This document shows, piece after piece, positions 1 to 64,000 of a stretch of DNA of 64,000 nt. The translations under genes and the position numbers were made by a program. The DNA lies in NCBI RefSeq assembly GCF_014349155.1, contig NZ_JACSIT010000050.1:64501-128500 (forward strand), in the 5' to 3' direction. Each line of letters begins with the position of its first letter. Position 1 is the stretch's first letter. Source of the stretch: Neolewinella lacunae (lineage in GTDB: Bacteria; Bacteroidota; Bacteroidia; Chitinophagales; Saprospiraceae). The notes beneath the pieces are model-generated. The model was not told the origin of the DNA and searched no databases. It saw only the letters and a list, made by a program, of their open reading frames with translations.

Positions 1-2073
1 GTACCGCCAGACCAGGACCTCGCGGCCGCCACCAGCCACCTCCTCAACCGGCTGCAGCCCGCCAAAATCCCGACCCTCGGCACTTTCTCCGTCAAAGACC
101 ACGAACTGGTCCTCACCGTCTTTGGCCAGCTTTCGGACCTGGAACGGCGCTACTTCGGCGCCTTCCTCGGCTTCACCGCCCGCGAACAACGCCTGGCCAA
201 AACCGGCCAGCAAAAACTCGAAAGCATCAACGGACTCGCCTCGCTTTGGCTCGATGACCGTGCGGACAAAATCGAACGCTTCGAACTCCTCGATGGCCTC
301 TCTTTCGCGGGCTACGACCCCAGCACCTCCATCCTCACCCTCCTCCGGCCAGAAGACGACGACCGCCTGGTAAAATTCCGCCAGGGCGACATCATCGCCC
401 TCTACGCCACCCCCGCCAACACGGCCCAGCCCCAGGATACGATCCGCTCCCAGATCCTGAAATCCACCATCATTGCCGTCGACCACGAGCGCGTCCAGCT
501 CCGCCTGCGCAGCCAGCAGCTCAACGACACCGCTTTCCGCCGCCCGGCGTACTGGAGCATTGAAAAGGACGTCCTCGACAGCAGCTTCCGCAACCACTAC
601 CAGGGCTTGTTTGCCTGGGCGCAGTCCACGCCGGATTTTCGCCGCCGCTGGCTGGGTACCGAAGCCCCCCGGCAGGTGCCTCCTCTCCCCGGTGCCATCT
701 CGCCGGAGCTTACGACCGAGCAAAACCGCATCCTGCAACGCATCATTACGGCCCCCGACTATTTCCTCCTCTGGGGGCCTCCCGGCACGGGAAAAACCAA
801 CCAGATGCTGCACCATCTGGTACGCCACCTCCTGACCAACAGCGAAGAGTGCATCCTGCTGGTCGCCTACACCAACCGGGCGGTCGACGAAATCTGCGAG
901 AGCCTGGAGCGCATCGTCGGTCCCGACGGCAAACCGTTTACGGATTACCTCCGCATCGGCAGCCGCTACGGCGTCAATGCCCGCTTTGAAGACCGGCTTT
1001 TGCAGGTCAAAAGCAGCCAGATCAGCCGCCGCCAGGAGCTCAAGACCCTCATTGAGCAAACGCGCATCTTCGTTGGCACCGTAGCCAGCGTGGGCGGCAA
1101 GGGGGAGCTCTTCGCCCTCAAGTCCTTCGACCGCCTGGTGGTGGACGAAGCGAGCCAGATCCTGGAACCTTTGCTGGCGGGCCTCTTGCCGCTGGCCCCG
1201 CAGACCCTCTTGATCGGCGATCACCGGCAGCTGCCCGCCGTAGTTCAGCAAGGCCCTGAAGACACGCTGGTACACGATACTGCCCTGCGGGAAATTGGCC
1301 TGACCAATCTCGCCACCAGCCTCTTCGAACGGCTTTTCCTCACCGCCCAACGCAAGGGATGGCACTGGGCTTTCGACCGTCTTCGCCACCAGGGACGGAT
1401 GCACCAGGACATCATGGCCTTCCCCGCCCAACATTTTTACGGGGGCGAGTTGCACATCCTGCCGGAGACCATCGCCCACCACCGCGCCCAGCTCCTTCCC
1501 CTTTCCCTGGCATCCCGAACTCCTCCGGGACTATCGCCTGCGGCCGCGCCCAATACCACCGAAGGACCTTCCCCCGCCCTGCTGAACACCCTTGGCACCC
1601 ACCGCTTGCTCTTCCTGCCTACGTCGCCGGACCACCGGCAGGCGGACCCCAAAGTGAATGGCCACGAGGCCGATTTATTGGTGGAACTTATCCGCGCATT
1701 CCGCTCCCTTTACGCCCTTACCGACCGGCCGGTAGTGGCGGGCGACATCGGCATCATCACGCCCTACCGCGCCCAGATTGCCCACATCCGGCGCTCCTTG
1801 CGCGCCGCCGGACTGCCCCCGGAAGACTTTATGGTCGACACCGTGGAACGCTACCAGGGCGGGGCCAAACGCATCGTCCTGATTTCCCTGTGCACGAACG
1901 AAGACAAGCAGATTCAGATGCTTTCCCAGATCAGTGAGGAGGGCGTTGACCGCAAACTCAACGTGGCCATGACGCGTGCCCGCGAGCACCTCGTTTTGCT
2001 CGGCTGCCCCGCTATTCTGCGGCAAAGTACCGTCTACGCCGCCCTGCTGGATTTCATCTCCGGGCAGGAGTGA
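1..2073 (+). CDS. DNA2-like superfamily 1 DNA helicase, 3' part
   Basis: The frame is open from the first base, so the 5' end lies outside the window; an internal ATG at 607 is not the start because the same frame reads protein-like sequence upstream. Seen: Walker A (GPPGTGKT) near in-window residue 260, Walker B-like DEAS near 382, GDHRQLPA (motif III), TPYRAQ, ERYQGGAKR (motif V) and NVAMTRARE (motif VI). This order is that of AAA_11/AAA_12 (UvrD-like, DNA2/Upf1-type) 5'-3' helicases. No nuclease motif is visible in the part present; one could lie upstream. A diverged copy of the dispersed GGGCGC/CGCAGGTGC motif sits in frame in the proline/alanine-rich segment around 1534-1551. Confidence 0.85.
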   Translation, partial: VPPDQDLAAATSHLLNRLQPAKIPTLGTFSVKDHELVLTVFGQLSDLERRYFGAFLGFTAREQRLAKTGQQKLESINGLASLWLDDRADKIERFELLDGLSFAGYDPSTSILTLLRPEDDDRLVKFRQGDIIALYATPANTAQPQDTIRSQILKSTIIAVDHERVQLRLRSQQLNDTAFRRPAYWSIEKDVLDSSFRNHYQGLFAWAQSTPDFRRRWLGTEAPRQVPPLPGAISPELTTEQNRILQRIITAPDYFLLWGPPGTGKTNQMLHHLVRHLLTNSEECILLVAYTNRAVDEICESLERIVGPDGKPFTDYLRIGSRYGVNARFEDRLLQVKSSQISRRQELKTLIEQTRIFVGTVASVGGKGELFALKSFDRLVVDEASQILEPLLAGLLPLAPQTLLIGDHRQLPAVVQQGPEDTLVHDTALREIGLTNLATSLFERLFLTAQRKGWHWAFDRLRHQGRMHQDIMAFPAQHFYGGELHILPETIAHHRAQLLPLSLASRTPPGLSPAAAPNTTEGPSPALLNTLGTHRLLFLPTSPDHRQADPKVNGHEADLLVELIRAFRSLYALTDRPVVAGDIGIITPYRAQIAHIRRSLRAAGLPPEDFMVDTVERYQGGAKRIVLISLCTNEDKQIQMLSQISEEGVDRKLNVAMTRAREHLVLLGCPAILRQSTVYAALLDFISGQE
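1534..1551 (-). repeat. dispersed bipartite motif, copy 1 (diverged)
   Basis: Reads GGGCGC-GGC-CGCAGG on the minus strand, with two mismatches in the last three bases of the consensus. It is in frame inside the helicase and codes for PAAAP on the plus strand. Confidence 0.5.
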
Positions 2074-2256
2074 GTGAGTGATGCTACCGCGTAGCCAATA
2101 AATGAATAATTGACCGCCGATGGGCTGCTGCAAGGAATAAGCGGCTGGTTGAGGCATTGTACGCCGAAGGATGAACAGTTTCTTGCGTTGGTAGCCAACT
2201 CCTAACACCTACCCCGTGCGGCAGCTATTCACTCATTAGCCCATTCACTCATCCAA

Positions 2257-3357
2257 TCATTCTTTCCTGCGGTAGCCCTCCACCATTCGCACTACGCGAC
2301 CGTAACTAAGCATCCCTTCCTGCACGCCCTGCACTTTCAGGTAAGCGTCGTAGGTGACGTCGCGCAAGACGGGGGCGATGTCCTGGTACTGCGCGGCGTT
2401 GTCGTAGATGGACTGCAAATCGTTCTGTATGCCGGGGAGCAAATTCGCTTCCCGCCAGGCCCAGTAGGCCTCCGGTTCGGCTTGGCGGAGTCGGCCGGCC
2501 AGGCGTCGCCAGTAGTCGAGGCGAAAGGCGTAGGCCAGCAGGGGGTCAGTGGATTCAGCGCCCGCCAGCCAGGCCCAGAAAGTGCAGGTGCCTTCGTCGC
2601 CGAACCCGTAAGCATGGGCCAGTTCGTGGGCCATCACGGGCGGCTTTTGCAGGGGGTGAAGGCCGGCATCAATGTTGCCCTCGCCAGCCCAGGGCCAGTA
2701 AACGCCAGCGGTGCTGAGGTGGAGTAGCAAGCCGCGGGGGTAAAGCTGCCGTGCCCGCGGCCGCCCCGGGGCGGGGTAATCGTGGCGGAGCAGCGCCAGG
2801 CGCAGCATTTCCCGGACCTCCTGTTCCAGATCGGGAGAGAATGCAGCGGCACCGATGGCCGAAGTGTCCGCCGTCACGGCCAGGCGCAGGCGGGCCAGGG
2901 TATCGGCCTCGGCGTATACCCGGGCCCGCAGTTCGTCCAGCGTAGGTTGGTAGACCGTAAAGCCCATCCGCTCCTCCACCGTCTCGCGGCCGTAGTTGAA
3001 TCCCCAGCCCAGGAGGAAAACCAGCACGAGTAAGGATACTATCTGGAGAAGGCCCAGGCCAGCTCCGCGCCAACTCCCTCCCTGGCCCTGCCGTCTTTTC
3101 TGCCGCCAGCGATACAAGGCCCTGCCGGCCAAAAACAGCACCAGGAGCCAAAAGACGTAAAAGAGCGGAACGGGCAATCGGGCCAGCGTATGGTCCCATC
3201 CCGTGCGCAACAACACGAAGAGCCCACGGCTGTAGATTGCTTCCACCAGCGAAGGCGGGAGCGACACGCGAAGGAGGACGGCCAGCAAGGCCAGCAGTGG
3301 TACGCGCCAGGGGCGGAAAGTCACGCCGGGCAGGCTGCGATTGTCGGGTTGCGTCAC
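2257..3357 (-). CDS. DUF3810 family membrane protein with HExxH motif
   Basis: 366 residues. Three hydrophobic segments lie in the first ~120 residues, followed by a soluble domain containing AHELAHAYG, an HExxH zinc-metalloprotease-type motif, with an acidic stretch (FGDEG) just after it that could give the third ligand. This matches the DUF3810 family of Bacteroidota/Firmicutes, whose substrate is not known. It is transcribed away from thioredoxin and converges with the helicase; the 183-base gap to the helicase contains only short repeats of the type gagtgagtgag/cactcattc. The function beyond a membrane-anchored, probably zinc-dependent hydrolase is inference. Confidence 0.75.
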   Translation of the reverse strand: MTQPDNRSLPGVTFRPWRVPLLALLAVLLRVSLPPSLVEAIYSRGLFVLLRTGWDHTLARLPVPLFYVFWLLVLFLAGRALYRWRQKRRQGQGGSWRGAGLGLLQIVSLLVLVFLLGWGFNYGRETVEERMGFTVYQPTLDELRARVYAEADTLARLRLAVTADTSAIGAAAFSPDLEQEVREMLRLALLRHDYPAPGRPRARQLYPRGLLLHLSTAGVYWPWAGEGNIDAGLHPLQKPPVMAHELAHAYGFGDEGTCTFWAWLAGAESTDPLLAYAFRLDYWRRLAGRLRQAEPEAYWAWREANLLPGIQNDLQSIYDNAAQYQDIAPVLRDVTYDAYLKVQGVQEGMLSYGRVVRMVEGYRRKE

Positions 3358-3449
3358 ACGCCAGCAGGATTTATTCCCCGCTTAAACCATCCGAAAAGCG
3401 AAGGTGTTGTATCCCCGTGCAATTTGCACCTAACTAAATATTTATCGTT

Positions 3450-3776
3450 ATGGCTTTCGAACTAACCGACGCCAATTTCCAGGAAAAAGTCCTCGACACC
3501 AAAGGCATCACGCTGGTGGATTTCTGGGCAGCATGGTGCGGCCCCTGTAAGGCGATCGGCCCCATCATCGAAGAACTTGCCAGTGATTACGAAGGCAAGG
3601 CCCTCATCGCCAAAGTTGACGTCGACGAAAACTTCGAACTCAGCAACCGCTTCCAGGTGCGTTCCATCCCCACCATCCTGATCCTCAAAGACGGAGAAGT
3701 GGTGGACAAACACGTCGGCTTTGCTACCAAACAGGTTCTAGCCGATAAACTCGAAGCCCAGCTCGTCGAGGCCTAG
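3450..3776 (+). CDS. trxA: thioredoxin
   Basis: 108 residues, the normal length of a single-domain cytoplasmic thioredoxin. The active site WCGPCK is at about residues 27-32, preceded by the DFWA strand, and the cis-proline segment RSIPT is at about 71-75. No signal peptide, so it acts in the cytoplasm as a general protein disulfide reductase, presumably recycled by a thioredoxin reductase not in this window. It stands alone between divergent DUF3810 and convergent MATE genes and is followed directly by a strong terminator. Confidence 0.97.
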   Translation: MAFELTDANFQEKVLDTKGITLVDFWAAWCGPCKAIGPIIEELASDYEGKALIAKVDVDENFELSNRFQVRSIPTILILKDGEVVDKHVGFATKQVLADKLEAQLVEA

Positions 3777-3800
3777 TTGCGCGTCTTCCATAAATCAACG

Positions 3801-3845
3801 GAGCCCCGTCTTTGCCATCAGGCAGAGACGGGGCTTCGCGTTTTT
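3801..3845 (+). terminator. rho-independent terminator of trxA
   Basis: A 15-bp stem (AGCCCCGTCTTTGCC at 3802-3816 with its partner at 3821-3835, one G-U pair), a 4-base loop and a downstream TTTTT run at 3841. It also separates trxA from the convergent MATE gene. Confidence 0.9.
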
Positions 3846-3888
3846 GGTGCCGGCGGTAATGCGTAAGCCGTATTCTGGCAAAGAAAGA

Positions 3889-5277
3889 TTACACAACGGT
3901 AGTCTTCCAGCTGCCGCGCCAGAACAGCCACAGGGCCAAGACGGCCAGTATGCCCTCGGCGATGACGACGGCGGAGACGACGCCCTGCACTTCCAGCCCC
4001 AGGTTGAGGGCGAGGAAATAGCCGAGAGGGATCTCCAGAATCCAGAAACAGATGAAATTGATCAGCGTAGGCGTGCGGGTATCACCGGCACCGTTGAAGG
4101 CTTGAATGGGGATCATCCCCAGGCCAAAAAGTACGTAACCCACGGCAAAGAGGCGGAGGCTTTGGATGCCGTACCCGACGGCCTCCGCTTCCCCAACAAA
4201 TGCCTGCACCAGCGGCCGCGCAAAAATGAAATAGCCCACCGAAAGGATGCCCAGGTAGAGGGAAGTTGCCTTCAGGGTCACCCATACCCCCCGCTCCGCC
4301 CGGGCCGGCTGCCCTGCGCCAAGGTTCTGACCCACGAAAGTGGCTGCCGCGTTGGCCAGGCCCCAGGCCGGTAAGAGCGTAAAGAGGATGAGGCGGATGG
4401 AAACCGTGTAGCCCGCCACCGCCGCGTCGCCAAAACTGGCAATCACCCGCATCAGAAACACCCAGCTGGCCGAAGCGATCAGGTACTGAAAGGCCCCCGT
4501 GGAAGCGATGCGCCCGATGCGCTTTTGCATGTTCCAATCGACGCGCCAGGCCCGCTCGCCCATCTTCACCACCGAGCGATCGCCGAAGAGGAGATAGAGT
4601 TGGTATACCACACCACAACCCCGACCGATGGTAGTGGCGATGGCCGCACCCTCCACCCCCAGGCCGGGGATGGGGCCGAGCCCGAAAATGAAAATAGGAT
4701 CGAGCACGATGTTGATGCCGTTGGCAATCCACAGCACCCGCATCGCCTTGGTCGCCTCGCCTGCCCCGCGGAAAATGCCGTTGATGACGAAGAGCAACAT
4801 GATCACCACATTGCTCGCAAACATGATGCGGGTGTAGCCAGCCCCCTGGCGGATCACCTCCGGGCTGGCCCCCATCAGCGCCAGCAGGTCTTCGGCGTAC
4901 AGCACCCCCGGCACGGCCAACAGCAACGAGACGAGAATGCCCAGCAAGATGGCCTGCCCGGCAGCCCTGCCCGCTTTCTCGGGCTGCTTCTCCCCCACGA
5001 AACGGGCCACCATCGCCATCGGTGCCGTACTCAGGCCAATGGCCAGGCTATAAATCAGGGTCATCATCACCTCCGTCAATCCCACCGTGGTGAGGGCTTC
5101 GGTACCCACGCGGCCCACGAAGAAGGTATCGACGAGGGCAAAAACCGATTCCATGGCCATCTCCAGCATCATCGGGACGGCCAGCAGCACAATCGCCCGG
5201 GGGATGCCGATGGTGGTCAGGTCAAACTGCTCCCCCCGGATGGCTGCACCGAGTAAAGTCCATATTTTCTTACGCAT
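3889..5277 (-). CDS. MATE family efflux transporter
   Basis: 462 residues of alternating hydrophobic segments consistent with 12 helices in two homologous halves (the FFVGRVGTEAL segment near residue 53 and the FVGQNLGAGQP segment near residue 310 are MatE-type signatures). MATE proteins export cationic drugs or metabolites in exchange for Na+ or H+ across the inner membrane; the substrate here cannot be told. It lies downstream of secY on the same strand but is separated by 148 bases and a hairpin, so it is probably an independent unit. Confidence 0.9.
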   Translation of the reverse strand: MRKKIWTLLGAAIRGEQFDLTTIGIPRAIVLLAVPMMLEMAMESVFALVDTFFVGRVGTEALTTVGLTEVMMTLIYSLAIGLSTAPMAMVARFVGEKQPEKAGRAAGQAILLGILVSLLLAVPGVLYAEDLLALMGASPEVIRQGAGYTRIMFASNVVIMLLFVINGIFRGAGEATKAMRVLWIANGINIVLDPIFIFGLGPIPGLGVEGAAIATTIGRGCGVVYQLYLLFGDRSVVKMGERAWRVDWNMQKRIGRIASTGAFQYLIASASWVFLMRVIASFGDAAVAGYTVSIRLILFTLLPAWGLANAAATFVGQNLGAGQPARAERGVWVTLKATSLYLGILSVGYFIFARPLVQAFVGEAEAVGYGIQSLRLFAVGYVLFGLGMIPIQAFNGAGDTRTPTLINFICFWILEIPLGYFLALNLGLEVQGVVSAVVIAEGILAVLALWLFWRGSWKTTVV

Positions 5278-5368
5278 ACAGTGGTGAGTGGCTGGCTTGG
5301 GCGGCCGGGGAAGGGAGGATAAAACGAAACTGCGACAACAAGGGAGGCCAACTTCCGCCCCCTAACGA

Positions 5369-5411
5369 CCAGCGCCCCCTCGGAAGTTCCGAAGGGGCGC
5401 TGGTATTTTTA
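5369..5411. terminator. hairpin downstream of secY
   Basis: A long inverted repeat with arms CCAGCGCCCC/GGGGCGCTGG and an inner TCGGAA/TTCCGA. The T run (tattttt) follows on the plus strand; the minus strand, on which secY is read, lacks a good T tract. It probably marks the end of the ribosomal cluster, but efficient minus-strand termination is uncertain. Confidence 0.6.
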
Positions 5412-5425
5412 AATCTCTGGTTCGA

Positions 5426-6796
5426 CTAGAAATCGGCACCGAGGCTCTGCATCCGGCTTCCGCCGCCACGGCCTTCAATGCGGCCTTCTTTCACCAGTCC
5501 GTCGTACTTCTTCATCAGCAGGTAGCTTTCGATCTGCTGCAGCGTATCGAGTACTACGCCCACCATGATGATGAGGGAAGTACCCCCGAAGAAGATGGCA
5601 AAGGCCTGGTTGACACCCAGGGTAGCCGCCAGCGCGGGCAGGATCGCAATCAGGCCCAGGATGATGGAACCCGGCAGCGTGATCCGGCTGGTGATCGAGT
5701 CGATGTACTCTTCCGTCTCTACGCCACCGCGCACGCCAGGAATGAAGGCGTTCTGCCGGCGGAGGTACTCCGTGTACTGGCCGGGGTTGACCACCAGCGC
5801 CGTGTAGACGTAGGTGAAGACAACGACCAGGAGGAAGTAGACGATGTTGTAGATCGGCGAGGTGAAGTCGTTGAACTGCTGCACCAACCAGCTGCTTTGG
5901 GCATCGGAGCTGCCGAAGCCAGCGAGGCTGACGGGCAACAGCATGAGCGCCTGCGCAAAGATGATCGGCATTACACCGGAGGCGTTAACCTTCAGGGGGA
6001 TGTAATCGCGGTTCGTCGTAGTCGGCGCAGCGGCTTCGCCACGGCCAACGGAACGCTTGGCGAATTGCAGCGGAATCTTCCGCACCCCGGTCACCACCAT
6101 CACCGTCAGCATCGTAACGGCGAAGTAGGCAAACATCTCAATGATGAAGATGAGGGGCCCACCGCTGGAGAACTTAGACTGGAACTCGAAACCGAGCGCC
6201 TTGGGCAAAGTAGCGATGATGCCCACCGTGATGAGCAGCGAGACACCGTTGCCGATGCCGCGGTCGGTAATCCGCTCCCCGAGCCACATCGCGAAGATGG
6301 TACCCGTGGAAAGAATAACGATACCGGAAATCCAGAATACCGAAGGCTCAACGGCTGCGCTCATCCCTCCGTTGCTGCGGATGTAGGTGAGGTAACCCGC
6401 GCCCTGTACCAGGGTAATGGCCACGGTGAGGGCCCGCGTAATCTGGTTCAGTTTCTTGCGGCCAGACTCCCCTTCCTTGCTTTGCAGCTTCTGGAAGTAA
6501 GGCACCGCAAAACCCAGGAGCTGGACAATGATGCTGGCCGTGATGTAGGGCATAATCCCCAGGGCCATGATCGAGGCGTTGTTAAAAGCCCCACCCGTAA
6601 AGAGGTTAAGCAAGCCCAGGAGGTCATTGGAGTTCCCAGAGTTTTGCACCGCATTTTGCAGGGCGTCTACGTCGGCACCGGGCAATACGATGTAAGAACC
6701 CAGGCGGTAGATGGCGATGAGCGCAACCGTAAAAATGATACGTTTGCGGAGCTCCTCGATCGAAAAAATATTTTTCAGCGTTTCAAAAAACCTCAT
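5426..6796 (-). CDS. secY: protein translocase subunit SecY
   Basis: 456 residues with the ten-helix SecY pattern. The N terminus (FFETLKNIFSIEELRKRI) is the typical cytosolic start, and the GAFNNASIMALGIMPYI segment near residue 70 is the plug/TM2 region. It forms the channel of the general secretion pathway with SecE and SecG. It is the last gene of the spc operon, 12 bases after rplO. In many Bacteroidota the operon continues with infA/rpmJ/rpsM/rpsK/rpsD/rpoA/rplQ; none follow here. Confidence 0.97.
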   Translation of the reverse strand: MRFFETLKNIFSIEELRKRIIFTVALIAIYRLGSYIVLPGADVDALQNAVQNSGNSNDLLGLLNLFTGGAFNNASIMALGIMPYITASIIVQLLGFAVPYFQKLQSKEGESGRKKLNQITRALTVAITLVQGAGYLTYIRSNGGMSAAVEPSVFWISGIVILSTGTIFAMWLGERITDRGIGNGVSLLITVGIIATLPKALGFEFQSKFSSGGPLIFIIEMFAYFAVTMLTVMVVTGVRKIPLQFAKRSVGRGEAAAPTTTNRDYIPLKVNASGVMPIIFAQALMLLPVSLAGFGSSDAQSSWLVQQFNDFTSPIYNIVYFLLVVVFTYVYTALVVNPGQYTEYLRRQNAFIPGVRGGVETEEYIDSITSRITLPGSIILGLIAILPALAATLGVNQAFAIFFGGTSLIIMVGVVLDTLQQIESYLLMKKYDGLVKEGRIEGRGGGSRMQSLGADF

Positions 6797-6808
6797 GGGA
6801 TCGTCTTT

Positions 6809-7255
6809 TTAGGCGATGGTAAGGGTACCACCTGCTTTTTCAATAGCCTCCTTGGCACTGGCCGAAGCGGCGTGCACCACTACCGTCAGTTTAGCGGAGA
6901 CTTCGCCACCGGCGAGGATTTTCACGAGGTCGTTCTTACGAACAACACCTGCGGCGTAGAGCGCTTCGTGATCGATGGTGGTAACACCGTACTTCTCACT
7001 GATGGCCTGCAGACGGTCCAGGTTGATGGCAACGTACTCGGTGCGGTTGGGGCTGTTGAAGCCGACCTTGGGCAAACGCATCTGCAGGGGCATCTGGCCA
7101 CCTTCAAAATTGCGCTTGTTTTTGAAACCGCTACGGGACTTGGCGCCCTTGTGGCCGCGCGTGGCGGTGCCACCGTGGCCGGAACCCTGTCCGCGCGCAA
7201 TTCGCTTACCGGACTTAGTAGCGCCGGCGGCTGGTTGGAGATTATTCAGTTCCAT
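6809..7255 (-). CDS. rplO: 50S ribosomal protein L15
   Basis: 148 residues from the ATG at 7255 (MELNNLQPAAG). The longer open frame upstream would add 20 unrelated residues, so the internal start is preferred. The Gly-rich N-terminal segment GQGSGHGGTATRGHKG is diagnostic of L15, which binds 23S rRNA late in 50S assembly. It precedes secY in the spc operon and follows rpmD after an unusually wide 141-base gap that holds a dispersed motif copy. Confidence 0.96.
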   Translation of the reverse strand: MELNNLQPAAGATKSGKRIARGQGSGHGGTATRGHKGAKSRSGFKNKRNFEGGQMPLQMRLPKVGFNSPNRTEYVAINLDRLQAISEKYGVTTIDHEALYAAGVVRKNDLVKILAGGEVSAKLTVVVHAASASAKEAIEKAGGTLTIA

Positions 7256-7285
7256 GACGGAAATTCTTTTGGTGAGGAAGTTCAG

Positions 7286-7303
7286 GGCGCTGGCGCAGGT
7301 GCA
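7286..7303 (+). repeat. dispersed bipartite motif, copy 2
   Basis: GGGCGC-TGG-CGCAGGTGC, an exact match with a 3-base spacer, in the rpmD-rplO gap of the spc operon. Confidence 0.7.
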
Positions 7304-7396
7304 GGGGAGGTGCAACTATCGTACCAGCGGGGAAGGACCGGCGGGAGGTGCGCCCTGGGGGCCAACACCTTCCGCCGAGACTGCCGTTTTGTCGCC

Positions 7397-7576
7397 TTAA
7401 GCTTCCTCTACTTTTACGAGGTGGCTTACTGCCTTGATCATTCCCTGGATAACGGGGGTATCTTCCCGCTCCACGGTTTGGTTGACGCGTTTGAGGCCGA
7501 GTGCCTTGATCGTTGCCTTTTGGGTATGGGGACGATCGATGACGCTTTTGACCTGAGTAATTTTAACCTTAGCCAT
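7397..7576 (-). CDS. rpmD: 50S ribosomal protein L30
   Basis: 59 residues, beginning [16 protein letters not shown] and ending KVEEA, translated by hand from the ATG at 7576 to the TAA at 7397. The motif [18 protein letters not shown] (a family-typical L30 core) and the place between rpsE and rplO identify it. L30 is a small non-essential 50S protein in some bacteria. It starts 32 bases after the rpsE stop. Confidence 0.95.
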
Positions 7577-7608
7577 TGCTGGTTTATTTTGTAACGGCGC
7601 TCCGGGGG

Positions 7609-8214
7609 TTACCCTTCGAACAGTTTTTCCATGGAAATTCCCCGTTGCTTGGCGATGGCCATTGGGCTACGGAGTTTCGTCAGTGCGTCAAGCGTAGCCT
7701 TGATCACGTTGTGGGGGTTGGAAGAACCCTGTGACTTGGCCAGTACGTTGTGGACGCCAGCGATATCTAGAACGGCACGCATAGCACCTCCGGCGATTAC
7801 ACCGGTACCCTCCGAAGCGGGTTTGAGCAGGACCTTACCGGCACCGTACTTACCCAGTTGTTCGTGGGGGATGGTTCCTTTGTGCAGCGGCACGGTGATC
7901 ATGCTCTTGCGGGCATTGTCCGTTGCTTTCTGGATGGCCTCGGAGATATCCCGTGCCTTACCCATGCCCTGGCCCACTTTGCCCTTACCGTCGCCTACCA
8001 CCACGATGGCGGCAAAGGTAAAGGTGCGGCCACCTTTGGTTACTTTGGCTACCCGGTTAAGGGCCACCATCTTTTCGCGCAGGTCGCTTTCGGGCTGCTG
8101 TTGCTGTTGATCGTCGCGGCGGTTGTTGCCACGGCGTTCTTTGCCATCGGAGCTATTGGAGTTGTCCCGACGATTGCGGCCTCCTGCACCACCTGAATTT
8201 CTATTTTCAGCCAT
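7609..8214 (-). CDS. rpsE: 30S ribosomal protein S5 with hydrophilic N-terminal extension
   Basis: 201 residues. The S5 double-stranded RNA-binding domain starts near residue 45 ([19 protein letters not shown]) and is followed by the C-terminal S5 domain. The first ~44 residues are low-complexity N/R/G/D/S/Q sequence, including QQQQQ. S5 helps translational accuracy and mRNA unwinding at the entry channel. Usual S5 proteins are ~165 residues, so the extension is extra. An earlier methionine-free frame supports the start at 8214. Confidence 0.96.
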
Positions 8215-8225
8215 TGTAGTGTTAT

Positions 8226-8579
8226 TTAGAATTTGAGGCCACCTTCGCGGGCACCGTCTGCCAGTGCCTTGACCCGTCCGTGAAACAAATAGCCTCCCCG
8301 GTCGAAGAGAACTTTTTCGATACCCTTGGCCAGTGCACGTTCGGCAACCAGTTTGCCCACTGCTGCGGACTGCTCTGCCTTGTTGCCCTCGTTGGCAATG
8401 GCGGCTTCGAAGCTGGAAGCCTGCGCCAGGGTTACGCCATTGACGTCATCGATCAATTGGGCGTAGATGAATTTATTTGAACGGAAGACATTCAGGCGAG
8501 GCTGCTGCGGCGTACCGCTGATCTTCTTACGCACCCGGCTGTGAATCCGTTTCCTCCGCTTAATTTTTGTGAGTTGCAT
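8226..8579 (-). CDS. rplR: 50S ribosomal protein L18
   Basis: 117 residues, normal family length. Recognised by [18 protein letters not shown], by the [20 protein letters not shown] segment (20 residues near the C terminus) and by its place between rplF and rpsE. L18 binds 5S rRNA with L5 and L25 in the central protuberance. It is separated from rpsE by 11 bases and is surely co-transcribed with it. Confidence 0.96.
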
Positions 8580-8617
8580 TGCTACTTTTTTAATCCCGTA
8601 ATGGGGGTTAGGATGCC

Positions 8618-9175
8618 TTACTTCTTAGCGGCGGTCTTACCAGCCTTACGACGAAGTTCTTCACCAACGAATCTGATCCCTTTTCCTTTGTAAGGCTCCG
8701 GCTTCCGGAAGGCCCGGATTTTGGCGGCAATCTGGCCGAGCAGCTGCTTATCGTGGCTCATCAGCTTGATGATCGGGGCTTTACCCTTGGCGGAGATCGT
8801 CTCTACCGTCACCTCACGGGGAACCATGAAGTAGATGGGGTGAGAGTAGCCCAGGGTAAGGATCAACAGGCTGCCGTTGTTTTCAGCACGGTAACCTACA
8901 CCCACCACTTCCATCTCCAGCGTGTACCCTTCGGTAACCCCGGTGATCATGTTGGCAATCAGGGAGCGGTAAAGGCCGTGGAAACTACGGTGACGCTTGC
9001 TGTTTGAAGGGCGGGTCACCGTCAGGGTGCCGTCTTCCAGGCTGACTCCCATATCGGGGCTGACCTGCTGGGTAAGTTCCCCCTTGGGGCCTTTTACCGT
9101 CACCAGATTCCCTTTGCTGATGTCCACCTTGACGGCGGCGGGGACGCTGATGGGATTTTTGCCAATTCTGGACAT
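8618..9175 (-). CDS. rplF: 50S ribosomal protein L6
   Basis: 185 residues from the ATG at 9175 ([12 protein letters not shown], the canonical L6 start); the longer open frame to 9232 adds unlikely residues. The C-terminal [21 protein letters not shown] is shortened here to the conserved EPYKGKGIR core, which contacts the sarcin-ricin loop region. Two repeated L6 domains are expected. It lies between rpsH and rplR in the spc operon. Confidence 0.96.
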
Positions 9176-9262
9176 ATCCTTTGATTTAATCGCCTTACGA
9201 AAGTGGGAACCGTTACACGGTCGCTCCGCCATCTGCAGGCTCGGTTCTATTGTTGGTTGAAA

Positions 9263-9673
9263 TTAGTAAACGTAGCAAAGTACTTCGCCGCCAACGTTTT
9301 CCTGGCGGGCCTGCTTTTCAGTCATCAGGCCATGGGAAGTGGAAACGATGGCAATCCCCAGGCCATTGATTACGCGGGGCAGCGAATCGGCCTTCACGTA
9401 CTGGCGCAGGCCAGGCTTGGAAACGCGGATGAGTTTGCGGATTACGGGACGACGGGTGTCTTTCTCGTATTTCAGTGCGATGGAAATCTCACCCTGCTTT
9501 CCTTTGCCAGCTTCGTCGTCGAACTTGTACTTGAGGATGTAACCCTGATCGTAGAGGATCTCCGTCATCCGCTTCTTGGTCTTAGAGGCGGGGATGACTA
9601 CTACGCGGTGTCCAGCAATCTGGGCGTTGCGAATGCGGGTCAGAAAATCGGCGATTGGATCGGTAACGGCCAT
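9263..9673 (-). CDS. rpsH: 30S ribosomal protein S8
   Basis: 136 residues starting [17 protein letters not shown], typical of S8. The C-terminal RNA-binding part carries ISTSHGLMT-type sequence (here VSTSHGLMT near residue 113). S8 binds the central domain of 16S rRNA and, in enteric bacteria, represses the spc operon; whether that feedback exists here is not visible. It precedes rplF. Confidence 0.96.
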
Positions 9674-9836
9674 GCCTTTGGAGTATTGCGCCCTGCGGTT
9701 TTCCCGGTTTTTCTGCTCGGGAACCTACGGAGCTGTTATAAAATATGGAGAATAATGGAATACCTGGGGGCTGTTTGCGGAGAGCGCGAAAGCATTGTTG
9801 CGATCCGGTTCGTCCTGCTTCAGCCCAAAAGGAAAG

Positions 9837-10106
9837 CTACCAGCTTGCTTTGCGAACTCCGGGGATTTTACCATCGAGGGCCATTTCCCGGAATTTAACG
9901 CGGCAGATGCCGAATTTGCGCATGTAGCCTTTGGGGCGTCCCGTCAATCCACAGCGGTTGTGCAAACGGATGGGGTTGGAGTTCCGGGGGAGCTTATCCA
10001 GTTCATCCCAGTTGCCTTCTGCCTTGAGCTTGGCACGCTTGTCAGCGAGCTTGGCCACCAGGCGTTCCCGCTTGCGTTCACGGGCGATGAGTGATTTACG
10101 AGCCAT
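9837..10106 (-). CDS. rpsN: 30S ribosomal protein S14, zinc-independent form
   Basis: 89 residues with the S14 signature [19 protein letters not shown]. It is the long form lacking the paired CxxC zinc ligands of the ~61-residue form. S14 acts in late assembly of the 30S head. It starts one base after the rplE stop codon region, and the 163-base space to rpsH is wider than usual without recognisable content. Confidence 0.96.
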
Positions 10107-10107
10107 T

Positions 10108-10671
10108 TTATTCGGCGTTGTTTTGGTTCTTGAATGGAAGGCCCAGAGCCTTCAGCAGGGCCAGGCCCTCGGCGTCAGTTTCGGCGCTGGTTACGAAGGT
10201 GATGTCGTAACCGGTGATGTTGGACACTTCGTCGAGGCTGATCTCCGGAAAGATGATTTGCTCCTGAACGCCCATGGTGTAGTTTCCACGTCCGTCAAAG
10301 CTCTTATCGTTGATGCCGCGGAAGTCACGAACGCGTGGCAGAGCCGTAGCGATCAGGCGGTCGAGGAAGTCGTACATCCGCTCCCGGCGCAGGGTTACCT
10401 TGGCACCGATGCCCATCCCATCCCGCAGGCGGAAGTTAGAGACTGACTTCTTAGACTTGGTGATTACGGCCTGCTGGCCAACGATCAGGGTCATTTCCTT
10501 GGCCGCGTTCTCTACGAGCTTGCGGTCTTGGGTAGCTTTACCGACACCTTGGTTGAGGCAAATCTTGAGCAAGCGCGGAACCTGCATGGGGCTGGAGTAA
10601 CCGAACTGCTCCTGCAGCTTCGGCCGTACTTCTTCGTCGTACTTTTTCTTAAGTCTTGGCGTGTAGCTCAT
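10108..10671 (-). CDS. rplE: 50S ribosomal protein L5
   Basis: 187 residues. Recognised by [18 protein letters not shown] near the N terminus, the [15 protein letters not shown] loop and the C-terminal [19 protein letters not shown]5 binds 5S rRNA and contacts the P-site tRNA. Its ATG shares one base with the rplX stop (TAATG arrangement at 10669-10673), which suggests translational coupling. Confidence 0.96.
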
Positions 10672-11030
10672 TACTTGATGATGTTTCCGTTACGCTTTCC
10701 AAAGCGCTGTAGTTTGCCATTTTCGTCGGCTTTGCGGCCCACGCGGGTCGGGTTGCCGTCGGCATCTACGAGCATCAGATTGCTGAGGTGAATGGAGGCC
10801 GTTTTTTCAACGATACCACCAGATTCGGTTTCAGTTGGCTTTTGGTGCTTCTTGCGGAGGTTCACGCCTTCAACGATGGCGCGGTTCTCATCGGGGAGCA
10901 CCTGCAAGACCTGGCGGGGCTGCGTACGGTCCTTATCCGCACCGGCGATGACCACAACCATGTCTCCTTGCTTGATCTTGAGCTTGGGCGCGTGGCGCTT
11001 CTGCTTGTCTTTATAGGTATTGTTTGCCAT
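10671..11030 (-). CDS. rplX: 50S ribosomal protein L24
   Basis: 119 residues, a little longer than the ~105 typical. The KOW motif region ([18 protein letters not shown]) lies near residues 18-35 and [17 protein letters not shown] follows. L24 is an early assembly protein that nucleates 50S folding. It overlaps rplE by one base and follows rplN after 88 bases. Confidence 0.95.
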
Positions 11031-11118
11031 TTTTTTTTATTGGGAGACAAGGTCGCCCTTGCCTTTGCTAAAGATGAGATAGGGCGGGCCCCATCATGAT
11101 CACCCAGACCGGTTTTCC

Positions 11119-11487
11119 CTAGAGTACTTCCGGGGCCAGTGATACAATCTTCATATAGTTACGGTCGCGCAGCTCGCGGGCAACGGGGCCGAAGATGCGG
11201 GTACCGCGGGGCTCTTCGTTGGCGTTGAGCAACACTACGGCGTTGTCGTCAAAACGGATGTAAGAGCCGTCGCGACGACGGATTTCCTTACGGGTCCGTA
11301 CCACCACCGCGCGGGATACGGCACCTTTTTTGACGTTGCCACCCGGAGAAGCTTCCTTAACCGATACGACGATCTGGTCGCCGATGCTGGCATAACGGCG
11401 CTTTGAGCCGCCCAGTACGCGAATACAGAGGACCTCCTTGGCACCGCTGTTGTCGGCTACGCGTAACCGTGATTCCTGTTGGATCAT
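11119..11487 (-). CDS. rplN: 50S ribosomal protein L14
   Basis: 122 residues, the invariant bacterial length. It begins [18 protein letters not shown] and contains [19 protein letters not shown] near the end, both diagnostic. L14 lies at the subunit interface near L19 and is the binding site of the silencing factor RsfS. It follows rpsQ by 24 bases. Confidence 0.97.
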
Positions 11488-11511
11488 GTTTTGCTAATTT
11501 ATCGATTATGG

Positions 11512-11898
11512 TTACTTGGCCTTCTCGACGATGGCAACCAGGCGCCAACGCTTGCGCCGGCTCAGGGGGCGCGTCTCCATAATGCGAACCACGTCACCAA
11601 TCTGGCATTCGTTGTTCTCATCGTGGGCGATGAGTTTTTTGGATTTCTTTACGTACTTGCCGTAAATGGGGTGCTGAAGACGGCGCTCAATCACTACCGC
11701 AATCGTTTTGTCCATCTTATTGCTGGAGACGATCCCAACCCGCGTCTTGCGCTCGTTACGACCTTCCTCCGTAGCAGCCTCTTCGGCCGCAAAGTAATTG
11801 GTAACCGGCGCGGCGGCAGGCGATGCGGCCTCCGGGGTGGTTTCAGCAGCAGCGGCTGCAGCTACACCTTCCAGCTCTTTGTTTTCCTCGTTGCTCAT
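11512..11898 (-). CDS. rpsQ: 30S ribosomal protein S17 with Ala/Glu-rich N-terminal extension
   Basis: 128 residues from the ATG at 11898 ([11 protein letters not shown]). The S17 OB-fold part ([41 protein letters not shown]) covers about residues 49-128. The first ~48 residues are low-complexity alanine/glutamate/proline sequence absent from a standard ~85-residue S17. The start is supported by the 7-base distance to the rpmC stop. S17 organises the 5' domain of 16S rRNA. Confidence 0.94.
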
Positions 11899-11905
11899 GG
11901 CTCGA

Positions 11906-12166
11906 TTACTTTTTACGACGACGTCTTTTGATGTTGTCCCGCTGGGCGATCGCCTCAGGGCTGAGGGCTTCGAGCTCGCGACGACGAATTTCGGTTTTGA
12001 TCCGCGCAATGTCCCGGCGGACGGCCCGCAGTTGCAGGGGGTTCTCGATACCGTTAACGGTATGGTCGAATCTCATTTTTTCGAGGCTTACGGTAGTTTC
12101 CCCCAGCTGATCCCGCAGATCAGCGTCGGAAACGCTACGCAACTCGATTGATTTATTACTCGGCAT
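11906..12166 (-). CDS. rpmC: 50S ribosomal protein L29
   Basis: 86 residues, about 20 longer than usual. The family core is [20 protein letters not shown] followed by [19 protein letters not shown]; the extra part is a basic C-terminal tail ending IKRRRRKK. L29 sits at the peptide exit tunnel near L23 and contacts trigger factor and SRP. It is placed between rplP and rpsQ. Confidence 0.94.
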
Positions 12167-12234
12167 TAGTTCTTATGGTTTTGCCGCACGGCACGCCGGC
12201 GGACTCTTCACTAATTTTGTAAGCGATGATGCGA

Positions 12235-12654
12235 TTAGCCTACGTAGTCTACCCGCGTGACAATCTTGGTCTGCACGGGCAACTTCTGGGCAGCCAGGCG
12301 CAGGGCTTCTTCCGCAACTTCCCGGGTCACCCCGTCCAGTTCAAAAAGAATGCGGCCGGGCTGGACATTGGCGACCCAGTGGTCCAAAGCACCTTTACCC
12401 TTACCCATACGTACTTCCAGCGGCTTGCTGGTGATGGGCTTATCGGGGAAAATGCGAATCCATACTTTGCCCTCCCGTTTCATGTGGCGGGTCATGGCAA
12501 TACGGGCCGCCTCAATCTGGCGGCTGGTAATCCGGTCAGCATCCAGGCTTTTGAGGCCAAAGGAACCAAAGTCAACTTGGTTGCCACGCTGGGCCAGGCC
12601 GGTGTTACGACCCTTCTGCTGCTTGCGGTATTTCGTTCTTTTCGGCTGTAACAT
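12235..12654 (-). CDS. rplP: 50S ribosomal protein L16
   Basis: 139 residues starting [17 protein letters not shown] and containing [19 protein letters not shown] and [19 protein letters not shown], all diagnostic of L16, which organises the A-site region of 23S rRNA. Unusually it does not follow rpsC directly: a 402-base gap with its own promoter-like element precedes it, so the downstream half of the operon may be transcribed separately. Confidence 0.97.
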
Positions 12655-12734
12655 TACTTAAAGTTTTGTGGGTAAATGCCCGAAAATCGGTCACTTACAC
12701 CCCGAATTTCCCCGAGGTCCTCGTTAGAGCGGGG

Positions 12735-12742
12735 CAAAGGTA
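12735..12742 (-). promoter_or_regulatory. putative internal promoter upstream of rplP
   Basis: TACCTTTG on the minus strand, a full match to the Bacteroidota -7 element TAnnTTTG, about 80 bases before the rplP start. A clear -33 element is not visible. Confidence 0.5.
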
Positions 12743-12936
12743 AGTTTTTTCTCCGACATTAGAAAGTTTACCAGCGCAAACTTTCCATTTTTGGCGGAAT
12801 AGAGAAAGCAAGGCAACGCCGGCGAGGTCTTCACCGCACGTTGCCCTGCTCTCCAGGGGTAAGAACCAGCGCAAAACGCCGTTTTGATGGTCCTTGGTCA
12901 TTCATTCTCTCGCCAGCGGCGGTTGAGTCCTGTTTG

Positions 12937-12959
12937 CCAAAAGGGTCAGACCCTTTTGG
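12937..12959. repeat. perfect 10-bp inverted repeat in rpsC-rplP gap
   Basis: CCAAAAGGGT, 3-base loop, ACCCTTTTGG. No T run follows on the minus strand, so a simple terminator is doubtful; it could be an attenuator or a processing site. Confidence 0.5.
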
Positions 12960-13056
12960 TCGGGGGGGAGGGCAAGTATCCCGGCAGTGCTACCCCAAAA
13001 AGGTAAAACTGCCCTTCGTACTCAAGAGGCGGGGCCTGGGGGCCGTCCTGGTAATC

Positions 13057-13881
13057 TTAACGACGTCCACCGCCGCCACCGCGACGATCGCCACCACCAC
13101 GGCGGTCTCCACCACCACGGCGATCTCCGCCACCGCGACGGTCTCCACCACCACGGCGGTCATCACCACCGCGACGGTCATCGCCACCACGGCGGTCATC
13201 ACCACCGCGCTCGTTGCCTTTAGCAACCAGTCCGGCGTTGGGGTTGAGGTCGCGCTTACCGAGTACCTCACCTTTGCAGAGCCACACTTTGATCCCGATC
13301 CGTCCGTAAACGGTGTGGGCCTCCTTGTGGGCGTAGTCGATGTCGGCCCGGAAAGTATGCAGGGGCGTACGGCCTTCCTTAAACTCTTCGGTACGGCTCA
13401 TGTCGGAACCATTCAGACGGCCGGAAATCCGGATCTTGATCCCTTCAGCACTGGCGCGCATCGTAGAGGCGATGCTCGTTTTGATGGCCCGGCGGTAGTT
13501 GATCCGCGCTTCGATCTGCTTGGCGATGCCTTCGGCAACGATGCAGGCGTCGAGCTCCGGCTTGCGGATCTCGATGATGTTGATCTGAACGTCTTTCTTG
13601 GTCAGGCGACGCAGCTCCTCGCGGATCTGGTCGATCTCACTACCTCCCTTGCCAATGATGATGCCGGGGCGGCTCGTGTGGATGGTCAGGGTAACCCGCT
13701 TGAGGGTACGCTCGATGATGACGCGGGCAATGCCGCCTTTCTCGATGCGTGAACCGAGGTAGGTGCGCAGCTTCTCGTCTTCAATGACGTTGGCGGCGTA
13801 GTCTTTGTCGGCAAACCAGTTGCTGTCCCAGCCGCGAATGTAACCGAGGCGGTTACCGATTGGATTAGTCTTTTGTCCCAT
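13057..13881 (-). CDS. rpsC: 30S ribosomal protein S3 with Gly/Asp/Arg repeat tail
   Basis: 274 residues versus ~210-235 usually. The KH domain ([17 protein letters not shown] near residue 75) and the C-terminal S3 domain ([20 protein letters not shown]) are normal, so residues 1-~222 are a complete S3. From about residue 223 the protein runs into a tandem hexapeptide GG(D/G)DRR repeated about seven times and ends GGGGGRR. S3 forms part of the mRNA entry helicase. It overlaps no neighbour; rplV ends three bases upstream. Confidence 0.96.
13060..13206 (-). repeat. 18-bp tandem repeats coding for the S3 tail
   Basis: About seven degenerate 18-bp units, each encoding GGDDRR or GGGDRR, at the 3' end of rpsC. 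The boundaries are approximate. Confidence 0.8.
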
Positions 13882-13883
13882 GC

Positions 13884-14273
13884 TTACTTAGCGGTTGAGG
13901 TTTCAGCACCGACCTCGGAAGGGAGGGGCTTGGTGTTGCTTACTTTGATGGTGATGTGGCAGCTGTGCTTGCGAATGCGGTGCGCCCGGCCGTGGGGCGC
14001 GGGGCGGAAACGCTTGATCTGGGCACCGGCGTCGGCGTAAGCGGTGGAGACGACCAGGTCGTACTCCGCAGCGCTTTCCGTACCTCCGGTTTTTTGCTGC
14101 CAGTTATCGATGGCCGAAAGAAGGTCTTTCTTCAGCCAGATTGCGGCTTCCTGCTTGCTGTATTCCAGGATGCTCAGCGCCTGATCCACCTGCTTTCCGC
14201 GGATAAGGTTGACGACGAGCCGCATCTTGCGGACCGACATCGGGATGCTATTTAAACTTGCTACTGCTTCCAT
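13884..14273 (-). CDS. rplV: 50S ribosomal protein L22
   Basis: 129 residues from the ATG at 14273 ([20 protein letters not shown]); the open frame to 14369 adds 32 residues unlike L22. The loop region [20 protein letters not shown] is the conserved L22 hairpin that lines the exit tunnel and is the site of macrolide resistance changes. It lies between rpsC (2-base gap) and a wide spacer to rpsS. Confidence 0.95.
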
Positions 14274-14441
14274 TATTGGAGATTTTCGAGGGAACGGGTT
14301 AGCAAAACGGGTGGAACGGATGGCAGTCGATTGGCGGTCTTCCCCGGCGGGGGCTGCGTTTTCAGGCACAACCTGGGGGGAGGTCGGCGGCTTCGGCTAC
14401 TTTACGTACCACGAGGTCTTGCTCTACCTTCACTCAATTTG

Positions 14442-14459
14442 GGGCGCGGACGCAGGTGC
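14442..14459 (+). repeat. dispersed bipartite motif, copy 3
   Basis: GGGCGC-GGA-CGCAGGTGC, exact. Left arm of an inverted pair in the rplV-rpsS gap. Confidence 0.7.
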
Positions 14460-14530
14460 AGGGTCTGGCTTTCTGAAAGCGGAGGCGGCCTGGGAGGAGG
14501 ACGTTCACCGCTGTTAAAAAGACTTACCCG

Positions 14531-14548
14531 GCACCTGCGCAAGCGCCC
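14531..14548 (-). repeat. dispersed bipartite motif, copy 4
   Basis: GGGCGC-TTG-CGCAGGTGC on the minus strand, exact. Right arm of the inverted pair with copy 3. Confidence 0.7.
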
Positions 14549-14628
14549 TGATAATTATTTTTGGTAGTAAGGGTAATGGGTGCCGGAATGCGAACTGCCC
14601 GTTGGCGGTTTGCTGCGGCACCTACCGG

Positions 14629-14901
14629 TTACTTGCCTTTTTTGCCGCCGTGGCCCCGGAAGGAGCGCGTGGGGGCGAATTCACCGAGCTTGTGGCCAAC
14701 CATGTTTTCCGTAACGTAGACGGGAACGTGGGTCTTACCGTTGTGGACGGCGATGGTGAGGCCTACCATATCGGGGATGATCATGGAGGCGCGAGACCAG
14801 GTCTTGATCATGCCCTTACGGTTACCACCTTCCTGGGCCTTAACGATCTTATCGTAAAGGCGGTGAAATACGTACGGGCCTTTCTTGAGCGAACGTGCCA
14901 T
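14629..14901 (-). CDS. rpsS: 30S ribosomal protein S19
   Basis: 90 residues beginning [18 protein letters not shown] and containing [19 protein letters not shown], the C-terminal signature of S19. S19 is a head protein that binds S13 and contacts tRNA. It follows rplB by three bases. Length and start are normal. Confidence 0.97.
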
Positions 14902-14904
14902 GGA

Positions 14905-15741
14905 TTATTTCTTGTTCTTCGTCTTCCGACGGGTGATGATCATTTTGTTGCTAGCCTTTTTGACGCTGCGCGTCTTCTGGCCCTTGGCCATAATGCCCGT
15001 GCGAGAGCGTGGGTGACCACCAGAAGCGCGGCCTTCACCACCACCCATGGGGTGATCGACGGGGTTCATGGCGACACCACGAACGCGCGGACGACGGCCG
15101 GCCCAGCGGTTGCGACCGGCCTTGCCCGCTACGGTCAGGCCGTGGTCGGGGTTGGAGGTGGCACCAATCGTAGCGCGGCAGGTCTTGAGGATGCGGCGAA
15201 CTTCACCCGAAGGGAGTTTGACGGAAACGAAGCGACCTTCTTTGCCCATCAGGATGCCGTTCGTGCCAGCGGAGCGGGCCATTGCGGCACCTTTACCGGG
15301 CTGGAGCTCGATGGCGTGGATGGGGGAACCCAGGGGGACGTCGCCCAGGAAAAGGGTGTTGCCCACCGTGGGCTCAGCACCTTCGCCAGACATGAGCTTA
15401 TCCCCTACTTTCAGGCCCTGTGGGGCGAGGATGTAAGACTTGGTTCCGTCGGTGTATTCCACCAGAGCGATGAAGGCGGTGCGGTTCGGATCGTACTCGA
15501 TCGTCTTCACTTCGGCCTGTACACCGTCGTTGTTGCGGCGGAAATCGATGATCCGGTAGCGGCGCTTGTGTCCGCCGCCACGCTGGCGAACGGTCATTTT
15601 GCCCGTACCGTTACGGCCCCCCGTACGCTTGATGGGGGCCAGCAGGCTTTTCTCTGGCTTATCGCCCGTCAGCTCGTCGAATTTGTTTCCGACGTGGAAG
15701 CGGGAGCCCGGAGAGACCGGCTTAAACTTCTTAATTGGCAT
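14905..15741 (-). CDS. rplB: 50S ribosomal protein L2
   Basis: 278 residues. Recognised by [14 protein letters not shown] at the start and by [20 protein letters not shown], which carries the histidine important for peptidyl transferase function, near residue 220. L2 supports subunit association and tRNA binding. It is followed three bases later by rpsS and preceded by rplW after 90 bases. Confidence 0.97.
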
Positions 15742-15831
15742 TATTGCACTGGTTGATCCGGTGAATCTCGGAGCGAAAGCGCGGTACTACGATCGACCAT
15801 AGACCGCGGCTCCCCACCCACCGGCGATGAA

Positions 15832-16128
15832 TTAGATTTCGTTGTACAAGTCGATGGTCTCGCCTTCGGTGAGGGTAACGACGGCCTTCTTGAAGGCAGC
15901 TACCCGACCGCGGATGATTCCGGACTTGGTCGATCTGTTTTTGGTCTTGCCCGGCACGACTACGGTGTTTACGCGGTCTACCGATACGCCGTACCGTTCT
16001 TCAACGGCTTTGCGAATTTCGATTTTGTTTGCCGTTTTGGTCACCACGAAGGTGTACTGGGTCCGTTTTTCAGAAAGCAGTTCGGCCTTCTCGGAAACGA
16101 CCGGCTTGATGAGGATACTCTTGGCCAT
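15832..16128 (-). CDS. rplW: 50S ribosomal protein L23
   Basis: 98 residues, normal length. KPVVSEKAELLSEKRTQYTF is the N-terminal L23 signature; NKIEIRKAVEERYGV follows. L23 is at the tunnel exit and docks trigger factor and SRP. It sits 12 bases after rplD and is part of the S10 operon. Confidence 0.96.
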   Translation of the reverse strand: MAKSILIKPVVSEKAELLSEKRTQYTFVVTKTANKIEIRKAVEERYGVSVDRVNTVVVPGKTKNRSTKSGIIRGRVAAFKKAVVTLTEGETIDLYNEI

Positions 16129-16140
16129 GGTGGTGGTTTT

Positions 16141-16764
16141 TTAAGCGAACTGCTCTTGAAGTTTTGCAATGGCACCTTCGGAAAGAAGGACCGTGGAGGC
16201 CTTCATTACGTCGTAGGTGTTCAGCTCGCTGGCACTTACGATGGTACTGTTGGGGATGTTACGGCCGGAGCGGTAGACGAACTGGTCAGTTTCTGCGGTG
16301 ATGAGCAGTACTTTTCCCTGGGCGCCGAGGGCGTTGAGGAAGGCGACGTAGTCTTTCGTTCGGGGGGCGCTGAACTGGAGGTCTTCGACTACCTTGATGC
16401 TACCGGCGCTGGCTTTTTGGGACAGGGCGGAGGCGCGGGCGAGTTGCTTGACCTTCTTGTTGAGCTTGATGTTGTAGAGGTGGGGCTGGGGGCCGAAGAT
16501 GCGGCCACCGCTGCGGTAAAGGGGGCTCTTGATGTCGCCCTTACGGCTGCCGCCGGTGCCTTTCTGCTTGTGCAGTTTCTTCGTTGAGCCGGCTACTTCG
16601 CTGCGTCCTTTGGACTTGTGCGTGCCCTGGCGCTGAGCGGCCAGGTGGGCCTTAACCGCTAGGTAAACCGCGTGCTCGTTGGGGGCTACGCCGAAGATGT
16701 TTTCGGGCAGTTCCACTTCGCGGCCAACATTGGTACCCTGTGCGCTTTGAACTTGGAGTTTCAT
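16141..16764 (-). CDS. rplD: 50S ribosomal protein L4
   Basis: 207 residues from the ATG at 16764 (MKLQVQSAQG); the open frame to 16785 adds seven unlikely residues. The loop KQKGTGGSRKGDIKSPLYRSGG is represented by the conserved KGTGGSRKGD near residue 65, which reaches into the exit tunnel. L4 is an early assembly protein and in E. coli also represses the S10 operon; the leader structure needed for that was not identified here. Confidence 0.96.
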   Translation of the reverse strand: MKLQVQSAQGTNVGREVELPENIFGVAPNEHAVYLAVKAHLAAQRQGTHKSKGRSEVAGSTKKLHKQKGTGGSRKGDIKSPLYRSGGRIFGPQPHLYNIKLNKKVKQLARASALSQKASAGSIKVVEDLQFSAPRTKDYVAFLNALGAQGKVLLITAETDQFVYRSGRNIPNSTIVSASELNTYDVMKASTVLLSEGAIAKLQEQFA

Positions 16765-16830
16765 GTTTATAGTTTTACAATCCATTCATTCCGGCCCGGG
16801 GGCGGGAAAGAGCGGGATCGGCTGGCTTAA

Positions 16831-17451
16831 TTATTTCTGCAGGATTACGGTTCCACCTTTGGGGCCAGGTACGGCACCTTTTACCAGGATCAGGTTGCGA
16901 TCGGGGAAAATGCGGAGGACTTTGAGGCCCTTTACCGTTACGCGGCTGCCACCGTCGCGGCCGGCCATGCGCATTCCCTTGAAAACCTTGGCGGGGTAAG
17001 AAGCCGCACCGATCGAACCGGGGGCACGCTGGCGGTTGTGCTGACCGTGGGTAGCATCGTTCACACCGGCGAAGCCGTGGCGCTTGACTACGCCCTGGAA
17101 GCCTTTGCCTTTGGAGGTACCAACGGCGGCCAGCAGGTCACCTTCGGCGAAGACATCACCCACGGTGACGGTGTCGCCCAGGGCCTTGTCGGCAACCATA
17201 TCGCGGAACTCGACGACTTCGGCCTTGGGCGTGGTGCCTGCGGCTCCGAAGTGGCCGAGCAACTGCTTGCTGGTCTTCTTCTCCTTCTGCTCGCCGTAAG
17301 CCAGCTGAATAGCGTTGTAATTGTCCGTATCGTCGGTCTTGACCTGCGTAATGACGCAAGGACCGGCTTCGATAACGGTGCAGGCCACGTTGCGGCCCAT
17401 TTCGTCGAAGATGGAGGTCATCCCGACTTTTTTACCAATAATTCCTTTCAT
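16831..17451 (-). CDS. rplC: 50S ribosomal protein L3
   Basis: 206 residues. Begins [17 protein letters not shown] and contains the signature [12 protein letters not shown] plus [16 protein letters not shown], which holds the glutamine methylated by PrmB in many bacteria. L3 contacts the peptidyl transferase centre. It follows rpsJ after 165 bases, a wider gap than normal with no clear gene. Confidence 0.97.
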
Positions 17452-17616
17452 TGGTCTTGGTTTATCCGTTGCTGCCGGGCGGAGGTGCTCGGCTGGGCAA
17501 CAAATATTCCGGCTCCGCGCTGCTGGGCGGAACGGGAACAGTTAACAAATGATCCTCCTTACCACGGTGAAGGGGTAAGCAAGGGGTTTACTGAAGGGTG
17601 AGTTGGGCCTGGGGGA

Positions 17617-17925
17617 TTAGGTCAACTTCACCTGAATATCTACACCACTGGGCAGTTCGAGCTTGGAAAGCGCGTCTACCGTTTTCTGGTTGGGGGTGTA
17701 GATTTCGATCAGGCGCTTGTGGGTGCGCAACTGAAACTGCTCCCGGGATTTCTTATTGACGTGCGGTGAACGCAGGACCGTGTAGATATCCTTTTCGGTG
17801 GGCAGCGGAATCGGGCCGGTAACGATGGCCCCACTGTTCTTTACGGTCTTGACGATCTTCTCGGTAGACTTGTCTACGAGGTTGTGATCATAAGAACGCA
17901 GTTTGATGCGAATTTTCTGATTCAT
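17617..17925 (-). CDS. rpsJ: 30S ribosomal protein S10
   Basis: 102 residues. Contains [28 protein letters not shown] and [16 protein letters not shown], all diagnostic. S10 is also the NusE partner of NusB and NusG in transcription antitermination. It is the first gene of the S10 operon, downstream of fusA from which a strong hairpin separates it. Confidence 0.97.
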
Positions 17926-17985
17926 GCCAGTTTGGTATTTTCAATAAAGATGGCCACGTGGCTTTCCAGCGGCCTTTTTGGGAAA

Positions 17986-18029
17986 GATTCCCGGCCTTGG
18001 GATGCAGTTCAGGCACCCAAGGCCGGGAA
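17986..18029. terminator. strong hairpin between fusA and rpsJ
   Basis: A perfect 14-bp stem TTCCCGGCCTTGGG/CCCAAGGCCGGGAA with a 14-base loop. The minus strand continues TCTTTCCC, only a weak T tract. It could end the str operon, or act as an attenuator or processing site before rpsJ. Confidence 0.6.
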
Positions 18030-18042
18030 ATCGTTTGGTTGA

Positions 18043-20175
18043 TTAAGCGACGCCTTTGGCTTTTTCGATGATTTCCTTCGCGATGCCGGAAGGTGCTTCC
18101 GTGTAGTGGCTGAAGGTCATGCTCGAGTTGGCGCGGCCGGAGGTGATCGTACGCAGGTCGGTTACGTACCCGAACATTTCGCTCAGGGGAACGTCGGCGG
18201 TAATGCGGATGGCACCTCCCGTCATCGTTTCCTGGCCTTTGGGCAGGCCGCGGCGGCGGTTGAGGTCACCGATTACGTTACCGGTGTACTCTTCGGGCGT
18301 TACAACTACCACTTCCATGATGGGCTCAAGCAACTTGGGGTTGCAGAGTTTAGCGGCGGCTTTGAAGCCTTCCTTAGCACAGAGTTCGAACGCCAGGGGC
18401 TTGGAGTCAACGGAGTGCATACCACCGTCGATGACTTTCACCTTCATGCTGTCGATGTTGTAACCGGCCAGGATGCCGTTCTTCATCATGGATTTGAATC
18501 CATCACGAATGGGCTTCTGGTAGTTCTTGTCGATGGCACCACCAACGATGGCCCATTCGAACTGGAGGGCTTCCTTGCCGCTCTTGAAGTCCTCGCTCTG
18601 GAGGAACTCTTCGTCGGCGGGTCCGAGGGTGAAGGCCATATCGGCGAAGAGACCAGAACCACCGGACTGCTTTTTGAGGCGTTCGCGGTGTTCGACGGTG
18701 GTGAAGAGCGCTTCTTTGTAGTTTACCATGGGGGCACCTACGTTGGCTTCCACTTTGAATTCGCGGCGGAGGCGGTCAACGATGATTTCCAGGTGAAGCT
18801 CTCCCATACCGGCGATGACGGTCTGGGCGGTGTCTTCGTCGTACTTGACAGTGAAGGTCGGGTCCTCTTCGGCCAGTTTGGCGAGGGCCATACCGAGCTT
18901 TTCGAGGTCTTTCTGGGTCTTCGGCTCAACGGCTACACCGATAACGGGATCGGGGAAGACCATGGATTCGAGGACGATGGGGTGGGCCTCGTCGCAGAGG
19001 GTATCACCGGTACGGATGTCTTTGAAACCTACGGCAGCGGCGATGTCACCAGCTTCTACGCGGTCGATGGCCTGCTGTTGGTTGGCGTGCATCTGGTAGA
19101 GGCGGGAGATCCGTTCCTTGTTGCCGGAGCGGGTGTTGCGGACGTAAGAACCAGCATCCAGGAAGCCGGAGTACACGCGCATGAAGGCCAGGCGACCTAC
19201 GAAGGGGTCCGTAGCGATCTTGAAAGCGAGTGCGGCGAAGGGCTCGGTAACGGAGGGCTTGCGCTCGAGGATTTTCTCCTCGTCGTCGGGGTGGGTACCC
19301 TTAACGGCGGGAATATCAACGGGGCTGGGCAGGTATGCACAAACGGCATCGAGTACGGCCTGAACACCTTTGTTCTTGAAGGCAGAACCACACATCATGG
19401 GAACGAAGGCGGCGTCGGTAACGGCGTCGCGTACGGCTTTGCGTACTTCCTCCACGGTGATAGAGTCTGGGTCATCAAAGAACTTGTCCAGCAGCGACTC
19501 ATCGTATTCGGCAACGGCTTCGAGAAGTTTCTCGCGCCATTCGTTGACGGTGGAGACGAGGTCGGCGGGGATGTCGATCGTCTCGAAGGTCATGCCCTGG
19601 TCGTGCTCGTTCCACACGATGGCCTGCATGGTGATCAGGTCAACAACGCCTTTAAAAGTCTCTTCCGCACCGATGGGTACCTGGAGGGGAATAGACTTAG
19701 AGCCGAGTTTTTCCTCGACGTCGCGCACGACGGAGAAGAAGTCGGCACCGGAGCGGTCCATCTTATTGACGAAGCCGATGCGGGGCACTTTGTAGTTATC
19801 GGCCAGGCGCCAGTTGGTTTCAGACTGGGGCTCTACGCCAGAGACGGCGCAGAACAGGAAGACCAGACCATCGAGTACGCGGAGGGAGCGGTTTACCTCA
19901 ACGGTAAAATCCACGTGCCCTGGGGTATCGATGATGTTGAAGGTATACTTTTGGTCTTGCCAATTCCAGCTGGTGTGGGTAGCGGCCGAGGTAATGGTGA
20001 TGCCCCGTTCCTGCTCCTGCTCCATCCAGTCCATGGTAGCGGCACCATCGTGTACTTCGCCGATCTTGTGGCTGATACCGGTGTAGTAAAGGATACGCTC
20101 GGTCGTGGTGGTCTTACCTGCGTCGATGTGCGCGGCAATACCGATGTTGCGGGTAAATCTAAGATCCGTTGCCAT
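18043..20175 (-). CDS. fusA: elongation factor G
   Basis: 710 residues, normal EF-G length. The GTPase motifs are [15 protein letters not shown] (G1), DTPGHVDF (G3) and NKMDRSGAD (G4). [16 protein letters not shown] lies at the C-terminal domain V. EF-G catalyses translocation and, with RRF, ribosome recycling. It follows rpsG by 58 bases in the str operon; tuf is not adjacent. Confidence 0.98.
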
Positions 20176-20233
20176 GGGGAAAGGATTGGAATTGCGAAAG
20201 GATAAATGTGGATAGGGTCAGGCGGTGGTTTGG

Positions 20234-20710
20234 CTAGCGGCCGTAGTGGGCGAAAGCGCGGTTGGATTCGGCCATCTTGTGGGTCTCTTCCTTACGCTTA
20301 ACGGCCATGCCTTCGTTGCGGCTGGCGGCGAGCAGCTCGGCGGAGAGCTTTTCGGCCATTCCCTTACCGGAACGGGCACGGGCGAAGCGGATGACCCACT
20401 TCATGCCGATGCTCATCTTGCGCTTGGCGCGGATTTCGGTGGGGATCTGGAAAGTAGCACCACCGATGCGGCGGCTGCGTACTTCTACCTGGGGCATCGC
20501 GTTGTTGAGGGCGCGTTTCCACACCTCGTATTCGTCGATTTCTTCGGCAGAAACACGTTCTTTGATCATGTCCATCGCGTCGTAGAACACTTTGAAGGCG
20601 GTAGATTTCTTACCGGCCAACATCATGTTGTTGACGAATTGGGTTACCATCGGATCGCCGTAACGGGGATCGGGAGCGATGACCCGGACTTTTGGTTTTC
20701 TTTTACGCAT
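20234..20710 (-). CDS. rpsG: 30S ribosomal protein S7
   Basis: 158 residues from the ATG at 20710 (MRKRKPKVRVIAPD); the open frame to 20764 is not supported. RRIGGATFQIPTEIR and the C-terminal FAHYGR are typical. S7 nucleates the 30S head and lies near the E site. Second gene of the str operon. Confidence 0.97.
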   Translation of the reverse strand: MRKRKPKVRVIAPDPRYGDPMVTQFVNNMMLAGKKSTAFKVFYDAMDMIKERVSAEEIDEYEVWKRALNNAMPQVEVRSRRIGGATFQIPTEIRAKRKMSIGMKWVIRFARARSGKGMAEKLSAELLAASRNEGMAVKRKEETHKMAESNRAFAHYGR

Positions 20711-20782
20711 TAGATGTAGTTTTTGCGCATTGCCTTGCTTAGGAATAGAAAGGGGAGCGGACAAGGCATGCCTCGTCTTTTA

Positions 20783-21157
20783 TTACTTTTTGGGGCGTTT
20801 TGCGCCGTACTTGGAACGGGCCTGGCGGCGGTTGGCCACGCCGGCCGTATCGAGGGCACCCCGCACGATGGTGTAACGTACACCGGGCAAGTCCTTTACC
20901 CGTCCACCGCGGATGAGCACGATGGAGTGTTCCTGGAGGTTATGGCCTTCACCGGGGATGTAAGCGATCACCTCGATGCCGTTGGTCAGACGCACCTTGG
21001 CGACTTTACGCAGGGCCGAGTTGGGCTTCTTGGGGGTGGTAGTATAAACACGGGTGCAGACGCCACGCTTCTGCGGACAGGCGTCCAGGGCCCGGGAGTT
21101 ACTGGTTTCGACGATTTGCTTGCGCCCTTTACGCACAAGTTGGTTGATTGTAGGCAT
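20783..21157 (-). CDS. rpsL: 30S ribosomal protein S12
   Basis: 124 residues. Contains [17 protein letters not shown] and [20 protein letters not shown]; the lysine of KKPN corresponds to the streptomycin-sensitivity position 43 and is the wild-type residue. S12 controls decoding accuracy. First gene of the str operon; a Bacteroidota-type -7 element lies about 70 bases upstream. Confidence 0.98.
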
Positions 21158-21224
21158 ACGTTTCTTTGCTTTGAAATGCGCTTTTTTTTATTTACCAGAG
21201 GCCTACCTCCTTAAAAAGCGAGCG

Positions 21225-21232
21225 CAAAGGTA
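21225..21232 (-). promoter_or_regulatory. putative promoter of the str operon
   Basis: TACCTTTG on the minus strand, matching the Bacteroidota -7 element, about 68 bases before the rpsL start. The upstream -33 TTG is not clear. Confidence 0.6.
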
Positions 21233-21403
21233 AGTACTTATCTTCAGAATTCCTAACCTTCAGTGGCTTAGGATAAATTTTTGTGTGCAGTAGCCGCTTT
21301 CGGCGGGCGGGACGGGTGGGTAAAGGGCCTGCGTTACGGCCAAAACGGCGGTAAAAGGCGAGGGTTGCCCTACCCTACCCTGCTGTTCAGCGCGACTTCC
21401 TGT

Positions 21404-21421
21404 GCACCTGCGTAAGCGCAA
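21404..21421 (-). repeat. dispersed bipartite motif, copy 5 (diverged)
   Basis: TTGCGC-TTA-CGCAGGTGC on the minus strand; the right half is exact, the left half has two mismatches. It lies between the oxidoreductase gene and the str promoter. Confidence 0.55.
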
Positions 21422-21467
21422 AAATGCTGCTTCCTCTCCTGCTTATTCTCCCCGGGGCGGCCCGCGA

Positions 21468-22613
21468 TCAGAATACGATGGGCACCCGTTTGCCGGTTTC
21501 GGCGCTTTCGATGATGGCGCGGATGATGAGGATGTCTTTGAGCCCCTCTTCGCCGGGGGCGCGGACGGGCTGGTTGTTGAGGATGGCCAGCGCGTCGGCA
21601 TCCATCTGGAGCGATTGTTGGTTGGGGACGGGCGGGCCGAGGATCTTGCCGTCGCTGGTGCTGCCCTGAACGCCCTCGTAGGGCTGCATGGGGTCCAGTT
21701 CATACCAGCCGTTGGTGGCCTCGATGCGCAGTTTGTTGTAGGACTCCACTACGCTGGTTTTGCCATTGGCCAGGATGCCGTTGGGGAATTCGAGCTGGTA
21801 GGTGGTGGTCACGTCGACGTCTTCGGGCCGTTCCTGGGTGGCGGAGACGACGGCCAGGGGCATAAGCTGGGTGCCGTAGCGGAGGCCATTAATGGTATAG
21901 ACGCCCATGTCGTAGAGGGCGCCCCCGCCCATTGCCCGCTGCCCGCGCCAGTAATCGAGGGCCGGCAGGCTCCCGGCGTAGCCCGCCAGGGAGGTCGCTC
22001 CGGTGATGGGTCCGTAGGCCTGGGTCCTGGTCAGTTCAATCAGCTTTTGGGTGTTGGGCTCGTGGAGCATGCGGTAGCCGATGCTGAGTTTAACGCCGTT
22101 CTGTTGGCAGGCAGTGATCATCTGCTGGCAGTCTTCGGGGCGCATCGCCATAGGCTTTTCGCACCAGACATGTTTGCCCGCATTGGCTGCGCGGATGACA
22201 AAATCGCGGTGCGTGGCCGTGGGGGTGATGACGTAGATGACGTCAATGGCGGAGTTGCTGGCAATGTCCTCCATAGTGTCGTAGGTGTAGACGTTTTCGT
22301 CCTTGATGGCGTACTTGGCCTGCCACTCCGGTAGTTTTTCGGGGCTTCCGGTGATGAGACCGCGCAGTTCGCAGTGCTCCGTCAGTTGGAGAGCGGGAGC
22401 GATTTGCCCCTTAGCGTAGCCGCCGAGCCCAAGGATGGCCACCCCGATTTTGCGGGAAGCCGAAGGGTCCGTGGCGTTCTCTTCCCGCCCTTCTTTGCCG
22501 GATGCCGGAGTTTTGGCACCACAGGCCAACAGGCCGGGTGCCAGCAACAGACCGGTGGCGGCGGAAATGGATTGGCGGAGGAATTGGCGACGGCGGTGCA
22601 GGAGGTGATGCAT
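21468..22613 (-). CDS. Gfo/Idh/MocA family oxidoreductase, Tat-exported lipoprotein
   Basis: 381 residues from the ATG at 22613 (MHHLLHRRRQFLRQS). The twin-arginine stretch RRRQFL is followed by a hydrophobic segment and the lipobox-like LLACG, so it is probably exported folded with its cofactor and lipid-anchored. Nucleotide-binding GLGGYAKGQ lies near residue 62, the EKPMAM motif of the family near 150, and the C-terminal dehydrogenase domain contains GGGALYDMGVY. NAD(P)-dependent sugar or inositol dehydrogenase activity is the family role; the substrate is unknown. The gene is alone upstream of the str operon on the same strand. Confidence 0.85.
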   Translation of the reverse strand: MHHLLHRRRQFLRQSISAATGLLLAPGLLACGAKTPASGKEGREENATDPSASRKIGVAILGLGGYAKGQIAPALQLTEHCELRGLITGSPEKLPEWQAKYAIKDENVYTYDTMEDIASNSAIDVIYVITPTATHRDFVIRAANAGKHVWCEKPMAMRPEDCQQMITACQQNGVKLSIGYRMLHEPNTQKLIELTRTQAYGPITGATSLAGYAGSLPALDYWRGQRAMGGGALYDMGVYTINGLRYGTQLMPLAVVSATQERPEDVDVTTTYQLEFPNGILANGKTSVVESYNKLRIEATNGWYELDPMQPYEGVQGSTSDGKILGPPVPNQQSLQMDADALAILNNQPVRAPGEEGLKDILIIRAIIESAETGKRVPIVF

Positions 22614-22691
22614 GGCTTTGGGGTTAGAATGGAATTGTCTCGGGGCAAAAACGCGGCGGGCAGGCAAGGTACCCGTTAAAGGAGAAAGGGC

Positions 22692-22877
22692 TTAGCCTAC
22701 GCGCCTGCGAAGGGCAAAGGCCAGCAGCAGGCAGCTCAGGATGAGCAGCGCATTGAGGTACCAGGGCAAGCTTCCGCCGAAGACCCCGTACTTGAGGCCA
22801 AAGTAGGCACCAAAGTAGGTGGCCGACATTACGAGAAACAGCCAGGGGGAAGGTTTGTCATTCCTGAGGGGTTCCAT
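22692..22877 (-). CDS. small membrane protein, unknown
   Basis: 61 residues from the ATG at 22877 (MEPLRNDKPSPW). Two hydrophobic segments (about 11-30 and 37-55) and a basic end (LRRRVG). It overlaps the upstream small membrane gene by 20 bases, so the pair is translated from one transcript. No family recognised. Confidence 0.55.
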   Translation of the reverse strand: MEPLRNDKPSPWLFLVMSATYFGAYFGLKYGVFGGSLPWYLNALLILSCLLLAFALRRRVG

Positions 22878-23094
22878 TATCGGCGGGGGGCTGGGGTTTA
22901 CGGAATTGTTTACGGTATTGCCACAGGGCAATCTCCGCCAGGATGACGGCCCCGATCAGCATCCAGTTTTGCTGGCGGGTGATTTGGTCGCGGCCAATGA
23001 CCAGGTACTTGATCAGAAAGTAAGCCAGTACCGGGACCCAGTTGAGCAGACCCAACCACGGCGGTGGAGAAGAATGGGAAGAAGGGGCATCCAT
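22858..23094 (-). CDS. small membrane protein, unknown
   Basis: 78 residues from the ATG at 23094 (MDAPSSHSSPPPW); the start at 23112 would place the promoter element inside the gene. Hydrophobic segments at about 14-32 and 45-62, then a charged tail (YRKQFRKPQPP). A TACCTTTG element ends only four bases before the ATG, which implies a leaderless or nearly leaderless transcript. It overlaps the next small gene. Confidence 0.55.
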   Translation of the reverse strand: MDAPSSHSSPPPWLGLLNWVPVLAYFLIKYLVIGRDQITRQQNWMLIGAVILAEIALWQYRKQFRKPQPPADNGTPQE

Positions 23095-23098
23095 AAAC

Positions 23099-23106
23099 CA
23101 AAGGTA
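23099..23106 (-). promoter_or_regulatory. putative promoter of the small membrane protein pair
   Basis: TACCTTTG on the minus strand, four bases from the ATG at 23094. Confidence 0.5.
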
Positions 23107-23170
23107 CGACACGGAGCAGGATGAGACAAAATCCCGCCCCCGGCTCTTTGCACCCAGTGCGACCGGACAT

Positions 23171-23201
23171 AAAAAAGGCCCGGACGTATCGCGCCCGGGC
23201 C
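23171..23201 (-). terminator. rho-independent terminator
   Basis: Minus strand GGCCCGGGC, 7-base loop, GTCCGGGCC, then TTTTTT. It would end both the candidate small RNA and read-through from the HTH gene. Confidence 0.85.
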
Positions 23202-23300
23202 TGATTATACGACTGTGCTGTCCACAGCGTCTCTCATGAAAAATAAACCTATTCTTATAAACGCAGCTCCGGGGAGCTTAGTTCAGTTGTTTCTTGTTTA
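23171..23300 (-). ncRNA. candidate small RNA
   Basis: About 130 nt between a Bacteroidota-type promoter and a strong terminator, with two more hairpins (AGCTCC/GGAGCT at 23265-23278 and GCTGT/ACAGC at 23218-23229). A 10-codon open frame MRDAVDSTVV lies just before the terminator and could be a leader peptide. No match to 6S, SRP RNA or tmRNA signatures was seen. Alternative: 3' UTR of the HTH gene. Confidence 0.35.
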
Positions 23301-23305
23301 CCCTG

Positions 23306-23313
23306 CAAAGGTA
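23306..23313 (-). promoter_or_regulatory. putative promoter of candidate small RNA
   Basis: TACCTTTG on the minus strand with TTG 22 bases upstream (23336-23338), close to the Bacteroidota -33/-7 pair. Confidence 0.5.
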
Positions 23314-23404
23314 AGATCGTATGTACAATTATTTGCAAGCGAATATAGCTACTATAAACATCTATTTTTATTGAATATCAGTACATGCTTTTTCCGCTCT
23401 CCCC

Positions 23405-24430
23405 TCAAAAGATACCGGACCCGAAACGGATGGTCTCGCGGGTAGCCCGAAGTTGCTGGCGGAGCTTGCCAAAGTACTGGGTGTTGTACTTACCGGATTC
23501 TGCGTTGAGGGAATTGGCATGTTCCACCAGGTTATCAAACCAGCGTACCACGTCGGAGAGAATGCGGGGGTCGCGGCTGGCCAGGAAACTGGGATTTACG
23601 AGGGTGGAAAAGAGATAATTTTTGGTATTGGAGTGAATGATGATGGTATTGTTGGTATTGGAAAGTTCGTTGTGGTAGACCCTGAACGTCGGGCTGTCCT
23701 CGTTTGGCGTCTCACCGGGGTAAAATCTTTTGCCGCTGCGGGCCATGGCTTCGAGGTGATCGAGAATAGCTTCGAGTTCCGCGAAGATGGTTTCGAGGTC
23801 TTGGGGGTGGGCGAAGCGACCAACCTGGTACATGTAACTGATTTGCCGTAGGGTGACGTCCAGAATACCGATGGACCACAACTCGCGCCCCGGTACGCGG
23901 TAAGCGTCGCGTACAATCCCGTCTATCAACGCGTGGGTTGCGGGGGGGATTAAGTCGGAAGAAAAGCGCTGATCTTTCCACTTATGCAGCCCCCAGGTGG
24001 TAATGCCGTACATAAAGATTTTAAAACTCCGCAGCACGGGAAACATCAACTCGTAGTGAATGAGGAGCTCAGGACTGGCGTAATCAACGTTGATGCCGGG
24101 CAGGGCAAGAAACAGATCGGACTGTTTGCGCAGGTCGATGAAGTAAGTTTGTTCCGAAGTTTCCCGGTCCTCGCTCTGGAAATAGCTCATAGTGGGCAGA
24201 CTGGGGCGCTTACCGTTGGGCATCGCTTCTACCCCAAACGTTTCGGAAAGCAGCATGAGCTCATCGGCACTGAGGACAGTCTCTCCCCGCATCCGGCGGT
24301 AAACGGCGTCGCGGCCAACGTGTAAGACTTCTCCCAGGCTTACCACCATATCACTGCGGGAGGGGAATTTTTCGCTCAATCGTTCAAAAAATGCACGTTG
24401 GAAGCGGTTTTGGGATGCGGTCATGGTCAA
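23405..24430 (-). CDS. HTH-domain regulator of unknown family
   Basis: 341 residues. The N terminus resembles a helix-turn-helix (SDMVVSLGEVLHVGRDAVYRRMRGE, of which GRDAVYRRMRG is the recognition-helix-like part, about residues 38-50). The rest is a long alpha-helical region without a known sensor motif; a similar layout is common in Saprospiria proteins annotated only as helix-turn-helix. It is divergent from dnaE across a 500-base region containing an A/T-rich palindrome, so it may regulate itself or dnaE; that is inference. Confidence 0.6.
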   Translation of the reverse strand: MTMTASQNRFQRAFFERLSEKFPSRSDMVVSLGEVLHVGRDAVYRRMRGETVLSADELMLLSETFGVEAMPNGKRPSLPTMSYFQSEDRETSEQTYFIDLRKQSDLFLALPGINVDYASPELLIHYELMFPVLRSFKIFMYGITTWGLHKWKDQRFSSDLIPPATHALIDGIVRDAYRVPGRELWSIGILDVTLRQISYMYQVGRFAHPQDLETIFAELEAILDHLEAMARSGKRFYPGETPNEDSPTFRVYHNELSNTNNTIIIHSNTKNYLFSTLVNPSFLASRDPRILSDVVRWFDNLVEHANSLNAESGKYNTQYFGKLRQQLRATRETIRFGSGIF

Positions 24431-24932
24431 TGCTATTCACAAAAGTCGGTCGTCAATCACGGTTTAAGCGCGGGCAAGTGAATTGCCAACAGCAAAAAAC
24501 CAGGCTTTCACCCGTTCGATGGTTTATTTTTCATTAAGAAGACGACGGACCGTGAACAGCGTCACAGGCATCCGGTAAAGTTAGTCCGCCGCCCGGAATA
24601 AAAAAAGATGGCCACCCTTTAAAAAACAAACTATTTGTTTTTAAATTAAAAATCATATTATCTTGCAGCGTAATATTTGCAGACAAACACTTGGTTACAA
24701 GTAGTTTACATGTTCTACGGTACTCCTCACAGGTAACAGTATCGCCCCAAAAGTCTCACTCCATGCCAGCTTCAGCCAATTATTTTCTTCGTCCAGCCAG
24801 GCCAGGCTGGGCAAATCGGGCGCAAAAAAATGCTTTTCTGTTGGGTAAATCGCGGGCGATGCGGGGTGGTATGCGTGGGCTCAGCCGCCGCAAAAGTGCC
24901 TTAGCGTGGGGTGGCCGACAAAAAATGCGCTG
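24431..24932. other. divergent intergenic region between HTH gene and dnaE
   Basis: About 500 bases, clearly more AT-rich in the middle than the flanks. It holds the palindrome at 24622-24642. No gene with family character; a shadow frame of dnaE enters from the right. Confidence 0.5.
24622..24642. promoter_or_regulatory. operator-like palindrome
   Basis: AAAAACAAA-CTA-TTTGTTTTT, perfect 9-bp arms with a 3-base centre. A similar imperfect palindrome lies at 42361-42382 before the glucosaminidase gene. It could be a binding site for the HTH protein or for another regulator. Confidence 0.35.
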
Positions 24933-27900
24933 ATGCACCTCAACTGCCATACGGCCTTCAGCCTGCGTTACGGGGTACTTACGCCCGAGGCCCTGGTGGC
25001 TAAGGCTGCCGCCTGGGGGGTAAGTACACTGGCCTTGGCCGACGCCAACAATACGAGTTGTGCCGTCGAGTTCGTCGCCCGTTGCCGGCGGGCGGGCATC
25101 AAGCCCATTCTGGGAGTTTCCTTCTGGCGGGAGGGGCAGTGGCTCTACACTGGCCTGGCCCACAACGCCGAGGGCTGGCGGAGCCTCTGCGCTTTCCTGA
25201 GCCAACACTCCCTGGCCGGGCGCGCGCTGCCCGCCGTGCCCCCGCCGCTGCCGGATACCTGGATCATCTACCCTCGTCTTTGTAAGCCCATTGCCGACTT
25301 CGGCCCCAACGAGTTGCTCGGCATTCGCCCCCAGCACGTCAACCGCCTGTTCAGCCATGAGCTGCGCCACCACCAGGAAAAACTCGTGGTGCTGGCCCCC
25401 GTGGTGGCCATCAACGACGAAGACTACGCCCGCCACAAAACCCTCCGGGCCATTGACCTGGGCACGGTCCATACCAAGCTTACGCCCCGCGACCTGGCCC
25501 AGCCCGGAGACCGCCTGCTGCCCCCCGCCACCCTGGCCCAGTTCTACAAGTCTTACCCCGCCATTCTGGCCAATACCCAGCGGATCATCGATGCTTGCAC
25601 CGCCGAGCTGGAAACCGGCCTCAGCATCAACCGCCAAACCTTTACGGGGAGCAAAGACGGCGACTTTGCCCTCCTGGAAAAGCTGGCCCTGGCCGGCGTC
25701 ACCCGCCGCTATCCGCCCGGTAGCCGCTTCCAGAAGGCCCGCCTGCGCACCGAACGGGAACTGGCCGTGATCCGACAACAAGACTTCTGCTCCTATTTTC
25801 TCATTACCCACGATATTGTCCGCTACGCCCGCGCAGCTGGCTACCAGCACGTCGGCCGGGGCTCGGGGGCCAATTCCATCGTCGCCTTCTGCATCGGCAT
25901 TTCGGACGTCGACCCGCTCGAACTCGACCTCTACTTCGAACGCTTCATCAATCCCTTTCGGGCCAGTCCGCCCGATTTTGACATCGACTTCAGCTGGGAT
26001 GAGCGGGATGACGTGATCGACTACGTCTTCAAGCGCTACGGCCAAGACCACACGGCGCTGCTGGCCACCTACTCCACTTTCCGGGGGCGGGCGGCCTTGC
26101 GCGAAGTGGCCAAAGTGCACGGCCTGCCCAAAGAAGAAATCGACGAGTTGGTGCACGATCCCCACGGCCGGGCCGCCGCCGACCCCAAAGCCGCCGCAGT
26201 GCTTAAAATTGCCGCTGGCATCATCGGCTTGCCCAACCACCTGAGCATCCACGCCGGTGGCATCGTCATCACCGAAAAACCCATCCATTACTACACGGCC
26301 CAGCGCCTGATGCCCAAGGGCTTTCCCGTTGCCCACTGCGATATGTACCACGCCGAAGACCTCGGTCTGCACAAGTACGACGTCCTGAGCCAGCGGGGAC
26401 TGGGCCACCTCAAGTCGGCCGTCCACCTCATCCGCCGCAACCAGGGCAAAGCGGTAGACCTCTACGATCTGGATCGAATCAAAACCGACGAGCGGGTCAA
26501 GCAAATGCTCCGCGAAGGGCGGGCCCTGGGCTGTTTTTACATCGAAAGCCCGGCCATGCGCGCGCTGCTGACCAAGCTGCGCTGCGACAATTACGTTCAC
26601 CTCGTGGCCGCCAGCAGCATCATCCGCCCGGGCGTGGCCCAGTCGGGGATGATGAAGGAATACATCCACCGTTTTCATTTCCCCCACAGCTTTCGCTACC
26701 TGGCGCCCGTGTTCGAAGAGCAGCTGGCGGAAACCTTCGGCGTGATGGTCTACCAGGAAGACGTCATGAAAATCGTCCATCACTTCGCGGGCCTGGAGCT
26801 GGACGAAAGCGACGTGCTGCGGCGCATCATGAGCGGTAAAAAGTACGACGGAGACACCTTCGAGCGCCTGCGGGAGAAGTTTTTTGCGGGGGCGCAGGTG
26901 CGGGGGCATGACCTGGCGACAGCAGAGGAAGTCTGGCGACAGATCGAGAGCTTTTCCGGGTACAGCTTCTGCAAGGCCCACTCGGCCAGCTTCGCCGTGG
27001 AGAGTTTCCAGAGCCTCTACCTGAAAGCCTACTATCCGCTGGAATTCATCGTTGGGGTAATCAACAACTTCGGAGGTTTCTACGCTACCGAGTTTTACGT
27101 CCACGAAGCCCGCATGGCCGGCGCCGCCATCCACGCCCCCTGCATCAACCGCTCCCGCTACCTGACGGACTTGCGGGGGACCGACCTCTTCCTGGGCTTT
27201 GTCCACGTCAAAGGCATTTCTGAGCAGCTCATCCTCCGCGTACTGCTGGAGCGGGAGCGGGGCGGGGGTTTTCAGTCGCTCACCGACTTCTGCCAGCGGC
27301 TGGAGGTGGAAAGCAGCCAGCTGGAGTTGCTCATCCGGGTGGGGGCCTTCCGGGGCACGGGCCGCAGCAAAGCGGAATTGTTGTGGGAGAAAAATGCGGT
27401 CTTCAATCCCCAGGCCCACTGGGAGGCTACGCCCGAACTCTTCCCCCGCTCCGCCCCCCAGCAGTATTTCCACCTCGATCTTTCGCCCAATCACCGGACC
27501 GGCCACCCCTTGAGCGCCGCCCAACTCGACCAGGCTTTTGACGAGCTCGAACTGCTCGGCTTCCCCCTTTGCTCGCCTTTCTTGCTCGTAGCAACGCCCG
27601 CCGCCGGAGTACCCCTTCCCTACCCCGGCCACGTCAACCGCTGGGGATCTCCCGGCCGGACAAAGCGCCTGGATGCCGTTGCCGACCACGGGCAGCTTCA
27701 GCTCCTGGCCTATTTCGTGTGCGATAAGCTGGTGCCCACCGTCAAGGGCGAGCGCATGAGCTTTGGCTGCTGGCTGGATGAAGACGGGCACCATTTTGAT
27801 ACCGTCCACTTCCCCGCCAGCCTCCGGCAATTCCCCTTCGCCGGCCGCGGCGTCTACCGGCTGGCGGGCCGCGTAACCCGCGACTTCGGCTTCCCCTCCC

Positions 27901-27956
27901 TCGAAGTCTTCACGCTGGAACGACTGCCCTACCTGCCGGATTTGCGGTTTACCTAA
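24933..27956 (+). CDS. dnaE: DNA polymerase III alpha subunit, short Bacteroidota-type paralogue
   Basis: 1007 residues from the ATG at 24933; a GTG at 24906 would add nine residues. PHP domain at the N terminus, where the usual HxH is LNCH, so one metal ligand is missing. The catalytic PDFDIDFS pair of aspartates lies near residue 350 and the third (RCDNY) near 550, with RPGVAQSGM after it; then the helix-hairpin-helix and OB-fold region. At ~1000 residues it resembles the second, error-prone-type DnaE that Bacteroidota often encode beside a Y-family polymerase; no such polymerase is adjacent here. It may be a repair polymerase rather than the main replicase. Confidence 0.9.
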   Translation: MHLNCHTAFSLRYGVLTPEALVAKAAAWGVSTLALADANNTSCAVEFVARCRRAGIKPILGVSFWREGQWLYTGLAHNAEGWRSLCAFLSQHSLAGRALPAVPPPLPDTWIIYPRLCKPIADFGPNELLGIRPQHVNRLFSHELRHHQEKLVVLAPVVAINDEDYARHKTLRAIDLGTVHTKLTPRDLAQPGDRLLPPATLAQFYKSYPAILANTQRIIDACTAELETGLSINRQTFTGSKDGDFALLEKLALAGVTRRYPPGSRFQKARLRTERELAVIRQQDFCSYFLITHDIVRYARAAGYQHVGRGSGANSIVAFCIGISDVDPLELDLYFERFINPFRASPPDFDIDFSWDERDDVIDYVFKRYGQDHTALLATYSTFRGRAALREVAKVHGLPKEEIDELVHDPHGRAAADPKAAAVLKIAAGIIGLPNHLSIHAGGIVITEKPIHYYTAQRLMPKGFPVAHCDMYHAEDLGLHKYDVLSQRGLGHLKSAVHLIRRNQGKAVDLYDLDRIKTDERVKQMLREGRALGCFYIESPAMRALLTKLRCDNYVHLVAASSIIRPGVAQSGMMKEYIHRFHFPHSFRYLAPVFEEQLAETFGVMVYQEDVMKIVHHFAGLELDESDVLRRIMSGKKYDGDTFERLREKFFAGAQVRGHDLATAEEVWRQIESFSGYSFCKAHSASFAVESFQSLYLKAYYPLEFIVGVINNFGGFYATEFYVHEARMAGAAIHAPCINRSRYLTDLRGTDLFLGFVHVKGISEQLILRVLLERERGGGFQSLTDFCQRLEVESSQLELLIRVGAFRGTGRSKAELLWEKNAVFNPQAHWEATPELFPRSAPQQYFHLDLSPNHRTGHPLSAAQLDQAFDELELLGFPLCSPFLLVATPAAGVPLPYPGHVNRWGSPGRTKRLDAVADHGQLQLLAYFVCDKLVPTVKGERMSFGCWLDEDGHHFDTVHFPASLRQFPFAGRGVYRLAGRVTRDFGFPSLEVFTLERLPYLPDLRFT

Positions 27957-28091
27957 CGTGGGGTTGAGCCCAGCTACTGGTTTTCAACGGCCTGTAGTTC
28001 GGTAGTTTTGTAGTTCGGTATTGTCCACTACCGAACTACTAAACTACCGAACTAAAAACCATTGCGATCTAAGCACCTGGAAAGCGGCGGA
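27954..28091 (+). repeat. GTAGTTCGG-stem dispersed repeat, copy A
   Basis: Starts at the dnaE stop codon with TAACGTG then GGTTGAGCCC, contains GTAGTTCGG units on one side and their inverted partners (CTACCGAAC) on the other, so it can form a long stem, and ends CATTGCGATCTAAGCACC then GCGGCGGAT. Copies B and C share both ends. Confidence 0.75.
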
Positions 28092-28124
28092 TAGCTACGT
28101 TGCAGACCCCCAACCTAACGTTAC

Positions 28125-29309
28125 TTAATCCACCCGCAAAACCAAACCTTTGAGGTACTCCCCTTCCGGGTGGTAGAGGCTCACCGGGTGGTCTGGCCCC
28201 TGACTGAGGTGGTGCAGTACGCGGCAATCACGGCCCGCTTCCAGGCCCGCCGCAACTACGGTGTCGTAAAAGAGTTGGCGTTCCACCACCCGGCTGCAGC
28301 TGAAGGTGAACAGCAGGCCGCCGGGTTTCAGCGCCTGCATGGCCCGGGCGTTGAGGCGTTTGTAAGCCTGCACTGCCTGGTGGCGTTTGTGCTTGTTTTT
28401 GGCGAAGGCGGGCGGATCGATGATGACCAGGTCGTAGCCCCCGGCGTCGGCCTGGTCCCGCAGCCATTCCATCACATCGGCGGCGTAGCTGCGGTGGCGT
28501 TCGGTAAAATCCCCGTTGCGGGCCACGTTGCCGTCGGCCAGGTCAATCGCATTGCTGCTCAGGTCCACACTATGCACCTGCGCTGCGTCGCCCAAAAGTG
28601 CGTAGACGGAGAAGCCCCCGGTGTAGCAAAAGGCGTTGAGTACGGATTTGCCCTGGGCGTAGCTGCCCAACAGCCAGCGGTTTTCGCGCTGATCGAGGAA
28701 AAAGCCGGTTTTTTGCCCACCCGCCACGTCGACCAAAAAGCGCCGGCCGTTTTCCAACACCACCACCTCGGTGACGGTCTCCCCGAGCAATACCCCGTCG
28801 CTCGCCTCCTGGCGTTCGGGGAGGGAGGCAGCGCTCTTGTCGTAAATGGTACGTACTTCTTCTCCCAACAGCGTGCGCAGGGCGGTGGCAATTTCCTGGC
28901 GGAGGCGGTACATCCCGATGCTGTGGCACTGCAGCACCACGACGGAGGCGTAGCGATCGACGATCAGTCCTGGCAAGCCGTCGCCTTCGGCGTGGACCAG
29001 GCGGTAAGCATTCGTCAGTGGGTCAGCGGCCAGGCCGAGTTGCTGGCGCAGGGCCAGCGCGGCGGCCAGTTTGTCGCGCAACAAGTCCGCAATGCTGATC
29101 TCCCCGGCACCAAAGTGCAGCATGCGCACCCGGATGCCCCCGTTTTGGTAATGCCCCAGCCCGAGGCGCTCGCCCGTACTGTCTTCAACCACCACCAGGT
29201 CACCATCCAGCAGGCCTTCGTCTTCGTTGCGGATGGCCCCGGAAAACACCCAGGGGTTGCGGCGGCGGATGGCTCCGTCTTTGCCTTTGAGCAGCGTCAC
29301 TTTCTTCAT
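28125..29309 (-). CDS. rlmI: 23S rRNA (cytosine-C5)-methyltransferase RlmI-like
   Basis: 394 residues. N-terminal PUA domain (KKVTLLKGKDGAIRRRNPW, then VFSGAIR), a middle domain, and a C-terminal SAM-dependent Rossmann methyltransferase with LNAFCYTGGFSVYAL and DPPAFAKNKHKR, then FTFSCSRVV with the catalytic-type cysteine near residue 340. This is the COG1092/RlmI arrangement, which modifies C1962 of 23S rRNA in E. coli. A TACCTTCG element ends four bases before the ATG, so the transcript may lack a leader. Confidence 0.88.
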   Translation of the reverse strand: MKKVTLLKGKDGAIRRRNPWVFSGAIRNEDEGLLDGDLVVVEDSTGERLGLGHYQNGGIRVRMLHFGAGEISIADLLRDKLAAALALRQQLGLAADPLTNAYRLVHAEGDGLPGLIVDRYASVVVLQCHSIGMYRLRQEIATALRTLLGEEVRTIYDKSAASLPERQEASDGVLLGETVTEVVVLENGRRFLVDVAGGQKTGFFLDQRENRWLLGSYAQGKSVLNAFCYTGGFSVYALLGDAAQVHSVDLSSNAIDLADGNVARNGDFTERHRSYAADVMEWLRDQADAGGYDLVIIDPPAFAKNKHKRHQAVQAYKRLNARAMQALKPGGLLFTFSCSRVVERQLFYDTVVAAGLEAGRDCRVLHHLSQGPDHPVSLYHPEGEYLKGLVLRVD

Positions 29310-29313
29310 GCCG

Positions 29314-29321
29314 CGAAGGTA
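29314..29321 (-). promoter_or_regulatory. putative near-leaderless promoter of rlmI
   Basis: TACCTTCG on the minus strand (one mismatch from TAnnTTTG), four bases from the ATG. Confidence 0.4.
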
Positions 29322-29333
29322 GCCATACTATAG

Positions 29334-29470
29334 TAACGTGAGGTTTAGCCCTTGCAATAATCACAAATAACTGGTCTTCAACGGCCTTTTGAAGGTAGTT
29401 CGGTAGCGGAAAATACCCCACTGCCGAACCACAAAACCATTGCGATCTAAGCATCTGAAAAGCGGCGAAT
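29334..29470 (+). repeat. GTAGTTCGG-stem dispersed repeat, copy B
   Basis: Begins TAACGTG then GGTTTAGCCC, has GGTAGTTCGGTAG and CTGCCGAACCAC in the middle, and ends CATTGCGATCTAAGCATC then GCGGCGAAT. It has the fewest GTAGTTCGG units of the three. Confidence 0.7.
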
Positions 29471-29500
29471 CTCCCTGGCGGAGCCTCCCCCGGGTCGCTG

Positions 29501-29508
29501 TATCTTTG
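29501..29508 (+). promoter_or_regulatory. putative promoter of FAD oxidoreductase
   Basis: TATCTTTG, exact TAnnTTTG, about 50 bases before the first recognisable codon of the gene. Confidence 0.5.
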
Positions 29509-29558
29509 GCCGCCTCATCCGGCCCCGCCGTGCAGCGGGTGCCACCAATGCTTTTGCC

Positions 29559-30659
29559 ATCAAAATACTGATCATCGGACAGGGCCTGGCGGGCACGCTG
29601 CTCGGCTACCGGCTGGAGCGGGCGGGCTGCCACGTCGATTACGTCGACGCCCCGGAGCAGACGGCGGCCAGCGACGTAGCGGCGGGCATCATCAACCCCA
29701 TCACCGGCCGGCGTTTCGTCAAAAGCTGGCGCATCGATGAACTCCTGCCCGCCGCACGCGACCTTTACCAGGAACTGGAACGGACCTACGGGGTGAAAAT
29801 CTGGTACGACCTGCCCCTCGTGCGCAGCCTCTTCAACCGCGGCGACCGCAACGACTGGGAGGTGCGCTCCGCCGACCCTGGCTACGCGGAGTACCTGGAT
29901 GACCACCCCGACCCGGGCCGCATCCCCGAGCAAACCGTGCCGGTATTCGCCTACGCGGGCGTGCGACATACGGCGCGGGTAGACCTGGCTACGCTCGTGG
30001 CCGCCCACCGTAGCGCCAGCAGCGGTGCAGGACGCTTCCGGGCCCAGGCCTTCGATTACGCCACCCTGCCTGCGCTACTGGGCAAACAGCCCGCTGATGG
30101 GGCGCTGAACGCAGGTGCCCGCCCGGGTGAAGGAGCAGGGGCCGCCCCGGCCAGCGCCGCTCCTTACGACCGCATCATCTGTTGCGAAGGCTGGCGGGCG
30201 CGTTTCAACCCCTACTTCGCCTACCTGCCCCACGGGGGAATGAAGGGCGACGTATTGCTGGTGCGCACCACTGCCCCGCCGTTGGAGCGCATGTTCAAGC
30301 ACCGCATTTTCCTGGTGCCGCAGTCCGACGGCACCTACTGGGTGGGAGCTACGAGCGACAACCGTTTTGCGGACGATGCGCCCAGCCCCGCCAACTACCA
30401 ATTTTTGTCCGACCGCCTGGAGGAGCTCCTGACCGTACCCTACACGATCATTGGGCACCGGGCGGCGGTGCGCCCTACCGTCCGCGACCGGCGCCTGCTG
30501 CTGGGCAGTCACCCGTCCTGGCCGGAACTGCTGATTTTCAACGGCCTGGGGACCAAGGGTGCATCCTTGGCCCCGCTGGCTTCCCGCTGGCTGGCGGATT
30601 ACCTGCTGGCCGGGGCACCCTTGCCGGCGGAGGTTGACATCCAGCGTTTTGCCCCTTAA
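29559..30659 (+). CDS. FAD-dependent amino-acid-type oxidoreductase (DAO family), start unclear
   Basis: The frame from 29559 reads IKILIIGQGLAGTLLGYRL, an FAD-binding GxGxxG start in which the residue where methionine is expected is encoded by ATC. The next in-frame ATG is at 29793, far inside the domain. The C-terminal half has GHRAAVRPTVRDRRLL and NGLGTKGASLAP, typical of DadA/ThiO-like oxidases. Between them is an extra Ala/Gly-rich insert containing a copy of the dispersed motif (GALNAGA). The start is therefore an atypical codon, a sequencing error, or a true defect. Confidence 0.7.
   Translation: MKILIIGQGLAGTLLGYRLERAGCHVDYVDAPEQTAASDVAAGIINPITGRRFVKSWRIDELLPAARDLYQELERTYGVKIWYDLPLVRSLFNRGDRNDWEVRSADPGYAEYLDDHPDPGRIPEQTVPVFAYAGVRHTARVDLATLVAAHRSASSGAGRFRAQAFDYATLPALLGKQPADGALNAGARPGEGAGAAPASAAPYDRIICCEGWRARFNPYFAYLPHGGMKGDVLLVRTTAPPLERMFKHRIFLVPQSDGTYWVGATSDNRFADDAPSPANYQFLSDRLEELLTVPYTIIGHRAAVRPTVRDRRLLLGSHPSWPELLIFNGLGTKGASLAPLASRWLADYLLAGAPLPAEVDIQRFAP
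30100..30118 (+). repeat. dispersed bipartite motif, copy 6
   Basis: GGGCGC-TGAA-CGCAGGTGC, exact with a 4-base spacer. In frame in the FAD oxidoreductase, coding for GALNAGA in a low-complexity insert. Confidence 0.7.
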
Positions 30660-30663
30660 CGAA

Positions 30664-30697
30664 GAAGCCCCGCTGACTGGATGGTCAGCGGGGCTTC
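30664..30697. terminator. bidirectional terminator between FAD oxidoreductase and rpsP
   Basis: Perfect 14-bp stem GAAGCCCCGCTGAC/GTCAGCGGGGCTTC with a 6-base loop between two convergent genes. The T tracts are short (CCGGATTT on plus, TTCGTTAA on minus). Confidence 0.8.
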
Positions 30698-30734
30698 CGG
30701 ATTTACGTTATGGTTGCGCAGTGCGCGGAGGGGA

Positions 30735-31379
30735 TTAAGCCTCCTTTTCTACGTCGGAGGCGCCTTCTGGGGTCTCTTCGGCGGCGGCTTCGAGGGCTTC
30801 GCCGGCGGCAGCGGCGGCTTCCGCTTCGGCGATGGCTTCACCGGCTACGTCAGCAGCTTCGGCGCGGCTTTCTTCCGTGCTGCCCACTTCTGCTGCCTCT
30901 TCGGTAGCTTCGACGGCCGGAGCTGCTTCTTCAACGACTTCTTCTTCCACTACGGGCTCGGGCTTGGCGGGAGCGGTACCGGAGACGGCGACGTGGTAGT
31001 TGGCGATGCGCTGGGCTTCAGCTTCGCGGCGGGCGGCTACTTTTCCTTCTTTGCTTTCGATAAAGGCTTCCCACTTCTCGCTGGCTTGTTCCTGCGTCAG
31101 GGCACCTTTGCTGACCCCACGCATGAGGTGCTTAAAGTAAAGGACGCCTTTGAAGCGGAGAATGGCATTTACCGTATCGGAGGGCTGGGCACCTTTGACG
31201 AGCCACTGGTAGGCGGCCATGCGGTCCAGCTCAATGGTAGCGGGCACGGTCATGGGGTTGTAGGTACCGAGTTTCTCGATGAAGCGGCCGTCGCGGGGCG
31301 AACGGGCATCAGCGGCAACGATGTGGTAGAAGGGGCGCTTGCGGCGGCCGTGGCGCTGGAGGCGGATACGGACTGGCAT
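30735..31379 (-). CDS. rpsP: 30S ribosomal protein S16 with long Ala/Glu-rich tail
   Basis: 214 residues against ~80-90 in most bacteria. The S16 core is at about residues 1-85 (MPVRIRLQRHGRRKRPFYHI, RDGRFIEKLGTYNP). From about residue 110 the protein is an acidic Ala/Glu-rich tail (EEVVEEAAPAVEATEEAAE and similar). Tails of this kind are known in Bacteroidota S16. S16 stabilises the 5' domain of 16S rRNA. It stands alone here, not beside rimM/trmD, with a promoter-like TACCTTTG at 31454-31461. Confidence 0.94.
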   Translation of the reverse strand: MPVRIRLQRHGRRKRPFYHIVAADARSPRDGRFIEKLGTYNPMTVPATIELDRMAAYQWLVKGAQPSDTVNAILRFKGVLYFKHLMRGVSKGALTQEQASEKWEAFIESKEGKVAARREAEAQRIANYHVAVSGTAPAKPEPVVEEEVVEEAAPAVEATEEAAEVGSTEESRAEAADVAGEAIAEAEAAAAAGEALEAAAEETPEGASDVEKEA

Positions 31380-31453
31380 AATGACAAATTATCTTGGTTA
31401 CTAAAGTACCGGTTTCCTCCCGGAAAGGGACGGCCGGTTTCGTCTAAGGCGCG

Positions 31454-31461
31454 CAAAGGTA
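31454..31461 (-). promoter_or_regulatory. putative promoter of rpsP
   Basis: TACCTTTG on the minus strand, about 75 bases before the rpsP start. Confidence 0.55.
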
Positions 31462-31556
31462 CGGTGGCCTTTTAAATGATGCAAGACCCCCGGGCGGCAA
31501 AAAAGAATTTTGGCATTAGGAGGCCTGTAACCCGGGCAGCTGACCGGGCGTGGAGA

Positions 31557-31623
31557 CTTCCCTTGCTCCCCATCCTTTCTCCCCCCTTCGGGGGGCCGGG
31601 GGGGAGCACCTGCGGCCGCGCCC
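31557..31623 (-). repeat. composite repeat, copy 1: GC hairpin joined to dispersed motif
   Basis: CTTCCCTTGCTC, then CTCCCCCCTTCGGGGGG and a G run, ending in an exact motif copy (GGGCGC-GGC-CGCAGGTGC, minus, 31606-31623). A second copy lies at 45219-45286. Confidence 0.7.
31606..31623 (-). repeat. dispersed bipartite motif, copy 7
   Basis: GGGCGC-GGC-CGCAGGTGC on the minus strand, exact; part of composite repeat copy 1. Confidence 0.7.
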
Positions 31624-31699
31624 ACCGCCGGAGGCAAAACCTTATTCCCGGGCAGTCTGGTGGGCCCACCCGACGAAAACCGCCATCACGGCGGGCGCG

Positions 31700-31707
31700 T
31701 ATCTTTG
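31700..31707 (+). promoter_or_regulatory. putative promoter of the propeller protein gene
   Basis: TATCTTTG, exact match to TAnnTTTG, about 110 bases before the ATG at 31817. Confidence 0.5.
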
Positions 31708-31816
31708 GAGCGGCAAGAACGGCGTACCGCTGCCCCGGCCGACACCTACCTTACCCGGCGCAGGTGGTGCCGCTTACCCGGCTGCGCCGCCCTCCGGAAC
31801 CCGCAAACACCCCGCA

Positions 31817-32830
31817 ATGACGAAGCGACGACAATTTTTTCAACTGGCCAGTGCAGCCGCCCTGAGCGCCCTCCCCTGGTCGAGGGGCCGCACCGCCCCC
31901 ACCCAGGAAGACGGTATGATTATTGGTCACGGCGACTTTCGTTTCAAGGTGGACAAGAACTGGGGCAACCTGGACCCCCGCAAGCAGGGCCTCCAGCACT
32001 GCCACGAAATGGTGCTCGACAGCCGGGGGCGGCTCGTGTGCTCGGTGGTGAGCGACAAATTCAGCCTCATTGCCTATAATAAGGATGGCAAAGTGCTCAA
32101 TACTTTTCAGCACCGCCTGCTGGAACCCCACGGCCTGAGCACCTCCGGCGAGGGCCGTGCCCAGACCTTCTGGCTCACCGACGCCGCCGGGGGGAGGGTG
32201 GTCAACCTCGATCTCGACGGGCGGATCATCCGCGAGTTGCAAGTGCCGCCCGACCAGATTCCGGCGGGCGAAGCCTTCAAGCCCACCGAAACGGCCGTGG
32301 CCAGGAATGGCGACATCTACGTGGCCGACGGTTACGGCACCAACAAAATCTTTCAGTTCGACGGAAAGGGCCAGCTGAAAAACGTCTTTGGCGGCAAACG
32401 ATACTTCAACTGCTGCCACGGCATTGCCATCGACGGCCGCAACGGCCGGGAGGAATTGCTCATCACCAGCCGGGCCGACCAGGAATTCCAGCGCTGGACG
32501 ACGGATGGCAAGTACCTGAGCACCCGCAAATTGCCCGGCCTGCAGATTTGCCGGCCCGTCGTTTACGGGGACTTCACCCTCTTCGCTGTTCTGGTGACCA
32601 AAAGCTGGTGGTCTTACGACGGTATGCTGGCAGTTCTGGACCGCAATTTCGACGTTGTTTCTCTGCCGGGGGGCAGCGCGCCAACCAACCAGCAGCACTT
32701 TGAAGACGTGGTGTACGACAACCAGACCTTTATGAACCCCCACGACGTTTGCCCCGACGCCGACGGCAATTTTTACGTACCCCAGTGGTACAGCGGAAAA
32801 ACCTACCCCATCCGGCTCCGGCGGGTATAG
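31817..32830 (+). CDS. Tat-exported NHL/six-bladed propeller-like protein
   Basis: 337 residues from the ATG at 31817 (MTKRRQFFQLASAAAL), which has a twin-arginine signal; the open frame upstream to 31550 is repeat DNA, not protein. The mature part has several blades of the NHL type with repeated turns such as ITSRADQEFQRW and HGIAIDGRNGREEL. Such propellers bind ligands or act with oxidoreductases in the periplasm; the function here is unknown. It is followed by fsa but separated from it by the latter's own promoter. Confidence 0.75.
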   Translation: MTKRRQFFQLASAAALSALPWSRGRTAPTQEDGMIIGHGDFRFKVDKNWGNLDPRKQGLQHCHEMVLDSRGRLVCSVVSDKFSLIAYNKDGKVLNTFQHRLLEPHGLSTSGEGRAQTFWLTDAAGGRVVNLDLDGRIIRELQVPPDQIPAGEAFKPTETAVARNGDIYVADGYGTNKIFQFDGKGQLKNVFGGKRYFNCCHGIAIDGRNGREELLITSRADQEFQRWTTDGKYLSTRKLPGLQICRPVVYGDFTLFAVLVTKSWWSYDGMLAVLDRNFDVVSLPGGSAPTNQQHFEDVVYDNQTFMNPHDVCPDADGNFYVPQWYSGKTYPIRLRRV

Positions 32831-32869
32831 CGCAAAGGCGGAAGCAATGGCAAACATCCCGGCAGTTCG

Positions 32870-32877
32870 TATGTTTG
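32870..32877 (+). promoter_or_regulatory. putative promoter of fsa
   Basis: TATGTTTG, exact TAnnTTTG, about 50 bases before the ATG at 32928. Confidence 0.5.
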
Positions 32878-32927
32878 CAGCACGGAGGCCAGGCTCGGCC
32901 TTCTTTCCACTCAAAAAACCACCCGAC

Positions 32928-33587
32928 ATGAAGTTTTTCATCGACACCGCCAATCTTCAGGACATCGCCGAAGCCGCCTCCCTCGGCATTCTGGACGGGG
33001 TTACGACCAACCCCAGCCTGATGTTTAAAGAAAAAATCAGTGGCGAAAAGGCCGTACTCGAGCACTACAAGAGAATTTGTGATCTCACGGACGGAGACGT
33101 GAGTGCCGAGGTGATCAGCACCGACCTGGAAGGCATGAAGCGCGAAGCCAGCGAGCTGATTAAGATTGCGGACAACATCGTCGTGAAAATCCCCATGATC
33201 CGGGAAGGCGTCAAGGCCCTGGCCTGGGCCACTTCGCAGGGCATCCGGACCAACTGCACTTTGGTCTTCAGCGCCGGCCAGGCCATCCTGGCGGCTAAGG
33301 CGGGTGCGACCTACGTGAGCCCCTTCATCGGCCGGATCGACGACATTGGCTGGGACGGCATGTCCCTGATCAGCGACATCGCGGAGATCTACGCCATCCA
33401 GGGCTACGAAACCGAAATCCTGGCCGCTTCCGTCCGCTCCGGCAAGCACATCGTCGACGCCGCCAAAGCCGGTGCCGACGTGGTGACCTGCCCCCTGAGC
33501 AGCTTTGAGAGCCTCTTCAAGCACCCGCTGACGGACATTGGCCTGGAGAAATTCCTGGCCGACCACGCCATGGGAAGCGGAAAATAA
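32928..33587 (+). CDS. fsa: fructose-6-phosphate aldolase / transaldolase-like
   Basis: 219 residues from the ATG at 32928 (MKFFIDTANLQDI), the usual length of the short transaldolase subfamily (FSA/TalC). The Schiff-base lysine is in VVKIPM near residue 87 and GVTTNPSL lies near residue 26. The family interconverts fructose-6-phosphate with dihydroxyacetone and glyceraldehyde-3-phosphate, or works as transaldolase; sequence alone does not decide. It has its own promoter and terminator. Confidence 0.92.
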   Translation: MKFFIDTANLQDIAEAASLGILDGVTTNPSLMFKEKISGEKAVLEHYKRICDLTDGDVSAEVISTDLEGMKREASELIKIADNIVVKIPMIREGVKALAWATSQGIRTNCTLVFSAGQAILAAKAGATYVSPFIGRIDDIGWDGMSLISDIAEIYAIQGYETEILAASVRSGKHIVDAAKAGADVVTCPLSSFESLFKHPLTDIGLEKFLADHAMGSGK

Positions 33588-33643
33588 AGGACCTGCGGGA
33601 GAGCGAAAGTCCTGCGGACGCCCCCTTCCCTTTACCCCGTAAA

Positions 33644-33698
33644 GCCACGCCCAAGCCCCCGCTCCCCCAGTGGAATGGGGGGCTTGGGTGTGGCCTTT
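33644..33698 (+). terminator. terminator of fsa
   Basis: 17-bp stem GCCACGCCCAAGCCCCC/GGGGGCTTGGGTGTGGC with one G-U pair, 17-base loop, then CTTTC. The loop itself can form a smaller CCCCC/GGGGG hairpin. Confidence 0.75.
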
Positions 33699-33835
33699 CG
33701 CCGGGTTTTCCAGCCAAATGCGCCCACCGGCTGCCAATTCCGGGGGGCGACTTTGCATTTTTTTTCAACAGCGGGTGCTTTTCTGGTACCTATTACCTCA
33801 TATTTGGCGTCTATACCTGACACATATTATCTCCC

Positions 33836-34198
33836 ATGTCCAAACCACGCGTAATCAAGAACTACGAAAAGGTCGATGAGGCACTACTTGAGCAGATCAA
33901 GTTAAAGTATCCGGAAGGATTCGCCAGCCACCTGATCCGTTTTACCGACGTGAACGGCCGCCTTTCCAGTGCCTTGCCCTTCGAAACCGAAGAAAAATAT
34001 TACCTCATCCGGATGACCAAGTCGGAGGCAGTCGAAATTATTGCCGACGACGACGACTACGACGAGGATGGCAACCTGCTGGACGAAGTGCGGGAAGAGT
34101 ACGCCGGCAAGTATGACGACGACGATGACTTCGACGCAGCCGACATCGACCCCGACGAAATTGCCGACGACGACGTTGGCGGCGAAGACGAAGACTAG
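33836..34198 (+). CDS. conserved protein with strongly acidic C-terminal half
   Basis: 120 residues. The N-terminal half (KNYEKVDEALLEQIKLKYP, then FASHLIRFTDVNGRLSSALPF) looks folded and conserved; from about residue 72 aspartate and glutamate dominate (DDDDYDEDGN, DDDDDFDAAD). No catalytic motif. The acidic tail suggests binding to a basic protein or nucleic-acid-binding partner. It sits in its own 370-base unit between fsa and a glycosyltransferase. Confidence 0.7.
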   Translation: MSKPRVIKNYEKVDEALLEQIKLKYPEGFASHLIRFTDVNGRLSSALPFETEEKYYLIRMTKSEAVEIIADDDDYDEDGNLLDEVREEYAGKYDDDDDFDAADIDPDEIADDDVGGEDED

Positions 34199-34330
34199 CG
34201 GGCGTTTTCTCCCTCGCCTTCGTGTCGTCTACCGCACCCCGGGTCCGTAACCCACAGTAGCCTGCCTGCTGTAGTGCGGTACATGCATTGCGGGGAGACG
34301 GCCTCCTCTAGCGCAGTAAGTTTCTAGCCA

Positions 34331-35944
34331 ATGTCCGTTCCTACTTTTTCTCCCTGGTATCCGCGCCTGTTCTTTGGGCTCCTGTTGCTGGTGGGTTTGT
34401 GGGTGGTGGACGACTATGGCATTAGCTGGGACGAAGCCATCCAGCGTCGGCACGGCCGGGTGTCCATTGATTACGCGGCGGAAAAGCTGGGGCTGCCCCC
34501 TCCGGCCCTGGAGCCCGATTGGCACCTGGAAGACTACCAGTGGGCGAATTACGGGATGCTCTACCAGCTGACGGCCAACCTACTGGAACTCCAGTTCGGC
34601 TGGCAAGACGACCCTTACCAGTACTACCGCCTGCGGCACTACCTCAATTTTTTCCTGTTCTGGCTGGCCTGTTATTTTTTCTACCGGACCCTGCGTCTGC
34701 GCTTCCCGGCGCGCGACTGGTATCCGTTGGTCGGTACGCTGGTGTTGGTATTGAGTCCGCGCATCTTTGCCCACGCTTTTTTCAATCCTAAAGACCACAT
34801 CCTGCTGGTCTTTTACCTCATCAACGTTTACACCCTGCTCCGTTTTCTGGACCGTCGGAGCTGGTCCAACCTGTTCTGGCATGCCCTGGCGACGGGGCTG
34901 GCGCTCAATACCCGCCTGCCCGCACTGATTGTGCCCCTCACTACCGTGCTGATTCTGAGCTGGGAGATGCTGCGGGAGCGGCCGTTTTCCCGGCAGAATT
35001 TGTGGTGGATCGGCGCTTATCTGCCGCTTTCGGTGGTCTTTCTGGTGCCTTTTTTCCCTTACTTGTGGGAGGATACTTTCCGGCGGCTCTGGGCGGCGTT
35101 CTCGGAGATGTCGGACTTTGCCTGGGAAGACTACGTCTGGCTTTTTGGCCAGCAGCTCTTTGCGCTCGACGTGCCGGCCTACTACATTCCGGCCTGGATC
35201 CTGATCACTACGCCCATCATTTATCTCCTTTTTCTGTTCGTGGGGGGCTACGCGGCGCTCCGCCGTACGGTGGGAGCCTTGAAGAAGGGGCGGTTGTGGC
35301 AGGATGGCCCGGGCTTACTGGATTTTGCGCAGCTGGGCTTGGCGGTGGGGCCCATTCTGGTGGTCATCTTGCTGGGTTCCACGCTGTACAACGGCTGGCG
35401 CCACCTGCATTTTGTGTACCCCAGCCTCGTCTTTCTCCTGATGGTGGGGGTGGAGTACGGCAGGCAACATTGGGCGCGGCCGCAGGTGCAAAGCTGGGTA
35501 CTGGGAGCAGGGATGGCCCTGACGGCCGTGCAGATGGTGTACGACCATCCGCACCAGCACGTCTACTTCAACGCCGCCATCCAGGGGGAGCCATTGAACG
35601 TGCGCTTCGACATGGATTACTGGGGCGTGGGCTTCCGCGACGCCTTTCTTCAGCTTGCCCGGCAGGTGCCGGAGGGGGAAGTCAGGCGCATCAAATGCGA
35701 AACCTGGCCGTGCAAGGACAACCTGCTGGCCCTCCCCCCGGAAGCCCGCAAAAAACTGGTGTGGGAAGACAAGTGGCACCTGGCGGACTACCTGGCTACG
35801 CACTTCATTTGGCCGGGGACGCGCTACTACGTCCGCGACCGGATAGACCACTACGCCTACCCCGCCGTGGAACTCCGCCCCAGTGGCAACCTCACCATTG
35901 GCATTTATAACCTCAAGGTGCCCGCGAAACCGCAGGAGGAGTAG
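34331..35944 (+). CDS. GT39/ArnT-like membrane glycosyltransferase
   Basis: 537 residues with about nine hydrophobic segments. The early DDYGISWDE is the acidic catalytic-type motif found at the first periplasmic loop of lipid-linked sugar transferases; the pattern is of the dolichyl-phosphate-mannose mannosyltransferase/ArnT group. It would transfer a sugar from a polyprenyl-phosphate carrier to a lipid or protein outside the membrane; the acceptor is unknown. It contains one motif copy in frame (WARPQV at 35472). Confidence 0.75.
   Translation: MSVPTFSPWYPRLFFGLLLLVGLWVVDDYGISWDEAIQRRHGRVSIDYAAEKLGLPPPALEPDWHLEDYQWANYGMLYQLTANLLELQFGWQDDPYQYYRLRHYLNFFLFWLACYFFYRTLRLRFPARDWYPLVGTLVLVLSPRIFAHAFFNPKDHILLVFYLINVYTLLRFLDRRSWSNLFWHALATGLALNTRLPALIVPLTTVLILSWEMLRERPFSRQNLWWIGAYLPLSVVFLVPFFPYLWEDTFRRLWAAFSEMSDFAWEDYVWLFGQQLFALDVPAYYIPAWILITTPIIYLLFLFVGGYAALRRTVGALKKGRLWQDGPGLLDFAQLGLAVGPILVVILLGSTLYNGWRHLHFVYPSLVFLLMVGVEYGRQHWARPQVQSWVLGAGMALTAVQMVYDHPHQHVYFNAAIQGEPLNVRFDMDYWGVGFRDAFLQLARQVPEGEVRRIKCETWPCKDNLLALPPEARKKLVWEDKWHLADYLATHFIWPGTRYYVRDRIDHYAYPAVELRPSGNLTIGIYNLKVPAKPQEE
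35472..35489 (+). repeat. dispersed bipartite motif, copy 8
   Basis: GGGCGC-GGC-CGCAGGTGC, exact. In frame in the GT39-like gene, coding for WARPQV. Confidence 0.7.
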
Positions 35945-36066
35945 CGGTGGCCGGACGCGGGCCTGGTGGTAGGCTGTCTAATTAGCTAGGCCGCAGCCGT
36001 ACTCAATTTGGCCCGTTCGTTGGGGGCTCAATTCCAGATCAACCGGGGAAGGCTCAAGCGCTTAAT

Positions 36067-36139
36067 AGGTCGAGACCCTCTGGGTCGTAGGAGAATACGC
36101 CACTGTGCTTAGTTGGATCGACCCTGAGGGTCTCAACCT
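36067..36139. repeat. long imperfect hairpin
   Basis: 21-base arms (AGGTCGAGACCCTCTGGGTCG at 36067-36087 is given here only as ending TCTGGGTCG; partner at 36119-36139) with 19 of 21 pairs and a 31-base loop. No T run. It could be a structured RNA, a transposon end pair or a MITE remnant. Confidence 0.5.
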
Positions 36140-36308
36140 AGGCAGGCCCCTAAAGCGCGTACGGGTTAAATCCCTTAGATTAGCCCCCCTAGGCCTAGTA
36201 GGACAGGCAGCTAGTCCTGTTCCTCCCAGGTCTAGCCAGCGCGGCGCTGACGTCGACTTAATGTAACGATACTCACTGGTTGGCCCACCAGCTCCTTATC
36301 CCCGCTCT

Positions 36309-36326
36309 GCACCTGCGGCCGCGCCC
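36309..36326 (-). repeat. dispersed bipartite motif, copy 9
   Basis: GGGCGC-GGC-CGCAGGTGC on the minus strand, exact, 36 bases before the amidohydrolase start. Confidence 0.7.
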
Positions 36327-36361
36327 CTTACCAATTCCGAAATAAAACCGACCTTAGGGCC

Positions 36362-37471
36362 ATGCAAAAAATCATGTTCCGCTCCCTGCCCCTGCTGGCC
36401 TTGCTTCTGGTGAGCAGCTTGGCGAATGGCCAACGCACCCCGATCGACTCCAGCCTGACCATCAGTTTTGAAGACTACGACCCGCCCAGCAGCCTGGTGG
36501 TTCCGGAGCACCCGCTGACGGCGGCCAGTATTCCCTTCGTAGACATCCACAGCCACCACTGGCGCATGGCCGAGCAGGACCTCGATAAGCTCATCCGCGA
36601 AATGGACAGCCTCAACATGCGCGTGGTCGTAAACCTCAGTGGCCGGGGCGGCGCGGCGCTGAAAGGCATGATGGACAACATCAATAAGCACGGTTACCAG
36701 GACCGCATCCTGTGCTTCACCAACATCAATATCCAGAGCATTGACGACCCGGACTTCCTCAGCGCTACGCTCGAACAGTTGCGTTACGACCACTCCATCG
36801 GGGCGCGGGGACTGAAGATTTACAAGTCGCAAGGCATGGACAACAAGGACAAAGCCGGCAACCGCATTGCCATCAATGACAAGCGCCTGCAGCCCATTTT
36901 TGCCCTCGCGGGCGAGTTCAAGTGGCCGGTGTTGATCCACTACGCCGACCCCAAACAATTCTGGCAACCCCACGATGCCAACAACGAGCGCTGGCTGGAG
37001 CTGAAACTCCGCCCCGGCCGCAAACGCGACGCCGATAACCCGGCCCCCTGGGAAACCATTGCCGCCGAGGCGCACGACCTCTTCGCCAGCAACCCCAACA
37101 CTACCTTCATCGCCGCCCACATGGCCTGGTTTGCCAATGACCTGGAATACCTCGGCACCTTCCTCGATAAATACCCCAACGTCAACGTCGAAATCGGGGC
37201 CGTCATCGCCGAACTCGGTCGCCAGCCCCGCGCCGCCCAACGCTTTTTTACGCGTTACCAGGACCGGGTGCTGTTTGGCAAAGACTCCTACGTGCCAGCC
37301 GAATACGCCACCTACTTTCGCGTGCTGGAGACGGACGACGAGTACTTCCCCTACTACAAGCGCTACCACGCCTTCTGGCGGATGTACGGCCTGGATTTGC
37401 CCAAGCCCATCCTGGAAAAACTCTACTACAAAAACGCCCAGCGTATCGTGCCGGGGCTGAAGATGGAGTAG
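36362..37471 (+). CDS. exported amidohydrolase (amidohydrolase_2 family)
   Basis: 369 residues with a signal peptide (FRSLPLLALLLVSSLANG). The metal-binding FVDIHSHH lies near residue 60, VLIHYADP near 194 and AAHMAWF near 253, and LFGKDSY near 305 supplies the late aspartate, the order of the TIM-barrel amidohydrolase_2 group. It is likely periplasmic or outer-membrane associated; its substrate (an amide, lactone or decarboxylation substrate) is not visible. Its 3' end abuts repeat copy C. Confidence 0.75.
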   Translation: MQKIMFRSLPLLALLLVSSLANGQRTPIDSSLTISFEDYDPPSSLVVPEHPLTAASIPFVDIHSHHWRMAEQDLDKLIREMDSLNMRVVVNLSGRGGAALKGMMDNINKHGYQDRILCFTNINIQSIDDPDFLSATLEQLRYDHSIGARGLKIYKSQGMDNKDKAGNRIAINDKRLQPIFALAGEFKWPVLIHYADPKQFWQPHDANNERWLELKLRPGRKRDADNPAPWETIAAEAHDLFASNPNTTFIAAHMAWFANDLEYLGTFLDKYPNVNVEIGAVIAELGRQPRAAQRFFTRYQDRVLFGKDSYVPAEYATYFRVLETDDEYFPYYKRYHAFWRMYGLDLPKPILEKLYYKNAQRIVPGLKME

Positions 37472-37640
37472 GTTGAGCCCTGGCAGTAATTATAGCTGGT
37501 TGGGGCTCAATGTTTTTTGGGAGATAGTTCGGTAGTTCGGTAGTTCGGTAGTTCTGTAGTTCGGTAGTTCGATAGTGGAAAATGCCTTGCTTGCGGACCA
37601 CAAAACCATTGGGAACTGACCACCTGAAAATCAGCGAATA
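37470..37640 (+). repeat. GTAGTTCGG-stem dispersed repeat, copy C
   Basis: Starts GGTTGAGCCC just after the amidohydrolase stop, carries about six GTAGTTCGG units in a row around 37525-37570 and ends CACAAAACCATTG then GCGAATA. It lacks the inverted partner block of copy A, so unit number and stem differ between copies. Confidence 0.7.
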
Positions 37641-37673
37641 TTTGCGTTGCCCCCTTCCCTGCTGAAATCAGGT

Positions 37674-38312
37674 TCAAATCTCTCCCTTGAGTTTCTTGCT
37701 TACCACCTCCATTTTGGAGTTGACGCGGAGCTTGCGGTAGATGTTTTTGATGTGGTCGCGGACGGTTTCGATGCTGATGTCGAGCCGTTCGCCGATTTCC
37801 CGGTAGCTGAGGTTATCGACCAGGCCCTGGACGATGTCGAGTTGGCGGGTGGTGAGTTCATCGGCCGGGTCGACGCTTTTTTTGCGTTGCTGGTTGTGGA
37901 AGGCAACGACCTGCCGGGCGATGCTGGGGCTCATGTAGGAGCCGCCGCGGTGGACGGTGTAGACGGCATCGCGGATGATGTTGGGGTTTATCCTTTTTTT
38001 GGAAATGTACCCTACGGCACCGGCCTGGAGGGCGCGGAAGATGTTATCGGAATCATCGGAATTGGTAAGCATGATGATGTCCAACTCCGGGAAGCGATCC
38101 AGCAGGCGGGGGATACCGACGATGCCATTCATGCCCGGCAGCATGATGTCGAGCAAGAGTGTGTTGAGGGGGTTACCGGCGGGGATGTTTTCCAGAAAGC
38201 GTTCGACGCTGGTGACGGCGAGTTCCACGCGGACGTCGCGCGAAGCTTCAAAACATTCTTCGATGCTGGCCAGCATGATGGGTTCGTCTTCGATAATACC
38301 GAGGTGGATCAT
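37674..38312 (-). CDS. LuxR/NarL-family response regulator, orphan
   Basis: 212 residues from the ATG at 38312 (MIHLGIIEDEP). Receiver domain with the phosphoryl-accepting aspartate in LLLDIMLPG near residue 54 and the conserved lysine in GYISKK near 104; C-terminal LuxR HTH (LSYREIGERLDISIETVRDHI) near residues 160-180. No histidine kinase is next to it, so its partner must be elsewhere. It converges with the amidohydrolase across repeat copy C. Confidence 0.92.
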   Translation of the reverse strand: MIHLGIIEDEPIMLASIEECFEASRDVRVELAVTSVERFLENIPAGNPLNTLLLDIMLPGMNGIVGIPRLLDRFPELDIIMLTNSDDSDNIFRALQAGAVGYISKKRINPNIIRDAVYTVHRGGSYMSPSIARQVVAFHNQQRKKSVDPADELTTRQLDIVQGLVDNLSYREIGERLDISIETVRDHIKNIYRKLRVNSKMEVVSKKLKGEI

Positions 38313-38532
38313 GGTTGGGGGGGATTGAAATGGGGAGTTGCGGCCCAAGTGCAACGCTCGTTGGCGGGCGGGCGTTCAAACGGCTTAAAGATGGCCATTT
38401 TATTCCGGTAAGAGCGGCCGCTTTCTCTAGCTGGGGGAAACCTGCTCCGTATCCCTGCTTCCCCTTTCGGGGCTTCTGGCCTTGCCGGCAGCCCTGCGTC
38501 ATTAGCCGCCCGCAACTCCTGCGGCAAAACCC

Positions 38533-38540
38533 TACCTTTA
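38533..38540 (+). promoter_or_regulatory. putative promoter of hldD
   Basis: TACCTTTA (one mismatch from TAnnTTTG), about 24 bases before the ATG at 38565. Confidence 0.4.
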
Positions 38541-38564
38541 CCCCCCAATCTATCGCCCAGCGCC

Positions 38565-39536
38565 ATGTACATCATTACCGGAGCCGCCGGATTCATCGGC
38601 AGCGCCCTGACCGCCCACCTCAACGAAAACGGGATAGAAGACCTGATTTTGGTGGACGACTTCTTACACTACCAGGATAAAACGCCAAATCTGGAGGGTA
38701 AAAAATTCCTCCGCAAGGTGGAGCGCGACGCCCTGTTTGCGGTGTGGGACGCGGAGCAGTGGCCTCTGCGCGGCGTTTTCCACCTGGGCGCCCGGACGGA
38801 TACGGCGCTGGAGGACACGGCCATTTTTGACCGCCTGAACCGCAGCTATTCTAAGGAAGTGTGGGAGCGTTGCACCCGCTTCGGCATTCCACTGGTGTAC
38901 GCCAGCAGCGGCGCCACCTACGGCCTGGGCGAACTGGGCTACGCAGACCGCCACGACATCGTCTCCCAACTTACGCCGCTGAACGAATACGGCCGCAGCA
39001 AAAACGATTTCGACGCCTGGGCGCTGGCCCAAACAAGTGCCCCACCCCACTGGTACGGGCTTAAGTTTTTCAACGTTTACGGCCCCAACGAGTACCACAA
39101 AGGCCGCATGGCCAGCGTCATCTGGCACACCTTCCGGCAGGTGAAAGCCAGCGGAAAAATGCAGTTGTTCCGCAGCCATCACCCCGGGATTGCCGACGGG
39201 CACCAAAGCCGCGACTTCATCTACGTCAAAGACCTCTGCCGCGTCAACCACTGGCTGCTAACGCAACTGCCCGAACCCAGCGGGCTGTACAATTTGGGCA
39301 CGGGGCAGGCCCGGACTTTCCTCGATCTGGCCACGGCTACTTTCGCCGCGATGGGCCACACGCCCGCCATCAGTTTCATCGATACGCCGGCCGATATCCG
39401 CGATAAATACCAGTACTTTACGGAGGCCGACATGGGAAAACTTCGCCGCGCGGGCTATACCGCCCCCTTTGCCAGTCTTGAAGAAGGGGTCGGGGAATAC
39501 GTGCGGGAATACCTTTTACCGGGGAATTACTGGTAA
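38565..39536 (+). CDS. hldD: ADP-L-glycero-D-manno-heptose-6-epimerase-like
   Basis: 323 residues. NAD-binding TGAAGFIGS at residues 5-13, YASSGATYG near 114, the YGRSK catalytic tyrosine/lysine motif near 140 and FFNVYGPNEYHKG near 168, which is typical of HldD/RfaD and separates it from GalE. It makes the heptose precursor for the inner core of lipopolysaccharide, in the cytoplasm. Confidence 0.88.
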   Translation: MYIITGAAGFIGSALTAHLNENGIEDLILVDDFLHYQDKTPNLEGKKFLRKVERDALFAVWDAEQWPLRGVFHLGARTDTALEDTAIFDRLNRSYSKEVWERCTRFGIPLVYASSGATYGLGELGYADRHDIVSQLTPLNEYGRSKNDFDAWALAQTSAPPHWYGLKFFNVYGPNEYHKGRMASVIWHTFRQVKASGKMQLFRSHHPGIADGHQSRDFIYVKDLCRVNHWLLTQLPEPSGLYNLGTGQARTFLDLATATFAAMGHTPAISFIDTPADIRDKYQYFTEADMGKLRRAGYTAPFASLEEGVGEYVREYLLPGNYW

Positions 39537-39551
39537 GCCTTCAGTATAACT

Positions 39552-39569
39552 GGGCGCAGTCGCAGGTGC
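39552..39569 (+). repeat. dispersed bipartite motif, copy 10
   Basis: GGGCGC-AGT-CGCAGGTGC, exact, in the intergenic space after hldD. Confidence 0.7.
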
Positions 39570-39669
39570 ATGCTCCCGGATATGAAGCAAGGGAAGTACC
39601 CCACCGAAGGTAGACACCTGGCACGGAGAGCCACCGCCGGGAGGCCTTGCTTTTTCGGCCCCGGCGAGG

Positions 39670-39677
39670 TAGCTTTG
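39670..39677 (+). promoter_or_regulatory. putative promoter of the DUF3703 gene
   Basis: TAGCTTTG, exact TAnnTTTG, about 50 bases before the ATG at 39728. Confidence 0.45.
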
Positions 39678-39727
39678 GTAGACTTTTAAACCGCCCGGCA
39701 TGGGCAAATACCCAGCTTCAAACAGTC

Positions 39728-40108
39728 ATGAAATTCTACACCCGCCTTCCGGAAAGCCTGCAACCCTTTTACCGGAAAGAACTGGAACAGTACCGCACGG
39801 CCTACGGGCAGGGGAGCTTACAAGTAGCCTGGAAGCACCTGGAAAGGGCCCACATCCTCGGCCAACGGTATCCCTTCGCGCATACTTTCGTCCATTGGAA
39901 AATGCTGCAATTCGGGTTCGGGATAAAAAGCGGGAAAGAGATTTTGGGGCAAATCCCCCGCTTGCTTTTCGGGGGCGTTAAATCTTTCGTGGGCACAGTG
40001 CCGATTGGTAATCCTGGAGGAGCGAACGTTCCCCCGCTTCAGCCCTTTCCCATTGAAAAAGAATTGCAGGATATTTTTGCCCAAGCGGGGGTTGGATTAG
40101 GAGCCTAG
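39728..40108 (+). CDS. DUF3703 family protein
   Basis: 126 residues from the ATG at 39728 ([15 protein letters not shown]). The [20 protein letters not shown] segment near residue 40 and the later [16 protein letters not shown] are characteristic of DUF3703, a small soluble family of unknown function. The longer open frame upstream is repeat-derived. Confidence 0.75.
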
Positions 40109-40196
40109 TGGTCGTTGGTGCTTACTTAATGAGCCTTTGCGTCGGCCCCACCGGAGGGTACGGGGTCTCGGCCGCACGCCTTTGCCCCGGCCTCCG

Positions 40197-40204
40197 TACC
40201 TTTG
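40197..40204 (+). promoter_or_regulatory. putative promoter of fbp
   Basis: TACCTTTG, exact TAnnTTTG, about 85 bases before the ATG at 40287. Confidence 0.5.
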
Positions 40205-40286
40205 GCGAGAAGCAGGCCGCCCCGCTAACGAGCGCATTTGGGTTGCCCGCCTCACCGACTCCCAAATTCCTCAATCACGGCGTAAC

Positions 40287-41297
40287 ATGGCGACACAGCG
40301 TACCCTCACCCTCGGCGAATTTCTTATCGGCCGGCCCGGCGACTTCGAATACGAAAATGCGGAACTCGGCCGCCTGCTCAACGCCATCCGCCTGGCCGGC
40401 AAGGTAGTGGGGCACGAAATCAACCGGGCCGGGCTGGTAGACATCACCGGCACCATGGGCACGACCAACGTGCAGGGCGAGGAACAAAAGAAGCTTGACG
40501 TCTTTGCCAACGAGGCCTTCATCAATACCCTGACCAACCGCGACATCGTCTGCGGCATCGTCTCCGAAGAAAACGATGCCCCCATTCACATCAGTGGGGC
40601 TGACAACCGCAACCGCAACAAGTACGTGGTGGTGATGGATCCTTTGGACGGCAGTTCCAATATCGACGTCAACATCACCGTCGGCACCATTTTCGGGATC
40701 TACCACCGGGTTTCGCCCATCGGTACGCCCGTTACGCTGGAGGATTTTCTCCAACCCGGCAATATGCAGGTAGCGGCGGGCTACATCGCCTACGGTACGT
40801 CTACCATCATGGTCTACACCACGGGCAACGGCGTCAATGGCTTCACGCTCAACCCTGCCATCGGCACCTACTACCTCTCCCACCCCAACATTCAAGTGCC
40901 GGAGACGGGCCGCATCTACAGCGTGAATGAGGGCGGCTACGTGCACTTCCCCGAGGGCGTCAAGCGCTACATTAAATACTGCCAGGCCGAGGAAGGGGAC
41001 CGCCCCTACACCAGCCGCTACGTAGGCAGCATGGTGGCTGATATCCACCGGACCTTATTGCAGGGCGGCATCTACATGTACCCCAAAAGCTCCGGACGGG
41101 AGGCGGGCAAGCTTCGCCTGCTCTACGAAAGCAACCCCGTGGCCTTTCTACTGGAACAAGCCGGTGGACGCGCGACGGATGGCTTCCAGCGCATTCTGGA
41201 CCTCAAGCCCACCGAAATTCACCAACGGACGCCTTTCTTCGGGGGCAGCGTTGAGATGGTGAAAAAGGCAGAGGCTTTCCTGGCGACCGAAGGATAG
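40287..41297 (+). CDS. fbp: fructose-1,6-bisphosphatase, class I
   Basis: 336 residues from the ATG at 40287 ([13 protein letters not shown]). The metal-binding [10 protein letters not shown] is near residue 113, GGIYMYP near 260 and the C-terminal [12 protein letters not shown] near 288, as in class I FBPase. It performs the committed step of gluconeogenesis. The 50 extra residues possible upstream have no FBPase character. Confidence 0.96.
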
Positions 41298-41501
41298 ATT
41301 TAGCCGCCCCACCGGCCCGGCAGCACCCATAAAAAAAAACGCCGCCCCACCGTAGCAGAGCGGCTGAGAAAACCACTTAGAGAAAAAATATTTTTGCGTG
41401 ACAGCAACTGGCCGTGCCAGCGACCACGCTTGGGGCTATGGGTTGTTCCGGGGATTGATCAGAGATGGGTGGCAGGAAAGAGCAGGGAGATTGCCGTTGC
41501 C

Positions 41502-42296
41502 TCAGAGCCGTTCCAGTCCGAATTTCTCAACGATGTCCATCACCTTACCGGCCAGCTGCTTATCGCTGCTGTAGTTGGTTTTGGCCAGGGCGGCGATCCA
41601 CTGTTGGTAGTTGACGGATTCGTGGGCCAGCTGGGGATAGTGCTTGCGGATCAAGTCGCTGTGGGCCCGCCAGTTCATCCAGGCATTGTCGTAGTAGGTG
41701 TCGTCTCCAGCCAGGGCAAAGTGGTTGTTGCTGCGCTTGGCCTGGGGACTCTGTCCGGCGTCGCTGAAGAGGATGGCCAGGGCCATGCTCGCGGGGGCAG
41801 GAATGCTGTACTTCTCCTCTTCGCCCTTGGCAACTTTCTCAAAGCGGCCAATGTACTGCCGCACCGCCTGGGGATCAAGTGCTTCCACACTCCAGGAAGG
41901 CTGCACCGGGTGCGCACCGGCCTCGGCCAGTGGTAAAAGACTCATGGTATGCGCAGTTGATTTAGTGGCCGCCGCGCCATCGCCCCTGACCGCCATGTGC
42001 CGGCCCTGCGAGGTACCCATTGCCAGTCCTTCGCGGCCCACGCTGACGGTAAAGTCCACCTGCCGCTGGGTAAAGATGAACAAGGCCAAAGCCATCAACC
42101 CCAAGCGGAACCAGCTGAAGCGAAAACGCCCCAGCCAGGCCGGGGGAATGTATTCGGTACGGCCGGCCCGATGGCGCAGGGAAGTGAAGAGTTGCCCGAT
42201 CCGGATTCTGGCACGCCGCCAGAGAAGCGACCAATCGATGGTAAGTACCCGGTCATTGCCGCGCCGGGCGGCGGGTTTGGATTTTGTGGAGGACAT
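41502..42296 (-). CDS. exported glucosaminidase-like protein
   Basis: 264 residues from the ATG at 42296 (MSSTKSKPAARRGND); the longer frame to 42551 is not supported. One hydrophobic segment (LGLMALALFIFTQ) lies near residue 70, so it is membrane-anchored by its N terminus. The C-terminal part (QYIGRFEKVAKGEEEKYSIP, then PASMALAILFSDAGQSPQAK and NNHFALAG) has the pattern of the mannosyl-glycoprotein endo-beta-N-acetylglucosaminidase (lysozyme-like) family that cleaves peptidoglycan. It would trim the cell wall from the periplasmic side. Confidence 0.7.
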   Translation of the reverse strand: MSSTKSKPAARRGNDRVLTIDWSLLWRRARIRIGQLFTSLRHRAGRTEYIPPAWLGRFRFSWFRLGLMALALFIFTQRQVDFTVSVGREGLAMGTSQGRHMAVRGDGAAATKSTAHTMSLLPLAEAGAHPVQPSWSVEALDPQAVRQYIGRFEKVAKGEEEKYSIPAPASMALAILFSDAGQSPQAKRSNNHFALAGDDTYYDNAWMNWRAHSDLIRKHYPQLAHESVNYQQWIAALAKTNYSSDKQLAGKVMDIVEKFGLERL

Positions 42297-42360
42297 AGAC
42301 GTAACTTTTGCAACCAGCTGCCAGCAACGGCAGATGAAACAAAAGTAGGCATCTTTAAAA

Positions 42361-42382
42361 TTAAAAACAAGTTTTTGTTTTA
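42361..42382. promoter_or_regulatory. A/T palindrome upstream of the glucosaminidase gene
   Basis: An imperfect palindrome with left arm TAAAAACAA and right arm TTTGTTTTA, resembling the one at 24622-24642. Its position is 65 bases before the ATG. Confidence 0.3.
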
Positions 42383-42506
42383 TTTTTTTCTTCAAACATT
42401 TCTCGCCACGAGTCCTCGTGTAGGCCGGTGTCGTGCCGGTAAAACGGTATCCCGCACCAGCGACGGCATTGAGCCCCCCCCAACCGTAGCGAAGGTTAAG
42501 GAAGTC

Positions 42507-42553
42507 CACAAAAGACAATGGCCCCCGAACCACTACGGGTCCGGAGGCCATTG
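42507..42553 (-). terminator. terminator of the FAS1 gene
   Basis: Stem CAATGGCCTCCG/CGGGGGCCATTG (minus strand, one mismatch) followed by TCTTTTG, 29 bases after the stop codon. Confidence 0.8.
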
Positions 42554-42581
42554 TCTAATTTGGTTCAGCGCAAATTGCGGG

Positions 42582-43517
42582 CTAGAGGTTATTGGGAACC
42601 AGCACCTCGCTTACCACGTGGATTACGCCGTTGGTGGCTTGGACGTCGGTCAGGACGATGTCGATCTGGTTGCCGGAAGCGTCCGTAATCTGGGGTGGGC
42701 TGATGGAGTTTACCTGGAAGGTGGTACCAGCGTTAGCAGTGGTGACCGGACCAACCGCCAGCGTAGATGAACGGACATTGGCACCGGAAACTACGTGGTA
42801 GAGCAAAACCTTAGACAGCTGTTCCGTCGTAAGTCCGTCAACGGTGCTTTGAATGGCCGTAAACGCGCTGTTCAGCGGGGCGAAGACGGTGAAGGGGCCA
42901 TCCCCTTGCAGCACTGAGACCAGCCCGCCATCGGCCGCACCCAGCGCGCCGACCAGGCTGGTGAAGTTGCTGTTGGCCTGGGCGTGGCCTACAATATCCA
43001 GCGGCGTCAGCACCGTGTTGACCACGTGAATGACACCGTTGTTGGCGACAATGTTGGCCTGGGTAACGTTGCTGTTGCCATTGACTGTAACGTTGTTGCC
43101 CGTGCGCTCTACCAGCACGGAGAGCTGGGCGTTGCCCGGGCCCGTGGTGGCCGCCGTGGTGGCGTAGGTTTGTCCCTCCGCCAGGTCGGTGGACTGCAGC
43201 GCGGCACCACCGATGACGTGGTAAAGGAGCACTTCGCGCAGGTCAGCCTGGGAAATCGTGCTCAGGTTGATGCCCGCAGCGGTGAAGGCCGCGTTGGTGG
43301 GGGCAAAAACGGTGAAGGGACCAGTACCCGCCAGGGTAGCGTCCAGATCGGCCAGTTCGAGGGCTTCCAGCAGGATGGAGAACTGGGCGTCCCCGGCAAC
43401 TATCTGGGCAATGGTTTGCTCGGTCGTGGGGATGACGTTGTCGTCGTCGTCGTCACAGGCGGAAATGCCCAAAAAGGTGATGCAGACGAAGAGATAAAAG
43501 AATGGTTTTCGGAACAT
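42582..43517 (-). CDS. lipoprotein with two FAS1 (fasciclin) domains
   Basis: 311 residues. Signal peptide with lipobox (LGISACDD) and an aspartate run after the cysteine. The first FAS1 domain is about residues 36-165 (PFTVFAPTNAAFTA, then DLREVLLYHV), the second about 172-311 (PFTVFAPLNSAFTA, LSKVLLYHVV). FAS1 domains act in cell-surface adhesion. It is likely anchored in the outer or inner membrane; the aspartates after the cysteine are typical of Bacteroidota lipoproteins. It ends with a good terminator. Confidence 0.9.
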   Translation of the reverse strand: MFRKPFFYLFVCITFLGISACDDDDDNVIPTTEQTIAQIVAGDAQFSILLEALELADLDATLAGTGPFTVFAPTNAAFTAAGINLSTISQADLREVLLYHVIGGAALQSTDLAEGQTYATTAATTGPGNAQLSVLVERTGNNVTVNGNSNVTQANIVANNGVIHVVNTVLTPLDIVGHAQANSNFTSLVGALGAADGGLVSVLQGDGPFTVFAPLNSAFTAIQSTVDGLTTEQLSKVLLYHVVSGANVRSSTLAVGPVTTANAGTTFQVNSISPPQITDASGNQIDIVLTDVQATNGVIHVVSEVLVPNNL

Positions 43518-43850
43518 AATGAATGGTTTTAGTTGGTGAAGACTTCCGCCCTAACTCAAGTCCGTACCACTAGGTTGAACCCAAAAGCCTGCTAGGTCCG
43601 CAGCCTTGCCTACGACCGTTAAATGACCAAATCCTTACGTTTTATTTGCAACAAAGGGGCGCTCGAGCGGGGCTTTTAGCGGACAGTACCCGCACAAATC
43701 GACCAGCGCAGCAGAGACGTCCCCGTTGCGACAGAGCAAATATTCGTTGAAAAAAATTGGCCAAAACCATTCTGCGGCAGAGGGCCGCTGCCACTGAACC
43801 CGACGGAGCGTCTTGCTGAAAGTACTCCAAAAGCCAGGTCAATAGTGATT

Positions 43851-43914
43851 CTCAGTTTAGTCTTTAATCCCTCTCCCTCGGTCCCTCTCCAAGGGAGAGG
43901 GATGACCTTTCGAG
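43851..43914 (+). repeat. CTCAGTTTAG repeat, copy 1 (interrupted by a MITE)
   Basis: 64 bases almost identical to 57436-57499: CTCAGTTTAGTCTTTAATCC, then a CCCTCTCC/GGGAGAGGG hairpin and GATGACCTTTCGAG. The sequence after the MITE (AGCAAAATTTTATTT) continues the match to 57516 and beyond. Confidence 0.8.
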
Positions 43915-43918
43915 TTAA

Positions 43919-44092
43919 GAGCGTGTCAAAATTTTTACTTCCTGATAACCAAGCAGTTTGCTACGCAGTACTTCGTGCTATGAACCTGGCGTCACAAAAA
44001 ATGGCTTACGTAGTCCACTATGCGCGCAATTTTTTGTCTAGCCAGAACCATAAGTCATTGATTATCAGTTCTTAAAAATTTTAGACACGCTC
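43919..44092. mobile_element. MITE copy 1
   Basis: 174 bases without a gene. The ends are inverted repeats, GAGCGTGTC...GACACGCTC, extending imperfectly to about 34 bases (…CTGATAACCAA against CTGATAATCAA). Flanked by TAA on both sides (43916-43918, 44093-44095), which fits a 3-bp target duplication. Nearly identical in the middle to 54895-55066. The transposase family (IS5-like, from the TNA-type duplication) is inference. Confidence 0.8.
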
Positions 44093-44290
44093 TAAATTTC
44101 GGTAAAAAGCAAAATTTTATTTTGCCAGGTTAGCTTCCGGAGCCAGGAGAGGAGGGTTTCCCCTTGGTTATAGCAAGGTGATACCCTCGAAATGACTAAA
44201 CGGGGTGCACGAACTACTGCAACGCAAATCGCTCCAGTTCAGTAATAATTCCCTGTTCGCCCCCCCCGCCCGAGGCAGCCTGGTCGGGGA

Positions 44291-45049
44291 TTATTCCTTG
44301 GCGGGATCCCAGATCCCTTCCTTAGGCAGTTGGGTTACTTCGGCCAGAAAACTGGCCAATGCTTCGGGGGCGTCGACGTAGACTTTGATTTTTTGCTCCT
44401 TGCCTTTGGCGTCGGTGTAGCGCAGTACGGTGGCGGGGATATCGGTCGGGATTTCCGTGGTGGGATAAACCGGAGCCAGATCTGCGGCTGCCAGGCGGTT
44501 GAATTGCTCTACCAGGTCGCTGTACTGAAAAAACTGCAATTGCTGGGTATGCAAGCCTTGTTGGCGCAGGCCCTTTTTGGCGTCGAGCACCAGCAGGCCT
44601 CCTTCAAACAGGCGAAGGGTATACTCGGGGCAGTTGCCGTAGCAGGGGGTGGTGTACACTTCGAAGACCTGGGGGGCCTGGATTTTGCTGACGACAACGG
44701 CTCCACCGCCGACCGGAGCGGTTCCGGTGTTGCTTTTCTGCCCTGCCTGGGGAGCAGTGGTGGCACTGCGGTCACGGACAACGGGGGTGGTGCGGCCGGG
44801 GCCCATGCGTTTGGCTTCGGCGGGGTCGGGCAGTTCTTCGGGGGAGGCGGCGGCGGGTGTTTCGGTCATTTCCCGTTCGGGGCTCCCGGCCAATGCCTCG
44901 GGCGTCTTTTGCCCGGCGCGCAGGCCCGCCGTGGTATTGGGCGTCGGCTGGGCAAAAGCCGGTCCGGCGGTCCCGCTACCGTCGGTCAGATCGCGGTTGC
45001 AGGAGAAGCAAAGAAATACAAGGAGAAGCAACACAAAGAAGTAACGCAT
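44291..45049 (-). CDS. DUF6438 lipoprotein
   Basis: 252 residues from the ATG at 45049 (MRYFFVLLLLVFLCFSC), a lipoprotein signal with the cysteine at residue 17. A long Ala/Pro/Glu/Gly-rich linker (residues ~20-120) leads to a C-terminal domain with FEVYTTPCYGNCPEYTL, the CYGxCPxY signature of DUF6438, about residues 130-240. The two cysteines could form a disulfide or bind metal. Function unknown. It has a TAATTTTG element about 55 bases upstream. Confidence 0.7.
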   Translation of the reverse strand: MRYFFVLLLLVFLCFSCNRDLTDGSGTAGPAFAQPTPNTTAGLRAGQKTPEALAGSPEREMTETPAAASPEELPDPAEAKRMGPGRTTPVVRDRSATTAPQAGQKSNTGTAPVGGGAVVVSKIQAPQVFEVYTTPCYGNCPEYTLRLFEGGLLVLDAKKGLRQQGLHTQQLQFFQYSDLVEQFNRLAAADLAPVYPTTEIPTDIPATVLRYTDAKGKEQKIKVYVDAPEALASFLAEVTQLPKEGIWDPAKE

Positions 45050-45100
45050 CGGATAGGGGTATTTTGAGACTTGTCGCCGCAGAAACAAGTCACGGAGAGG

Positions 45101-45108
45101 CAAAATTA
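45101..45108 (-). promoter_or_regulatory. putative promoter of the DUF6438 gene
   Basis: TAATTTTG on the minus strand, exact TAnnTTTG. Confidence 0.45.
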
Positions 45109-45218
45109 CGCATTTGACGCTGTTTGCGTCGGGAAGTAACGCCCACTCTTCGGTCGAGGGGCAGACAAGGCCGGTAGTTTTTCCGACGGAAGCGGGTTAA
45201 ACCAGCGCTGGCATGGTC

Positions 45219-45286
45219 CTTCCCATTGCTCAATGTCCCAACTCCCCCCTTCGGGGGGTCGGGGGGGAGCACCTGCGGCCGCGCCC
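45219..45286 (-). repeat. composite repeat, copy 2: GC hairpin joined to dispersed motif
   Basis: Same layout as 31557-31623: CTTCCCATTGCTC, CTCCCCCCTTCGGGGGG, G run, then motif copy 11 (45269-45286). It ends directly at the yidC stop codon. Confidence 0.7.
45269..45286 (-). repeat. dispersed bipartite motif, copy 11
   Basis: GGGCGC-GGC-CGCAGGTGC on the minus strand, exact; two bases from the yidC stop. Confidence 0.7.
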
Positions 45287-45287
45287 C

Positions 45288-47171
45288 TTATTTCTGTCCC
45301 TTCTTAGCCTGCTGCCGCTGCTGTTCGGCCAAAGCCTCCTGGAAGCGGGCGGTGAAGCCACTTTTTTTCTTGGGTTTCTTCTTGTTTTCCTGGAGTTTGG
45401 CCAGCAGCTTGTCTTCGTCGATCAGGAAGTTCTTGGTCACGATCGTCTGCAGGATATTGAGCGTGTTGGAGAAGAACAGGTAGGCCGTAAGGCCGGAGGC
45501 GAAGCTGTTGAAAAAGCCGAGGAAGAGGATGGGCATCACGTACTGGAAGTACTTCATCATGGGCTGGGCGCTGTAGTCCATGTGCCGGCTGTTGTAGTAG
45601 GCGTAGATGACGGTGGTGATGGCCCAGAGCACGGCGAAGAGGCTGATGTGGCCCTGCATGAAGGGAATCCATTCGGGGATTTTTGTCAGCACGTCGTAGG
45701 TACTCAGGTCGTTGGCCCAGAGGAAGTTTTCCTGCCGGAACTCGATCGAGGCCGGGAAGAAACGGTAGAGGGCAAACCAGATTGGCATCTGCAAAAGCAT
45801 CGGCAGACAGCCGCCCAGCGGACTGGCCCCGTACTCCTGGTACATTTTCATCTGCTCCATTTGCTGGGCCTGGGGATCGTCTTTGAACCTGGCCTTCATC
45901 TTTTCCAATTCGGGCTTCAGGACCTGCATTTTCATGTTGCTCACCAGCATTTTGTAGGTCAGGGGATACAGGAGCAACTTAACGATGAGGGTAAGGACCA
46001 GAATGGCAATACCCATGTTGCTGATGAAGCCGGAGAGGAATTTGAACATCGGGCGGATCACCCAGCGGTTGATGGCCCCGAAGATGGAGTTGCCGAAGGA
46101 AATGACGTCGCTCAGCTCGTGCCCCACGGCCCGGAGGCGGTCAAAATCATTGGGACCGACGTAAAACTGCATTCCTACCGTTTCGGAGCTGGAGCCGCCG
46201 AGGGGGATGTTCAGGGTTGCCGATACTTTCTTGAGGTCTTCGGCGGCGTCAACGTCGCCGAAGGTCTCGGTGGCCAGGACGCTGCCGGGGGCGAAGCTTT
46301 CGTCAGCAATGAGCGCAGCCGTAAAGAACTGCTGCGAGCCGGCCACCCACTTCAGCCGCTCTTCGCCCAGGGTTTCCGTATCGGAGCTGGTGCAGGAGCA
46401 GTAATCGGTGCTTTCATCGACGGGTTTGAAGTAGAGGGTCGAGTAATTCGCCTCGTACTGGCTGTTCTTCTCGATCTTATCCATGTAGTTGTCCCACACC
46501 AGTTTCACGCCGGCGCCCTGGTTGGTCAGCACCTGGTTGAGGCCCTCGAAGCGGATGTCGTAGTCGAGCAGGTAATTGTCTTCGCTCAGGGTGTAGCGTT
46601 GCTCGAAGTAGCCGCCGCCGCTGGTGGGGGCCCGCAGCACGAGGGTATTGCCCTGCACCTGGGGGGTGAAGTAGAGGTCGCCCGTCCGGATGCCCTCCCC
46701 GCTGACGCCATTGACGGGCAGGATGTACTCAAAGCGGTTTTTGGCGTCTTCCAGGAGGTAGAGGGGCAGGTGGATTTCGTTGCCCTTGGGGTCTTCCACT
46801 ACTTTAGCGTAGTTGGAAAGTTCCACGCGTTTGATGGTGCCGCCTTTGGTGTTGAAGGTGACCGTCATCAGGTCATTGGCCAGAGTGACCTCTTCGGCCG
46901 TTCCGGCGGCGGCGGTAGCGAAACCACCGAAGGCGGTGGCGAAGCGCGCCAGCCGGGCGGAATCCGTCATGCCCTCCACTTCACCGGGAGTGAAGGGGTC
47001 TTCCACGATGGAAGCCTCCGTCATTTCCACCTGGTTGGCGGCGCGGATGGAATCCTGGTAATGCTGCTGGGCAGCAAGCTCTTCGGGGCTCGGGGCAATC
47101 ACCACCTGCCAGACGGCAAAAATGATGAGAATCAGCACCAAACCGACGATGCTCTTTCTGTCCATTTCCAT
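45288..47171 (-). CDS. yidC: membrane protein insertase YidC
   Basis: 627 residues. N-terminal anchor (KSIVGLVLILIIFAVWQVV), a large periplasmic domain up to about residue 360, then the insertase core with GCLPMLLQMPIWFALYRFF near 480 and the last helices (FLGFFNSFASGLTAYLFFSN) near 565, ending in a basic tail (KKPKKKSGF, QRQQAKKGQK). It inserts membrane proteins alone or with SecYEG. Own promoter at 47249-47256. Confidence 0.97.
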   Translation of the reverse strand: MEMDRKSIVGLVLILIIFAVWQVVIAPSPEELAAQQHYQDSIRAANQVEMTEASIVEDPFTPGEVEGMTDSARLARFATAFGGFATAAAGTAEEVTLANDLMTVTFNTKGGTIKRVELSNYAKVVEDPKGNEIHLPLYLLEDAKNRFEYILPVNGVSGEGIRTGDLYFTPQVQGNTLVLRAPTSGGGYFEQRYTLSEDNYLLDYDIRFEGLNQVLTNQGAGVKLVWDNYMDKIEKNSQYEANYSTLYFKPVDESTDYCSCTSSDTETLGEERLKWVAGSQQFFTAALIADESFAPGSVLATETFGDVDAAEDLKKVSATLNIPLGGSSSETVGMQFYVGPNDFDRLRAVGHELSDVISFGNSIFGAINRWVIRPMFKFLSGFISNMGIAILVLTLIVKLLLYPLTYKMLVSNMKMQVLKPELEKMKARFKDDPQAQQMEQMKMYQEYGASPLGGCLPMLLQMPIWFALYRFFPASIEFRQENFLWANDLSTYDVLTKIPEWIPFMQGHISLFAVLWAITTVIYAYYNSRHMDYSAQPMMKYFQYVMPILFLGFFNSFASGLTAYLFFSNTLNILQTIVTKNFLIDEDKLLAKLQENKKKPKKKSGFTARFQEALAEQQRQQAKKGQK

Positions 47172-47248
47172 AACTATCTCACTTTATCTATTTGTTCGGT
47201 ACCACACCGGCACCACTGGTACACCGCGCAGGGCAGCGCTCCGCGCCG

Positions 47249-47256
47249 CAAAGGTA
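47249..47256 (-). promoter_or_regulatory. putative promoter of yidC
   Basis: TACCTTTG on the minus strand, about 80 bases before the ATG at 47171. Confidence 0.55.
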
Positions 47257-47375
47257 CGCAAGCCCCGGAGATGTTAATTCATCTGTCTCGACTGGCAAAC
47301 GTTTTCCTTCGACCAATCTAAAGGACTTTCCAGGGCCAGCGGAGTCACTACGATCTATTGGGCGGGAAAGTATCC

Positions 47376-48173
47376 TCATTCGCGCCCGATCATTTCCCGC
47401 ACGGCGGCCCCGAAGCGCTCGTCGAGGATGGCCCGCCGGTGCCCCACGCCGGGCAGTTCCACGAGGCGGATTCTGGCGGGGTCAATGGCCGCGAGTTGCT
47501 GGCCCATGGCCAGGGGAATGAGTTCGTCTTCTCCACCGTGCAGGATCGTCACCGGCGCGCGGGATGCGGCCAGGTGGCGGGCATTGTCGAGGTCGTATTT
47601 CATCAGGAAGTCCGGAAAAAAGGGAAAAAATTCGTTTTTCATGGCCCGCAGGCTGGTGTAGGGCGCTACCAGCACCACGCCGCCGGGCGCGTTATTGGCC
47701 GCCAAATAGCTGGCCGGCCCCGTGCCCAGGGAATAGCCGAGGAGGAAGATCCGGTCTTCGGCGTACTGGCTTTTCAGGTGGTCGTAGACGGCTTGCAGAT
47801 CTTCCGTCAGGTGCCGCTCCTCCGCGATTTGGCCGCTGCTTTTGCCAAAGCCCCGGTAATCCACGAGGAACAGGTCATAGCCCAGTTGCTGGATGCTGCG
47901 CGTCTGGTGCAGGCTGCGGCCGTTGTTGCCTACGTTGCCGTGCAGGTAGAGGAAGACGCCTTTGGAGGGCGCGGAACGCAGGTGCAGGGCGTGGATGCGC
48001 TGGCCGTCGGGGAGCTCCACCCAGGTTTCAGGGTGCTCCCCGTAGGTAGCGTCCGCTGCCAGTACCCGGGGATGAAAGAGCAAGGATTCCTGCCAGAAAT
48101 ACAGGCCCACCCCCACGAGAAGGTACAGCCCCAGGCCAACAATCAATAACCGACGGATCCATTTCATAAGCAT
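47376..48173 (-). CDS. alpha/beta hydrolase, membrane-anchored (BEM46-like)
   Basis: 265 residues. One N-terminal membrane segment (RRLLIVGLGLYLLVGVGLYF), then the alpha/beta hydrolase fold with the nucleophile elbow GYSLGTG near residue 140, LVDYRGFGKSSG near 100 and the late DE/GVGHR region near 235-245. BEM46-type proteins are serine hydrolases of unclear substrate. It contains motif copy 12 in frame (LHLRSAP). Confidence 0.8.
   Translation of the reverse strand: MLMKWIRRLLIVGLGLYLLVGVGLYFWQESLLFHPRVLAADATYGEHPETWVELPDGQRIHALHLRSAPSKGVFLYLHGNVGNNGRSLHQTRSIQQLGYDLFLVDYRGFGKSSGQIAEERHLTEDLQAVYDHLKSQYAEDRIFLLGYSLGTGPASYLAANNAPGGVVLVAPYTSLRAMKNEFFPFFPDFLMKYDLDNARHLAASRAPVTILHGGEDELIPLAMGQQLAAIDPARIRLVELPGVGHRRAILDERFGAAVREMIGRE
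47967..47985 (+). repeat. dispersed bipartite motif, copy 12
   Basis: GGGCGC-GGAA-CGCAGGTGC, exact with a 4-base spacer; antisense in the hydrolase gene, where the coding strand reads LHLRSAP. Confidence 0.7.
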
Positions 48174-48293
48174 TGCGCGCTTTCCTTCCCTGAGGGCAGG
48201 CCCATAGTAACGCGCTGGAGACCAGGCGGTTTGCGGGAAGCAACGTTAAGAAAAAGGAAAGCAGGGCCGTGCGTACCCCAAGCATGGAAGCCC

Positions 48294-48331
48294 AAAAAAA
48301 TCAGCCCCACCTCCCAGGAGGGAAGCGGGGC
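48294..48331 (-). terminator. terminator of the H3TH/OmpA pair
   Basis: Minus strand GCCCCGCTTCCC, 4-base loop, GGGAGGTGGGGC, then TGATTTTTTT. It lies 39 bases after the H3TH stop. Confidence 0.85.
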
Positions 48332-48369
48332 CGGAAAACCTTGAGGTCAATCAGGTCAACCTCAGCAAT

Positions 48370-49350
48370 CTATCTTCCGCCGTCCAGGCTATCCTGGAGG
48401 GCTTTGAGCGCGGCCCATTCGCCGGAGGCGGCCAGCGCGGCCTGCTGGGGCCAGGTGCTGGGGTCGGCGAGCTTGAAGTGGGGGCCGGCACCGTCCAGGA
48501 TCGCCTGGATGCGGGCTACGTCGGCCACGGCCAGCTCCGACCAGGTGTTGATGCCATCGGCTTTGAGCAGTCCTTCGATCTTGGGCCCGATGCCTTCGAT
48601 CACCTTCAGGTCGTTGGGGTTAGAGCTGCCGAAGCCCAGCTTGCGGGCGGCCAGCTTTTCGAACTTGGAGTCGGTCTCAAAGTCGCCCACCGTCTCCCGA
48701 CCCGCGTCGGTAAATTTCTGGTAGCGGATGAGTTCCTCCCACTCGCCGGCGGCGGCGAGGCTGGCCTGGTGGGGCCAGCTGGTGGGGTCGCAGATGGCGA
48801 AGTTCTTGCCCGCCGCGTCAAGGTGGGCCCGCAGGTCGTTGGGGTCGGCGACGGCCAGTTCAGACCAGTTGCGGTAACCCGCCGCGAGGAGAACGTCGTT
48901 AACCTTCGGGCCAACGCCTTCGATGATCTGGAAGTTATCGGGCTCGAACAAGCCAGCGTAGAGGGAGCCGGTGGCGCTGCCATCCCCGCCTGCGCCCATC
49001 GCGGCAATGCCCAGGGCCGTTGCTTCGGCGGCCTGCTCGGCGGCAAATTTGAGGGTTTGCTTATCGGCTTCGCAGCGTTGCAGGGAGGTCCGCAGGTCGG
49101 CTTCCAGCTTGTGGCTTTCGTCGAGTTGGTACTTCAGGCTCTGGTAGTCGGTTTCCCACTTGGTGGCCGCCGCGTGGTAGCGGTCGCGGTCGCGTTCAAT
49201 GGCTTCAACGTCCACTTTGGTGTCTCCGCCGCGGGTCAGCAGCCAGGTCAAAAGGGAGCCCAGCAGGAAGGCGCCCAGGGTCCAGAGCCAGTACCAGGGG
49301 CAATGGGCCCAGAAAAAGTGGTCGCCGGCGTCGAGAAGGATATAAGTCAT
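48370..49350 (-). CDS. membrane-anchored protein with two H3TH domains
   Basis: 326 residues. A transmembrane segment near 20-40 (WYWLWTLGAFLLGSLLTWLL), a coiled-coil of about 60 residues, then two related domains of about 75 residues: FQIIEGVGPKVNDVLLAAG near 140 and LKVIEGIGPKIEGLLKADG near 248, each followed by a WPxQA(S/A)LAA(A/S)GEW motif. These are helix-3-turn-helix (FEN-1-like, COG3743) folds that bind DNA or proteins. Downstream of the OmpA gene after 31 bases and in the same operon. Confidence 0.8.
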   Translation of the reverse strand: MTYILLDAGDHFFWAHCPWYWLWTLGAFLLGSLLTWLLTRGGDTKVDVEAIERDRDRYHAAATKWETDYQSLKYQLDESHKLEADLRTSLQRCEADKQTLKFAAEQAAEATALGIAAMGAGGDGSATGSLYAGLFEPDNFQIIEGVGPKVNDVLLAAGYRNWSELAVADPNDLRAHLDAAGKNFAICDPTSWPHQASLAAAGEWEELIRYQKFTDAGRETVGDFETDSKFEKLAARKLGFGSSNPNDLKVIEGIGPKIEGLLKADGINTWSELAVADVARIQAILDGAGPHFKLADPSTWPQQAALAASGEWAALKALQDSLDGGR

Positions 49351-49381
49351 GATAATGGAATGTTACGTTAGATGGATGTGG

Positions 49382-50236
49382 TTACTGGGCACTGAGCTTG
49401 ACGTTGGTGCGGCGGTTTTGTCGGCGACCATCGGGCGTGGCGTTGCTGGCGCGGGGGTTGGATTCCCCTTCGGAGCGGGTCGTAATGCGATCGGCCGGAG
49501 CCCCGTTGCGCACCAGAATGTCCTTGACGAAGTCGGCCCGGCGCTGCCCGAGTTTGAGGTTAAACTCGTCGGTGTCCACGTTGTCGGTATGGCCCGTTAA
49601 CACCACCCTTTCGTTGGTCTGCTTCAGGCGCTCGGCGAGTTTCTCCAGATAGGCATCGATGGCGGGGTCAATGTCTTTCTGGGCACTGTTGAAGGGGAAA
49701 AGGACGTCGATCTCATCCTTGTCGAGCTGGACAATCTCGGGGGCATCTTCCGTTTTGGGGGCGGCCCGGAGTCCAAACTGGCCGGCAATCCAGGGCGAAG
49801 CCGCCGGTTCTCCGTCGAGGCGCTCAGCCAGGGTGAGGATGCGGTCGGCCGGAATATCCGTTTCGCGCACCACCAGGTCTTTGATCGCCTGGGCCCGCAT
49901 CAGGCCCATGTTTTCAAAACCAGGGGGTGCCGGTTCGCTGCCGTAGTAGTAGCCGTAGACGTTGAGGAGCTGGTCAGGACTGGCCCCGTAGGCCCGCACC
50001 AGCGAATCCCGCAGGGCTGGCCACAGGTCCCCGGTCAGCACCGTAGCATCCCCGAGCGTGGAGGCAATGGCGTAATCATTGGTGACGGCGGGTGTCGCAG
50101 GTTGCTCCGTCGGTGCCACGGCACCATCCCCACCACCTTCCGGACAACACGTGGGTTTCACGCACGTATAGAAGGTGATCAGGAAAAAGAGCAACCACGC
50201 CAACGCCATCACGAAAAATTTCATGATATTGGACAT
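49382..50236 (-). CDS. OmpA-family cell envelope protein
   Basis: 284 residues from the ATG at 50236 (MSNIMKFFVMALAW). One N-terminal membrane helix, a linker region with internal partial repeats, and the C-terminal OmpA peptidoglycan-binding domain (VVLTGHTDNVDTDEFNLKLG near 225, then NRRTNVKL at the end). The D/R pair that binds meso-DAP is visible. It attaches the envelope to the wall. It is the first gene of a two-gene operon with the H3TH protein. Confidence 0.88.
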   Translation of the reverse strand: MSNIMKFFVMALAWLLFFLITFYTCVKPTCCPEGGGDGAVAPTEQPATPAVTNDYAIASTLGDATVLTGDLWPALRDSLVRAYGASPDQLLNVYGYYYGSEPAPPGFENMGLMRAQAIKDLVVRETDIPADRILTLAERLDGEPAASPWIAGQFGLRAAPKTEDAPEIVQLDKDEIDVLFPFNSAQKDIDPAIDAYLEKLAERLKQTNERVVLTGHTDNVDTDEFNLKLGQRRADFVKDILVRNGAPADRITTRSEGESNPRASNATPDGRRQNRRTNVKLSAQ

Positions 50237-50552
50237 ACAGTATAGTGTGGTTGTTAAATGACTCGATGGGTGTACCAACCTACCGCGTTCGGTGGATGAC
50301 GCTGAGGACCGGCCAGTCCGGCATGAACGCCCGCAGGTGGCAGCGGGCGAAAAGAGCGGCCATTGTCCCCGCCAATTTAGTCATATGGCGGGAATTTGCA
50401 AGCGTAAGCGCCCTTTTTTTAGGGTGTTGGGTGGGTTTTCGTTCACTTTCCGCTTCCGGTCCCCGCCACCCGAACTTCTCCGGTGCCACCGCCCCCGTCC
50501 CGCTTCCGCCTTATCTTCGCCGCCGGTCCCGCATCCCGTAATTTGATTTACC
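50237..50552. other. divergent intergenic region before the caspase gene
   Basis: 316 bases with no gene. TATCTTCG at 50512-50519 is the likely caspase-gene promoter; no clear plus or minus element was seen for the OmpA gene. Confidence 0.5.
50512..50519 (+). promoter_or_regulatory. putative promoter of the caspase-like gene
   Basis: TATCTTCG (one mismatch from TAnnTTTG), 34 bases before the ATG at 50553. Confidence 0.4.
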
Positions 50553-53500
50553 ATGAAACTCTCCGGCTTTCGTCTTCCGTTGCTGCTTTTTTTTGTCTGG
50601 GCGCTGGCGCAGGTGCCGGGGTTTGGACAAGGAGCCACGCTGGTCATTCCCTCCGGCCACGGCCTACCCGTCCGGGAGGTGCTGCTCTCGCCGGCCGGCA
50701 AAATCGTCGCTACCGCCGGCAATGATTACCTGCTCAAACTCCGCACCTACCCCGCTGGTAAGGAACTGCTCAACCTTCCCGTCCAGCGACAATTCAAGGA
50801 CATCGATTTTGCCCGCAACGACCGCTTTCTGGCCTACCTCACCCACCAGCAATTCGGCCTCATCAACGCCGAAAAAGGCACCGTGGCCTGGGCCATCGAC
50901 TACACCAAGGCCGAGCGCCTGGCCTTCAGCCCCACCGAAGACCGCCTCTACCTTGCGCAAATGGCCACCTGCCAAACCGGAGCGCCCCGGGGCAACGACA
51001 CCATCCGCCTGCGCTACCTCGACTACCTGATGCCCTCGCCCAAAATTCTGGTCCACCGCAATATTCTGGTTGACGTAGGCAACTTCGGCTCGGTTGATCT
51101 GATGAGCCTTTCCCCGGACGGCAAGTACCTGCTCGTGGCCGGCACCCAAAAGCAAGCCCTGTTGTTTGACCTCAGCAGCACCGCCCCGGCCCAGCTGCTC
51201 ACGGGTGCCCGAAAGTTCCTCCCCAACGGCAACATCCTCTACTGCCAGGCCAGTTCGGCCACCGCCCTGCACTTCGCCGCCAAAACCCCGCAGGGCAGCC
51301 TCGTCTGGGAACGGACGGCCGACTACGGCGAAACGATCTTTCTGACCGGTTACCAGGGCATGATCAGCGCGGATGCCACCTCGGTTTTCATCAGCGTTGG
51401 CAGCAAATTCCTGACGGAGCTCCAAACCGCCACCGGCATACTGTTGCGCAGCGGCCGGGTGGAAAGCATCGAAAAGCCCTTTGCCGTGGCGGTGGCCGAC
51501 GGCGAGACGCTGCTGCTGGGCGGACTGGACGAAGACACGGGCATTTCGCGCCTCAGTCGCCGCGACCACCGCGTGGTGGGCCAGCTCGGTCCCCGCCTCG
51601 TTGCCGAGCGCTTCGTCGATGCGGTAGGTAAGCAGCGGGGCTTGGTCCTGGCCGGGGCGCAGGGCCTCAATTACTGGACGAGCCTTTACGATCGCTCGGT
51701 CATCAACCTGCCGCTGTTGCCCCAGGGCCGGCGGCTCCAGGCGGCGGGAAGCCCCGACGGCAACTACCTGGTTACGTACGGCCCCGACCAAAGTAGCCTG
51801 CTGGCCAGCGGCGGCATCCTTTACCTGCGCAGCGCCAGCATCCTCGGCCAAACCCGTACACTGAAAACGCAGATCGAGCAACCCCACCAGCTGGAATTCA
51901 GCCCCGATAGCCGCCACCTGCTGGTGGGCGGAGTGGGGGGCCTCGACGTCTTTGCCGTAGCCGACGGACGCCTGGTCTTTTCTCAGAAATTCAGCAGCGC
52001 GCGCTTCAATGCCTTGAATGCTTTTTTCACCGTCAGTTACACGGCCGGACCGTCGGCGGCGTTCAGTCCGGATGGTAAGGAACTGGTTTACCTCCTGCCC
52101 AGGGCCTCGGGCAACAGCCTGCCCGAACGGACGCTGACGCGGGCGACCCTGGACGGAGGGGCGGTGAAGTGGCAACGGCAGGTCAGGGGCGTGGCCGTTC
52201 GCTGGCCCACGGCGGCGACGGTGGTACTGACCGAAGACGCGCCTCTGGCCCACCAGCGCCTGAACGCCGCCGATGGTTCGCCCGCAGGAGCGGCGTTGCG
52301 GGTGGCGGGGGACATTCCCTCGGGGCGCATTTTCGAAACCTCGCCTAACGGCCGCTACCAGGCGGTACTGGCCAAAGACATTCCCCGGCTGGACCTGATC
52401 GACCTCAACAAGGGCCAGCTGCTGGCAACCCTCCGGGATTTCACCTACCGCGTTGACGACGTCAGTTTCTTTCACGACGATTTTCTGGTGACCACCGATA
52501 TGGCGGGCAAAATGAAGCTTTGGGACGCGCGGTCGGGCAAACTGCTGGCCGACTTCCTCTTCTTCCAGGACGACAACGACTGGGCGGTGCTCAGCCCCGA
52601 AGGTTTCTTCGACGGCTCCGAGGGGGCACTGGCCAAGGCCTACTACCGCACCGGCAACACTTTTGCCCCGCTGGAGCAGTACTACGCCAACTTTTACGTC
52701 CCGGGCCTCCTCGGCTCCCTGCTTCAAAGGGCGCCCATTGCACCTGCGGCCGCGCCCATCAGCACCCTCAACCCACCGCCCAAAGTCACCTTCACCCTCG
52801 CCACCGATACGCGCAACCTCTACACGGAAGACGAGGCGAACGACGAAAAAATCCCCCGCTTCGAACTCTCCTCACCGGAGGTGCGCATCACCGTCAGGGC
52901 CGAAGCGCCGAACGACGTGGTAAAGGAAATCCGCCTGTTCCACAACGGCAAAATCCTGGGTGAAGGCAGCCGCAATCTGGTGGTGGAAGAAGACGTGCAG
53001 CAGGGCAACACGGCCGAGCGGACTTACCGTTTCCGGCTGCTGCCCGGCGAAAACCGCATCCGCGTACTAGCCCTGAACAGCCAGCTGACGGAGAGCAAGC
53101 CCAGCGAATTCATTGCCAACTACACGAGCGCGGTACCCGAAACGAACGATGGCCGGCCCGTGCTTTTCCTGCTCGTGGCCGGCATCAACAGCTACCGCAA
53201 CAGCAACTACGACCTCAGCTACGCCCAGCCCGACGCCGAGGCTTTTCATACTGCCATCCGCGCCGGGGCCGCCGGCATCGTGGAACGCATCGAAGACTAT
53301 TACCTCCTCAACCAGGACGCTACGCGGGAAAAACTGCTGGCGGCCTTTGCCGACATCCGCGCCAAGGCCCGGCCCCAGGACCTGCTGGTGTTTTACTACG
53401 CTGGCCACGGGGAGATGCCCTACGGGGCCGAGGGCGACTTTTACCTGGTCTTGCACGGCGTGACGAATATCTTCGCCGACGGCACGGGCAGCGCCCGGGC

Positions 53501-53930
53501 CCAGGGGCTTTCCGCCTCTGAGCTGCGCGAACTCAGCGGTGGCATCCTGGCCCAAAAACAGGTTTACCTCCTCGACGCGTGCAAAAGCGCCGGAGCGCTG
53601 CAGCAACTGACGCGGGGCGTGGCCGAGGAAAAAGCCATCGCCCAACTGGCCCGGGCCACGGGGACGCACTGGATCACTGCCGCCGGCTCCACCCAGGAGG
53701 CCCACGAGCTGGCCGAACTGGGCCACGGCCTGTTCACCTACGCCATGCTTGCGGCCCTGAACGGTGCCGCCGACGGCGTGAAAGACGGCCGCATCACCGT
53801 CAGCGAACTCAAAGCTTACCTGAGTGATCAGGTGCCGGAGCTGGCCCAGCGCTACCGGGGGGCGGCGCAGTATCCCAATACTTTTGGTAAGGGGCAGGAT
53901 TTTCCGCTGGTGCTGGTAAGGAAACGGTAG
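50553..53930 (+). CDS. exported caspase-family (C14) protein with beta-propeller
   Basis: 1125 residues. Signal peptide (LPLLLFFVWALAQVPGFGQ), then a propeller region of WD40-like repeats to about residue 720 (for example LSPAGKIVATAGNDYLLKL and WDARSGKLLADF). An Ig-like segment (about 745-860) follows, then the C14 peptidase domain. The catalytic histidine is in FYYAGHGEM near residue 950 and the cysteine in LLDACKSAG near residue 1010, so the active site looks intact. Two motif copies lie in frame (50599 and 52740). Such exported metacaspase-like proteins are of unknown trigger; not part of an obvious cassette here. Confidence 0.85.
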   Translation: MKLSGFRLPLLLFFVWALAQVPGFGQGATLVIPSGHGLPVREVLLSPAGKIVATAGNDYLLKLRTYPAGKELLNLPVQRQFKDIDFARNDRFLAYLTHQQFGLINAEKGTVAWAIDYTKAERLAFSPTEDRLYLAQMATCQTGAPRGNDTIRLRYLDYLMPSPKILVHRNILVDVGNFGSVDLMSLSPDGKYLLVAGTQKQALLFDLSSTAPAQLLTGARKFLPNGNILYCQASSATALHFAAKTPQGSLVWERTADYGETIFLTGYQGMISADATSVFISVGSKFLTELQTATGILLRSGRVESIEKPFAVAVADGETLLLGGLDEDTGISRLSRRDHRVVGQLGPRLVAERFVDAVGKQRGLVLAGAQGLNYWTSLYDRSVINLPLLPQGRRLQAAGSPDGNYLVTYGPDQSSLLASGGILYLRSASILGQTRTLKTQIEQPHQLEFSPDSRHLLVGGVGGLDVFAVADGRLVFSQKFSSARFNALNAFFTVSYTAGPSAAFSPDGKELVYLLPRASGNSLPERTLTRATLDGGAVKWQRQVRGVAVRWPTAATVVLTEDAPLAHQRLNAADGSPAGAALRVAGDIPSGRIFETSPNGRYQAVLAKDIPRLDLIDLNKGQLLATLRDFTYRVDDVSFFHDDFLVTTDMAGKMKLWDARSGKLLADFLFFQDDNDWAVLSPEGFFDGSEGALAKAYYRTGNTFAPLEQYYANFYVPGLLGSLLQRAPIAPAAAPISTLNPPPKVTFTLATDTRNLYTEDEANDEKIPRFELSSPEVRITVRAEAPNDVVKEIRLFHNGKILGEGSRNLVVEEDVQQGNTAERTYRFRLLPGENRIRVLALNSQLTESKPSEFIANYTSAVPETNDGRPVLFLLVAGINSYRNSNYDLSYAQPDAEAFHTAIRAGAAGIVERIEDYYLLNQDATREKLLAAFADIRAKARPQDLLVFYYAGHGEMPYGAEGDFYLVLHGVTNIFADGTGSARAQGLSASELRELSGGILAQKQVYLLDACKSAGALQQLTRGVAEEKAIAQLARATGTHWITAAGSTQEAHELAELGHGLFTYAMLAALNGAADGVKDGRITVSELKAYLSDQVPELAQRYRGAAQYPNTFGKGQDFPLVLVRKR
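50599..50616 (+). repeat. dispersed bipartite motif, copy 13
   Basis: GGGCGC-TGG-CGCAGGTGC, exact. In frame in the signal peptide of the caspase protein (WALAQVP). Confidence 0.7.
52740..52757 (-). repeat. dispersed bipartite motif, copy 14
   Basis: GGGCGC-GGC-CGCAGGTGC on the minus strand, exact. Coding strand reads APAAAP in the caspase protein, between propeller and C-terminal part. Confidence 0.7.
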
Positions 53931-53998
53931 GTGAATCGGGCGGCAAGATTGTTCTTTTCCTGCGGAGTTGTTTATCTTGTTGCCCTTAAAAACATCCC

Positions 53999-54595
53999 AT
54001 GCTCAACCTCACTTACCCGTTAACAATCAAATTCAAGTTTGGCGTCATCAATCCCCAGTTTTCCGTCGTGGACGGCACCGGGCGGACGGTCGCCTTCGTC
54101 AAGCAAAAGGCTTTTAAGCTCCGGGAAGACATTAGCGTTTTCCAGGACGAGGCCATGACGCAGGTCCGTTACCGGATCAAAGCCGACCGTTGGCTGGACT
54201 ACAACGCCAGCTACCAGTTTACCGATGGCGAGGGCCGCGATTTGGGTCGCCTGGTGCGCAAGGGGGCCCGCTCCTTCTGGAAAGCCGCCTACGAGCTCTA
54301 CGACGAAGGGGGCAAGCAAGACCTGCTGATCCAGGAAGACAACGGGTGGGTGAAGGTAGCAGACTCCCTGTTCAGCGAGATTCCCTTCGTCGGGCTCCTC
54401 GCGGGTTATTTCTTCAACCCCAAGTACAACATCACCCGTCCGGACGGCACCAAGGTGGCGGTGTTCAGCAAAAAGCCCGACCTCATCAGCCGCGCTTTCG
54501 AAATGGAAAAGCTGGCGGGTTTTGAAGAAGGTGAGGAGGTGCGCATCATCCTGGGCACGATGATGATGGTGTTGTTGGAGCGGAACCGGGGGTGA
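53999..54595 (+). CDS. LURP-one-related (Tubby C-like) protein
   Basis: 198 residues. The pattern of alternating strands (NPQFSVVDGTGRTVAFVKQ, KLREDISVFQDEAM, then YNITRPDGTKVAVFSKK) is that of the LURP-one-related/Tubby-C fold, beta-barrel proteins of unknown function with a possible lipid-binding or scramblase-like role. It starts 68 bases after the caspase gene on the same strand, so it may be co-transcribed. Confidence 0.7.
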   Translation: MLNLTYPLTIKFKFGVINPQFSVVDGTGRTVAFVKQKAFKLREDISVFQDEAMTQVRYRIKADRWLDYNASYQFTDGEGRDLGRLVRKGARSFWKAAYELYDEGGKQDLLIQEDNGWVKVADSLFSEIPFVGLLAGYFFNPKYNITRPDGTKVAVFSKKPDLISRAFEMEKLAGFEEGEEVRIILGTMMMVLLERNRG

Positions 54596-54601
54596 TTTTA
54601 G

Positions 54602-54686
54602 TCCCCACCCTCGGTCCCTCCCCGAAAGGGAGGGATGACCCTCTCTGATCATTTTTCTTGTTCGAGGGAAATATTTTCAGCACCCA
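54602..54686 (+). repeat. direct repeat D, copy 1
   Basis: CCCTCCCC hairpin, GATGACCCTCTCTGATC, TTTTTCTTGTTC, then GGGAAATATTTTCAGC. Matches 54806-54888 with moderate divergence. Confidence 0.7.
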
Positions 54687-54805
54687 AAGTGAAGGAGGAG
54701 GACACTATTTCTGTGGATAGAGGTTAGAGCACAGCTGATTGGCAATCAACACCTTAAATCATAAAAAACTATCCGTTCAAAAAGTGTTGGCCCCAACCTA
54801 GTTTT

Positions 54806-54888
54806 ACCCCTCCCCGGCCCTCCCCACAGGGGAGGGTGACCCTCTCTGGTCTTTTTTCTTGTTCTAGGAAATATTTCCAGTAACCCAG
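54806..54888 (+). repeat. direct repeat D, copy 2
   Basis: CCCTCCCC/GGGGAGGG hairpin, GTGACCCTCTCTGGTC, TTTTTTCTTGTTC, then GGAAATATTTCCAG. MITE copy 2 lies 6 bases downstream. Confidence 0.7.
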
Positions 54889-54894
54889 GGCTAA

Positions 54895-55066
54895 GAGCGT
54901 GTCTAAATTTTTACTTCCTGATAACCAAGCAGTTTGCTACGCAGTACTTCGTGCTATGAACCTGGCGTCACAAAAAATGGCTTACGTAGTCCACTATGCG
55001 CACAATTTTTTGTCTAGCCAGAACCATAAGTCATTGATTACAGCCCACAAAATTTTAGACACGCTC
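54895..55066. mobile_element. MITE copy 2
   Basis: 172 bases, almost identical to 43919-44092 in the centre, same GAGCGTGTC/GACACGCTC ends and TAA on both sides (54892-54894, 55067-55069). No open frame of interest. Confidence 0.8.
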
Positions 55067-55219
55067 TAAAGAGGAAAATATTCCTCCTGCGAACCGAGGG
55101 AAGAACACAGTGTGCTGGAAATCAAACCCTTAAGACAGTCTAACCATGGCTTCAGGGTCTCCCCTCTCCTATGGGGAGGGGTTGGGGGAGGGGTCTCACA
55201 ACTAACTGATAATCAACCC

Positions 55220-57388
55220 CTACCGCACCAGCGAAAACTGCCCTTCGCGCACTTGCATCTCCTCTTCGCCGGGGTAACGGAAGGCCATGCGGTAGAGGTA
55301 CACGTCGGAATTTTGCGGGGTACCGTCCTTTCGCCCGTCCCACCCCTCGGCGGGGTCGGTGCTGGAAAAGACGCGTCCGCCCCAGCGGTTGAAAATCTGG
55401 AGGGTGTACTGGTTTACCGGGCAATTGGTGAAGAGCCGGAAAAAGTCGTTGGTGCCATCGCCGTTGGGGGTGATGAGCTGGGGGATTTCGTCGCGGCAGT
55501 CGCAGAATTCCGCGATTTCTCCGTCGAAGACCACGCGTTCGGTGTCCCCGCAGGCGCTGGTGACGTCGGCGAAGTACTCCACCTCCAGCTCCGCGTCGTC
55601 CATAAACACGCTGTCGGTACTGCCGTCATTCCAGAGGATGCTGGCGAAGGGGATGGTCCCGTCGTTGACAACCGAGATGGTGAGCGTTGATCCCGCGCAA
55701 AAGTCGTTATCGGCCCCAACCAACAGGCGGGGGATGAAGCGTTCGGCCACCGCTACGCTGAGGCTTTCGCTGGTGACGGTGCCACAGGGTCCGAAGGCCG
55801 TGACCTGTAAAAGGTTGGTGGCTCCGGCCAGGGGAATGGCCACCTGCCCGGCGTTGACCGGGAAGGCGACGGTTTGCCCCGTCTCCGCGCTTGCCGTCAA
55901 TAAAATGCTGTCTACCCGGCCTTGGGTACTGACGTTGACGAGGGCAAAAACCCCGTCACAGCCCCGGTCTTCCGTCCCGGCCAGCGTAGCCGTTATGGCC
56001 AAGGCATCGAGCGTCACTTCCTGGCAATCGACCGTCGGCTGGCAGCCGCCGGTGATGGTCACGCAGTAAGTCCCCGCCATCGTAACCATGAGCGTATCGG
56101 CGGTGCTGCCGTCGGACCAGAGGTACTCCAGCCCCGGCTCCCGGCCGCGCAGCGTCTGGCTGGTCCCCACGCACAGTTGCCAGGCGGCCGTATCCAGGCG
56201 CAGGGTGTCTTCCACCACCGGACGTTTGAAGATGGCATCGACGTACTGCGGCAGGCTCTGCGGCAAAAAGCCTTCGCCCCGGAAGTCCGCCAGGTCAATA
56301 ATGCCCCGGTTGACGACGGGATCCAGGCTGGAGACGCAAGAGATTTCGCTGAGCACGTAGCCCGTTACGAGGGGCTGTACCCGCTGCTCCAAAAAGTAGA
56401 TGTTGCCGTTGGGGCCCAGTTGAAAAGGGCTGGAGGCAATCACAATTTCGGAGTTGCTTCGCCGCAGGACTTCGAGGTCCTGGCGGGAAAAATCCCGCAG
56501 GTCGTAGCGGACGATGAGTTCGCCGAGCGGGGGGCGCGATTCGGTGTAGTACAGGTAGCGGCTATCGGGCGTAAAGCAGGCAACCGGGCTGGCGTTGGGG
56601 AAGGTGTTGCGGACCGCCCCTACCCTACCCGTTGTTGGGTCGAAATCCAGCAGTCGGCCGGATGTGTAGAGCAAGGTACCGTCGGGGGAAAACTCCAGTT
56701 TACCACGTACGGGAAAGGGCAAATTTTGTTCCACGGGCGTACCCACGCCTTCCGCCGTAACGGGGGTGACCACCAGTACGTTGCGGGCCTGGTTGTGGCA
56801 GATTACCCAGTAGCCGGGTGCATTGGCCATGGGCGTTGCGTCGAGGGCTTCGTAGGCGGGGGTGTAGACCCGCTGGTCGGCCAGGGCGACGCCGCCCAGC
56901 CCCCCGTTAAGGTTCATGTCGATCCGGAAATAAGACAGTCCCCGCCCTTCAGGTTGCCCGGGGATGCTGCCGCCGAGGTCAAACTCTTCCTCCTCCATCG
57001 TAAAGAGGTAGTAGCTGCCCGCCACGCCGCTGGGGTCGGGAAAGGCAATGGAACTCTGGCGGGCGCTGAAGCCGCCGCCCTCGGCTCCCCGCATGTCGTA
57101 GAGTACTTCGTTGTTGCGGTTCCAGATGATGCCGCTGCTTTGGTCGCTGCCGGGAGGGCGACCGCCGCCGTTGGTGTAAAACAGGAGTTGGCCCGTGGTA
57201 TCGCTCAGGGAAACAATGCCCTCGTAAGCATCCATCGCCGAAGGGCCGGCCAGCTGCGGACTACCGTCAGCAAAAGACAACTGGACACCCTTGCCAAAAT
57301 GCCAAATCTCCGCCTGCCGGGCCCGTTGCGCACCCAAGGTCAGGCTCCAGGTGAGCAGAAAAAAAAGAATACTTACGCGTGAGAGCAT
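55220..57388 (-). CDS. exported protein with gliding-motility C-terminal sorting domain
   Basis: 722 residues. Signal peptide (FFLLTWSLTLGAQ), a large extracellular region with repeated FSPDGTLLY-type and FTPDSRYLY motifs suggesting a propeller, and a cysteine-rich part. The C-terminal ~90 residues (LITPNGDGTNDFF, IFNRWGGRVFSS, then YRMAFRY) are the gliding-motility-associated/T9SS type B sorting domain, so it is secreted by type IX secretion. Its function is unknown. Confidence 0.8.
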   Translation of the reverse strand: MLSRVSILFFLLTWSLTLGAQRARQAEIWHFGKGVQLSFADGSPQLAGPSAMDAYEGIVSLSDTTGQLLFYTNGGGRPPGSDQSSGIIWNRNNEVLYDMRGAEGGGFSARQSSIAFPDPSGVAGSYYLFTMEEEEFDLGGSIPGQPEGRGLSYFRIDMNLNGGLGGVALADQRVYTPAYEALDATPMANAPGYWVICHNQARNVLVVTPVTAEGVGTPVEQNLPFPVRGKLEFSPDGTLLYTSGRLLDFDPTTGRVGAVRNTFPNASPVACFTPDSRYLYYTESRPPLGELIVRYDLRDFSRQDLEVLRRSNSEIVIASSPFQLGPNGNIYFLEQRVQPLVTGYVLSEISCVSSLDPVVNRGIIDLADFRGEGFLPQSLPQYVDAIFKRPVVEDTLRLDTAAWQLCVGTSQTLRGREPGLEYLWSDGSTADTLMVTMAGTYCVTITGGCQPTVDCQEVTLDALAITATLAGTEDRGCDGVFALVNVSTQGRVDSILLTASAETGQTVAFPVNAGQVAIPLAGATNLLQVTAFGPCGTVTSESLSVAVAERFIPRLLVGADNDFCAGSTLTISVVNDGTIPFASILWNDGSTDSVFMDDAELEVEYFADVTSACGDTERVVFDGEIAEFCDCRDEIPQLITPNGDGTNDFFRLFTNCPVNQYTLQIFNRWGGRVFSSTDPAEGWDGRKDGTPQNSDVYLYRMAFRYPGEEEMQVREGQFSLVR

Positions 57389-57728
57389 GTAAATGGGGAT
57401 GAAAAGCAGCTATTTGCTGCGCTGTATTTCTCGCACTCAGTTTAGTCTTTAATCCCTCTCCCTCGGTCCCTCTCCACAGGAGAGGGATGACCTTTCGAGC
57501 AACATTTGACAAAGAGCCAAATTTTATTTCGGCAGGATTGCTTTTGCGATCAGTACGAGGAAAGTTTTTTCAGTGTTGCTGCCAGGCGGTACACTCAAGA
57601 CGAATAAACTGAGCATGAATGGATAAAAAAAAAGAATCTGAACGCCACTATTTAGGTCGGAGAAGGAGTCAGCGGAGAGCTGCCTCCCCGTAAAAAAGCC
57701 AACACTACGCCAGCTTTTCAGCGGTGGC
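57389..57728. other. intergenic region with repeat R1 copy 2 and lspA terminator
   Basis: 340 bases. Repeat R1 copy 2 is at 57436-57499 with its continuation to about 57540, and a weak hairpin (AAGCCAC...GTTGGCTT, then TTTT on minus) at about 57686-57727 is the likely lspA terminator. No gene. Confidence 0.5.
57436..57499 (+). repeat. CTCAGTTTAG repeat, copy 2 (uninterrupted)
   Basis: Same 64 bases as 43851-43914 and then AACATTTG...AGCCAAATTTTATTT without a MITE, which makes it an approximate empty-site relative of copy 1. Confidence 0.8.
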
Positions 57729-58247
57729 TTAGGCTTCTGCCTCCTGGGCCACCTGGGGTTTCTCCGGGTCTTTGCGGAACACGAAAGGCAACATCATGAA
57801 CATTCCGGCCATGATCGCCATGTCCGCTACGTTGAAAATGCCCGTCTGGAGACTCCCCACCCGCAGGTGCAGCATATCCACCACGTGGCCGTAGAGCAGG
57901 CGGTCGATGATGTTGCTCAGCCCGCCGCCCACGATCAGGGACAGGGCAACGGTCTGCCAAAGGTTGAGGCTTTTCTCGCGGAAGATGTACACCAGCAGCG
58001 CAATCAGCAAAATGGCCGGAAAGGCATTCAGCAGCAAAGGGCGGAGCACGGGGCCCAGGTCGGAGCCCAGGGATAGGAAGGCCCCGGTATTGCGCACGAA
58101 GGTGAGGCGCAGGATTTCGTTGAGGTAGTACACATCAGGCTGGCCTTGCAGGTGGTTCAGGGCCAGTTGCTTGGTCCATTGGTCCAGGCCAACGGTCAGC
58201 CCGACGGCGGCGGTAAGGGCAATGATCCTCGATTTAAGCTGATTCAT
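57729..58247 (-). CDS. lspA: lipoprotein signal peptidase
   Basis: 172 residues with four hydrophobic segments. LDQWTKQ near residue 21, FVRNTGAFLS near 50, GGGLSNIIDRL and FNVADMAI supply the conserved Asn/Asp residues including the two catalytic aspartates. Signal peptidase II removes lipoprotein signal peptides in the inner membrane after diacylglyceryl transfer. Its substrates here include the FAS1 and DUF6438 lipoproteins. Confidence 0.96.
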   Translation of the reverse strand: MNQLKSRIIALTAAVGLTVGLDQWTKQLALNHLQGQPDVYYLNEILRLTFVRNTGAFLSLGSDLGPVLRPLLLNAFPAILLIALLVYIFREKSLNLWQTVALSLIVGGGLSNIIDRLLYGHVVDMLHLRVGSLQTGIFNVADMAIMAGMFMMLPFVFRKDPEKPQVAQEAEA

Positions 58248-58299
58248 GGGAAGCTTGGTTGAGCTTTATTTACTTGCGCACCTTCGGGGCTGCGCAGCA

Positions 58300-59652
58300 T
58301 TATTTGCCGGAAAATACTTCGGCCAGTTTTTCCTCCAGGGCAGGTCCGCGCAGGTTGCGGGCCAGGATGTTGCCGTCCTGGTCGAGCAAAACCGTCTGGG
58401 GGATGCTAGAAACGCCGTACTGCTGCGCAAAAGTACTGCGCCAGCCTTTGAGATCGGAGATGTGGAGCCAGGTCAGGCGATCATCGGCAATGGCCTTCAG
58501 CCAGCGGTCGCGGTCGTTGTCCAGGCTAACCCCCAAAATCTCGAAGCCCTGGTCTTTGAACTGCTCGTAGACTCTCACAACGTTGGGGTTTTCCTTGCGG
58601 CAGGGACCGCACCAGCTGGCCCAGAAGTCGATCAAAACGACCTTGCCCCGCAGGCTGCTGAGCGTGATGGAGCTGCCGTCGGGGCTCTCGCCGGTAAAGT
58701 CGGGAGCCGGCGCGCCAATGGCGAAGGTGCGTAGGCCCGCCGACTGCTGCGCGACCAAGGCAACCGCCTCAGGGAAAATGGTGCTGAAGCGGCTTTCGAT
58801 CTGGTCGGCAATGGCCAGCGTTGCCGGGTGCTTGCGTTGGCTCAGGGCGGCAAATGCCCCGTTCAGGGCGTAGAACTGGGCCCGGCTGCCCTCCGGCCAA
58901 CGGCTGTAGACTTGCAGGAGAATTTCCCCCAGGCGGTCACTCGGGATGGCCTGGGCCAGGGTCGTGGCAAAGTTGCGGCTGCCTTCGTAGGTCCAGGGCA
59001 ATTCCCCGTAACCCGCATCGCTGAAGTCAACGAACTGGAAGTAGGTATTGACGAAGTAGTCGATCTCGTTGGTAAACCGCCCCTCGTTGTTGTTCAGGAA
59101 ACTGAGGTAGGTGTTCATCGCCACCACCCGGCCCAGCACGGGATATTCCTTGGCCAGGGATGTGACCAGCGCCCGTTTCTTTTCATCTAGGGTAGCCAGG
59201 GCAGCCGCTTCTTGCTCCATGACGGCGGTGTTGGACTGCTGCTGGGCTTGCTGGTAGGCCCGCATGGCGGTGCTGAAGTCTGCGTTGTGCTTCTGGAAGG
59301 TAGCTTTCAGCTGCTGGTAACGGTCGTTGATGGGCGAACCGGCGACGGTGGCCTGCTGCATCTTACCACAGGCTCCTTTCACGGTCAGCGCCGCATCGGC
59401 CCCCACGACGAGTGGGAGGACGTCCCCCGGGCTGGAGCCCACGTACTGAAAGGTTGCCGTGCTGGCGGCGGAGGTGCCCACCCAGCGCCCTTGGGCATCG
59501 GCCTGGAAGGGCTTGACCAGGTCGAAGCCCGCGCCGTTGAAGGCGTAGAGGTTCATCGCCGGGCAGCCGGTGGCTTCTACGGTGATCGTCGTCTGCTGCG
59601 CGGCCACGGCCAGGGAGAAAAGTAAGAGGAGGAGAGTAGGTAGCTGCTTCAT
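58300..59652 (-). CDS. exported TlpA-like disulfide reductase
   Basis: 450 residues from the ATG at 59652 (MKQLPTLLLLLFSLAVAAQ), which has a signal peptide; the frame to 59715 is rejected because a promoter element lies in it. N-terminal half resembles the DUF4369-type domain of Bacteroidota thioredoxins, then a helical linker and a C-terminal thioredoxin domain with WASWCGPC near residue 350 and the cis-proline in GVSSIPQT. It works in the periplasm in disulfide or cytochrome maturation. Confidence 0.85.
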   Translation of the reverse strand: MKQLPTLLLLLFSLAVAAQQTTITVEATGCPAMNLYAFNGAGFDLVKPFQADAQGRWVGTSAASTATFQYVGSSPGDVLPLVVGADAALTVKGACGKMQQATVAGSPINDRYQQLKATFQKHNADFSTAMRAYQQAQQQSNTAVMEQEAAALATLDEKKRALVTSLAKEYPVLGRVVAMNTYLSFLNNNEGRFTNEIDYFVNTYFQFVDFSDAGYGELPWTYEGSRNFATTLAQAIPSDRLGEILLQVYSRWPEGSRAQFYALNGAFAALSQRKHPATLAIADQIESRFSTIFPEAVALVAQQSAGLRTFAIGAPAPDFTGESPDGSSITLSSLRGKVVLIDFWASWCGPCRKENPNVVRVYEQFKDQGFEILGVSLDNDRDRWLKAIADDRLTWLHISDLKGWRSTFAQQYGVSSIPQTVLLDQDGNILARNLRGPALEEKLAEVFSGK

Positions 59653-59658
59653 CGCGGG

Positions 59659-59666
59659 CAAAATTA
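59659..59666 (-). promoter_or_regulatory. putative near-leaderless promoter of the TlpA-like gene
   Basis: TAATTTTG on the minus strand, six bases from the ATG at 59652. Confidence 0.5.
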
Positions 59667-59812
59667 CGAAATTGGGGACGAGGGTGGCCGATCGCCGACC
59701 GAAAAGGAAACGCACAAGACGGTAAAACGACTACTTTCGCCGATTAATTGGCAGTGTCGGCCGACCTTTGCCAACCTCCGTCCTTCGATTCGGTTAATGA
59801 ATATTTAAGCTC

Positions 59813-59826
59813 GTCTCCTTGGAGAC
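59813..59826. promoter_or_regulatory. small palindrome before the 59845 gene
   Basis: GTCTCC-TT-GGAGAC, perfect. Nineteen bases before the ATG, so it could act on translation or bind a regulator. Confidence 0.3.
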
Positions 59827-59844
59827 AACCAACTCCTATCTCTT

Positions 59845-60330
59845 ATGTCTAAATCCAGTTCTCCTTTTGAACGTTCGCCCCTCGGTGGCATCGGTGGTTT
59901 TCTCATCGGCCTGGTGGTGCTCTACTTTTTGTTCAAGCTCGCTGGCTGGTTTTTCACCCTGCTGTGGTGGGCCGCGCCGGTCATTTTCGTTGCTTCGTTG
60001 ATCATCGACCACAAGGTCTTCCTGGGCTACGTGGGCAGCATCAAACGCCTCTTTCAGCGCAACTGGATCCTGGGGCTCGTCGCCGGCGGCCTCAGCGTAC
60101 TGCTCTTTCCGCTCGTCGCCGCCTACCTGCTCGCCATGGCCCTTTTCAAAAAAAAGCTTCGCGAGCGCGCCGTCGAAATGGACGAAAAAGTAAACGGCAA
60201 GTGGGCCGACTTTGAGGAAGTTCCCGAGGACCCTATGGATCTCGACATCCCCTACGAAGAGCTTCCCCCGGCCGCGGAGCCCGAACCCCGCAAGCGCAAG
60301 GACGATTCCTACGACGAACTCTTCAACTAA
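59845..60330 (+). CDS. membrane protein of unknown function
   Basis: 161 residues. Two or three hydrophobic segments (GFLIGLVVLYFLFKLAGWFF near 20-38, PVIFVASLIID and LVAGGLSVLLFPLVAAYLL near 90-108) and a charged C-terminal tail (EPEPRKRKDDSYDELFN). No family recognised. Its stop codon TAA abuts the start of the following glycosyltransferase, so the two form an operon. Confidence 0.6.
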   Translation: MSKSSSPFERSPLGGIGGFLIGLVVLYFLFKLAGWFFTLLWWAAPVIFVASLIIDHKVFLGYVGSIKRLFQRNWILGLVAGGLSVLLFPLVAAYLLAMALFKKKLRERAVEMDEKVNGKWADFEEVPEDPMDLDIPYEELPPAAEPEPRKRKDDSYDELFN

Positions 60331-61479
60331 TTGACCGCCCTCCTCCTGGCCGTTTGCGCAGCCGTCATCCTCACCTACGCGGGCTGGCAGCTGCGCAATC
60401 TTTGGTGGTGGCAGCGTTTGCCGGCGACGGAGGGCTTAGCGGCGGAGACGGGTCCCTTCATTTCCGTCGTCGTTCCCTACCGCAACGAGGGGGCCAATCT
60501 GACCCGGCTGCTGCGTTCTTTGGCCGCCCAGGATTATCCCCGCGACCGGTGGGAGCTTTTGCTCATCGATGATTTTTCGACCGACATTAGCCGTTCTGGG
60601 GCGCTCAACGCAGGTGCGGGGGAAGTCGCTGCGGCAGCAATGAAGGTCCAAACCCTCGCCCTGGCCGATCACTACGCGGAAGACGCCCTCGTGGCCCACA
60701 AAAAAGCCGCCCTCGCCCTGGGCATCCAGCGCAGCAGCGGCGAAGTGATCTTCACGACCGACGCCGACTGCGACCTGCCGCCCGACCTGCTCCGCCGCCT
60801 GGCCCGGAGCTTTCGTCCGGACACCGAGGTGGTCTTAGGTCCGGTGTTCAACGCGCCTGTGGTGGGCTTTTGTGCGGGTTTTCAGGCCCTCGACTTGATG
60901 GCTTACCAGTTCTTGACGGGCAGCAGCCTCGCGGCGGGCACCCCTACCCTGGCCAACGGCGCCTGCTTCGCCTTCCGGCGGCGGACTTTCGAGCGCGTCG
61001 GCGGCTACGCTGGCGTGGATCATCTGCCTTCGGGAGACGACGTCTTGCTGCTCCACAAGTTCCGCGCGGCCCTATCCCCCGCTGCTTTCGCCTGGCTGGA
61101 AACCGGTGTTCCCGTTTTTACCCAACCCGTAGTGGGATGGCGTGCGCTGTGGATGCAACGGCTGCGCTGGGCGGGCAAGGCCGGGCAGTACCGGGCCAAG
61201 GAATTGGAATTTGCCCAGGCGCTGACCTTTCTCTGCTGCCTTGCGGTCATTGCTCTTTTGTTCCTTGCCCTGCACCTGCGCTCCGGCGCCCCCTTGCTGC
61301 TCTGGCTCCCGAAAATAGCCGTGGACGGGCTGGGCCTGCGGGCGATTGCGCGGCGCTACGGACAGACGGCCCTGCTGCGCTGGTACCCGCCCACGCTGCT
61401 GCTCTACCCTTTTTTCCTGGTCGCGGTGGGCACGGCGGCGCTGCTGGGTTTTCGGGTGGGGTGGAAGGGGCGGGGGTAA
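60331..61479 (+). CDS. family 2 glycosyltransferase
   Basis: 382 residues beginning with TTG directly after the upstream stop codon. GT2 catalytic fold with SVVVPYRNEG near residue 47, LLIDDFSTD near 80 and DADCDLPPDL near 148 (donor binding), and hydrophobic segments near the end (LTFLCCLAVIALLFLAL and LLLYPFFLVAVGTAALLGF), so it is membrane-bound. It may make a polysaccharide or a lipid-linked sugar. Two motif copies lie in frame (60599 and 61272). Confidence 0.85.
   Translation: MTALLLAVCAAVILTYAGWQLRNLWWWQRLPATEGLAAETGPFISVVVPYRNEGANLTRLLRSLAAQDYPRDRWELLLIDDFSTDISRSGALNAGAGEVAAAAMKVQTLALADHYAEDALVAHKKAALALGIQRSSGEVIFTTDADCDLPPDLLRRLARSFRPDTEVVLGPVFNAPVVGFCAGFQALDLMAYQFLTGSSLAAGTPTLANGACFAFRRRTFERVGGYAGVDHLPSGDDVLLLHKFRAALSPAAFAWLETGVPVFTQPVVGWRALWMQRLRWAGKAGQYRAKELEFAQALTFLCCLAVIALLFLALHLRSGAPLLLWLPKIAVDGLGLRAIARRYGQTALLRWYPPTLLLYPFFLVAVGTAALLGFRVGWKGRG
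60599..60617 (+). repeat. dispersed bipartite motif, copy 15
   Basis: GGGCGC-TCAA-CGCAGGTGC, exact with a 4-base spacer. In frame in the GT2 gene, coding for GALNAGA exactly as in the FAD oxidoreductase. Confidence 0.7.
61272..61291 (-). repeat. dispersed bipartite motif, copy 16
   Basis: GGGCGC-CGGAG-CGCAGGTGC on the minus strand, exact halves with a 5-base spacer. Coding strand reads LHLRSGAP in the GT2 gene. Confidence 0.6.
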
Positions 61480-61543
61480 ATTTAGAATTTGGCTTCGCTA
61501 GAGTTGGCATCAATTCGCTTGCTTGGGCTATGCCAACTGCGCA

Positions 61544-62812
61544 CTATTCACTTTTTGGCCTAAACAAGTAATGAACATTAGGGATATGCACAGCATCCTT
61601 CACCAGTAACCTATCAGTCTCAACAACTATGGCACCATTTTCACGATCTACTTCCACTACCCTTATTTCGTCTTCCTTGCGATAAAAAATACATTTATCC
61701 TGAAAAAGTAAGACCTCTGAATCAAGCGAACCCATGTCGAATGTCAGGAAATTTTCATTTACAATATCATAGAAAAATCCAATCCCTGTCTTGTCCAAGA
61801 GGAAATGTTGAGAGATATTTCTCCCGCTCCGTATCAATGAATCCCTAAATAAGAAATTTTGGTGAAGCAATCTAGAAAAATCGGATGATTTTTCGGTGAA
61901 AGACAAATAAGTTTCATTCCTTCTCAACTCAGAGGTCCCATAAATCCAATCACCATCTATTGCCCATTTACACGATGTGTTACTTGGCAAAACAAGGGTA
62001 TCAATTTTTTTATTATTTTTAGTGTAGACATAGGTAATATTTGAGCTATCTATAGATGCTTTATAGTCACTATTTACACTTTGTCCAATAAAATATTCAT
62101 CGTTATTCACATCAATCGAAATTTCACTAATGCTCGAGTCTCTGTACTGAAAAGGTATTTGAATAAAAGCGTCAGGCATAGAATTATATTCTCTGACGCC
62201 AAAATTAGCTTTAAGTCGATCAAATTTCCCATCAGGGTATTTATAAGAAAAATAAGCATCGTCTTGAAATGGCGAAGTGATTGAGGGCATAGAAATATTT
62301 TGTAAATCGGCAACAGTAAAAATATTTCTATGCAACTTATAATTAAGAGCACCCCATTCCATTTCAGGATATCTAAAGTCGTTACAGGCATACAATTCAT
62401 TATCATCCATAATGAAAAAACCAGAAATAAAATATCTCCTGAACCCTCCAATATCACCAGATAGAATTGAATTTATATCCAAAGAATCTGAATAATTCAA
62501 AAATCCAAACCGTATTACACCCGATGATTTGAAAAGATTTCGGCCTTCAAAATATAAAATTCCTCTGTCGGGGAAATTATGCATCTTAATAATAAATTCA
62601 TCTTCAAGATAATTTAGGGTGTCCAAAATCAATAGGGAATCTCCACTGATTTCCAAAAGTGAAATTACGGGAGGGCGATCGATCCCATTTGTACTTGCTG
62701 TATATTCTGTTATTTCACCGCTAATTATAACTATATTTCCTGCTTCATTTTGCGCTAAAATTTTGATTGAAAAAATAATTAATACAAAAATAGATGCAAT
62801 TACCCTAATCAT
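61544..62812 (-). CDS. exported protein of unknown function (AT-rich island)
   Basis: 422 residues with a signal peptide (MIRVIASIFVLIIFSIKILAQ). The rest looks like irregular beta-strands with repeated short motifs such as NDELYACNDFR and CKWAIDGDWIYG; a beta-propeller is possible but no family is recognised. Its start overlaps the stop of the upstream lysozyme-like gene in an ATGA arrangement at 62809-62812, so both are translated together. The codon use differs from the rest of the window. Confidence 0.65.
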   Translation of the reverse strand: MIRVIASIFVLIIFSIKILAQNEAGNIVIISGEITEYTASTNGIDRPPVISLLEISGDSLLILDTLNYLEDEFIIKMHNFPDRGILYFEGRNLFKSSGVIRFGFLNYSDSLDINSILSGDIGGFRRYFISGFFIMDDNELYACNDFRYPEMEWGALNYKLHRNIFTVADLQNISMPSITSPFQDDAYFSYKYPDGKFDRLKANFGVREYNSMPDAFIQIPFQYRDSSISEISIDVNNDEYFIGQSVNSDYKASIDSSNITYVYTKNNKKIDTLVLPSNTSCKWAIDGDWIYGTSELRRNETYLSFTEKSSDFSRLLHQNFLFRDSLIRSGRNISQHFLLDKTGIGFFYDIVNENFLTFDMGSLDSEVLLFQDKCIFYRKEDEIRVVEVDRENGAIVVETDRLLVKDAVHIPNVHYLFRPKSE

Positions 62813-64000
62813 CGATAAAACATTTTAATTGTTCCTGGAAGAGCACTGCTTGATACACTAGAGATTCTTTCAATATAATTATGGGTTGTCGGAACACCAT
62901 GTACATAATACGTCGCTGATTCCGGATTTATTTTCCATTTTGGTCTTCCGCCAATTATATCAACCGTTAAAAAATCTACTGAAGCACCATTAAATCTTTT
63001 CAGGATGACTGCATCTAAAACGGAGGCTACATTATCCATTTCCCTATAATTATTAGAAGGGAATACCTGACTTATAAGTGGATTAGTTGAGTAAAATACA
63101 TTTGCAGTCTGCGCCCATCGAAGCTCTCCATAGTCAATAATTGGAATAGTATCAGATTTACCATAAAGCTGAATGTCTTCAATAATAAGTTCAGCGCGAC
63201 TAATCATGGGCGCTTCTGCTTCTTGGGCTATTTCTTGAAGACGCCTAATACAGTCAATAATATTGGCTTTCCAACTCCAAAGAATTTCTGGAGAATTTGG
63301 TCGAGGATTCGTCGGTTGCGCAAGCCCCCACCCGCCATCAAAACTCATGTTGGGACATCGACTAAAAGCATCCCAAGTAGCCCACAAATTTTCATTCCTT
63401 GAATCATAAGAATTAAATTGGCGCATTGCAGAAGAAGGTGTAATACCAGTGTGCCCAGAATTACTTTCACTAATCAACAACCGATTTAGGAACCAAAAAA
63501 CGTCGAGAGGACGATCTTGACGATTGTTTAAAAAATTTGACACCGCAATAAGTCTCGGATTAAGTCCCTTGATACTAAATTCAAATTGTTTGAGTGTACT
63601 CCCAAAATGATCAATGACAAAAATTGTTGCTCTGCCTCCAACTACAGTATCCAAACGTGGGAATACGTAATTAAATCCAAATTCTAAACTATCCATTGTA
63701 AAGACAGTGACATCATTTCTATCCCTTGTTGGATGCCCTGAAACCTTTCTTGAATATTCAACTACTAATTTTACATCCACTTTAGGGTAGCACAAGTCCA
63801 GATTATCATAAGACCAAAAATCTAAAAAAAAGCTAATTTCAGGCATATCTGCTGCTTCAGAAATAAATAACGTTTCCCGTTCATTGAGGAAGGTGTTGCA
63901 TCCATCGATGCTAATATTCAGAATTATTGAATCTGGGGTTGCACTATTTTTAAGTTCTTCATTTTTTGAACTTGAGCAACAAAATTTTCGCCTATCAACT
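62809..64000 (-). CDS. lipoprotein with lysozyme-like motif, 5' end outside window
   Basis: The frame is open to the window edge; the first in-window residues RRKFCCSSSKNEE look like the end of a lipoprotein signal with the acceptor cysteine. The internal ATG at 63846 is not a likely start. FLNRLLISESNSGHTG followed by DGGWGLAQPTNPRP matches the glutamate-then-GWGLxQ order of lytic transglycosylase (lysozyme-fold) domains. The rest, with WKINPES and HGVPTTHNYIERIS, is unrecognised. It is translationally coupled to the next gene. Confidence 0.6.
   Translation of the reverse strand, partial: VDRRKFCCSSSKNEELKNSATPDSIILNISIDGCNTFLNERETLFISEAADMPEISFFLDFWSYDNLDLCYPKVDVKLVVEYSRKVSGHPTRDRNDVTVFTMDSLEFGFNYVFPRLDTVVGGRATIFVIDHFGSTLKQFEFSIKGLNPRLIAVSNFLNNRQDRPLDVFWFLNRLLISESNSGHTGITPSSAMRQFNSYDSRNENLWATWDAFSRCPNMSFDGGWGLAQPTNPRPNSPEILWSWKANIIDCIRRLQEIAQEAEAPMISRAELIIEDIQLYGKSDTIPIIDYGELRWAQTANVFYSTNPLISQVFPSNNYREMDNVASVLDAVILKRFNGASVDFLTVDIIGGRPKWKINPESATYYVHGVPTTHNYIERISSVSSSALPGTIKMFYR

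Follow-up and report, generated by a model that had tools for sequence, protein, structure and literature searches.

The genome of Neolewinella lacunae carries a bipartite DNA motif that is real and not a product of chance, and comparative analysis suggests that this motif is probably a genome-wide, uptake-sequence-like tag of self-DNA in Bacteroidota, akin to the signals of the Pasteurellaceae and Neisseriaceae. In the window, i.e., the whole 64,000-nucleotide stretch of DNA that was analysed, the pattern GGGCGCN{2,7}CGCAGGTGC has 14 exact matches, compared with a mean of 0.01 in 100 dinucleotide shuffles (0/100 reached 14), and the right box CGCAGGTGC by itself occurs 18 times against 0.85 expected. 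Across the 5.8 Mb genome, 1141 exact copies were found, whereas the control pattern read backwards gave 0. The initial annotation had placed the copy number far above chance and had named beforehand the frequency expected of a GC-rich genome as the outcome that would speak against the motif; the shuffles and the reversed pattern bear out the former and contradict the latter. An origin of the motif by chance or by the base composition of a GC-rich genome is refuted by these controls, the second of which also gave only 0-10 matches per genome in the dialect searches described below, and it retains practically no probability.

Form of the motif and its copies in the window

The 16 copies previously listed for the window were correctly placed, except that the one given at 7286 truly starts at 7285, and they comprise 14 exact and two diverged copies. 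The claim of eight copies each way also held, as the exact copies are divided into 8 on the plus and 6 on the minus strand and both diverged copies lie on the minus strand. The fuller element is longer than first described: GGCGC-N3..5-CGCAGGTGC is followed by A-R-N-G and a purine-rich tail of ~30 nt, which is variably spaced on the 3′ side of CGCAGGTGC, while the upstream edge of the motif is sharp. Thus, the earlier statement that the flanks are not conserved applies upstream but not downstream. The generalised consensus, which is asymmetric and bipartite, reads GGCG-S, a flexible spacer (3 to 5 nt), CGC-R-GG-W-GC, A-R-N-G and the purine-rich tail. Counted in four spellings, this genome (G000) contains 1309 copies in 5.8 Mb, or 1 per 4.4 kb. 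The core is found perfect in 95 cases, with one mismatch in 17 (12 of which are changed in the first G) and with two in 15, as compared with 0, 0 and 4 in a Markov control, and one and the same C/G hairpin lies inside 25 of 103 copies. No Rfam family reached the gathering score in the window, which also contains a family of GTAG-type repeats separate from the motif.

An exact core (7285..7302, +) lies just 5′ of the coding region of rplO (L15), the predicted start of which (7315) is probably too far upstream, and an inverted pair of cores arranged tail to tail (14442-14459, +; 14531-14548, −) lies in the ribosomal operon in the gap between S19 and L22, where a pair is found at the equivalent place in 9 of the 19 genus genomes compared. 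The intergenic gaps also harbor a diverged copy with a degraded left box (21404..21421, −), an exact core separated from its tail by the C/G hairpin (31606..31623, −) and an exact core (36309..36326, −) at a distance of 45 nt from a gene that starts at 36362. Other exact cores lie 24 nt 3′ of the gene end at 39536 (39552..39569, +) and one base past the yidC stop codon (45269..45286, −). In the latter copy, too, the C/G hairpin separates the core from the tail, and reading by eye places the motif or a close variant no more than 140 nt from the yidC stop in 9/9 clade-1 genomes. Within genes, the second diverged copy, with the right box CGCAGGCGA (1534..1551, −), is located in gene 607-2073, and exact cores are located in the FAD-dependent oxidoreductase gene 29793-30659 (30100..30118, +) and the PMT_2 glycosyltransferase gene 34331-35944 (35472..35489, +). 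The oxidoreductase copy was considered as an insertion relative to some relatives, a reading that was set aside because many species have a linker of varying length there. The core in the alpha/beta hydrolase gene 47376-48167 (47967..47985, +) is antisense, and no gap is found at this site in 7/7 motif-free orthologues. The WD40/caspase gene 50553-53930 contains a core near its start (50599..50616, +), probably within a predicted signal peptide, and an antisense core (52740..52757, −). Likewise, the family-2 glycosyltransferase gene 60331-61479 contains two cores, one (60599..60617, +) with a motif at the matching place in 8/14 orthologues, and the other (61272..61291, −), which is antisense, with a motif of at most one mismatch in 4/14.

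Placement, dialects and conservation

According to gene positions obtained with a home-made codon-score gene finder, 62 of 93 sites are intergenic although intergenic DNA makes up only 25.8% of the sequence, so that the motif is ~6-fold denser there than in genes. The intergenic copies fall into orientation classes relative to genes of 19, 13, 15 and 15, and the 31 copies inside genes are 13 sense and 18 antisense; thus, no overall orientation relative to genes was seen. The genome-wide strand split of the exact copies is 580/561, and three contigs of ~100 kb gave 14/15, 15/15 and 11/15 (counted by contig strand), in keeping with the proposal that the motif has no Chi- or KOPS-like polarity. 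Neighbours less than 400 nt apart have opposite orientations in 13/13 cases in this genome and in 14/14 at other loci from the genus, which include orthologous ones; the two sets differ in the points of the motif from which distances were taken. Such close inverted pairs are mostly tail to tail. The gap lengths between sites have a CV of 0.82 (111 gaps), with 13 close neighbours observed against 11.1 expected. From the lowest to the highest quartile of codon atypicality, the motif rates per kb were 0.331, 0.302, 0.255 and 0.349, and no depletion in genes with atypical codon use was seen in this comparison.

Close relatives carry the motif as well. Among 21 genomes of the Neolewinella/Lewinella group (Bacteroidota), 19 contain 355-1439 copies in a genome-dependent spelling that tracks the species tree, with a similar strand balance in every genome rich in copies. 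The two remaining genomes, G001 and G010, have diverged forms, and the dialect searches counted 20 copies in G001. In samples from other genera (G021, 100 kb, and G023, 84 kb), other repeats are present and no recognisable form of the motif was found; the samples of G022 and G024 comprised only 21 and 8 kb. The comEC domain occurs in 21/21 genus genomes and also in 10/14 control genomes; its presence is therefore not specific. A scan for viral contigs yielded at least 120 stretches, and the 80 of those 120 that were analysed contain 100 sites, 37 of which have a tail scoring above the 95th percentile of the background, a score judged on the sites on which it was trained; the other sites in these stretches look like chance. 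At least two phage contigs hold three to five native-looking copies.

At orthologous sites, the identity of the boxes is 90-92% (~91%), compared with 70-74% (~72%) for the flanks and 80% for random positions, and all 14/14 letters are retained in 62/114 cases at motif sites against 100/850, counts that take genome pairs in both directions and hence include shared sites twice. Conservation of the boxes above their flanks indicates a constraint that works at the DNA level. A mismatch-free motif of some dialect is retained in 63/84 directional alignments, in which shared sites are likewise counted twice, coding sites show synonymous respelling, and conservation of the core and the tail is sharply unequal. 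Conservation of a motif in rlmI (15/16 genomes) was put down to constraint on the protein; this motif is left out of the identity and gap analyses and is included in the 63/84 alignments. In the coding-site comparisons, which cover regions fetched around four genes, 7/14 sites are ungapped (0/40 comparators gapped) and the other 7/14 lie in indel-rich stretches (63/76 comparators gapped), giving 63/116 gapped comparators for all 14 sites pooled against 14% of random blocks. Insertion is thus possible for some copies. In addition, one intergenic site of G004 is absent from G017 along with its surroundings.

An uptake-like tag and its rivals

The over-representation, strand balance, excess of perfect copies, intergenic preference, opposite pairs and dialects match hallmarks described for uptake sequences in published accounts (PMC1626085; PMC3630211), and the uptake-sequence-like behaviour suggested by the initial annotation is the best fit found. 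The conservation of the boxes at orthologous sites, the synonymous respelling and the comEC domain (ComEC being the channel of natural competence) in all 21 genus genomes also speak for it. A feasible model may be that the natural-transformation machinery includes a receptor that recognises the motif in double-stranded DNA, that DNA in the local spelling would be preferentially taken up and recombined, and that the chromosome would thereby keep regaining copies at any place that tolerates them; a shift in receptor specificity would then let the sites drift toward a new spelling and give rise to dialects. Several observations count against an uptake-like tag, namely the density of 1 per 4.4 kb, the 3 to 5 nt spacer, the undepleted codon-atypical genes, the indel-rich stretches around half of the testable coding sites, the phage-borne copies and the comEC domain in control genomes.

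Some of these would be accommodated by a site for intracellular DNA processing or chromosome organisation (a recombination hotspot, or a site for a nucleoid or segregation protein) whose binder changed specificity between species, because any DNA-binding protein could yield DNA-level conservation and dialects, and both the native-looking copies on phage contigs, given that phages carry Chi-like sites, and the undepleted codon-atypical genes are in its favor. Such a site is possible but unlikely: the three contigs show no orientation bias, and the 14-18 specified letters with a tail are long for a Chi-like site. Moreover, with 95 perfect against 17 singly mismatched cores, the consensus is far sharper than that of a usual intracellular regulator, following an argument made for uptake sequences (PMC1626085). 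A family of REP/BIME- or MITE-like repeats that multiplied by copying, with a RAYT transposase as one possible agent, would explain the sharp left edge, the mostly tail-to-tail pairs, the 7/14 coding sites within indel-rich stretches, the joint absence of the G004 site and its surroundings from G017 and the identical hairpin in 25/103 copies, and RAYT-like genes (PF01797) occur in 16/16 genus genomes searched. However, L071, a 3.3 kb region enclosing the better of this genome's two RAYT hits, contains no motif, and RAYT number and copy number are unrelated by eye (G000, 2 hits and 1309 copies; G001, 4 hits and 20 copies). In-place conservation with synonymous respelling, the seven coding sites without a gap, and the contrast between core and tail, which is not expected if an unvarying element had spread in a recent burst, also make multiplication by copying improbable.

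A transcription signal, whether a promoter whose start is conserved, a terminator or an RNA hairpin at the 3′ end, is very improbable. The reverse complement in the S19-L22 gap, TACCTTTG-CACC, resembles the Bacteroidota −7 box (TAnnTTTG), 19 + 13 of the 62 intergenic copies are directed away from the end of a gene and often follow its stop codon by 9-55 nt, and inverted pairs could form hairpins; yet the −7 box is missing from most copies, the motif has no overall orientation to genes, and the window is devoid of Rfam families at threshold. The promoter reading was rejected for the motif as a whole, as it fits some copies only, and so was an RNA hairpin GCG...CGC, an idea taken from the variable loop, since the G010 form has no such hairpin and the motif is randomly oriented to genes.

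Comparison with known systems and implications

Abundant short motifs are known from several systems. HIP1 of cyanobacteria, a very abundant 8-bp palindrome, is likewise present in coding DNA; however, the motif described here is asymmetric, bipartite and respelled between species, which speaks against the HIP1-like behaviour initially proposed. Chi and KOPS are genome-wide oligonucleotides recognised by DNA-processing proteins, and the present motif is longer than these and has no strand polarity. Like REP/BIME elements with their RAYT transposases, it is scattered in hundreds of short copies that are frequently paired in inverted orientation within gaps, but it differs in the in-place change of dialect in coding DNA and in its absence from the surroundings of this genome's better RAYT gene.

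According to the published description of the USS, these sequences show no significant orientation bias, a preference for non-coding DNA with many coding copies, perfect copies in excess of singly mismatched ones, some close opposite pairs and subclade-specific cores (PMC1626085). Uptake sequences are further characterised by spacing somewhat more even than random and by an origin through point mutation in place rather than insertion. The motif of N. lacunae resembles the USS of Haemophilus influenzae and other Pasteurellaceae in its strong asymmetric core with weaker conserved 3′ segments, equal strands, non-coding preference, close opposite pairs, excess of perfect over singly mismatched copies and clade-specific cores (PMC1626085). 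By contrast, its core is bipartite with a 3-5 nt spacer, its tail is purine-rich where that of the USS is AT-rich, its density is 1 per 4.4 kb as compared with about 1 per kb for known uptake sequences (PMC1626085), and its host is a member of the Bacteroidota. Its dialects recall the DUS of the Neisseriaceae, a single motif spelled in many ways, where each spelling abounds in the genomes to which it belongs and follows the phylogeny in its distribution (PMC3630211). Unlike the motif of N. lacunae, the DUS is 10-12 nt long without flanking motifs or a flexible spacer, and its function is proven by transformation, whereas the evidence here is genomic.

On balance, uptake signal sequences may well have arisen a third time, independently, in Bacteroidota, in a form that is bipartite, flexibly spaced, spelled in several ways within a genus and also borne by phages of such hosts, and the putative receptor would not have to be a type IV pilin. 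If the function of the motif is instead intracellular, it would still be a chromosomal code of unusual length that differs in dialect between species. The uptake-like tag bears on the preference for own DNA without a proven tag described for Riemerella columbina, which also belongs to the Bacteroidota (PMC7965970). If it is true, ~20 related genomes with differing spellings would be usable for finding the receptor by co-variation, and the Bacteroidota example would imply that such mate recognition evolved more than twice.

A dispersed element with two boxes and a purine-rich tail

The bipartite motif that the initial annotation had judged dispersed and beyond chance expectation has 14 matches to GGGCGCN{2,7}CGCAGGTGC in the window, where 0.01 would be expected, and 1141 in the whole 5.8 Mb genome of Neolewinella lacunae, where the reversed pattern, taken as a control, gives 0 copies. 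Among named matches of its rplB the best is Neolewinella persica (90%), in keeping with a place in the Neolewinella/Lewinella group. The equal strand use noticed in the window holds genome-wide (580 and 561 copies), whereas the claim that flanks are unconserved beyond the motif has to be given up for the right side, where the element is longer than was described. In 455 kb of this genome (the window and 391 kb more), its left edge is sharp, and rightward it continues with the consensus A-G-G-G-N-A-A-G-G and then A-G-G-A-G-C-A-A-G-G-G-A at variable spacing, in a tail with a purine fraction of 0.69 in the first 30 nt and 0.48 in the next 15 (86 sites). The spacer between the boxes is 3 nt long in 90 of 100 copies, 4 nt in six and 5 nt in four. 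The 15-letter core was counted 95 times in perfect form, 17 times with a single mismatch (in the first G in 12 cases) and 15 times with two, as against 0, 0 and 4 in a Markov control.

Gaps between genes make up 25.8% of the sequence and hold 62 of the 93 classed sites, which are thus about six times denser there than in genes. Spacing between sites has a CV of 0.82, and neighbours within 400 nt are near random in number (13 versus 11.1 expected). All 13 are oppositely oriented, and so are all 14 such neighbours in relatives, of which some are orthologous; most close neighbours face each other with their tails, and in about half the distance is 60-90 nt. Relative to genes, orientation shows no overall preference. 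Seven of 31 copies inside predicted genes lie 21-54 nt from the predicted start, where a signal peptide would be expected, and one of the seven probably reflects a wrong start call.

Other repeats were observed alongside. A loose pattern found a C/G hairpin within 60 nt downstream of the core in 25 of 103 copies, and in many copies (window 31547-31623 and 45210-45286, and further stretches L037-L054) this hairpin, TCCCCCCCGRCCCCCCGAAGGGGGGA, possibly a separate mobile repeat, stands between core and tail, occasionally twice in a single copy. A second family, of REP type, has GTAGTTCGGTAG units in inverted order at window 27985-28092, 29394-29470 and 37512-37639, and nearly identical dispersed repeats, 64-149 nt long and containing a CCCTCTCC...GGAGAGGG palindrome, lie at 43851-44064, 54584-55040 and 57436-57499. 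The words AATGCGTGAA / ATTCACTCAT and TAGTTCATAG, over-represented in the window and L037-L056 (some 25-32 copies in the 455 kb), appear to be part of other repeats. In two relatives, G002 and G014, the stretches matching dnaE and rlmI of the window locus have a RAYT-like Y1_Tnp gene between them (L068, L082), and in G021, from another genus of the family, GGGTCAATCGGG and TTGGGATCGTTGG are abundant (L265-L269).

Dialects across the genus

Among 40 genomes searched, 21 of them of the genus (N. lacunae included), the exact spelling occurs at least once in 20 of the 21, and elsewhere once in a single genome and not at all in the other 18. Exact counts within the genus span 0 to 1141 because the genomes use different spellings, which a search with the boxes widened to GGCGS and CGCRGGWGC brings out. 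The spellings CGCAGGTGC, CGCGGGTGC, CGCGGGAGC and CGCAGGAGC number, in this order, 1273, 29, 1 and 6 in N. lacunae; 1223, 183, 4 and 29 in G005; 193, 540, 11 and 10 in G019; 176, 406, 15 and 14 in G012; 268, 212, 149 and 258 in G017; and 81, 173, 430 and 164 in G004, with 0-10 matches per genome for reversed controls. Together they amount to 355-1439 copies in 19 of the 21 genus genomes, the exceptions being G001 (20) and G010 (5). In 258 kb sampled from each of these two, G001 has the form GGCGGCGGAGCGCAGGTAA, whose 10-mers occur 12-18 times versus 1-3 expected, and G010, the most distant genome of the genus, has a diverged form in high number (L255-L264, L184, L200, L243), TGGCT-NN-CAAAGTAGC-A-R-T-G, with the 10-mer TGCTACTTTG found 64 times versus 1 expected; only in G010 is the left edge clearly T-rich. 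The succession of GGC box, spacer and right box recurs in all forms, these two included, and A-R-N-G is clear downstream of the right box in every profiled group except G001. From this likeness of layout, we infer homology between the other spellings and the forms in G001 and G010. On a tree of 20 genomes from 19 protein alignments (G009 was left out for too little data), spellings follow the branches, and only G006 and the sister genomes G004 and G017 commonly have A at the variable A/T position of CGCRGGWGC. The initial observation was right and understated: the longer element is genus-wide and forms dialects.

Conservation in place

Of 84 directional alignments of orthologous DNA through a site (pairwise, rlmI included, both directions counted, overall identity 67-86%), 63 have a partner motif of any dialect without mismatch and 10 more have one with a single mismatch. 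With rlmI excluded, the left and right boxes are 90.2% and 91.8% identical, whereas identity is 73.9% and 69.8% in the flanks, 74.7% in the spacer and 80.0% at random positions, and 14 of 14 letters are retained at 62 of 114 sites versus 100 of 850 comparators. The tail keeps no more than a consensus, its first four letters being 71.7% identical. Of 19 genomes compared, 9 have the inverted pair in the S19-L22 gap; its arms are largely preserved, while the interior has diverged.

Coding alignments of 49 gene groups gave 67 matches at 31 sites, nine of which are common to at least two genomes; the glycosyltransferase site at 60599 is common to 8 of 14 orthologues. In the gene adjoining yidC, five of nine genomes carry the motif over the peptide APALPPS, spelled CGCGGGAGC in G004, CGCAGGAGC in G017 and CGCGGGTGC in G008; the peptide is identical and the differences are synonymous. 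The GGAGC form is limited there to the two genomes that use GGAGC genome-wide, and the fit to the commonest genome spelling is imperfect, G008 and G016 showing their second commonest. Seven of 14 coding sites lie in ungapped alignment (ungapped comparators, 0/40) and seven in indel-rich stretches (comparators, 63/76; both sets together, 63/116 versus 14% of random blocks); insertion is therefore a possible origin for some.

Resemblance to uptake sequences

Uptake sequences, as portrayed in passages of PMC1626085, use both strands equally, form close pairs of opposite orientation, prefer non-coding DNA, are more often perfect than singly mismatched, and have weaker downstream segments and subclade spellings; according to parts of other studies, their dialects run along phylogeny (PMC3630211) and their sites are argued to evolve via point mutation (PMC1939737). 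The split of coding sites between ungapped and indel-rich alignment speaks against reading the present motif as one of these, as does the finding that sites are no scarcer in genes of atypical codon use. So does the density, since about 1 per kb is cited for known uptake sequences and the present motif is sparser, at 1 per 4.4 kb; nothing like its flexible spacer is seen in the uptake sequences compared, as the passages cited depict them. Native-looking copies on at least two phage contigs also weigh against it: five in 22 kb of IMGVR_UViG_3300012037_000001 (L337, which encodes a tape-measure protein, and L346) and three in 18 kb of viral contig 3300009467_000002 (L301, L348). Such copies would follow as readily from a shared intracellular function, or from long residence in the host, as from uptake. 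All 21 genomes have one copy of the channel gene comEC, but 10 of 14 controls have the gene too.

Among the open-access titles and abstract openings listed for Bacteroidota, Lewinella and relatives, none describes such a motif; the closest report, in the part cited, is that Riemerella columbina prefers its own DNA, with over-represented k-mers given and a tag not proven (PMC7965970). Because the lack of orientation, the all-or-none consensus, the in-place respelling by lineage and the placement where tolerated match the literature on uptake sequences, it seems somewhat probable that the motif, whose dialects and conservation at the DNA level are established here, works like one; we do not count it among the proven uptake sequences. 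Its reader in these bacteria would then be a DNA receptor of the transformation machinery.
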